Below are positions 1 to 35,472 of a stretch of DNA of 35,472 nucleotides, one piece after another (the first letter of the stretch is position 1; each line of letters starts with the position of its first letter). The notes below the pieces were generated by a model. It searched no databases and was not told the origin of the DNA. It saw only the letters and a program-made list of their open reading frames with translations. A program made the translations under genes and the position numbers. Source of the stretch: an uncultured Acidobacteriia bacterium. Lineage in GTDB: Bacteria; Acidobacteriota; Terriglobia; Bryobacterales; Bryobacteraceae. The stretch is taken from positions 1 to 35,472 of the forward strand of contig CAIVPR010000083.1 in NCBI GenBank assembly GCA_903907865.1, written 5' to 3'.

Positions 1-132
1 ACCCCGCTGCTGGCAGTTGGCGCACCCCAAACATCCAGGTTGCCAGGTTCCGCGGCAAAAGTCCAGGTCCGAAGCGAAGTTTTTTCAGACTTTTTTCACC
101 CCGCACCTTCGGCTGCCAATCCATGGGGCTGA
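1..132 (+). CDS. Possible 3' end of an upstream gene (candidate ABC-3C effector), cut by the window
   Basis: One forward frame is open from the first base to a TGA at 130-132 and reads about 43 residues ending in ANPWG. It has a more ordinary amino-acid mix than the other two frames, which are Arg/Pro/Lys rich here. ABC-three-component loci usually carry an effector gene next to the middle component and the ATPase, so the tail of such a gene is expected at this place. No domain can be recognised in so short a piece. The assignment is an inference from position and frame quality only. Confidence 0.35.
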   Translation, partial: TPLLAVGAPQTSRLPGSAAKVQVRSEVFSDFFHPAPSAANPWG

Positions 133-133
133 A

Positions 134-613
134 CTGTTACAGAGCATCACTATCGCGAAGGATCGAGCCCTCCGGTTCACCCGGAGACCGATGGCCATCG
201 CGGCGGAGCTTCGGCCAGACTGGAAAATCGCGGCGCTGCTGCTAATCCTGCATCTCAGTTCCCGTGCCGGTAAAAGCTCCCTTAGACGACTCCATGTCCT
301 GAACTGGGCCCTGCGCTCGGCCAAGAACCGGGCCGAATTTGAGCAGGTCCGGGATCATCAGCAGCCTCTATTTATTTTTCAGTTCCGGTTTGAACCTGCA
401 CTGGGACGGGCCATTAATCTGGCTGTGGGCGAGAATTATGTCGATTGGGTAGGTGGCGACCGGCTACAGATAACAGCTAGAGGCAAGCGGTGGATGGCGG
501 AAATACTGAAGGATGAGACCGTGATGCGGGAGGAGCGTGATTTCCTGACGCGCATTGGAAAAGACATCACCGAAACCATCGCGACCGAAATGATCACGAT
601 CAGGGCTATCTGA
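134..613 (+). CDS. ABC-three-component (ABC-3C) system middle component
   Basis: A small protein that in ABC-3C conflict systems links the SMC-like ATPase to the effector. The core includes a hydrophobic helix (IAALLLILHLSSRAG) followed by SLRRLHVLNWALRS, a pattern typical of middle components with a winged-helix-like fold. The TGA stop at 611-613 overlaps the ATG of the ATPase by one base (TGATG), which indicates translational coupling. The start is uncertain. The first in-frame ATG is at 191. The frame stays open upstream, and the segment just before that ATG (ITIAKDRALRFTRRP) looks like real protein, so a non-ATG start near 134, directly after the possible upstream stop, is used here. The family call rests on context plus pattern, not on an alignment. 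Confidence 0.6.
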   Translation: MLQSITIAKDRALRFTRRPMAIAAELRPDWKIAALLLILHLSSRAGKSSLRRLHVLNWALRSAKNRAEFEQVRDHQQPLFIFQFRFEPALGRAINLAVGENYVDWVGGDRLQITARGKRWMAEILKDETVMREERDFLTRIGKDITETIATEMITIRAI

Positions 614-2649
614 TGCTGCGCATACGGCACTTGTTCATCAAGATCAACACAGACAAGGGGGTGTTTGGAACAAGGCAGAGTTTTGCCGATGGACTGAACA
701 TCATCCGCGCGGAGAACTGGGCTGGCAAATCCCAAGTCGTCCAGTCGATCATGTATGCCCTCGGCATGGAAGGAATGCAGGGCCCCTCTCATGCCGTGCC
801 TCTGGCGCACGCCATGACGGATTACTTGGACTATAAAGTCGACAGCAAGGACGCGAGGGCGACAGTAATCGACTCGACGGTTTCGATTGAGATCGAGAAC
901 GCAAGGCATGAGTTCCTGACGGTGCAAAGGGCCATCGCGGGTGAACGGCATCGGCATCTGATGACGGTTTATGACGGCCGGGCCATCACCAAGAAGGAAG
1001 GCCTAAGTACAGCGCGGGATTATTACGTTCGCGAAGGTGGCGCGGCCAGCAACGAACTCGGATTTCATCGGAAGCTCAAGGACTTCGTTGGCTGGCAGCT
1101 TCCGATGGCTCCGAGGTTCAATGACGTTGACACGCTGCTCTATCTGGAAACGATTTTCCCTCTACTGTATGTAGAACAGAAGTTGGGCTGGGGCAGGCTC
1201 CCAGCCCGGTATCCGACGTGGCTGGGGATACGCGATGTGGGACGCAGGACGGTTGAATTCCTGCTCGGCCTCGACGCGTACGCTAACGCGCTCGAGCGCG
1301 TCGCTGTGCAGGAAGAAGTCAAACGCCTTAAAAGGGAATGGGCCGCAACGCGGTCTCAAGCGGAGAAGTCGGCTGCTGCTGTTGTGGGAAACGTTCGAGG
1401 GATTCCCGTGGAGCCGATCGCATCATGGCCTCCAGAAGTATTACCCACGCTTTCGGTGATGCAATCTTCAAAGTGGCTGCCTATCGCGGATCACCTCAAT
1501 GGCTTGCGGGGACGTTTAGCCGAACTGCACAGCGTCGAAGTTCCTTCGACCGTCACTGCGGAGCCCAAGATCCGGGGAGAGCTCGCGCAACTCGAGGATA
1601 AGCTCGCCGTCCAAGAGCGTTCCGTGGCGGCGCTTTACGACAGATTTGAAACCGAGACGGCGGAAGCAGAATCGCTGCAACAGCGCATCGACAGCATCAA
1701 CGACGATTTGAGGAAGTATAAGGACCTGCGAAAGGTCCGCAACCTCGGGTCGAGTGATGGACCCGAGGTCGTCACGGGACACTGCCCCACCTGCTATCAG
1801 GAAATCGCCGACTCGCTGCTCGATACGGCGAATAAAGCCGTCCCTATGACCGTTGACCAGAATGTAAGTTTCTACGAGGAGCAGATCAAGCTTTTCACAG
1901 CGGTCCACAACAACGCTGTCCGATCGATAGAAGTTGCCGAACGGGATCTCCGCGCGCAACGCGCCGAGGTGATGATGCTGCGGGAACGCATTCGCGATAT
2001 TCGAGAGACGCTGGTATCGGCTTCCAGTTCGCCCTCCATCGAGGCCATATCAGAGCGCATCCGCCTACAGGACAGGATCGGGCGCGTGGAAACGCAGCAG
2101 CAGGTCTTCGACGAATACATGGCCGAGCTTGCGGAACTGGCAAGCGAATGGCTGGACGTTCAGGAGCGGCTCAGGAAGCTGCCCAGAGGCGTTTTGTCGG
2201 AACGCGACATTAAGAAACTTTCGGACTGGCAAACCTCCTTTCAACACCAGCTAACGCGATACAAGATGGGCAGCCTTGACGTCAGCGATGTCAAAATATC
2301 GCTCGACACCTATGAGCCGGAAGCAGAGAAGATCAATCTGAAAGCCGACGTCTCGGCGAGCGACCTCATCCGTCTGCAGTGGGCGTATCTCCTCGGCCTT
2401 CTAGAAGTAGGCACACAAGCTACCGGCAACCATCCCGGACTGCTCATATTCGATGAGCCGCAGCAGCAATCCGTAGAAGAGAGCGCCTTCCGGGAGATGT
2501 TACACCACGCATTGGGCGAGACAAATTGCCAGATCATCATAACGACCAGCCATGAACGCGAGTCCATCGGTGCCTATATGAAGAGCATCGGCGTCAAACA
2601 CGTCGCTGAATTCGGTACTGACCGAATACTGCAGAAGCTCGCCAGTTGA
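613..2649 (+). CDS. ABC-3C system SMC/Rad50-like ATPase
   Basis: 678-residue ATPase with split ABC-type motifs. An N-terminal P-loop region near residue 36 reads RAENWAGKSQ; the GKS is kept but the first Gly of GxxxxGKS is replaced by Ala. Two coiled-coil-like stretches flank a CPTC motif at Cys391 and Cys394, comparable to the Rad50 zinc hook. The C-terminal part has a signature-like SASDLIRLQWAYLLGL, a Walker B LLIFDEP and an H-loop-like TTSHERES. Such proteins are the ATPase arm of ABC-three-component systems, thought to act as sensor or motor in anti-invader defence. It overlaps the middle component by one base. The protein appears full length, so the ATPase is probably functional unless the altered P-loop impairs nucleotide binding. 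A lone RecN/Rad50-like repair ATPase is the alternative, but the coupled small gene argues for ABC-3C. Confidence 0.75.
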   Translation: MLRIRHLFIKINTDKGVFGTRQSFADGLNIIRAENWAGKSQVVQSIMYALGMEGMQGPSHAVPLAHAMTDYLDYKVDSKDARATVIDSTVSIEIENARHEFLTVQRAIAGERHRHLMTVYDGRAITKKEGLSTARDYYVREGGAASNELGFHRKLKDFVGWQLPMAPRFNDVDTLLYLETIFPLLYVEQKLGWGRLPARYPTWLGIRDVGRRTVEFLLGLDAYANALERVAVQEEVKRLKREWAATRSQAEKSAAAVVGNVRGIPVEPIASWPPEVLPTLSVMQSSKWLPIADHLNGLRGRLAELHSVEVPSTVTAEPKIRGELAQLEDKLAVQERSVAALYDRFETETAEAESLQQRIDSINDDLRKYKDLRKVRNLGSSDGPEVVTGHCPTCYQEIADSLLDTANKAVPMTVDQNVSFYEEQIKLFTAVHNNAVRSIEVAERDLRAQRAEVMMLRERIRDIRETLVSASSSPSIEAISERIRLQDRIGRVETQQQVFDEYMAELAELASEWLDVQERLRKLPRGVLSERDIKKLSDWQTSFQHQLTRYKMGSLDVSDVKISLDTYEPEAEKINLKADVSASDLIRLQWAYLLGLLEVGTQATGNHPGLLIFDEPQQQSVEESAFREMLHHALGETNCQIIITTSHERESIGAYMKSIGVKHVAEFGTDRILQKLAS

Positions 2650-2732
2650 GCCCGTCAAGCACGGCGCATTTTCTGCTCCGCGAACAAACGCTCCGTTGAA
2701 AGTTTGCCCGTTTCAACGCTACCTTCGGAATC

Positions 2733-2781
2733 CGGTTACGGCTGCCTGAAAGGCCGCCGCGGCCAATATTGGCCGCCCCAC
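2733..2781 (+). repeat. 49-bp double-hairpin repeat, copy 1
   Basis: Begins CGGTTAC and ends CCCCAC. Stem I pairs element positions 8-15 with 19-26 around a GAA loop, with one mismatch. Stem II is the perfect 18-bp palindrome GCGGCCAATATTGGCCGC at 2759-2776. The element has the same length and layout as the other five copies in the window. Confidence 0.85.
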
Positions 2782-2805
2782 GAGGAAGGCTGGCAGTTTC
2801 ATCTG

Positions 2806-2884
2806 CATTGGTGGGCCGAAGGCCCATGGGCACTCCCTCGCGGTCGCGGCTCGGCTGAATCATCATGTTCACGAACCACGACCG
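2806..2884 (+). repeat. Dispersed repeat B, copy 1
   Basis: Contains ATTGGTGGGCCGAAGGCCCAT, CACTCCCTCGCGGTCGCG and then ATGTT..AC.GA..CACGACCGC. The same order of segments occurs at 7040-7126, and a shortened form at about 7268-7314. Part of the segment is internally palindromic (GGGCCGAAGGCCC). No open frame or transposase accompanies it. Confidence 0.7.
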
Positions 2885-2921
2885 CAAGGAGTTTTGCCCA
2901 ATCGAAGGGTGACTCCAGATC

Positions 2922-3120
2922 GTGTTGGTCCGCAGTTGGATTCGGCGACCACGTGCGTCGAGAAGATTCTCGACGCGGCACGCAAGTGTGGGCGCGCCAC
3001 GAGGCTGCGAAGGCCAATAGGCACTTCGTCGAAAGCACTTTGGCTGGTGGCTGGTGGAGTGCGGTTATCGCGACCTAAAAGGTCGCGGCAGCCAAGAATG
3101 GCTGCCCTACAGAGCAGCGG
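2922..3120 (+). repeat. Duplicated block, left copy
   Basis: Starts GTGTTGGTCCGCAG and runs through ACCACGTGCGTCGAGAAGAT, GCGGCACGCA, GCGCGCCACGAGG, GGCCAATAGGCACT and a final 68-bp part (3053-3120). That last part differs at one base from 4437-4504. The right copy at 4209-4504 has the same order with about 100 extra bases in the middle. The two copies are direct repeats flanking the broken TIGR03435 gene. Confidence 0.8.
3062..3110 (+). repeat. 49-bp double-hairpin repeat, copy 2
   Basis: Starts CGGTTATCG and ends CCCTAC. Stem I is a perfect 8-bp stem, CGCGACCT with AGGTCGCG, loop AAA. Stem II is GCAGCCA with TGGCTGC, loop AGAA. It lies inside the left copy of the duplicated block. Confidence 0.85.
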
Positions 3121-3135
3121 TGCCGTAACTAAGTC

Positions 3136-3195
3136 CGCGCCTTAGGGCGCGTGCGGAGGTCGGCGACCTCCGCGCAGGCTGCCAGCCTGCCCCAC
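3136..3195. repeat. Three back-to-back perfect hairpins
   Basis: Stem A is CGCGCC/GGCGCG with a TTAG loop (3136-3151). Stem B is a 9-bp perfect stem GCGGAGGTC/GACCTCCGC with loop GGC (3153-3173). Stem C is a 7-bp stem GCAGGCT/AGCCTGC with loop GCC (3174-3190). The array ends with CCCCAC, the tail found on the 49-bp elements, so it may be a relative. It lies 32 bases beyond the stop of the TIGR03435 gene; no T-tract follows on either strand, so a classical terminator is not supported. Confidence 0.75.
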
Positions 3196-3226
3196 AACGG
3201 ATGGCTTGGCGAGCTGCGAAGATTTT

Positions 3227-4042
3227 TTAGTTTGAGATTGGGACGCGGTCGATGCGGTCTATGACGAACACGTCTACCGGCCTTTTCGTCTTCTCCAGCT
3301 TCAGGCCGAGTTGCTGATCGAGCGCTACGGACAGAATTGGAGGGGCTTGGTCTGGCGGTGGAGGTGGAGGAGGAGGCGATGCACCACCCGGTCCCCCCAA
3401 CGTACAATCCCTGCAGGCATAGACTGGCTCGTAGGTCAGGGCGAAATCGTAGGTTCCAGTGAGGCCGGTTTCGTTGTATAGGAAACGACCTTCGGGATGG
3501 CCGACCATCTCCACGAACTCATCGACGGTGCAGTTGGTGCAGGTAATTGTCCGGATGCCGGGGAGCCCCTTATCTTTGTGTGAAGGTTTGGAAGCGGCAT
3601 CCTTCGCGGCAGCCAGCCGCACGCGGCCTTTGGTAGCAACCATGACATAAGCGGGCAGGTCCTACTTCTCGCGGTGCCACGCCATGTGGAATCGTTCCGC
3701 GAGGAGATTCTGCAGCATGATACGCATCTGGTCTTTGGTTGCGCTTTGGGGAAGCGTGGCTGCAATGTCGAACATGTCGATGTTCAGCCAGTTGGGGCCG
3801 TCGATTTTTTGAGTGTCCTGGAGGTCGAAGGCGCTCTGGAGCACCATGGTCAAAGTGGCGTTGGAGAAGGTAAGGCGGGTGGGATTGTCGGTACCGGGGC
3901 CGCCGGTGGTAGCGATGTGGATCGGGCCGCCGTTGTAGGGGGCGGCGGGTTTTACGGAGGCGACCTCGAATGTCTGCGAAGACGCTGGAAGTATTAGGAA
4001 GAAGACGCTGAGCGGAACGGCTGTCTGATACCGGTGAGCCAT
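3227..4042 (-). pseudogene. TIGR03435-family secreted protein interrupted by one amber codon
   Basis: A 272-codon frame with an N-terminal signal peptide (hydrophobic VPLSVFFLILPASSQ), the family start TFEVASVKPAAP, central FHMAWHREK and the C-terminal run GLTGTYDFALTYEP...LGLKLEKTKRPVDVFVIDRIDR typical of TIGR03435, a family expanded in soil Acidobacteriota and of unknown function. An in-frame TAG at 3664-3662 (reverse strand) falls between HREK and DLPAYVMVATKG. Reading continues in the same frame on both sides and the length suits the family, so a single base change explains the break. A GGAAGG ribosome-binding site precedes the ATG. A point nonsense mutation, a sequencing error or readthrough are the options; a recent pseudogene is the simplest. 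Confidence 0.85.
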
Positions 4043-4063
4043 ATAGGAGCCTTCCGTATCAAT

Positions 4064-4081
4064 GTACCACTAAACTAGTAC
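4064..4081. promoter_or_regulatory. Inverted repeat upstream of the TIGR03435 gene, candidate operator
   Basis: GTACCA-CTAAAC-TAGTAC is an inverted repeat with one mismatched pair, centred about 30 bases upstream of the ATG at 4042. Its TACTA-type half-sites resemble BlaI/MecI-type operators. TIGR03435 genes are often found near BlaR/BlaI-like regulators, but no such gene is in this window. The regulator assignment is inference. Confidence 0.4.
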
Positions 4082-4208
4082 GCAGGTGCAAATGTTCATC
4101 CAGTGATGTACGGGAGCGTTCGAGAGATCGCCGTTTCTGACATCGAGCAGATTAGACGAGGTTCCAGTTCTTCGGCTACATCCGGTCTCCGTCGAAAGCG
4201 AATCAGGC

Positions 4209-4504
4209 GTGCTGGTCCGCAGTTTGGATTCAGCGACCACATGCGTCGAGAAGATTCTGGACGCGGCACGCAGGATTGTTCCCTATCGGGCCGGCCCGCA
4301 AGGAAGGGAATGAAAGCCCACGGGGCGTGTTTTTCGAGGGTGCGCGCGCCACGAGGCGGCCTGAGAAGGCTTTCATCCGAATTGGTGGGTCGAAGGCCAA
4401 TAGGCACTCGGTCGAAAAGGACTTCGGCTGGTGCCAGGTGGAGTGCGGTTATCGCGACCTAAAAGGTCGCGGCAGCCAAGAATGGCTGCCCCACAGAGCA
4501 GCGG
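4209..4504 (+). repeat. Duplicated block, right copy
   Basis: Matches 2922-3120 in order and mostly in sequence: GTGCTGGTCCGCAG, GCGTCGAGAAGATTCT, GCGGCACGCA, GCGCCACGAGG, GGCCAATAGGCACT and the near-identical last 68 bases (4437-4504). About 100 additional bases in the middle (from about 4276) are absent from the left copy, including a GAATTGGTGGGTCGAAGG segment of repeat B type. Confidence 0.8.
4446..4494 (+). repeat. 49-bp double-hairpin repeat, copy 3
   Basis: Identical to copy 2 (3062-3110) except for CCCCAC in place of CCCTAC at the end. It sits inside the right copy of the duplicated block. Confidence 0.85.
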
Positions 4505-4543
4505 AGCCGCAACCAAATCGGGGTGCTACCGCAACGAGCATTC

Positions 4544-4592
4544 CGGTTACGGCTGGCTGAAAGCCCGCCGCGGGCAATATTGCCCGCCCCAC
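4544..4592 (+). repeat. 49-bp double-hairpin repeat, copy 4
   Basis: Begins CGGTTACGG and ends CCCCAC. Stem I inner part is GGCT/AGCC around GAA. Stem II is the perfect palindrome GCGGGCAATATTGCCCGC at 4570-4587. Compared with copy 1, both arms of each stem have changed together. It directly abuts the truncated gene at 4594-4779. Confidence 0.85.
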
Positions 4593-4593
4593 G

Positions 4594-4779
4594 GTCGGAT
4601 TCGGTGCAGGCTAGGGTGTCGGTCAGGTTGGCCTTAGGCAGTGGTGCAGTCCAGTCGTGCCCGATGAGCGGCGCAAACGCATCCAGCTTGCCTGGGGCGG
4701 TGACGGCGGGAATCGCCGGCTTGTCTTGCGCCCACAGCGAGGCAGAAAGCAGAAGAATGCCGCACACGCGTTTGATCAT
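4594..4779 (-). pseudogene. 5' remnant of a secreted-protein gene, truncated at a repeat
   Basis: An ATG at 4779 starts a good signal peptide (MIKRVCGILLLSASLWAQ) and about 40 further ordinary residues including FAPLIGHDWTAPLP. The coding character ends near 4594, exactly where the 49-bp repeat copy 4 begins; beyond it the frame only reads repeat sequence. A region GGGGAAAAAG precedes the start. The rest of the gene is absent from the window. The family is not recognised. Truncation by repeat insertion or by recombination between repeats is inferred. Confidence 0.6.
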
Positions 4780-5000
4780 CTTTTTCCCCGTCTTCCCCGT
4801 CCCCGTCTTCCCCGGCTTTCGAGCCGCAGCGTACGCTACGGAAGCGTATCACAACGAGGGATTGCAAGGCGGACCATTCCTGCGCAAATGGATTTGGTCG
4901 CCGGGCAGTTTCCCCCGCCCGGCGGCTGGAGGGAAGCCGAAGAAGCGGCTGCGGGCGAAGCGCGAGTCCGGCGCAAGCAAGACGTTGTCCCGCGACTTTT

Positions 5001-5018
5001 TGTCAATTCTACTTGACA
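5001..5018. promoter_or_regulatory. Perfect inverted repeat TGTCAA-N6-TTGACA covering the -35 box
   Basis: TGTCAA (5001-5006) and TTGACA (5013-5018) are exact reverse complements separated by six bases. The right arm is also the consensus -35 box of the promoter for the membrane protein/XRE pair. A dimeric repressor bound here would block that promoter. The XRE protein encoded second in the operon is the obvious candidate, by inference. Confidence 0.6.
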
Positions 5019-5042
5019 CCGCCGTACCCGAACGCGTAGACT
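5013..5042 (+). promoter_or_regulatory. Sigma70-type promoter of the membrane protein/XRE operon
   Basis: TTGACA at 5013-5018, 18-base spacer, TAGACT at 5037-5042. The predicted transcript starts about 40 bases before the ATG at 5089. The -35 hexamer is perfect and forms one arm of an inverted repeat. Confidence 0.6.
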
Positions 5043-5088
5043 TTTGATGTCAGGCATACTTTACACAAGGACAACAAAGGCAGACATC

Positions 5089-5511
5089 ATGAATCAAGCA
5101 AAACCGCCGGCGAATGGGTACCAGTCGCGGACGCGGAGGAACGTTGTGCGGCTCTTCTACTGGAACGGCGCGTGGGGCGTGGCCACGGCCCTGATGGCCC
5201 TCGGGCCGAAAATCATTTGGAACAAGGCCCCGGTGTTGACACTGCTGGCGGTGGGGCTGAACGTCGCGTTGGGCGTCGGCATGATCGTGGCCAACAAAAC
5301 CTACCTGGCGGAACTGGATGAACTCCAACGGAAAGTCCAACTAAACGCCATGGGAATCACGTTGGGGGTCGGGCTGATCGCCAGCGGACCGCTTTCCGTG
5401 ATGGACTCGAACCACTTGATCCCGTTCCATGCGGACATCGCAAACCTGCTGATTCTCATGAGCCTGACGTTTGTGGCGTGCAACCTGTACGGAATGTGGC
5501 GCTACCGATGA
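5089..5511 (+). CDS. Small four-helix membrane protein
   Basis: 140 residues from the ATG at 5089, which has an AAAGG-like ribosome-binding site and lies downstream of a clear promoter; earlier start codons fall at the predicted transcription start. Four hydrophobic segments can be seen: around WGVATALMALGP, VLTLLAVGLNVALGVGMIV, GITLGVGLIASGP and LLILMSLTFVACNLYGMW, with a charged loop TYLAELDELQRKVQ between the second and third. The stop overlaps the start of the XRE regulator gene by four bases (ATGA). Small membrane proteins paired with a short XRE regulator are common in bacteria, but the function is unknown. No enzyme motif is visible. Confidence 0.75.
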   Translation: MNQAKPPANGYQSRTRRNVVRLFYWNGAWGVATALMALGPKIIWNKAPVLTLLAVGLNVALGVGMIVANKTYLAELDELQRKVQLNAMGITLGVGLIASGPLSVMDSNHLIPFHADIANLLILMSLTFVACNLYGMWRYR

Positions 5512-5714
5512 AGAACCGGCTGAAGGTTCTTCGAGCCGAGCGCGACTGGACGCAGGCCCGGCTGGCCGACGCCCTTGATGTGTCGAGGCAGACCATCAAC
5601 GCCATCGAGACGGGCAAGTTCGATCCGAGCCTGCCTCTAGCCTTCCGGGCCGCCCGGCTCTTCGGGCTGCGAATCGAAGAGATTTTTCACGACCCTGGGT
5701 TGGAGGATGCTTAG
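5508..5714 (+). CDS. Short XRE-family helix-turn-helix regulator
   Basis: 68 residues that are almost entirely an HTH_3 domain: LKVLRAERDWTQARLADAL, then the recognition-helix region VSRQTINAIETGKFDPSL, then LAFRAARLFGLRIEEIF. This is the compact type of transcriptional regulator that often controls its own two-gene operon. It starts at an ATG inside the stop region of the membrane protein gene (ATGA overlap), so the two are translationally coupled. A plausible target is the inverted repeat at 5001-5018. The gene's last codons form the first unit of a 16-bp tandem repeat. Confidence 0.85.
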   Translation: MKNRLKVLRAERDWTQARLADALDVSRQTINAIETGKFDPSLPLAFRAARLFGLRIEEIFHDPGLEDA

Positions 5715-5788
5715 GTTGGAAGAGGCTTAGGTTGGAAGAAGCCCAGGTTGGAAGAGGCCCAGGTTGGACCACGCCGGGTTGAACCAAG
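5693..5788. repeat. 16-bp tandem repeat, six units
   Basis: Units of 16 bases with consensus GCCCAGGTTGGAAGAG. Copies at 5693, 5709, 5725, 5741 and 5757 are followed by a diverged one at 5773. The first unit lies within the end of the XRE gene and the second contains its TAG stop. The array fills the gap to the convergent YeeE-type gene. Confidence 0.85.
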
Positions 5789-5828
5789 TACGGAGTGGTC
5801 TTGCGACCGGGATGCCGCGCGTTCGCAA

Positions 5829-6308
5829 TCAATGCGGGAGTCGGGGGCGAAGGAAGCCGTAGAGCCAAGTACCGGCGAGAGCGCTGACAATGGCGACGAG
5901 CATCACGGGAACGCCATTGCCTACCAGTGCGAACAGCGGCCCGGGACAAGCTCCCGTGAGTGCCCAGCCCAGGCCGAAGATGGTGCCGCCCGCCGCGTAG
6001 CGGATGCCCCGCCCCAGGGTCTTGGGCGGGATCGTGATCGGCTCGCCGGAAATGGTCTTCACTCCAAGCTTCCTGATGAGCGCGAGTGAACCGGCGGCAA
6101 CCACGATGGCCGAGACGATGATCTCATACATGCGGGGAGATTGGAAGCGGAACATCTCCTGGATGCGGAACCAGGAGAGCACCTCGGACTGGGTCAAGGT
6201 AATTCCAAACAGGACACCGAGAACAAGATACGCCGGCCAAGCGAGGTGGTCGGCCAGACTGCGCTGTGGACGGGCAGCGTTCCCGCGTATGGTTGGCGCC
6301 GTGCTCAT
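5829..6308 (-). CDS. YeeE/YedE-family sulfur transport protein, second half-protein
   Basis: 159-residue integral membrane protein, starting at the ATG at 6308 that overlaps the stop of the upstream partner (ATGA). Hydrophobic segments include AYLVLGVLFGITLTQ, YEIIVSAIVVAAGSLAL, GTIFGLGWALTGACPGPL and VPVMLVAIVSALAGTWLYG. The GxGWALTGACPGP motif with its conserved Cys is characteristic of YeeE/YedE (PF04143), channels for thiosulfate or related reduced sulfur species. In many bacteria the family is split into two adjacent half-size genes, as here. The substrate is not shown by the sequence. It converges on the XRE gene. Confidence 0.85.
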   Translation of the reverse strand: MSTAPTIRGNAARPQRSLADHLAWPAYLVLGVLFGITLTQSEVLSWFRIQEMFRFQSPRMYEIIVSAIVVAAGSLALIRKLGVKTISGEPITIPPKTLGRGIRYAAGGTIFGLGWALTGACPGPLFALVGNGVPVMLVAIVSALAGTWLYGFLRPRLPH

Positions 6309-6862
6309 AAGATCAACGGAAGCACGAAATAGGTGGCGATCAAGCCGCCGGCGAAGAAGCCGACCACGGCAATCAACGAAGGTAACTGGAGATCCGCAAG
6401 TCCTGCGATGGCGTGTCCGGAAGTACAGCCCCCGGCATATGCAGTGCCGAAGCCGACGAGAAAACCGCCCACAACGACCGAGACAAAGCCTTTGAGCGTA
6501 AGCAACGCCGACCACGTGAACACCTCTCTCGGAGCGAGTCCAGTGAAGTCGTGAATGCCCAGACTGGCCAAGGCGAGTCGGGTGGGTTCGGAAATCTGGA
6601 TGTCGTGGGAGCCTCCGAAATGCGAGGCGAGGAAGCCGCCCAGCGCGATACCAGCGACGAAGAGAAGGTTCCAGAGGCCGGTTCCCTTCCAATCGTAGCG
6701 GAGGTATTCGATGCGGGTCGGCAGGAGGGCGGAGCACAGGTGCCGCAAGTTGCTGGAAACACCAAAAAGCCGATTGCCGATGATCAAAAGCGCGGGAACG
6801 AACAGTCCGATTGCCGGACCGGCTACGTACCACGGCCAAGGGGTGGAAGCCAAGGCGACCAT
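6305..6862 (-). CDS. YeeE/YedE-family sulfur transport protein, first half-protein
   Basis: 185-residue membrane protein. The ATG at 6862 is chosen because GGGAGG stands at a good distance upstream; the reading frame extends further but without a binding site. The family motif YAGGCTSGHAIAGLADL lies in the C-terminal half, with hydrophobic helices around WYVAGPAIGLFVPALLII, LLFVAGIALGGFL, VVVGGFLVGFGTAY and LIAVVGFFAGGLIATYFVLPL. The conserved Cys in GGCTSGH is thought to pass the sulfur substrate in this family. It forms a two-gene operon with the downstream half-protein (4-bp overlap). A -10-like TATAAA stands about 35 bases upstream (6893-6898, reverse strand). Confidence 0.88.
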   Translation of the reverse strand: MVALASTPWPWYVAGPAIGLFVPALLIIGNRLFGVSSNLRHLCSALLPTRIEYLRYDWKGTGLWNLLFVAGIALGGFLASHFGGSHDIQISEPTRLALASLGIHDFTGLAPREVFTWSALLTLKGFVSVVVGGFLVGFGTAYAGGCTSGHAIAGLADLQLPSLIAVVGFFAGGLIATYFVLPLIL

Positions 6863-7039
6863 CGTTTTACTGCCTCCCAAGAAAAGGTTTAGTTTATAAC
6901 GGGGTGTGCGCCAAGACCAGATGCTGGCGGACGAGGGACGGGAACCGGCACGAAATGGGCGCACGGTTCGACTTCTCGATGAACCACGAGGAGGTCCGGG
7001 TTCTCGCGGGACATTTTCGCCGGAGTGCGGCGTGAGGTG

Positions 7040-7126
7040 CTGCCGGATTGGTGGGTCGAAGTCCCATCGACACTCCCTTGCGGTCGCGGCTCGGAAAAAT
7101 CAGGATGTTACCGAGGCACGACCGCC
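7040..7126 (+). repeat. Dispersed repeat B, copy 2
   Basis: GATTGGTGGGTCGAAGTCCC, CACTCCCTTGCGGTCGCGGC and GATGTTACCGAGGCACGACC in the same order as 2806-2884. The last 22 bases recur exactly at 7292-7313. Confidence 0.7.
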
Positions 7127-7190
7127 TGTTGAAAGTTAACGCTTCGGACCGCCGGGGTGCCGGTTGTAAGATCACCCGGCCCCGGCAGTC

Positions 7191-7239
7191 CGGTTATGCC
7201 AGGCTGAAAGCCTGGCGCAGCCAAGAATGGCTGCCCTAC
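7191..7239 (+). repeat. 49-bp double-hairpin repeat, copy 5
   Basis: Begins CGGTTATG and ends CCCTAC. Stem I is a perfect 8-bp stem GCCAGGCT/AGCCTGGC with a GAA loop. Stem II is GCAGCCA/TGGCTGC with loop AGAA. Confidence 0.85.
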
Positions 7240-7367
7240 ACACGCGTCGCGGTCGCCTTTCAGCCGGATTGGCGGGTCGAAGTCCCATCGATGTTACCGA
7301 GGCACGACCGCAGAGTGAAAACGCGGGATGACTCGCACAAACACTCCCTCGTGGCGGAGCGTTGCCT

Positions 7368-10148
7368 TCACGACAAGAACTGGTCGGGCCTGCGCAGCCA
7401 TTCCGTCGCCTGGGCGGCGTCGCCGGGGTGCGCGATCGCGTAACCCTGCAGCAGGTCGATGCGTTCGTTGCGGAACATTCCCCTCATCTCGCGAGTTTCG
7501 ACTTTGGTCACTGTTAGTTGCGCCCTGAAGACCTGCGCGATACTCTGCACCACGTTGAAGAGCGCATTGAAATTCTGTCGGCTGCTTTTGTCTTCGAGTA
7601 GCTTCGCTTCCAGCTTGATCCCCCGGAATGGAAGTTGGGTCAAGTGGCCGAGAGCGACGAAACCCTGCCCGAAGTTATCGAGATTCGCGCCCACGCCGGC
7701 TTCACGGAGCCTGCGGAGTTTGCGGATCGCATGTCCCACGTCGCGGACAAGAGCCTCTTCCTTGATGTCCAGTCGAAGCCATTGCCAGCCTGTTGCGTAG
7801 CGGGTGCCCAGTTGCTCAATTTGACCCAGCAGATCCTGGGTTGCAAACTCGCACACTCCCACATTCATCGAGACGGGCACCATGGACAAGCCCTCTTTCA
7901 ACCACTGCTGGTACTGCCGGAAAACCGCGTCCATGACCCATTCCCCAACCGCCGGACCGAGCCGCCTTTGTTCCACCAGAGGCATGATTTCCGCCGCCGT
8001 CCGATCTGCGCCCCCAGGTTGGGGCCAGCGCAGGAAAGCTTCAATGCCGCGCAATTCCCCGCTTCGCACATCCACGATGGGCTGGTAGTGGAGTCTGAAC
8101 TCGTCGTCCCGCAGGGCCGCCGCCAGGAGTTCCCCATCCGTGCCGCGCGACCCGGTCGGGCGCATCGCGGGGTTGTAAAGGGAAAACGCGTTCTTGCCCG
8201 CCCGTTTCACCTGGTAAAGCGCGAGATCCGCGTACTCCACCAACTCGCCTTCCTCTACCGTATCCGAAGGGTAGATGGCCACCCCGACGCTGGCTCCGAT
8301 TTCGACCGTGTTTCCGCCAATCCGGTAGGGTCGGGAGACCGACTCGACAATCTTCTCGGCGACTGAAGACACGCTGGCCGGGTCCTGCAACCCCGGCAGC
8401 AGAATGGCGAATTCGTCTCCTCCGAAACGGGCCGCGGTATCGCCCACTCCGATTGTGCTGGTCAAGCGTTTCGCAACCTCAATCAGCACTTGGTCCCCGG
8501 CGGCGTGGCCGAGGGTGTCGTTGACCTGTTTGAATCGATCCAGGTCGATGAGGCAGACGGCGAAGGCATTGTTCCTGATCGTCGAATTCCGGACTTCTTC
8601 GCGCAAACGCCTCTCGAACATGAGCCTGTTGGCGAGGCCGGTAAGCGCATCGTGAAGGGCGACGTGTTCCAGCCGGGCGGTGGTGAGAAGCACCTGCAGG
8701 TCACCATGCATCTTTTCGGCGAACTCAATTTCGCTGTCGGTCCACTTCTCCGAAGTGTTTCTCACCCGTTCGGACCAGACGGCGAACGAATTGCGCGGGG
8801 TCAGCGGGGACGGCTTGCTTTTCGGACTGTCGTCGCCGGCGTCCGGCTTTCCGGCCCAGTTCACGGTCTCAATGACTTCGGGACGCACCACGGCAATGAA
8901 ATCCGCGCTACTGAGGGGGATGAAAAGCACGCCGCTGGCGTTGGCCGACAGCGCCCGATACCGTTGAAGCGCTTCGGGCAGCGAATCATAATAGCTGACG
9001 CCTTCACGCGGAAACCGATCGATGAAATCCCGCAGCGGTATGAGCGAACTCTTATCCGGAACCAGGCCGGCGAAGAAATCCTTCCCTTCGAAACGCAGCC
9101 ATGCACCCCCTGCGCCGAACATCTCGCGGATCATTCCCAAATTCTGCGAGAGCGCGAGCTTCGGTTCATCCCCGGCTCCGGATATTGCCCCTTGCAGTCG
9201 TGATAGTTGCTGGCGCATGCCCGACTGCACGCGCTGTTCCGACAGCGCCTGTAAGTTAGTCAGGTGCAGCGACACCAGGCGCGCCATTTCTTCAAACGCC
9301 AACCGGTCTTCGATCGGCAATTCCTTTGGTGCCAAGTGATGGCATGCGATTAGTCCCCAGAGTTTCCCCGCCACCACGATTGAGAGTGTCAGAGTTGCCT
9401 GAACGCCCATGTTCCTGAGGTACTGAAGGTGAACTGGATGGGCGGAGCGAAGGGCCGAGTAAGTAAGGTCGAGCGGCGGTGCGTCGTCGCTCCATTTGAC
9501 AATCGGGGAGGTGGCTGTGTCCACGTCCACTATGCTGCGCTGCCAATTGACAGTGAACAACCGCCTCGCATTGGGCGGGATATCCGATGCGGGAAACCGG
9601 ATACCGAGGTATCCTGCGACTCCCGGACGGCATCGCTCGGCGGCCACTTGGCCATCCCAGCTGGGCAGGAAGCGATACGTCATGACGCGGTCGTAGCCGG
9701 AGCGGTCATAGACCCAGTCGACGAGAAGCTCGTGGCATTGTTCCGTTGCATTTACGGACGTGAGTTGTTCGACGAAACGGGTTCGCGCCGAATGGTTCCA
9801 CCAACGGGTGGGTGAAGCAACCGCCCGTTCAAATTCGAAGATACGGTGCGCGCCTTGACGGTGTCCAAGTACGATCAACGGCTCGACGCCGGCAAAATCG
9901 CGCCATTCCGGTTTGCCCTCCTGGTCGGCGAGGGAGCGGAGGCGAGGCCATGATTTCGATAGCCACTCGGCACCGGTTCGGCCCAGCAAGCCCTCGGGTT
10001 CGATCCCAAGCAAAACGGCGGAATTTGCCGAGCAGTACTCGATGACATTGCTGTCCGATTGAACGGCGACGAGCACTCCATTCCCCTGGACGCTGCCGAG
10101 GTACTGAAGGACCGCATTCTTACAGTCTCCGAACGGGCCGTCAGCCAT
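7368..10148 (-). CDS. bphP: Bacteriophytochrome with GGDEF and degenerate EAL domains
   Basis: 926 residues in the order PAS (about 10-110), GAF (about 125-300), PHY (about 310-490), GGDEF (about 495-660), EAL (about 670-920). Chromophore features are present: Cys9 near the N-terminus in the biliverdin-attachment position, PASDIP at 186-191, HLQYLRNMG from His240, CHH at 269-271 and the PHY tongue PRNSF at 451-455. GGDEF at 576-580 is intact, but the RxxD inhibitory site upstream is GxxD, so product inhibition is unlikely. The EAL domain keeps Glu703, Asn762, Lys845 and Gln901, but has Asp794 for the first Glu of ExxE, Asn825 for the second Asp of DDFG and Thr881 for the Glu of AEGVE, so phosphodiesterase activity is doubtful. 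It is likely a red/far-red-controlled c-di-GMP synthase. It overlaps the heme oxygenase gene by eight bases. Confidence 0.92.
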   Translation of the reverse strand: MADGPFGDCKNAVLQYLGSVQGNGVLVAVQSDSNVIEYCSANSAVLLGIEPEGLLGRTGAEWLSKSWPRLRSLADQEGKPEWRDFAGVEPLIVLGHRQGAHRIFEFERAVASPTRWWNHSARTRFVEQLTSVNATEQCHELLVDWVYDRSGYDRVMTYRFLPSWDGQVAAERCRPGVAGYLGIRFPASDIPPNARRLFTVNWQRSIVDVDTATSPIVKWSDDAPPLDLTYSALRSAHPVHLQYLRNMGVQATLTLSIVVAGKLWGLIACHHLAPKELPIEDRLAFEEMARLVSLHLTNLQALSEQRVQSGMRQQLSRLQGAISGAGDEPKLALSQNLGMIREMFGAGGAWLRFEGKDFFAGLVPDKSSLIPLRDFIDRFPREGVSYYDSLPEALQRYRALSANASGVLFIPLSSADFIAVVRPEVIETVNWAGKPDAGDDSPKSKPSPLTPRNSFAVWSERVRNTSEKWTDSEIEFAEKMHGDLQVLLTTARLEHVALHDALTGLANRLMFERRLREEVRNSTIRNNAFAVCLIDLDRFKQVNDTLGHAAGDQVLIEVAKRLTSTIGVGDTAARFGGDEFAILLPGLQDPASVSSVAEKIVESVSRPYRIGGNTVEIGASVGVAIYPSDTVEEGELVEYADLALYQVKRAGKNAFSLYNPAMRPTGSRGTDGELLAAALRDDEFRLHYQPIVDVRSGELRGIEAFLRWPQPGGADRTAAEIMPLVEQRRLGPAVGEWVMDAVFRQYQQWLKEGLSMVPVSMNVGVCEFATQDLLGQIEQLGTRYATGWQWLRLDIKEEALVRDVGHAIRKLRRLREAGVGANLDNFGQGFVALGHLTQLPFRGIKLEAKLLEDKSSRQNFNALFNVVQSIAQVFRAQLTVTKVETREMRGMFRNERIDLLQGYAIAHPGDAAQATEWLRRPDQFLS

Positions 10149-10755
10149 GGTGACTCTCCGGTCCGGCTACCGCAAGATGGAGTTCCATGTGGCGAAATGT
10201 CGTGCGCGCGGCCCAAGCGGCATCGGCCAATGCGTTCCGGGTTGCGATCAGGGACAGGCTTCGCAGCAGGTCCGGCCAACTGCTTTGCGGGATCGCGCCG
10301 GGTTTCCAGAAAGATCCAAACTCGTTCAATTCGGTGCCAAAAGCAAGGTCCAGGTGCCGGTAAATCAGGCGGCCGCCGAGTTGGGCACCCTCCACGACGT
10401 ACCTCATCCCCAAATAGGCTGCCTGTGTGCCGGGGGATTGTAAGCGGCCCCGTTCGGGTGCTGGCCGCGAAGTGTCGGGCCCCGCATCCATCGCGGCCAG
10501 ATCACGGTCGATAAACGGGACGCGCGGTATGTACGCCGAGAGACCAGTGGGACACGCCGCGGTTGCCGGTGCAAGGGCCGAGTCTATCTCCTCGTAGGCA
10601 AGCCTGAGGGCTAGCATCGCGGTGCGGTAGAGTTCCCGCGTAAGCCCGGGAGCGGTCAGCGACGTGAGCACCGATCCCCTGTCGACCCGGTTGTGGAGTC
10701 GGCTCGTTGCTTTGCGCAGAAACGCATGGGCCTCGGGGACCTGCTTCGTGAGCAC
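10141..10755 (-). CDS. bphO: Biliverdin-producing heme oxygenase
   Basis: 204 residues of the heme oxygenase fold. The proximal heme ligand region reads LRKATSRLHNRVD, with His21 as expected axial ligand; the distal helix reads YVVEGAQLGGRLIYRHL, matching the Gly-rich helix over the heme. The enzyme opens heme to biliverdin, the chromophore of bacteriophytochromes. It is encoded immediately upstream of the phytochrome gene with an 8-bp overlap (ATGGCTGA), the standard bphO-bphP arrangement, so the photoreceptor and its pigment are made together. The amidase gene lies 88 bases upstream on the same strand and may share its transcript. Confidence 0.9.
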   Translation of the reverse strand: MLTKQVPEAHAFLRKATSRLHNRVDRGSVLTSLTAPGLTRELYRTAMLALRLAYEEIDSALAPATAACPTGLSAYIPRVPFIDRDLAAMDAGPDTSRPAPERGRLQSPGTQAAYLGMRYVVEGAQLGGRLIYRHLDLAFGTELNEFGSFWKPGAIPQSSWPDLLRSLSLIATRNALADAAWAARTTFRHMELHLAVAGPESHHG

Positions 10756-10843
10756 GATGGAATCTTATCACGACAAGCTTCGAGGTATTGGCCGAGTTGT
10801 TTGCGAGCGGTCCGGCTCCGGCCGTCCGAGACACGTAAGCTGC

Positions 10844-12580
10844 CTAAGGGGTTGCGACCGGGGGCACTCGGCGCTTGGTCGCCTGCTCAAAGGCATAGCC
10901 CAGTTCGAGGAGCTTCGGCTCGCTGCAGGCCATGCCGGTGAAGCTGACGCCGAACGGGGACGGTTTCGCCTCGAAGCCGGCGGGAAACGGGGGATTGGCC
11001 GTGTTCGGCACCATGGCGAACGGGACGATCACCGTTGGGTAGCCGGGCTTGGCTGCGATCCCGGCACCGCTGGCACCGGGGAACAGCAGCGCGTCCAGCC
11101 GGTTGGCCTTCATGGCCGCATCGATGCCGTTCGTCCCGGCGAGTTCGAGGTCCTTGGCGCGGTCGTGCTCGTAGCGTGCGCGGTCTCCTTGGACGTCCAT
11201 CTCGTCGGAAATGTCCAACTGCGACTGGCCGAACCGGATGGCACCGGAGCCGATGTGCGTGATGTTCCATTCCCGCAGTTCCGTCAGCGTCTTGACGGGC
11301 GCGGACGGCCCGAGCGTCGCAAGCCAGGCGTTGAAATCGCGCTTCATGCCGTACTTGAGCACCACGGAACAGTTCGCGTCCTTGCCCTTGACGTTGTTGA
11401 GGCCGGAACACTGGCCCCAGAGGGCGAAGTTCTTGTCGGGATCCTGCGTGGAGATGCTGGGGATGTCGACCGGGTCCACGATAACGGCCCCTTGCGCCTT
11501 GAGGACGTCGATAGCCTCGGTCATGGCGCGGGCTTGTTCGGGGGTCAGGGGGTCGGCATTGCCTCCGCGACCACCGCCGCCGCGGCCTCCGCCACCAGCC
11601 GGGGCCGGTTCGGCGCCGAAGCGTTGCGGGAGTTGGGCGCGTTCGTAGAAATAGGCGCGGGGGATACCGATGCGCGCGCCTTTGAGCCCGTCGGGGTGGA
11701 GGAATTTGGTGTAGTCGCGGCCCGGCGGGGGAGTGCAGAGCTTGGTGGCGGCGTCGTTGGGGTCGGCGGCGGGGCTTTCGAGGGCTCCGAGGAGGATGGC
11801 TGCGTCGGTGACGGTCTTCGCCATGGGCCCGGCGGTGTCCTGGTCGGCGGTGATGGGGATGACGCCGTAGCGGCTGATGCGGCCGACGGTGGGCTTGATG
11901 CCGGCCAGCATGTTCTGGTTGGAGGGACTGAGGATGGAGCCGGAGGTTTCACTGCCGACGTTGGCTAGCCAGAAGTTGGCCGCGGTGCCGACGCCGGAAC
12001 TGGAGCCGCCGGTCTGGAGGACGGGGCGACCGTCGTTGAAGCCGTCGCGGGGGTCGCGGCGGGGGTCGTAGGGGTTGAAGCCGAAGCCTCGCATGGCGTT
12101 GTAGTTGCCGGGCATGGGGGTGGGCGCGCCGGCGACCCAGTTGGCGAGTTCGGAGAGGCCGGTTTTGGCGATGACGATGGCCCCGGCGGCGCGGAGGTTC
12201 TTGACAAGGGTGGCGTCATAAGGGGGGACGAAGCCGTCGAATGCGAGCGCGCCGCCGGTGGTGACGATGTCGTGGGTGAGGATGTTGTCCTTGAGGGCGA
12301 TGGGGATGCCGTGCAGAGGACCGCGGGCGCGGCCTTGGGTGCGTTCACGGTCGCGGTCGTCAGCTTCCTTGAGGGCGTTGGGGTTGACGGTGATGATGCA
12401 GTGGAGCTTGTCCTCGTACATGCCGATGCGGGCGAGGTAGAGGGTGACGAGTTCGCGGGAGCTGATGCGTTTCTGGTCGAGCGCGGCGCGGAGTTCGGGG
12501 ATGGTGGCTTCGACGACGTTGAACGGCGCGGCGGCTGCTGCGAGGGCGGGCAGGAGAAAGAGGAGAAGGCTGGATTTCAT
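10844..12580 (-). CDS. Secreted amidase-signature family hydrolase
   Basis: 578 residues with a signal peptide (MKSSLLLFLLPALAAAAAP). The Ser-cisSer-Lys triad of the amidase signature family is visible: Lys97 in GIPIALKDN, the cis-Ser in GGSSSG (191-196) and the nucleophile Ser215 in GSETSGSI. Such enzymes hydrolyse amides; the substrate cannot be read from sequence. A Gly/Arg-rich insert (AGGGGRGGGGRGG) about residue 330 is unusual and probably a surface loop. The ATG at 12580 has GGAG six bases upstream. It precedes bphO by 88 bases on the same strand without obvious functional link. It is not gatA, since it is secreted and has no gatB/gatC neighbours. Confidence 0.88.
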   Translation of the reverse strand: MKSSLLLFLLPALAAAAAPFNVVEATIPELRAALDQKRISSRELVTLYLARIGMYEDKLHCIITVNPNALKEADDRDRERTQGRARGPLHGIPIALKDNILTHDIVTTGGALAFDGFVPPYDATLVKNLRAAGAIVIAKTGLSELANWVAGAPTPMPGNYNAMRGFGFNPYDPRRDPRDGFNDGRPVLQTGGSSSGVGTAANFWLANVGSETSGSILSPSNQNMLAGIKPTVGRISRYGVIPITADQDTAGPMAKTVTDAAILLGALESPAADPNDAATKLCTPPPGRDYTKFLHPDGLKGARIGIPRAYFYERAQLPQRFGAEPAPAGGGGRGGGGRGGNADPLTPEQARAMTEAIDVLKAQGAVIVDPVDIPSISTQDPDKNFALWGQCSGLNNVKGKDANCSVVLKYGMKRDFNAWLATLGPSAPVKTLTELREWNITHIGSGAIRFGQSQLDISDEMDVQGDRARYEHDRAKDLELAGTNGIDAAMKANRLDALLFPGASGAGIAAKPGYPTVIVPFAMVPNTANPPFPAGFEAKPSPFGVSFTGMACSEPKLLELGYAFEQATKRRVPPVATP

Positions 12581-12777
12581 GGGGACTCCGGGAACCGTTT
12601 TGGGATGGAGCGCGGCGGGGCGGGCGCGGACACCGGGCGGGACTTGGCCGGTGACTGTAAGTTTTGGGGGTTGGGGCGGGGCTCGTCAAGGGGTGGTGTG
12701 AGGGGCGGAGACGGTGCGGACTCCGTGCGTCCGATGGAAGCAGGAGTGGTCGAAACGCGGCTCGTAGTCGGGGCAGA

Positions 12778-13029
12778 CTACCGCGCGTTTTCCATCACGG
12801 TCCGCAGGATGCCGTTGATCCTGGCTGAGTAGCCTTTTCCGTACGCCATGAGCCAATCGTAGACGTCCTTGTCGATCCTCGCAGCGACCAGGACCTTCGG
12901 CGACCGGCGAAACTGCGCCAACTGTTCGTCGCTCATCGGGGGGATTTCCGAGTAGTCGATCCCCGAATCGTCCCCCGCCGCCTGCCGGGCGGCAATTCGC
13001 GCGAGAACCGCGTTCTGCTCGTCAGTCAA
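12778..13029 (-). CDS. brnA: BrnA-family antitoxin
   Basis: About 83 residues from a TTG start at 13029: LTDEQNAVLARIAARQAAG, IDYSEIPPMSDEQ, then the ribbon-helix-helix-like end VLVAARIDKDVYDWLMAYGKGYSARINGILRTVM. BrnA neutralises BrnT and represses the shared promoter. No ATG fits: the only nearby alternatives are TTG at 13029 or a CTG further up, and the TTG falls just upstream of the BrnT stop (13022-13024), giving an 8-base overlap and likely translational coupling. No strong ribosome-binding site precedes it, in line with coupling. The start is less certain than the family. Confidence 0.8.
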   Translation of the reverse strand: MTDEQNAVLARIAARQAAGDDSGIDYSEIPPMSDEQLAQFRRSPKVLVAARIDKDVYDWLMAYGKGYSARINGILRTVMENAR

Positions 13030-13321
13030 CGGCTTGTTGAATATAGATACGGCGCTCGCGCTTATCAGCTTCGCGGGCCGAGATGATCCGGATGATTTCT
13101 TCACTGGCATCTTCCAACTCCCTGCGATACACGTGGACGACCAAGAGGACGGCACCGACCGCGCAGCCGATTGCGTGCCATCGCTGCTCACCGGCAACCA
13201 CGCGGTCCATTCGAAACACCACGTTTGGATCGTTGAAAACCTGGGCTGCGGTCCCAAAGGCGAGTCCCTCGTGCTTCCGCTGGTTGATACGGTCCTTTTC
13301 GCCGTCCCACTCGAAGCGCAT
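13022..13321 (-). CDS. brnT: BrnT-family ribonuclease toxin
   Basis: 99 residues matching BrnT: MRFEWDGEKDRINQRKHEGLAF at the start, then VFNDPNVV, RWHAIG and a C-terminal IIRIISAREADKRERR, the EIxRIISAR-type motif of the family. BrnT is a type II toxin that cleaves RNA and inhibits translation. It is first in the operon, followed by overlapping brnA, the usual toxin-first order of this system. A palindromic promoter lies only a few bases before the ATG. Confidence 0.9.
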   Translation of the reverse strand: MRFEWDGEKDRINQRKHEGLAFGTAAQVFNDPNVVFRMDRVVAGEQRWHAIGCAVGAVLLVVHVYRRELEDASEEIIRIISAREADKRERRIYIQQAVD

Positions 13322-13324
13322 CGC

Positions 13325-13339
13325 TATACGAATTGTATA
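13325..13339 (-). promoter_or_regulatory. Palindromic extended -10 promoter and operator of brnTA
   Basis: TATAC-N5-GTATA (13325-13339) is an inverted repeat immediately upstream of the brnT ATG at 13321. On the reverse strand TGTTATACA fits an extended -10 box, which would put transcription start only about six bases before the ATG, a nearly leaderless message. No ribosome-binding site is visible. BrnA or the BrnTA complex binding here would block the promoter, by inference from the autoregulation known for brnTA. Confidence 0.55.
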
Positions 13340-13403
13340 ACAATATCCAGCTGCTGGCGGGCCGAACGAGGTCTACTCCTCCAAACCGTGCCACACTAAG
13401 GTC

Positions 13404-14120
13404 ATGGCGACCGACATCCATCGCCTTGATGGCGTCTACCATCGTGAACGGGGCGCTGGACGACCTAACGGCGCAAGCGGGATTGAGTTCGGCGAGTTTG
13501 CTCTCACCTTTCAGCCAAACAAGATCATAGTCTTCTTGGCGAAGGCCAGTGGCGTTCACTATACGCTCCACTTCGGCAATAAATCCGGCGTCCTCGATTT
13601 GCACCGCACTTCGACCGACCCGAACGGTCAACCCTGTCATGAGAGGCTCTTCGCCATTCGTCACGCAGACATGGCAAGGCTGCTCGGCGAGGCTATCCCT
13701 ACCATGATCGGCATGACTGGACTGTTCCGCCGCCTGAGGCCCGGATGGCTGATTCGCCACAACATCGGCATTGTCAAAGGACTTGAGCTCACTACTGACG
13801 AACAAATCCGTGCAGTGACCTCAAAAATGAAACGGAAGCGTCTCGTCCTCAATGAGGCTTTGGCTCTTGACAATGTTTATGCTCCAATGTACCTCGACGA
13901 TGTATGGAACGGTCCAGATGGATGGTTCTCACTCTTTGCCGGAAGGCGCCGCATTGGTTTGGGCGTTAAGGCAACCGACTCGGCGGGACGCGCTCGGCTA
14001 TTCTGGGTAAAATGCCGCGACCTTGTCCGTTTCTCTGCACGCGCGCAAGGCCAACTCATCGATGCCGTCGGACGCTATTCAATTCCGCCCGACAAATACG
14101 GCTGCTACAACATCGAGTGA
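13404..14120 (+). CDS. Unrecognised 238-residue protein
   Basis: The ATG at 13404 follows an AAGG binding site and the frame has ordinary codon use. No signal peptide or membrane segment is seen. Recognisable only as a soluble protein with segments such as IIVFLAKASGVHYTLHFG, KRKRLVLNEALALDNVYAP, YLDDVWNGPDGWFSLFAG and a C-terminus PDKYGCYNIE. It is transcribed divergently from brnTA; the 64 bases between brnTA's operator and this gene must carry its promoter. It may belong to the same mobile-type patch, but nothing in the sequence shows its job. Confidence 0.65.
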   Translation: MATDIHRLDGVYHRERGAGRPNGASGIEFGEFALTFQPNKIIVFLAKASGVHYTLHFGNKSGVLDLHRTSTDPNGQPCHERLFAIRHADMARLLGEAIPTMIGMTGLFRRLRPGWLIRHNIGIVKGLELTTDEQIRAVTSKMKRKRLVLNEALALDNVYAPMYLDDVWNGPDGWFSLFAGRRRIGLGVKATDSAGRARLFWVKCRDLVRFSARAQGQLIDAVGRYSIPPDKYGCYNIE

Positions 14121-14174
14121 CCGACCGCGATGAACATTTTCAAGAGGTGGGAGGAAGTCTATCGCTAGCCCCTG

Positions 14175-15581
14175 TCACCCCAGCACCCCCTCCACCACTC
14201 GTCCATGCACATCGGTCAAACTAACATCCCGGCCCCCGAACCTATACGTCAGCTTCTTATGGTCCAGCCCCAGCAGGCGTAGGATCGTCGCGTGCAGGTC
14301 GTACACCTCGCAAACATCCTCCACCGACTTCATCCCCGTCTCGTCGGTCGCCCCGAACGCGATCCCCGGTTTCAGTCCCCCTCCCGCCATCCAGACGGTG
14401 AACGCGGTCTCGTGGTGGTCGCGGCCATCGGGTTTCGGAGCGTGGGGGGTGCGGCCGAATTCGGTCGCCCAAACCACCAGGGTCTCCTTCAATAGCCCGC
14501 GCGACTTCAGGTCCTTCACCAGCGCCGCCACGCCTTGGTCGGTCATCTGGGCGTTGCCCTCGTGACCCTTGCGGAGTTCAGAGTGCTGGTCCCAGGTGCC
14601 GTTGTCGCCGCCGTAGACCTCGGGGCAGGTGATCTCGACGAACCGCACCCCGGACTCGACCAAGCGCCGCGCACGCAAACACTGCATCCCATACAGCCGC
14701 TTGTTCTTCTCCGTCGCGTCCAAACCGTAGAGCTTCTTGGTGGCCTCGGTCTCCTTGTCCAGATTCAGCACGTCCGGCACCACCGACTGCATCCGGTACG
14801 CCATCTCGTAGTTCTGGATCGCGCCCTCGACCGCATCGTTCCCGCCCAGCGACGCCAGAAACTGCTTGTCCTCCAACAGAATGGTGTCCAACTTGGCCCG
14901 CTGCACCCCGGGATCCTTATCCGCCGGCTGGATATTGACCACGGGATTCCCCTCGGCCTGCATCGACGTCGCCTGGTATGGGGCTGGCAGGAAGCCGTTC
15001 GAGAAATTCTCCAGCCCACCCGGAGGCACAGCGCCGCCATGCAGCAGCACATACCCCGGCAAATTCTTATTCTCACTCCCCAGCGCGTAATTCACCCACG
15101 ACCCCAAGCTCGGATACCCACCCAGCGTCTTCCCCGTATGCATCAGCAGGTTGGCCCGCGGATGCAACGGGAACCCGGACACCATGGACCGAATCACCGT
15201 AATGTCGTCCACGCAATCCGCCACATGCGGGAACAGTTCGCTCACCCACAGCCCCGATTGGCCGTGTTGCGCAAAAGACCACGGGCTCTTCACCCACTTC
15301 CGGTTGGTCTCCTTCTTGGCCCCGACCTGGTAGAAGCCGTCGAACGGCTTGCCGTCCAGTTCAGCCAGTTTCGGCTTGGGATCAAAGGTGTCGATGTGCG
15401 ACACGCCGCCGGGCATGAAGCAGAAGATCACGTTCTTGACCTTGGCCGGGAAACGGGCGGCGTCGGTGACTGCGCCGTAGGCCTTGTCGGCCATCAAGGC
15501 GGCCAATGAGGTCAACCCGAAGCCGGTGGACGCCCTCGCTAGAATCTCCCTGCGCGACATCGAGCTACCGAACATAGACAA
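14175..15581 (-). CDS. DUF1501 secreted protein (alkaline-phosphatase-fold relative)
   Basis: 468 residues. The N-terminus SRREILARASTGFGLTSLAAL is a Tat-type signal. DUF1501 landmarks are VIFCFMPGGVSHIDTFDPKP, the region VRFVEITCP and a late VVWATEFGRTPHAPKPDGRDHH, which resembles metal-binding motifs of the alkaline phosphatase/sulfatase superfamily. Its first 17 bases overlap the end of the PSCyt1-PSD1 gene, so the two are coupled. This pairing is widespread in Planctomycetota, Verrucomicrobiota and Acidobacteriota, and thought to act outside the cytoplasm, perhaps on complex carbohydrates; the substrate is unknown. Confidence 0.9.
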   Translation of the reverse strand: MSMFGSSMSRREILARASTGFGLTSLAALMADKAYGAVTDAARFPAKVKNVIFCFMPGGVSHIDTFDPKPKLAELDGKPFDGFYQVGAKKETNRKWVKSPWSFAQHGQSGLWVSELFPHVADCVDDITVIRSMVSGFPLHPRANLLMHTGKTLGGYPSLGSWVNYALGSENKNLPGYVLLHGGAVPPGGLENFSNGFLPAPYQATSMQAEGNPVVNIQPADKDPGVQRAKLDTILLEDKQFLASLGGNDAVEGAIQNYEMAYRMQSVVPDVLNLDKETEATKKLYGLDATEKNKRLYGMQCLRARRLVESGVRFVEITCPEVYGGDNGTWDQHSELRKGHEGNAQMTDQGVAALVKDLKSRGLLKETLVVWATEFGRTPHAPKPDGRDHHETAFTVWMAGGGLKPGIAFGATDETGMKSVEDVCEVYDLHATILRLLGLDHKKLTYRFGGRDVSLTDVHGRVVEGVLG

Positions 15582-18500
15582 ACTCCTTCAGATTGAAAAT
15601 GGCGTGCGCGACGTCTTTCCACACCACCTGGCTGTCCATCAGCTTCTCCGACGCCACCTTGTGCAGGCTTGCGACCTCGTTCGCCAAACTGGTGAACCGG
15701 GCGCGCTCGGCGTCGTCCGGCAGACGGCCCAACGCTGTGCGGAACATCGCGTCAAGGCGCGCCGCCGGTGTCGGGGCCTTCTGGGCGATCAGTTTCTCGG
15801 CCCAAATGCCCGCCTGATCGAGCACGAACGGATCGTTCATCAGTGCCAAGGCTTGGGGCGGGACGTTGGTGGCGTCGCGGTTGCCTCGCGCGACCGTTGG
15901 TTTGGGGAAATCGAATGTTTCGAGGAAGTTGGACCCCTCGTGCCTCGTCACCTTCACATAAAGGCTACGCCGACCGTCGCCATCCAGCGGCCCTTGGTAG
16001 AGCTTGCGGTAGTCCTTGGGCTCCTCGCGGTGCGGCTGGATGCTGGGACCGTACAGTTCAGGGTTCAGCCGCCCCGAAACCGCGAGAATTGAATCGCGGA
16101 TCGACTCGCCTTCCAGCCGGTGCACGCTGTAGTGGGAGAGAAGCCGGTTCTGAGGGTCGGCCTTCGTCGCCTCGGCGGTCGGCACACTCGACTGCTGGAA
16201 GGTCTGGGAGAGCACGAGGAACCGAATGTGCTTCTTGATCGACCAGCCGTCGTCGACGAACTTCCGGGCGAGGAAATCCAGCAGTTCGGGGTTCGACGGC
16301 GGCTCGCCGTAGGTGCCGAAGTTGTCCGCAGTGGGGACGATCCCGCGACCGAACAGGTGCAGCCAGATGCGGTTCACCATCACGCGCGCCGTGAGCGGAT
16401 TCGAAGGGCTGGCGATCATGTCCGCGATTTCCCGCCGACCGCTGCCAAATACATTGAGGCCTTCCGATGAACCCGCGATCAACTCTAGAAACCCGCGTTG
16501 GACCATTTTGCCCGGATTTTCGGCATCGCCCGCAGGCAGTACCGGGAAGTTGTAGCCAGCGTCAAGGTCCGCCAAGCCTTCGAACGTCCTTGGCGCGTCG
16601 ATCCGGGCCTCGGCGAACCGGTATTCCGTCACGAGCGAGTTTAACCGTGGCGTCAAGGAAGTCGAATTTGAGAGCAGCTTGTTTTCCAGCAGCCATTGGA
16701 GCCAGGTGGCGTCGTCATCGGTCGCCTTGCCTGCCGCCCAGCGTTCCACCGACTGCCGCGCCGCACGTTCGTAAGCTCCGGCGAGCGCTGTCCTGTCGGC
16801 TGGCTCGGGACCCTCGAAGAGGCGGGCCATGTGCGACAGATCCGCCTTCGGGGACTCGTCGACGTCATGCAAGACCGCCCGCGCGATGCCGAAGTAGGAG
16901 TAGGGCGACTCGATCTGCGCCGGTGTCGCCTTCAAGCGACCCGGACGGTCCGGGATCCGGGGATTGTCGGCCTTGGTGACCAGTTCGAGGTAGAACGGGA
17001 GCGTCGGCTGATCCTGCCGGTTGTTGATCTTGAGCCACTTGAGCGAGTCGTGGTCCAGCGCCTGGTAGTCCTCGCTGAGCATGCAGTTGTCGAGGATCGT
17101 CCGCCATGCGCCCAATTTGCCGCCCATCACCTGGAGGCTGACGAACTTCTTATCCTTCGGCACGATGGGCGAGCGCAGAGCGCCGTTCAGCCGTTCAGAC
17201 AGCGCGTTGGTGTAAAAGCCGCTGGGGAAGATTCCGGAGACCGCCTTCGCACCTTCGCTGGCGACCGCGAACTCCCCGCTGGGCGAGGGGTGGTCGGTAA
17301 GCGCATTGCCGTCGGAGTGCCACCCGCCAAAGCCGTCGGCGACAAGATTGCCGAAGGGGCGGAAGTTTTCGCGGTTGAAGGTGGCGCGGGACTCGCCCTC
17401 TGTTCTGTACTGCTCCTTCAGCTTGGACCAGTCTTCGGAATGCGTCCAGACGTATTGCGGGTCCTCCAAGGCTGGCTTTGTTTTGTCGAGCACCGTCACC
17501 CATGCTTGGACGCGCTCCAACGACAACTCGGTCAGGTCGCGTGGATCGGGAGCGGTCGCCTTCGAGGCCCGGTCCGCAGCCATGAGGTAGCGGGGCACCT
17601 GGCGAACCTCGTCCAACCAAGCCTTTGCCAGCTCTTCACGGATCTGGGGCTTCAGCTGCGCCAGCCGCTGTTTGACGGGATCGGCGGCGGTGGGGAGTCC
17701 GGCGTTGCGCATCACCATGCGGGAACTGGTCAGAGCCCCGTAGAGCCCGTAGTAGTCGCGGGTCGGGATGGGGTCGAGCTTGTGGTCGTGGCAGCGGGCG
17801 CAGGCAATGGTGAGACCTTGGAACGCCTTGCCGAGGGTGTCTATTTGGTTGTCCACCACGTCGGTGCGGATCTGGCGGAAGCGGACGCAATCGTCATGAC
17901 CCAGTTCGCCGAAGCGGAGGAAGGAGGTGCCGATGACGGATTCGTTGGTGTCGGAGCTGGTACGGGGCTTTTCCAGCAGGTCGCCCGAGAGGTGTTCGCG
18001 GATCAGCTGGTCGTACGGCACATCGTGGTTGAAAGCGCGGATCAGGTAGTCGCGGTAGAGCCACGCACCTTTGATCTCGTAGTTCCAGTCGTTACCGAAG
18101 GTCTCGGCGAAGCGCATCACGTCCATCCAGTGACGCGCCCATTGTTCGCCGAAATGTGGGGAGGCGAGGAGGCGGTCAACGAGGCGCTCGTAGCCACCGG
18201 GGGCGGAGTCGCGGACGAAGAGATCGACTTCGAGTGGTGTAGGCGGCAGCCCGGTCAGGACCAAGCTGAGTCGCCGGATCAAGACCGCCCGATCCGCCGG
18301 TTGGGCGAACCGCAGTCCGTCCTTTTTCATCGCGGAGAGGAGAAACCGGTCTACGGGATGTTCGGAACCCGCGCCTGCGGGCGTGGTGACCTTTCGAACA
18401 GGTTGGAACGCCCAGTGCTCCTTGCGGATGCGTTCGTAGAAGCCCGGCGCACCGGCTCTCGACGACAGCGGCGCGCTTCCAGAGGGCCAAACTGCCCCCG

Positions 18501-18834
18501 CCGCGATCCATTTCTCGATAGCGGCGATCTGCGCGTCTGGCAGTTTCCCGCCGATAGGCATTTTGAGCCCGTCCTGCCGGACCGCCCGGGCCAGCAAACT
18601 CAGCTTGGCGTCGCCCGGAACCAGCGCCGGACCACGGTTGCCGCCTTGGATCAACGCCTCGCGCGAATCGACCCGCAACCCGGAGGACTGCTGCTGCGCG
18701 CCATGGCAGGAGAAGCAACGCGCCGCCAGCACCGGGCGCACTTCCTTCTCGAAAAACTCGGTGCTTGCGGGGTCGACCGCCTGCGCCCAAACACGGGCCG
18801 CCACTAACGCGAACAAGAGACCGGATCGGGCCAT
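15565..18834 (-). CDS. PSCyt1-DUF1549-PSD1 secreted cytochrome-like protein
   Basis: 1089 residues from the ATG at 18834, chosen because it begins a signal peptide (MARSGLLFALVAARVWAQA); the frame is open further upstream but reads Arg/Cys-rich nonsense. Order: PSCyt1 with a heme-type motif CFSCH at Cys40-His44, DUF1549 (about 150-360) with a second motif CARCHDHK at Cys345, a middle region that may carry a carbohydrate-binding-like domain, then DUF1553/PSD1 at the C-terminus with NPLTARVMVNRIWLHLFGRGIV and LDFLARKF. It is the partner of the DUF1501 protein downstream (17-bp overlap). The two CxxCH motifs suggest heme binding and redox chemistry in the periplasm, by inference. Confidence 0.9.
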   Translation of the reverse strand: MARSGLLFALVAARVWAQAVDPASTEFFEKEVRPVLAARCFSCHGAQQQSSGLRVDSREALIQGGNRGPALVPGDAKLSLLARAVRQDGLKMPIGGKLPDAQIAAIEKWIAAGAVWPSGSAPLSSRAGAPGFYERIRKEHWAFQPVRKVTTPAGAGSEHPVDRFLLSAMKKDGLRFAQPADRAVLIRRLSLVLTGLPPTPLEVDLFVRDSAPGGYERLVDRLLASPHFGEQWARHWMDVMRFAETFGNDWNYEIKGAWLYRDYLIRAFNHDVPYDQLIREHLSGDLLEKPRTSSDTNESVIGTSFLRFGELGHDDCVRFRQIRTDVVDNQIDTLGKAFQGLTIACARCHDHKLDPIPTRDYYGLYGALTSSRMVMRNAGLPTAADPVKQRLAQLKPQIREELAKAWLDEVRQVPRYLMAADRASKATAPDPRDLTELSLERVQAWVTVLDKTKPALEDPQYVWTHSEDWSKLKEQYRTEGESRATFNRENFRPFGNLVADGFGGWHSDGNALTDHPSPSGEFAVASEGAKAVSGIFPSGFYTNALSERLNGALRSPIVPKDKKFVSLQVMGGKLGAWRTILDNCMLSEDYQALDHDSLKWLKINNRQDQPTLPFYLELVTKADNPRIPDRPGRLKATPAQIESPYSYFGIARAVLHDVDESPKADLSHMARLFEGPEPADRTALAGAYERAARQSVERWAAGKATDDDATWLQWLLENKLLSNSTSLTPRLNSLVTEYRFAEARIDAPRTFEGLADLDAGYNFPVLPAGDAENPGKMVQRGFLELIAGSSEGLNVFGSGRREIADMIASPSNPLTARVMVNRIWLHLFGRGIVPTADNFGTYGEPPSNPELLDFLARKFVDDGWSIKKHIRFLVLSQTFQQSSVPTAEATKADPQNRLLSHYSVHRLEGESIRDSILAVSGRLNPELYGPSIQPHREEPKDYRKLYQGPLDGDGRRSLYVKVTRHEGSNFLETFDFPKPTVARGNRDATNVPPQALALMNDPFVLDQAGIWAEKLIAQKAPTPAARLDAMFRTALGRLPDDAERARFTSLANEVASLHKVASEKLMDSQVVWKDVAHAIFNLKEFVYVR

Positions 18835-18904
18835 TTGGACCCTATTGTATCCCTTGCGCGGGCCGGGCGCACGGATAGTGCCGGCCCGCACCGGGACGAC
18901 GGCG

Positions 18905-19840
18905 TTACTTGCCTTGGATCGACAACAATTCGATCTCGAACACCAACGCGGCACCGCCGGGAATCGACGGACGCCCTTGGTCGCCATACGCGAGATTCGA
19001 CGGGCACACCAACCGAGCCTTGCCGCCGACCTTCATCTTCTGCACGCCTTCGGTCCAGCAGGGAATCACGCCGGTCAGCGGAAATTCGGCCGGGGCGTTG
19101 CGCTTGTAGGAGGAATCGAACTCGGTGCCGTCGATCAGGGTGCCGCGGTAATGGACCTTGACTGTGTCGGCAGCCACCGGGGATGGGCCTGTACCCGCAG
19201 CCAGTTCCTTGTAGACGAGGCCGGAATCGGTCTTGACCGCGCCGGGCTCGGTAGCGGCCTTGGCGACGTACTCGACGGACGCGGCCTTTTCCTTCTGGGC
19301 GGCCAAAGCTCCGCGGGTCTCGGCGAGGCCCTGGATCTTCGGGCCCCAAGTGTCGATGTCCACAGCCGGCTTCTTGGCGTTGGCGTCAAGGAGCGCATGG
19401 TGGACGATTTCGATTTCCGCGGCCGACAGGTCAAACTGCTTGACGGAGCGCGCGAGCGAGAGCCCGAGGGCGTAGATGGTTTTTTGTTCGTCGGTCATTT
19501 CTTTAGGTGGGGCGGGCTTGACGATAGGCTTCGCGGCGGGTCTCGCAGCACCGGCGGTCGCCGGTTTCGGAGCTCCGGCCACAGCGGGCTTGGGTGCCCC
19601 TGTAGCGGGCGCGGTTCCGGCAGGCTTGGGCGCGGCGGTCGGATTTGTCGAGGCTGGCTTGGCGGCCTGAGCGGGCACGGCTGCCTTCGGCGTCGTCCCC
19701 GCTTTGGGAGTCGCGGGCTTTGGCGCGGTTGACGCCGTCGCGGGCTTGGGGGCCGCAGGGTCGGTCGGGGGCGGCGTCTGGGCGCACAGCCCAGCCGGGA
19801 CGGTCAGAATGCCAAGGACGGCAAGTTCACGAAGACGCAT
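18905..19840 (-). CDS. Exported FKBP-type peptidyl-prolyl isomerase with low-complexity linker
   Basis: 311 residues: signal peptide (LAVLGILTVPAGLCAQ), a long Pro/Ala/Lys/Thr-rich linker (about 22-110) made of repeated APKPA and TPK motifs, an FKBP_N-like helical domain (about 112-190) and a C-terminal FKBP domain (about 205-311) with VKVHYRGTLIDGTEFDSS, WTEGVQKMKVGGKARLVCPS and LAYGDQGRP. The FKBP fold speeds proline isomerisation, here of exported proteins. Signal peptide and linker suggest tethering in the periplasm or envelope. It lies between the acetylesterase-like and PSD1 genes on the same strand (36 and 70 bases), so it may help fold those exported proteins. Confidence 0.9.
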   Translation of the reverse strand: MRLRELAVLGILTVPAGLCAQTPPPTDPAAPKPATASTAPKPATPKAGTTPKAAVPAQAAKPASTNPTAAPKPAGTAPATGAPKPAVAGAPKPATAGAARPAAKPIVKPAPPKEMTDEQKTIYALGLSLARSVKQFDLSAAEIEIVHHALLDANAKKPAVDIDTWGPKIQGLAETRGALAAQKEKAASVEYVAKAATEPGAVKTDSGLVYKELAAGTGPSPVAADTVKVHYRGTLIDGTEFDSSYKRNAPAEFPLTGVIPCWTEGVQKMKVGGKARLVCPSNLAYGDQGRPSIPGGAALVFEIELLSIQGK

Positions 19841-19876
19841 TTCTCCAGACTAGCACCGCCCCCCGAATCGGTCAGC

Positions 19877-21382
19877 CTATTCGAACGAGCGGAACGGCGA
19901 CGCCGGAATCCCCTCGGCATTGTACAAATTGCATTCCGGATTGTCGGCCCACGCGTAGCGCACGTAGGCGGGCTCGGCCACCGAGGCGCTGGAGACGACA
20001 ATCGTCCCTCCCTCGATGCGCGCGTCCGCCGCAACGAACTGCTTGTTCGCGCCCGCAATTTCAAAGCCCTTCAACGCTCCGCCGCCCTTGGCGTTGAGGC
20101 CATTGGCGTGGTCGAGCCACAAGCGCAGCCCCGAACCGTCGCGAGCCGCCGCGCGCAGCGTCGGACCGGAGAACTCCACCTTCTCGCCATACACGTTGGC
20201 GCGTGCCGCGAGCGCGAGGCGCAGACCGACGTCCTGTTTGTTGGTGGGGTGGATGTTGGTAGGGTTGCCGACGTCGATCGTGACCGCCATACCCGTGTTT
20301 GCCAACGACAAGGTCTGCCGCTGCGCTTCGCGGATGTCGGGCCAGTTGATATTCGCCTTGTAGTTCGCCAGTTGGACGAAGAGGAACGGGAAATCGCCTT
20401 CGCCCCACGCCTTGCGCCAGTCGCGGATCATCGCTTGGAATTCGCGCGCGTAGACCGGGGCACGGGACGGCGACGCGTTGCTCTCGCCCTGATACCAAAC
20501 GGCACCCTTGATTCCATACGGCACCAGCGGGGCGATCATGCCGTTGTATAGACCCGCGGGCTCCCACGGACCGCCGGGGATCGTGCCGGGCAGCGCGGGC
20601 TTGGCCGGGGGCTTCGCGCCGGACTTCTTGGCGGCCTCAGACGCCTCGTTCCACGTCGCCAGACTCACGTCGTAGCGCGCCTTCACCGTCGGAAAAGCCT
20701 CCATCGACGCAGCCCATTCGGTGAATGCGGGAAGAAGGGCCGGGTCGGAGCTCAATGCCCGGTAGCTGGTCCAAGCTTCCACAGGCGTTCCGCCCCAGGA
20801 ACTGTCGATGATGCCCTGCGGCACGCCCTTGGCCGGGCTGGTCGGGGATTCAAACAGGTTCTTAACGAAGAAGTAGGCCACCGCAGAGACCTGCGGGGCG
20901 CTTTCGGGGGTCAATTCCACCCAGGGCTTGCCGACGACGTCGTCCACGGGAAATTCCGAGACTTTGTGCTCGACCTTGAAGCGGCGGATCTTCGGGTACT
21001 TCGCTGCCGCGATCTCGGCATCGGCGTTGGCGGCTTGGTTGAGCCGGAACTCCATGTTGGACTGGCCCGACGCCACCCAGACGTCGCCCACCAGCACGTC
21101 CTTCAAAGTGATCTGGTTGGAGCCCTTGATCGAAACCTCGAACGGCCCGCCAGCCTCGGCGGGAGCGAGGTAGACTCCCCAGGTGCCGATTGCACTGGTC
21201 TTGGTCGACTTCGAGTCGCCGTGGAATGCGACGGTGACGTCCTCGCCGGGGGCGGCCTTGCCCCAGATGTGGACAGGGATACCGCGCTGGACCACCATGT
21301 GGTCGGTCAGAAGGGCAGGAAGCGTGACAGCGGCGTGCGAGGCGGAAGCCAGCAGCAGGATGGCGATTGAGGTGCGGAACAT
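19877..21382 (-). CDS. Sialate O-acetylesterase-like SGNH hydrolase
   Basis: 501 residues from the ATG at 21382, which begins a signal peptide (MFRTSIAILLLASASHAA). The N-terminal domain reads LPALLTDHMVVQRGIPVHIWG, typical of the family, followed by the SGNH nucleophile motif VASGQSNMEF (Ser108). Further motifs are GVPQGIIDSSWGGTPVEAW, GAVWYQGESNA and DWRKAWGEGDFPFLFVQLANY. The family removes O-acetyl groups from sugars such as sialic acid or plant polysaccharides. It is secreted and sits in a same-strand run with cysE (13 bases) and FKBP (36 bases). The true glycan target is unknown. Confidence 0.9.
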   Translation of the reverse strand: MFRTSIAILLLASASHAAVTLPALLTDHMVVQRGIPVHIWGKAAPGEDVTVAFHGDSKSTKTSAIGTWGVYLAPAEAGGPFEVSIKGSNQITLKDVLVGDVWVASGQSNMEFRLNQAANADAEIAAAKYPKIRRFKVEHKVSEFPVDDVVGKPWVELTPESAPQVSAVAYFFVKNLFESPTSPAKGVPQGIIDSSWGGTPVEAWTSYRALSSDPALLPAFTEWAASMEAFPTVKARYDVSLATWNEASEAAKKSGAKPPAKPALPGTIPGGPWEPAGLYNGMIAPLVPYGIKGAVWYQGESNASPSRAPVYAREFQAMIRDWRKAWGEGDFPFLFVQLANYKANINWPDIREAQRQTLSLANTGMAVTIDVGNPTNIHPTNKQDVGLRLALAARANVYGEKVEFSGPTLRAAARDGSGLRLWLDHANGLNAKGGGALKGFEIAGANKQFVAADARIEGGTIVVSSASVAEPAYVRYAWADNPECNLYNAEGIPASPFRSFE

Positions 21383-21395
21383 CAGCACTATCGTA

Positions 21396-22085
21396 TTACA
21401 AGGTACGCCCTACGGGTGCGTCTACAAGCTGCGGGGTCCGCAAACGCTCGATCTCGGCCTCCAGTTGGGCCACCCTGAGTTGCAGTTCCGCTATTTCCTG
21501 CGCTTCGGGGTCGGGCAGCAGGCCGTGGTCGAGGACTCCCTCGGGTGCCTTCTGGTGGACGATGCGACCCGGAATTCCGACCACCGTCGAGTTGTCCGGC
21601 ACCGGCTTGACCACAACCGACCCTGCTCCAATCTTCGAATTGTTGCCGACCCGGATGCCGCCCAAGACCTTCGCGCCGGTGCCGATGACGACGTTGTTGC
21701 CGAGCGTGGGGTGGCGTTTCCCCTTCTCGTGGCCGGTTCCACCGAGGGTGACGCCCTGGTAGATGAGCACGTCGTCGCCGATCTCGGCCGTTTCCCCGAT
21801 CACGACGCCCATGCCGTGATCGATGAAGAATCGGCGTCCTATCTTGGCACCCGGGTGGATTTCAATGCCGGTGAGGAAGCGGGAAACCTGCGAGATGAAG
21901 CGGGGGAAAACAGGAACATTGGCGTGGTACAGCCAGTGGGCCACCCTGTGGAACAGGATCGCGTGGAAACCCGGATAGCAGAGGATGATCTCCACGACGC
22001 TGCGCGCGGCGGGGTCCTCGCGGAAAATCGTGTCGATCTGCTCCCGGATGGTGGAAAACATTGGGTCCGATGCCTGCGGCGGCAT
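21396..22085 (-). CDS. cysE: Serine O-acetyltransferase
   Basis: About 229 residues. The N-terminal helices ([27 protein letters not shown]) and the left-handed beta-helix with hexapeptide repeats ([43 protein letters not shown]) are diagnostic. [11 protein letters not shown] carries the active-site His. The enzyme makes O-acetylserine from serine and acetyl-CoA for cysteine synthesis. Behind the beta-helix is a C-terminal extension ([20 protein letters not shown]) with a leucine-heptad coiled coil. The start is at 22085 or 22061; the upstream ATG is used. It follows nuoI by 21 bases and precedes the acetylesterase by 13. Confidence 0.93.
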
Positions 22086-22106
22086 CAACCCTTATAGGGA
22101 TGCCGC

Positions 22107-22607
22107 CTAGTGGGCGGAAGCTTCGGCGGTTTGCGCGATCACGGGGGGCTTGGCTCCGACGGGGATCTGGACCAGCATCTGTTCCTTGCGCATTACCAGC
22201 GTGGAGGTGTTGTAGCTGCCGACCTCGAACTTGTGGCCGTGGGTGATGGCGTCCGTGGGGCAGGCCTCGACGCAGAAACCGCAGAAGATGCAGCGGCTGT
22301 AGTCGATGTTGTAGACCTTGGCGTAGCGCTCGCCGCCGCTGATACGGGTCTTTTCGGTGTTTTCGGCAGCTTCGATGTAGATGCAGTTGGCCGGGCAGGC
22401 GGCTGCGCACAGGAAGCAGGCCACACACTTTTCGAGGCCGTTGGCGTCGCGCTGCAGTTCGTGCGCTCCGCGGTACCGTTCCTGCAGCTTGGCCGGCTCG
22501 TCCGGATAGTTCTCCGTCACCGTCGGGGACATCATCTCCCGCAAGGTGATCCCCATGCCTTTGACAACCGCACTAGCCGCGCCGAAAACTTCGCCGATGT
22601 TCGCCAT
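22107..22607 (-). CDS. nuoI: NADH-quinone oxidoreductase subunit I
   Basis: 166 residues with two 4Fe-4S motifs: CVACFLCAAACP (Cys61, 64, 67, 71) and CIFCGFCVEACP (Cys106, 109, 112, 116). The length and the N-terminal helix region (GEVFGAASAVVKGMGITLREMM) fit NuoI, the ferredoxin-like subunit that carries clusters N6a and N6b of complex I. It is followed by cysE and not by other nuo genes, so this copy is separated from the main nuo operon, either as a split-off or as a second copy. It starts at the ATG at 22607 and diverges from the DUF3883 gene. Confidence 0.9.
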   Translation of the reverse strand: MANIGEVFGAASAVVKGMGITLREMMSPTVTENYPDEPAKLQERYRGAHELQRDANGLEKCVACFLCAAACPANCIYIEAAENTEKTRISGGERYAKVYNIDYSRCIFCGFCVEACPTDAITHGHKFEVGSYNTSTLVMRKEQMLVQIPVGAKPPVIAQTAEASAH

Positions 22608-22647
22608 CTTTGTCTATGTTAGCGAACGTGGTCTTGCGGCGCGGGAA

Positions 22648-22675
22648 TTGGGGTGGGGGGTGGCGCGGCTATAAT
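22648..22675 (+). promoter_or_regulatory. Promoter of the DUF3883 gene
   Basis: TTGGGG (22648-22653), 16-base spacer, perfect TATAAT (22670-22675). Predicted start near 22682. This places the upstream in-frame ATG (22616) outside the message and favours the TTG start at 22697 with GGGAGA at 22681-22686 as binding site. Confidence 0.6.
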
Positions 22676-22696
22676 CAATCGGGAGATGAAGCCCCT

Positions 22697-23440
22697 TTGA
22701 TCAGCCCCGCCCAAGCATCAGCGGACCAACGTCAAGACGTGATCGCGACCGGCCTGTTCCTGGCCAAGTTCGACAAGGCAGGATTGACTCGACTGGGGTT
22801 TAAGAGCTTCACCGAGGCGTTCAACGTCTTCGGGTCCGCCTTGGGAGTACCGCCCGCATCGATCAAGAACTACCGCGACGAATTCGATCCATTCTTCCCG
22901 AACCCGCGACGAGGCTGGCACAAGCGCGAGCTCCGGCACCACTGCAAGGACGTTCTGGATCTCTACCGCCACGCCGATTTGGCTGCCTTCTCGATCCGGG
23001 TCCAGTCGTTCTTCGACCATGAATCCGACACCGAGCGCGCAGATGAAGAGGACTCGCAGTTCGCAAAGAGGCTCGAAACAGGGCTCGCTGCGGAACGCTA
23101 CTTTGTGACCAAGCAACCGACACTGCCGGAGTTCCACGGATGGACGCCGGAGAACACAACTCAGCTGGGCTGCGGCTACGACTTCCGGCTCCACCGGAAC
23201 TCACATGACTTTCTTGCGGTCGAGGTCAAAGGCCTAAGGGAGCCACATGGGTCCGTGGCCATGACCGCCAAGGAGTACCACACGGCCCGACGGCTGGCGA
23301 ACCGCTATTTCCTGTTCGTGGTTAAGGATTTTCGCGGAACGCCGAACCACGAAATCTTCCAAGACCCCGCTTCCGGCAGACCAGCCTTCCGGCGGACGGA
23401 AAGGATGGTCGCGGAAGTAACCTGGAATACCACGGTTTGA
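22697..23440 (+). CDS. DUF3883 (NO VEIN C-terminal-like) restriction-type nuclease candidate
   Basis: About 247 residues from a TTG at 22697; the start is chosen from the promoter at 22648-22675 and the GGGAGA binding site. The N-terminal half (FLAKFDKAGLTRLGFKS, LGVPPASIKNYRDEFDPFF, GWHKRELRHHCKDVLDLY) is helical. The C-terminal half has the DUF3883 pattern GYDFRLHRNSHDFLAVEVKGL, TAKEYHTARRLANRYFLFVVKDF, with the E-x-K of PD-(D/E)xK-type nucleases in VEVKG. Related domains appear in restriction and defence proteins. No methyltransferase or helicase partner is adjacent, so it may act alone or be an orphan. It diverges from nuoI. Confidence 0.75.
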   Translation: MISPAQASADQRQDVIATGLFLAKFDKAGLTRLGFKSFTEAFNVFGSALGVPPASIKNYRDEFDPFFPNPRRGWHKRELRHHCKDVLDLYRHADLAAFSIRVQSFFDHESDTERADEEDSQFAKRLETGLAAERYFVTKQPTLPEFHGWTPENTTQLGCGYDFRLHRNSHDFLAVEVKGLREPHGSVAMTAKEYHTARRLANRYFLFVVKDFRGTPNHEIFQDPASGRPAFRRTERMVAEVTWNTTV

Positions 23441-23555
23441 GCGGACCTGTCTGGCTGCTGAGCGCCCGCGCATGCTACGCTCGCCATTTCAGATTCGTAT
23501 TCGAAATGTTTCCGAAGTTGCCCTCATTTGCAGAACTCATGCTATTTTCTAAGGA

Positions 23556-24228
23556 ATGCGCCGCAGTCTTGTTGCCGAAGCCGGCCCTTCCCCGCTAATG
23601 CACGGAGCGGCAATCTTCCTCTTGGTTATTGCCACTTGGCTGGGATCGGGAACCCAGTCCGCCGCTTCCCGCTTGGGCTGCAGCGAGTCCAGATCGCGGC
23701 TAGTACTACTCTCTCGGACCGCATTTCCCTTTTCGATCCGCCACGATCAGTCCACCTCCAACACCACCGCCAGCTCCCACGCCTGTCAAGTCATGGTCAA
23801 CCTACGTCGAGCCACGATTCGGGTGGTCAGTCCAGTATCCTGCGACTTGGACAATCCACAACAGTTGTCCTGCTCGGTGCGCCGCACCCGGGAGCGCAGT
23901 GAGCTTCTTCAACCCGGACACAGGAACCTCGATAATCGTGTCCAGCCTCACCGACGCACTCAGGGGAAGAAGCATCAATGATCGCCTCGCCTACCTGAAA
24001 CAAACCAACCTCAATCCGCAAACACGTGAAACACCAATCCGGCTGGGAAACTCCATGGCGCTCACCGTTCGGAACGAACAACCAGATTTGCAGATGGAAG
24101 CAACATACGTCGTAACGGAGTCGGCTCATTTTCAGATCGGCGTTAGTTCATTCCACTGGACTATTGAGCAGTTGACGGACTACCCGGCTTATCGGCACCT
24201 TCTGGAAAGCTTCACAGTTTCGAAGTAG
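23556..24228 (+). pseudogene. Secreted protein gene with a single frameshift
   Basis: The start frame (ATG 23556) gives a signal-peptide-like segment GAAIFLLVIATWLGSGTQSAA. The next frame is open only from 23704, after a TAG at 23701-23703, and reads a Pro-rich linker (ISPPPTPPPAPTPVKSW), then YVEPRFGWSVQYPATW, AVSFFNPDTGTSIIVSSLTD and a natural ending YRHLLESFTVSK. That second frame lacks any ATG, GTG or TTG before 23899, in the middle of the fold, so it needs the upstream signal peptide. A one-base insertion (or two-base loss) between about 23660 and 23703 would join them. The protein resembles small exported lipoprotein-like domains with an FxxxYPxxW pattern; the family is not named with confidence. 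Confidence 0.65.
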
Positions 24229-24306
24229 AGCCCCGGTCTCGGCGACGGCATAAACTCCAACTCGCGACTTTCCACCCCTTTCCGTGTTCGTGAGATCATC
24301 ATCGTT

Positions 24307-25629
24307 ATGACCGCGCCCCACATCGCGACCCGCCGGGCCCTCCACCGCCGCCATTTCCTCCGCGGAGCCGGAGTCGCCCTAGCCCTCCCCTACCTCGATT
24401 CCATGGCTCCCGCCTTCGCGCAGGCCCAGAAACCCTCCTCCCCCCTCGCCCCCGGTGCCACCCCGCGGCGCATGATCGGCATCTGCAACAACCTCGGCCT
24501 CCTCGCCGACCAGTTCTTCCCCACGGGCTCCGGCCGCGACTACACCCCCTCCCCCTACCTCCAGCACCTCCAGGAGCACCGCAACGACTTCACCGTCTTC
24601 ACGGGCGTCTCCCACCCCAACGTCGATGGCGGCCACCCCGCCGACGTCTGCTTCCTCACCGCCGCCCCCCACCCCGGCAGCGGCTCCTTCCGCAACACCA
24701 TCTCCCTCGACCAGTACATCGCCGAGCAGATCGGGATCCTGACGCGCTTCCCTTCCCTCACCCTTGCCGTCAACACCCGCTCCCGCAGCCTCTCGTGGAC
24801 CGGCACCGGCGTCGCCATCCCGCCCGAGGACAAGGCCGCCTCAGTCTTCAAGGAGATGTTCCTCCAAGGCAGCGCCGCCCAGATAGACGCCCAGATTCGA
24901 AAACTCGACACCGGCAAGAGCATCCTCGACGCCGTCTCGACCCAAGCCAAGTCCCTCCAATCCAACGTCGGCACCCGCGACCGCGACCGCCTCGACCAGT
25001 ACTTCACCAGCGTCCGCGACCTCGAACACCGCCTCCAAGCCTCCAAAGGCTGGGAGCGCAAGCCCAAACCCGTGGTCAGCGCCCCCGTTCCCGTCGACCC
25101 CGCAGACCCAGCCCTCTACATGGCCAAGGTCAAGGTTATGTACGACCTCGCCCGCCTCGCCATCGAGACCGATTCCACCCGCTCCGTCACCCTCATGTTG
25201 GAAGGCGTCAGCGCGCCGGTCCTCGACATCCCCAACGCCACCCTGACCGACAGCTACCACAACCTCTCCCACCACGGAAAGTCGGAAAACAAGCGCGGGC
25301 AGCTCAAGGTGATCGACGAGTGGCACATGAAGCTCCTCGCCGGCCTGATCGCCAACCTGAAGTCCGTCCACGAGGGCGAGGAAACCTTGCTTGACCGCAC
25401 CATGGTCCTCTATGGCTCGAACTTCGGCGACGCCAACGCGCACACCTGCTTCGACATGCCGGTGGTCCTCGCGGGCGGCGGCTTCCGCCACGGCCAGAAC
25501 CTCTCCTTCGACCGCAACACCAACTACCCGCTACCCAACCTGTTCGTCAGTATGCTGCAGCGCATGGGGATCGAAACCGACCGCTTCGCCTCGTCCACCG
25601 GCACCATGCGGGGGTTGGAACTCGCGTAA
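24307..25629 (+). CDS. DUF1552 secreted protein
   Basis: 440 residues. The N-terminus has [20 protein letters not shown], a Tat-type signal that is typical for DUF1552. Family landmarks include [46 protein letters not shown] and [21 protein letters not shown]1552 proteins are almost always encoded beside a DUF1592/1588/1587/1585 protein, as here: the stop overlaps the next start by one base (TAATG). The pair is thought to be the counterpart of DUF1501/PSD1 and to act in the periplasm; its reaction is unknown. The gene is strongly C-ending in codon use. Confidence 0.92.
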
Positions 25630-28151
25630 TGCGCCGGCTCGCCTTCGCACTACTCGTCGCGGCGTCCCTGCATGCCGCCGATACCGACGCCGCCTTCACA
25701 GCCAAATACTGCGTCGCCTGCCACAACGGCACCGCGAAATCCGGCGGCCTCGACCTGACCGCCCTCGCCTTCGACCCCGCCACCCCAACCAACTTCGCCC
25801 AGTGGGTCAAAGTCCACGACCGCGTCAAGTCCGGTGAAATGCCGCCCAAGGCCATCCGCCAACGCCCCGACCCCGCAGCTCAACAAACCTTCCTCGCATC
25901 CCTCTCCGCGCGCCTCAGCGCCTTCGAAAAGAAGACCACCCTCGCCGAGGGCCGAGCCACCGAGCGCCGCCTCAACGCCTACGAGTACGAGAACTCCCTC
26001 CGCGACCTCCTCCACGCCCCTTGGCTCCAGATCAAGGGCCAGTTCCCCGAAGACGGCGAAGCGTTCCGCTTTAACAAAGTCTCGAACGCCCTGGACGTCT
26101 CCCACGTCCACGTCTCCCGCTATATGGGAGCCGCCGACTACGCCATCCGCGAAATCCTCTCCGTCCAGAAGACCCAGCCCACCACCGCCACCACCCGCTA
26201 CTACGCCCGCGAACAGCGCGACCTCATCAGCAAAATCAACAACAAGCAGCAGGTCGGCGACCGTTCCACCTACCCCATCCTCGGCCTTGAGCCCCAGCGC
26301 GAAGTCTACGACAAGACCGCCCCCATGACCGTTGGGCCCGCCGACCCCGCCACCCGCGAAAGAGAAGCCGTCGCTTGGGTCGCCAGCAACTATGTCACCG
26401 GTTTCCGCTACTCCTGGGACCGCTTCAAGGCCCCCGTCGCTGGCCGTTACCGCATCCGGTTCAGCGGCTACACCCTCTGGGTCGCGCCCCAACAAGCCAA
26501 GAAATACCTGCCGGACTTCGAACACGTCTCCCGCGGCCGCCGCGACGAGTCCATCAACGTCTATACCCGCAACGGCGTCCTCAACCGCCACGTCGGCAGC
26601 TTCGACATCACCCCCGACCCGGCGCCCCACGACGTCGGCGAAGTCTGGCTCCTCGCAGGCGAAACCCTAGTCCCCGATGCCAGCCGCCTCTACCGCTCCC
26701 GCCCCAACAACTTCCGCAACCCCCTCATGACGCCCGACGGCGCGCCCGGCGTCGCATTCCAATGGATGGAGGTCGAAGGCCCGCTCTACGACGCCTCCAC
26801 CACCGCCGGCTACAAACTCCTCTTCGGCGACCTGCCGCTCCAAGGCAACGAAGTCGTGTCCACAGCACCCGAGAAGGACGCCGACCGTCTCATGCGCGCC
26901 TTCCTCCGCCAAGCCTACCGCCAGCCCAAGGTCGACGAATCCGATGTCCGCCTCTTCCTCTCCGTCGTCGACGACCGCCGCAAGGCAGGACTTTCCTTCA
27001 CCGAGGCCATGATCGCCGGATACACCGCCGCCCTGGCCTCCCCCAAGTACTTATACCTGAACGAAAAACCGGGCCGCCTCGACGACTACGCGCTGGCGAC
27101 CCGCCTCGCGCTCTTTCTGACAAACTCGACGCCCGACGAGATTCTCCTCGCCCGCGCCGCCAAGGGTGAACTCGCCCGTCCCGCCGTACTCCGCGCCGAA
27201 ACCGAGCGCATCCTCGACAGCCCCCAGGCCCGCCGCTTCCGCGAGGCATTCCTCGACTACTGGGTCGACCTCCGCAAGATCGAAGACTCGACCCCCTCGG
27301 CCTCCCTCTACAACGACTACTACCTCGACGACGCCCTCACCGAGGCCGCCGTGGCCGAAACGCGCCTCTTCTTCGACGACATGCTGCGCCGCAACCTGCC
27401 CGTCCGCAATGTGGTCGATTCCCGCTTCACGTACCTGAACGAGCGCCTCGCCGTCCACTACGGGATTCCAGGCGTGCAAGGCGTGGCTATGCGCCGCGTC
27501 GACATCCCGCCCGACAGTCCGCGCGGCGGCTTCATGACCCAGGCCAGCGTCCTCAAGGTGACGGCCAACGGCACCACAACATCGCCCGTTCTGCGCGGCA
27601 AGTGGATCATGGAGCGCATCCTGGGTCTGGAAATTTCGCCCCCGCCATCGGTGCCCGCCGTGGAGCCGGACATCCGGGGAGCGGTCACGATCCGCCAGCA
27701 GTTGGAAAAGCACCGCTCGGACCCCACCTGCAACTCCTGCCACAGCCGCATCGACCCCGCAGGCTTCGCGCTGGAGAGCTTTGACGTGATGGGCGGCTGG
27801 CGCGACCGTTACCGCGGCGTGGACGAGGAGAAGAAGCCCGTCCCCGGTTACGGCAAGAACGGCCAGCCGTTTGCGTACCACTACGCGCTGCCTGTGGACC
27901 CGTCCGGTGTGCTGCCGGACGGTCGGGCGTTCTCCGGGATTCGGGAACTGAAGCAGCTACTCCTCAGCGACGAGCGACTGCTGGCGATTAACTTGGCGCG
28001 TCAACTCACGGTCTACGCGACAGGTGCCCCGGTCCGATTCAGCGACCGGGGGCAGATCGATAAGATTGTGGATGCGACGAAGCCTGGCGGGTATGGTCTG
28101 CGGGACTTGGTGCACGGGGTGGTGCAGAGCGATTTGTTCCGGAGCAAATAA
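25629..28151 (+). CDS. DUF1587/DUF1595/DUF1592/DUF1588/DUF1585 cytochrome-like secreted protein
   Basis: 840 residues with a signal peptide ([18 protein letters not shown]). An N-terminal cytochrome-type motif KYCVACHNG (about residue 28) is followed by DUF1587 (ERRLNAYEYENSLRDLL), DUF1595, DUF1592 (LATRLALFLTNSTPDEILL), DUF1588 with CNSCHSRIDPAGFALESFD and a C-terminal DUF1585 (RLLAINLARQLTVYATG). The two CxxCH motifs suggest heme attachment. Together with the DUF1552 protein, with which it is translationally coupled, it makes one of the two parallel secreted systems in this window. The substrate is not known. Confidence 0.92.
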   Translation: MRRLAFALLVAASLHAADTDAAFTAKYCVACHNGTAKSGGLDLTALAFDPATPTNFAQWVKVHDRVKSGEMPPKAIRQRPDPAAQQTFLASLSARLSAFEKKTTLAEGRATERRLNAYEYENSLRDLLHAPWLQIKGQFPEDGEAFRFNKVSNALDVSHVHVSRYMGAADYAIREILSVQKTQPTTATTRYYAREQRDLISKINNKQQVGDRSTYPILGLEPQREVYDKTAPMTVGPADPATREREAVAWVASNYVTGFRYSWDRFKAPVAGRYRIRFSGYTLWVAPQQAKKYLPDFEHVSRGRRDESINVYTRNGVLNRHVGSFDITPDPAPHDVGEVWLLAGETLVPDASRLYRSRPNNFRNPLMTPDGAPGVAFQWMEVEGPLYDASTTAGYKLLFGDLPLQGNEVVSTAPEKDADRLMRAFLRQAYRQPKVDESDVRLFLSVVDDRRKAGLSFTEAMIAGYTAALASPKYLYLNEKPGRLDDYALATRLALFLTNSTPDEILLARAAKGELARPAVLRAETERILDSPQARRFREAFLDYWVDLRKIEDSTPSASLYNDYYLDDALTEAAVAETRLFFDDMLRRNLPVRNVVDSRFTYLNERLAVHYGIPGVQGVAMRRVDIPPDSPRGGFMTQASVLKVTANGTTTSPVLRGKWIMERILGLEISPPPSVPAVEPDIRGAVTIRQQLEKHRSDPTCNSCHSRIDPAGFALESFDVMGGWRDRYRGVDEEKKPVPGYGKNGQPFAYHYALPVDPSGVLPDGRAFSGIRELKQLLLSDERLLAINLARQLTVYATGAPVRFSDRGQIDKIVDATKPGGYGLRDLVHGVVQSDLFRSK

Positions 28152-28236
28152 GGCTAGCCGTGTCGCACGTTCCGACGGAATCCCCCAAAGTCAGGACGTT
28201 CCCGAAATCGAAAGCAAGCTAAGTTGTTGAAAAGAT

Positions 28237-28313
28237 TGGTGGGCGGTCAGGGACTCGAACCCCGGACCCCCTGCTTGTAAGGCAGGTGCTCTAACCGGCT
28301 GAGCTAACCGCCC
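28237..28313 (-). tRNA. tRNA-Val (anticodon TAC), CCA encoded
   Basis: Reverse-strand cloverleaf: acceptor GGGCGGT with ACCGCCC, D arm GCTC/GAGC, anticodon stem CCTGC/GCAGG with loop CTTACAA (anticodon TAC), variable GGGTC, T arm CGGGG-TTCGAGT-CCCTG. The discriminator A is followed by an encoded CCA. The 5' end lies only seven bases after the stop codon of the GNAT gene on the same strand, so it may be cotranscribed with the glt operon. Confidence 0.95.
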
Positions 28314-28320
28314 GGTATTC

Positions 28321-28773
28321 CTATAGAATAGCAAGCTCGAAGCAGAGGGCGTCCCTCGGGTTGTTGCCGTACGGCGGGATCTCGTGGAAGCCCAGGTTTC
28401 GATACAACGTTATGGCGGATTGCATGGCCGGGAGGGTGTCGAGGCGAAGGAATTGATAACCTTCGCTGCGGGCCTCCTGGATGGCTTGTTCCACCAGTTG
28501 ACGTCCGATACCGGAGCCGCGCGCTTCGGGTCGGACGTAGAGTCGCTTCAGTTCGGCGATGCCTGCATCCAGAGGGCGGAGGGCGGTGCAAGCCTGCAAA
28601 CGGTCGGATTCGACCGCAACTAGGATCACTGTGTAGGGGCCGGGCAGGCCTTCGGTTTCGCGGAGGAAACCGGCGAGGCAGAGGTCGCCTCCGATTGAGT
28701 GGACCCAAATGCCGTATTCGACGAAGATCTCTCGGAGGGCCGGGAGATCTTCAGAAGTGGCGCGGCGGATCAT
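28321..28773 (-). CDS. GNAT-family N-acetyltransferase
   Basis: 150 residues with the GNAT fold: N-terminal [16 protein letters not shown], the acetyl-CoA-binding motif [26 protein letters not shown] (R-x-x-G-x-G type, as ARGSGIG), and motif B with [12 protein letters not shown]. It transfers an acetyl group to an amine; the substrate is unknown. It starts three bases past the gltD stop and precedes tRNA-Val by seven bases, so it is the third protein gene of the glt operon. Small GNAT genes next to glt are not a known fixed partnership, so the link may be only transcriptional. Confidence 0.88.
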
Positions 28774-28776
28774 GGC

Positions 28777-30198
28777 CTACGCGGGCAGGTTTGAGCTGCC
28801 CATCAAGTATTCGTCGATGCCCTTTGCGGCTTTGCGGCCTTCGGCAATAGCCCAGACGACCAGAGACTGGCCGCGACGGGCGTCGCCGGAAGCGAAAACT
28901 CCGGGAACCGAGGACATGTAGGAGTTCGGGTCGGCCACCACGTTGCCGCGGTTGTCGAGGGCGACTCCCAGTTCTTCCAGCAGTCCGTTCTTTACGGGGC
29001 CGAGGAAGCCCATCGCGAGGAAGACGAGGTCGACATCCAGCTCGAATTCGGTGCCCGGCTGGACCTCAAACTTCGGCGGCGAACCCACACGTATGCCGTG
29101 CAGTTTCTTGACGTTGCCGTTCTCATCGCCACTGAAACGAACCGTGTTGATGGACCAGTCGCGGATACCGCCCTCTTCGTGGGCGCTCTCTGTGCGCAAC
29201 TGGAGCGGCCAAAGGGGCCAAGGCGTGCTGGGCGAACGCTCGCCGGGCGGCTTCGGCATCAGTTCGAACTGCATGACGCTGGCGGCTCGCTGGCGGTGGG
29301 AGGTACCAAGGCAGTCGGCACCGGTATCGCCGCCGCCGATGATGACGACGCGCTTGCCGGTGGCGAGGATCTGGTCGGGCACGGTGTCTCCCTCGCAGAC
29401 CTTGTTGGCCTGGGGCAGGAACTCCATGGCAAAGTGGATGCCTTTGAGGTCGCGGCCTTCCACATTGAGATTGCGGGGGGCTTCGGCTCCGGTGGCGATC
29501 AGGATGGCGTCGAAATCGCGCTGGAGGTCGGAGGTGTGGACATTGCCACCGACGTGGGCGTTGACGATGAATTCGACACCCTCGGCGCGCATCTGTTCCA
29601 GACGGCGGTCGATGGTGTGCTTCTCCATCTTGAAGTTGGGGATGCCGTAGCGGAGGAGGCCGCCGATGCGGTCGGACTTCTCGAAGACGGTCACGGAGTG
29701 GCCGACGCGGGCGAGCTGCTGGGCGGCGGCGAGTCCGGCGGGACCGGAACCGACGACGGCGATGCGCTTGCCAGTGCGGACCGGGGCGACTTCCGGGGTG
29801 ATCCAGCCTTCTTCCCAAGCACGGTCGACGACGGTCTTCTCAATGTTCTTGATGGTGACGGCGGGGTCCGTGATGCCGAGGACGCAGGCGGCCTCGCACG
29901 GCGCGGGGCAGATGCGGCCGGTGAATTCCGGGAAGTTGTTGGTGGAATGGAGGACGCGGATGGCCTCGCGCCAACGGCCGCGGAAGACGAGGTCGTTCCA
30001 GTCGGGGATGATGTTGGAGACCGGGCAACCGGTATGGCAGAAAGGCACGCCGCAGTCCATGCAGCGGGCACCTTGCTCGCGGATGTTGGCCTCGGGATAG
30101 GGCTGGTAGATCTCGAACCAGTCGTTGATGCGTTCCGCGGCAGGGCGACGGGTGGGGAGATCGCGGCGGAATTCGAGGAAGCCTGTTGGTTTGCCCAT
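28777..30198 (-). CDS. gltD: Glutamate synthase (NADPH) small subunit
   Basis: 473 residues from the ATG at 30198. The N-terminal adrenodoxin-like region carries Cys46, 49, 54, 58 ([14 protein letters not shown]) and Cys97, 101, 105 (CPAPCEAAC), ligands of its 4Fe-4S clusters. The FAD-binding motif [12 protein letters not shown] is at 148-159 and the NADPH-binding [11 protein letters not shown] lies near 290. It supplies electrons from NADPH to the large subunit for the conversion of 2-oxoglutarate and glutamine to two glutamates. The ORF begins a few codons upstream, but [10 protein letters not shown] is the family start. A 49-bp repeat separates it from gltB. Confidence 0.96.
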
Positions 30199-30222
30199 GA
30201 TTAGTTGCACCCCCGGGAGGCA

Positions 30223-30271
30223 CGGTTACGGCTGCCTGAAAGGCTGCCGCAGCCAAGGGTGGCTGCCCCAC
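30223..30271 (+). repeat. 49-bp double-hairpin repeat, copy 6, inside the gltB-gltD operon
   Basis: Begins CGGTTACGG and ends CCCCAC. Stem I has GCCT/AGGC around GAA plus the outer GGC/GCC. Stem II is GCAGCCA/TGGCTGC with loop AGGG. It occupies half of the 117 bases between the gltB stop (30316) and the gltD start (30198), on the strand opposite to the genes. Confidence 0.85.
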
Positions 30272-30315
30272 AAAGGGCGGATGTCATATAGGAAGTTGTT
30301 GGCATCATCTGGGTC

Positions 30316-34962
<4,647 letters not shown>

Positions 34963-35004
34963 TGAATACACTCCGGGTGAAGCTTTGATGGTATCAGGTT
35001 TGGC

Positions 35005-35033
35005 AGTATAGCGCAAATGAAATTCGACGTCAC
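35005..35033 (-). promoter_or_regulatory. Promoter candidate for the glt operon
   Basis: On the reverse strand GTGACG (35033-35028), 17-base spacer and TATACT (35010-35005), 43 bases before the gltB ATG. The surrounding 34963-35076 is the most AT-rich stretch nearby, as expected for a promoter region. The -35 hexamer is weak (four of six). Confidence 0.45.
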
Positions 35034-35076
35034 GATAGTATGCATATTCTTTATATCGCCGGGCCGGTGGTTGGTC

Positions 35077-35472
35077 TTAGCGGCGGCGTTTGTTGCGTTT
35101 TGCCTGGCGGAGTTGTTTGGCGTGGCGTTTGGTGTGGGGGAAGGGGTGGGGCTCGGGTTTGTTTGGTTGATTTTGGTGTGTTTCGATAGCCGGCTCGGGT
35201 TCGTTTGGATGCATGTCGGGTGCGGTAGATGGTGCCGACGCATCCGGGATGTGGGCTGGTGTCGGGTTCGTTTGGCTCGATTCGTGGATATCCCGACCGG
35301 TGCCTTTGCGGTAGTCGCGGAGGGCCTTGGCGGCTCGTTCGTAGGCCCGGGCGTGGCGGGCCTCGTAGCGGAGGACGAGTTCGAAGGCGGGGCTGTTGGA
35401 AAGGAGTGCGGCGAAGGCGTTGTGGTGGCGGTGCCGGTGTCTGGGGAAGCGGTGGTCTGGGCTGCGAAGTCG
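35077..35472 (-). CDS. 3' part of a basic C-terminal-tailed protein, cut by the window
   Basis: The reverse strand is open from the window edge to a TAA at 35079-35077, 131 residues without a start. It reads AFAALLSNSPAFELVLRYEA, RHARAYERAAKALRDYRK, then a hydrophilic Asn/Pro/Glu tail and a very basic end KQLRQAKRNKRRR. The RYEARHARAYERAAKALR pattern resembles the C-terminus of a family of Acidobacteriota proteins whose N-terminus reads like STGPRTEEGK...NALKHGL. That resemblance is from memory and the N-terminus is outside the window. Function unknown. Confidence 0.65.
   Translation of the reverse strand, partial: RLRSPDHRFPRHRHRHHNAFAALLSNSPAFELVLRYEARHARAYERAAKALRDYRKGTGRDIHESSQTNPTPAHIPDASAPSTAPDMHPNEPEPAIETHQNQPNKPEPHPFPHTKRHAKQLRQAKRNKRRR

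Follow-up and report, generated by a model that had tools for sequence, protein, structure and literature searches.

REP elements are common repeats of bacterial genomes. To our knowledge, the way in which a REP-associated tyrosine transposase (RAYT) recognizes its own REP family has been worked out in few systems. In the accounts given of REPs and REPtrons, the elements are dispersed extragenic copies with a GT[A/G]G foot and a hairpin directly after it; in REPtrons a Y1 transposase gene lies between inverted copies, and complementary mutations keep the pairing (PMC2817692, PMC8266576, PMC6006769). In two systems of group 3 the loop bases are described as indispensable (PMC8266576), and inverted REP pairs are known as REPINs (PMC3116915, PMC6006769). 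Double-foot REPs, which belong to TnpAREP subclass 2.4, are inverted, as they terminate in C[TC]AC, which is the foot in reverse complement (PMC6006769). TIRYT/TIRtron repeats, reported among others from Acidobacteria, are inverted around a tyrosine transposase gene, and some of them are double palindromic, some repeated; their TIRs are described as unrelated to GTAG REPs (PMC3733652). A later classification assigned most TIRYTs to subclass 2.1, which has C-terminal HTH domains (PMC6006769). At the ends of IS200/IS605 elements, a Y1 transposase reads hairpins on one strand, guided by a tetranucleotide at their foot, and IS200 enzymes are reported to act as dimers (PMC6006769, PMC8266576). The kind of element studied here is known in these terms, and double palindromic TIRs and double-foot REPs have already been published.

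The window, i.e., the whole stretch of 35,472 nucleotides that was analyzed, carries six sequences of 49 bp each, which a first-pass annotation had delimited on the plus strand as CGGTTA...CCYAC; all six were found where it had placed them, and a scan of both strands revealed no seventh 49-bp copy of this form in the window. We consider it very probable that they are two-hairpin REPs, gene-less mobile elements of single-stranded DNA, with the RAYT of their own genome as the most likely cognate enzyme. On the minus strand each copy reads GT[A/G]G, hairpin I, hairpin II, TAACCG. Copy 1 (2733..2781, minus strand, 76.4 bits) has its foot GTGG at 2781 and its tail TAACCG ending at 2733. The other copies, likewise on the minus strand, are copy 2 at 3062..3110 (75.3 bits, foot GTAG), copy 3 at 4446..4494 (76 bits, GTGG), copy 4 at 4544..4592 (74 bits, GTGG), copy 5 at 7191..7239 (75.2 bits, GTAG), and copy 6 at 30223..30271 (73.8 bits, GTGG). 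Copies 3 and 4 are 49 bp apart and equally oriented, and copy 6 is located in the gap separating a gltB-like from a gltD-like gene.

A covariance model built from the six copies, whose own match to it is therefore given by construction, yielded at least 151 matches in the 7.5-Mb genome, which probably belongs to Bryobacterales (best E 2.4e-16). Because of these matches the family is not a chance assembly, and the search for further copies that had been proposed revealed a dispersed family. The constant length of 49 bp holds for the six window copies and does not extend to the genome as a whole: among the 150 copies listed, 93 have 49 bp, 35 have 50, six have 48, four have 51, and 12 have other lengths. 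The foot GT[A/G]G stands directly before the hairpin in 139 of these 150 and the tail TAACCG is present in 100, while a C[TC]AC ending is absent among the 14 commonest six-base ends. Only 35 of the 150 lie inside predicted genes according to our home-made gene calls, compared to 79% of random positions. Neighboring copies at most 400 bp apart are equally oriented in 26 of 29 pairs and inverted in three. The family is high-copy, mainly extragenic, and dispersed.

A REP-associated tyrosine transposase, suggested earlier as something to look for, does exist in this genome, where two inverted copies flank its gene. In locus L011, an element at 1388-1436 (plus strand) and an element at 2019-2067 (minus strand), with 69.1 and 74.6 bits in the covariance model, frame the only RAYT-like gene of the genome (1420-1974, 184 aa), whose 3' end is overlapped by the former element. 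The layout is that of a REPtron, and since it involves the sole RAYT-like gene, we interpret the family as REPs that this RAYT serves, in preference to a regulatory RNA. The protein carries the NHVH, WQ, and Y...NP motifs; its profile finds the E. coli TnpAREP 4er8 at E 1.2e-9, followed by IS200-type transposases. It scores above the Pfam Y1_Tnp cut-off, and with 72.5 bits compared to a curated cut-off of 80 it is below that of NCBIfam REP_Tyr_transpos. All five RAYTs scanned match Y1_Tnp, and none of them reveals an HTH domain at E <=0.1.

Relatives show a comparable arrangement. At 12 of 30 RAYT loci, from relatives and the own genome, model matches on opposite strands flank the gene at E <=1, and locus L046 of G013 has three matches near its RAYT, all on one strand. 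Genome G018, which contains at least 49 elements and an ortholog of copy 6, gave no match in a RAYT search of its 980 contigs, either by loss or through an assembly gap. Positions 1-7900 of the window match G015 and G018 chiefly in repeats and in the first 140 bases. In the gltB-gltD gap, the element is found in G000 and G018 and is absent from 15 of the 16 other readable genus members, while the gap of G005 contains a different two-hairpin element. One site thus differs between species in the presence or absence of a copy. In the gaps of the 16 other members the insertion junction could not be placed to the base because the gltB-gltD DNA is too diverged.

Some evidence could also be read in favor of other identities. 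Both hairpins fold stably, covariation at two pairs exceeds a tree-based null (see below), and copy 6 sits between two genes of one operon, as might be expected of a structured RNA element, a regulator or processing site selected for its RNA fold. We regard this as improbable, since an Rfam search of the copies matched no family (in the window the sole match is a tRNA at 28240-28313), the gltB-gltD copy is missing in the 15 genomes mentioned, and inverted copies frame a transposase gene; the gene context is also mixed, the 85 intergenic copies with both neighbors known being co-oriented in 46, convergent in 26, and divergent in 13 cases. Some copies may nevertheless have been put to later use as RNA. 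GC-rich hairpins located between genes would also suit a spreading repeat that serves as an intrinsic transcription terminator, but TTTT follows the hairpins within approximately 15 nt in none of 150 copies on the element strand and in two of 150 on the other, and none of six terminator-like sites in window positions 2600-7400 coincides with a copy, which leaves this explanation with a negligible probability. A real family might instead be moved by an IS200-type transposase of the genome, with the RAYT as a bystander, and an intact IS200-type gene of 147 aa does exist (locus L009). The best model match in L009, however, reaches 15.9 bits as opposed to the 69.1 and 74.6 bits around the RAYT, and RAYTs of relatives repeatedly have two-hairpin flanks; this alternative is highly unlikely. 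Integron attC sites were set aside as a possible identity. The first-pass annotation had preferred selection on a folded RNA or cruciform to the simple decay of a mobile copy. The folded family is confirmed, but mobility is not excluded by it: the choice is a false one, because a REP transposase reads a folded single strand.

Returning to the two-hairpin REPs, both hairpins are present in all six copies and in the family covariance model. The paired changes reported at element positions 12/22, 13/21, 29/42, and 31/40, which correspond to the minus-strand pairs 28/38, 29/37, 8/21, and 10/19, were recovered as described in the alignment and pair tables. In a tree-based covariation test on 91 distinct 49-mers, including copies from relatives, two of 13 base pairs pass and none of 1163 non-structural column pairs; both pairs, 10/19 and 29/37, have E 0.0017, the resolution limit. 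The claimed covariation is thus real at two pairs and modest in extent. When only the own-genome copies are used, the number of significant pairs is one or two depending on the null; two covarying pairs resulted from 60 null replicates, and with 1000 replicates pair 29/37 has E 0.075 and 0.049 under the two nulls, respectively. The alternative hairpins proposed for copies 1, 4, and 6 play a minor role, as calculated with DNA energies, the main hairpins having a mean pair probability of 0.76-0.90 on either strand. The paired changes could also be mutational in origin, if, by template switching within a hairpin, one arm is rewritten from the other (quasi-palindrome correction). G-T intermediates are scarce and entire arms often change together, as this would predict, but mismatches are retained, with 28 of the 91 distinct copies unpaired at 27/39 and 26 at 24/42. 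We hold such an origin to be possible though rather unlikely; it contests selection on pairing and leaves the REP identity unaffected.

A mechanism can be proposed from these features. The working strand would be the minus strand of the window, with its foot GT[A/G]G, adjacent hairpins, and TAACCG tail. When this strand becomes single during replication or transcription, both hairpins may form; the RAYT would bind hairpin tip and foot, and its tyrosine would cut beside the foot and join the element to another single strand. Copies would thereby spread, chiefly into intergenic DNA, and line up in head-to-tail arrays, while the arms would drift with compensating changes because only pairing is required of them. 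That the RAYT binds, cuts, and moves the element is what we infer from this arrangement, and both hairpins are presumably read by one kind of protein. A guide model in which the foot GTAG specifies a cut at CT and GTGG a cut at CC, derived from the account in PMC8266576, was unsupported once corrected: the best of 98 flank tests, CC at -2 (0 of 40 GTAG and 15 of 80 GTGG copies, p 0.0023 uncorrected), does not survive correction, and subfamily is a confounder.

A strict detector found GTRG two-hairpin elements on one or both sides of the gene at 38 of 110 RAYT loci, compared to one of 1085 shuffled flanks. Both flanks carry one at 19 of 107 loci (16 of 108 and 13 of 107 under other stem-overlap rules), and 69 of 107, many of them more distant, have no two-hairpin flank. 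For three further RAYT lineages, the flanking elements number at least 15, 19, and 42 copies in the respective genomes. Within one element the hairpin tips match in 36 independent loci, in 33 of them in the same sense, whereas the arms scarcely match; L211 and L231 have inverted elements, and in the window's own clade tip matching is weak. Tip types include ACTCGT and TTGGCAA. Tip type follows the RAYT tree with five changes (minimum four, shuffled 17.8), the five tip classes having been assigned by eye, so that the comparison of loops within and between classes is partly circular. The two-hairpin design, together with the matching tips of elements from related bacteria, looks like a recognition code that has yet to be described; in our literature search we encountered no account of hairpins that share one foot and match in their tips in the same sense.

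As a tentative proposal, which we rate as possible rather than probable, each REP in the RAYT clade would be a two-site docking element, its two same-sense hairpins bearing an identical tip behind a single GT[A/G]G foot and being gripped simultaneously by two RAYTs or by a dimer like that of IS200 transposition. The tip would serve as an address particular to the lineage and would change in step with the protein, the arms being free to drift provided that they still pair, and the whole would amount to a gene-less IS200-like transposon with left and right hairpins joined, the tips of the window lineage being in the course of diverging. A clade in which the seemingly recognized part is written twice, and its type changes with the transposase, offers natural matched pairs for studying such a code. 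Moreover, two-hairpin elements may show how a gene-less element originates from a two-ended insertion sequence, and the family lends itself to telling selection on pairing apart from mutational arm copying.

Compared to the systems described, hairpins and a foot tetranucleotide beside a Y1 transposase system are shared with IS200/IS605 ends, but here the two hairpins adjoin inside a single 49-bp element and enclose no gene. The close grouping resembles REPINs and BIMEs, unlike REPINs with predominantly equal orientation (26 of 29 neighboring pairs at most 400 bp apart). With subclass 2.4, as characterized in PMC6006769, the elements share two palindromic parts and a RAYT of similar length without a detected additional C-terminal domain, and L211 and L231 resemble its double-foot REPs in their inverted form; they differ in the tail TAACCG and in a second tip which, at 33 of 36 loci, is a same-sense repetition of the first. 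As in the TIRtrons of PMC3733652, inverted repeats frame the transposase gene, are double palindromic, and are repeated, and the G005 type GGGGTCAG fits the TIR motif GGGGWSAS given there; some elements may overlap with those TIRs, from which the published description in words sets them apart, as does the C-terminal HTH of subclass 2.1 TIRYTs, undetected in five of five RAYTs here. The likeness to REPs and REPtrons comprises the foot, the immediate hairpin, many extragenic copies, the Y1 gene between inverted copies, and the preserved pairing. A single palindrome per element, which the family does not have, is the described form of a REP and not a strict definition: where described REPs have a single hairpin, bulged or not, two adjacent hairpins here stand behind one foot and are followed by a conserved tail.

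The six copies, which begin at window positions 2733, 3062, 4446, 4544, 7191 and 30223, lie where the first-pass annotation had placed them, each reading CGGTTA...CCYAC on the plus strand. Read on the minus strand, all share one layout: GT[A/G]GG, a hairpin with pairs 6-11/18-23 (hairpin I), another with pairs 24-30/36-42 (hairpin II) and the tail TAACCG. Both hairpins are predicted by DNA folding in 6/6 copies on either strand. Genes of the window encode PSCyt, DUF1501 and DUF1552 domains.

A covariance model built from these copies reveals at least 151 matches in the 7.5-Mb genome, a lower bound because scoring covered only 150 of the 4600 first-look candidates; 150 matches were listed, and all were read in their surrounding sequence. 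The proposed fixed length of 49 bp applies to the six window copies but not genome-wide: 93 of the 150 listed copies measure 49 nt, 35 measure 50, six 48 and four 51, with 12 of other lengths. Among the same copies, the foot is GTGG in 97, GTAG in 42 and different in 11, while the final six bases are TAACCG in 100, TGACCG in 14, CAACCG in five and others in 31. The 5' boundary is sharp at the foot, except for a preceding T in 116 of the 150, and a weak consensus extends about 20 nt beyond the tail. According to a home-made gene call, 35/150 are genic, compared to 79% of positions drawn at random from the stretches around them. Both neighbours are known for 85 intergenic copies, which lie between co-oriented (46), convergent (26) or divergent (13) gene pairs. 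Neighbouring copies at most 400 bp apart have the same orientation in 26 of 29 pairs (binomial p 1.5e-5), and thus the arrays run head to tail.

A Y1_Tnp search of the genome gave four matches, representing three genes: an intact IS200-type gene (L009), a broken IS200-type transposase gene that lacks part of the core (L010, 1447-1875), and a gene for a 184-aa protein resembling REP-associated tyrosine transposases (RAYTs; L011). The first-pass annotation had suggested looking for such an enzyme, and two inverted element copies, scoring 69.1 and 74.6 bits, indeed frame L011; one copy extends into the end of the gene. A profile of 28 relatives retrieves E. coli TnpAREP (4er8) with E 1.2e-9, followed by IS200-type transposases; against the NCBIfam RAYT model, L011 scores 72.5 bits, below the cut-off of 80. 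Its motifs NHVH, WQ and YIELNP match subclass 2.1 or, loosely, 2.4 in the table of PMC6006769. Judged by its length and by the domain scan, which detected no C-terminal domain, subclass 2.4 would be favoured. The closest RAYT relatives in named genomes belong mainly to Bryobacterales and other Acidobacteriota, and the window's genome is probably of Bryobacterales too.

Covariation was assessed against nulls in which substitutions are reshuffled along a tree. With 72 distinct 49-mers of the own genome and two such nulls, E is 0.003 and 0.001 for pair 10/19, which passes, and 0.075 and 0.049 for pair 29/37, which is borderline; parsimony on this tree counts 13 double paired changes, four at each of these two pairs. 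Addition of fetched relatives gave 95 distinct 49-mers, of which four were too distant and 91 were used. Here, both pairs reach E 0.0017, the resolution limit, with 27/39 third (E 0.075). With either set, all 1163 non-structural column pairs fail the test. The earlier claim that paired positions change together is thus sustained for 10/19 and 29/37; the 11 other base pairs fail, and therefore subfamily inheritance accounts for much of the covariation seen.

Copy 6 (30223..30271) sits in the gltB-gltD gap, where the relative G018, another species, is 87% identical to the window's genome over 1.4 kb and carries an element at the same place and in the same sense. The two elements differ at 8/49 positions; the differences include a switch from C-G to G-C at pair 10/19 and, at pair 27/39, an A.A mismatch that gives way to C-G. 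Overwriting by another copy may account for them. Among 16 other readable genus members, the detector found no GT[A/G]G two-hairpin element in this gap in 15, and G005 has a two-hairpin element of a different family, its own (L263). G015, whose contig stops before the gap, stands outside this comparison. Another array is orthologous between the two genomes (C98 of the window's genome, C402 of G018), and its elements one and two align well. In the third (L034, G000:C98:149695; L293, G018:C402), hairpin I is kept and hairpin II and tail differ, having been exchanged for another family's, which hints at modular recombination.

After removal of near-duplicates, 36 loci were available for comparing the two hairpins of an element. 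Loops match at a mean of 0.67 (permuted 0.33; 0/20000 as high), arms at 0.43 (permuted 0.40; 1092/20000). When each of the 21 tip (loop) classes is represented by a single locus, loops still pass (median p 0.0005) and arms fail (0.10). The match is same-sense in 33 loci, reverse in two (L211 and L231, which resemble double-foot REPs) and tied in one; the loops are identical in 10/36. Without the window's clade, the values are 0.73 versus 0.34 for loops and 0.43 versus 0.43 for arms. Within that clade (six loci), loops match at only 0.37, compared to 0.28-0.32 with other clades; the rule is weakest where the finding was made. Twenty-nine RAYTs were sorted by eye into five tip classes; on their tree, which has 13 weak branches among its 26 inner ones, these classes require five changes (minimum four; shuffled labels mean 17.8, 0/200 as low). 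The clearest misfit is L212, whose tip is known from a single flank. Such clustering of tips on the tree would also follow from linked inheritance alone, yet unpaired tips free of constraint are expected to drift no more slowly than arms, and it is the tips that both hairpins share. For group 3 RAYTs, PMC8266576 describes certain bases of the loop as essential and the GTAG tetranucleotide as the guide for the cut. The pattern agrees with a tip that is read by the protein and present twice per element, and we infer that two protein copies may dock on a single element.

A search of 101 genomes found RAYT homologues in 59, with no match in G018. The window-type element was found in 13/61 genomes, most abundantly in G015 (at least 74), G013 (at least 51) and G018 (at least 49), counts that are lower bounds with at most 99 candidates scored per genome. 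RAYT flanks of other lineages show the same element build with other arms; three further lineages hold at least 15, 19 and 42 elements per genome, flanking copies counted. We examined 110 RAYT loci, 30 from searched genomes and 80 from named ones, a few contigs being common to both sets. Inverted repeats exceed the shuffled level at 84 of 108 loci with enough flank. A strict detector (GT[A/G]G, then two near-perfect hairpins), which overlooks some elements visible by eye, finds an element in at least one flank at 38/110 loci, and in shuffled flanks in 1/1085. Where both flanks are long enough (107 loci), it is positive in both at 19, in one at 19 and in none at 69. Split by origin, both/one/none amount to 10/7/11 of 28 loci from searched genomes, 5/5/8 of 18 named loci at about 50% identity or more, 3/0/15 of 18 in the next named group, and 1/7/35 of 43 in the lowest-identity one. 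The two-hairpin build is therefore mainly a near-clade property. At L065, the RAYT gene (1501-2064) has an insertion of 15 residues; a weak match to the element (18.5 bits) also lies inside the gene, at 1566-1625.

The window holds further repeats. A second family, GTGGGGCAGG..., with three consecutive hairpins, lies at 3136-3201 on the minus strand and has genome matches: with window 3000-3200 as query, 17 of 45 listed matches begin at query base 126 or beyond. In G015, a member adjoins a second RAYT gene (L316), whereas only a single RAYT was found in the window's genome; the family may therefore have lost its enzyme there. Dispersed direct repeats of 30-80 bp lie between the copies (2803-2885, 2936-2984, 4224-4272, 4377-4409, 7043-7125 and 7264-7296), in a repeat-rich stretch that is not syntenic in G015 or G018. 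A 16-bp tandem repeat has four in-register copies at 5698-5777.

REPs, REPtrons and complementary mutations (PMC2817692), double palindromic TIRs flanking tyrosine transposases, Acidobacteria included (PMC3733652), and double-foot REPs (PMC6006769) are already described. Same-sense tip-matched hairpins were not found reported in the RAYT, TIRYT and Acidobacteria/Bryobacter REP/REPIN literature, figures, supplements and most subscription papers lying outside this survey. The in-gene match at L065 is similar to the in-gene REPs reported for TnpAREP subclass 2.4. In their head-to-tail order, the arrays described here differ from REPINs.
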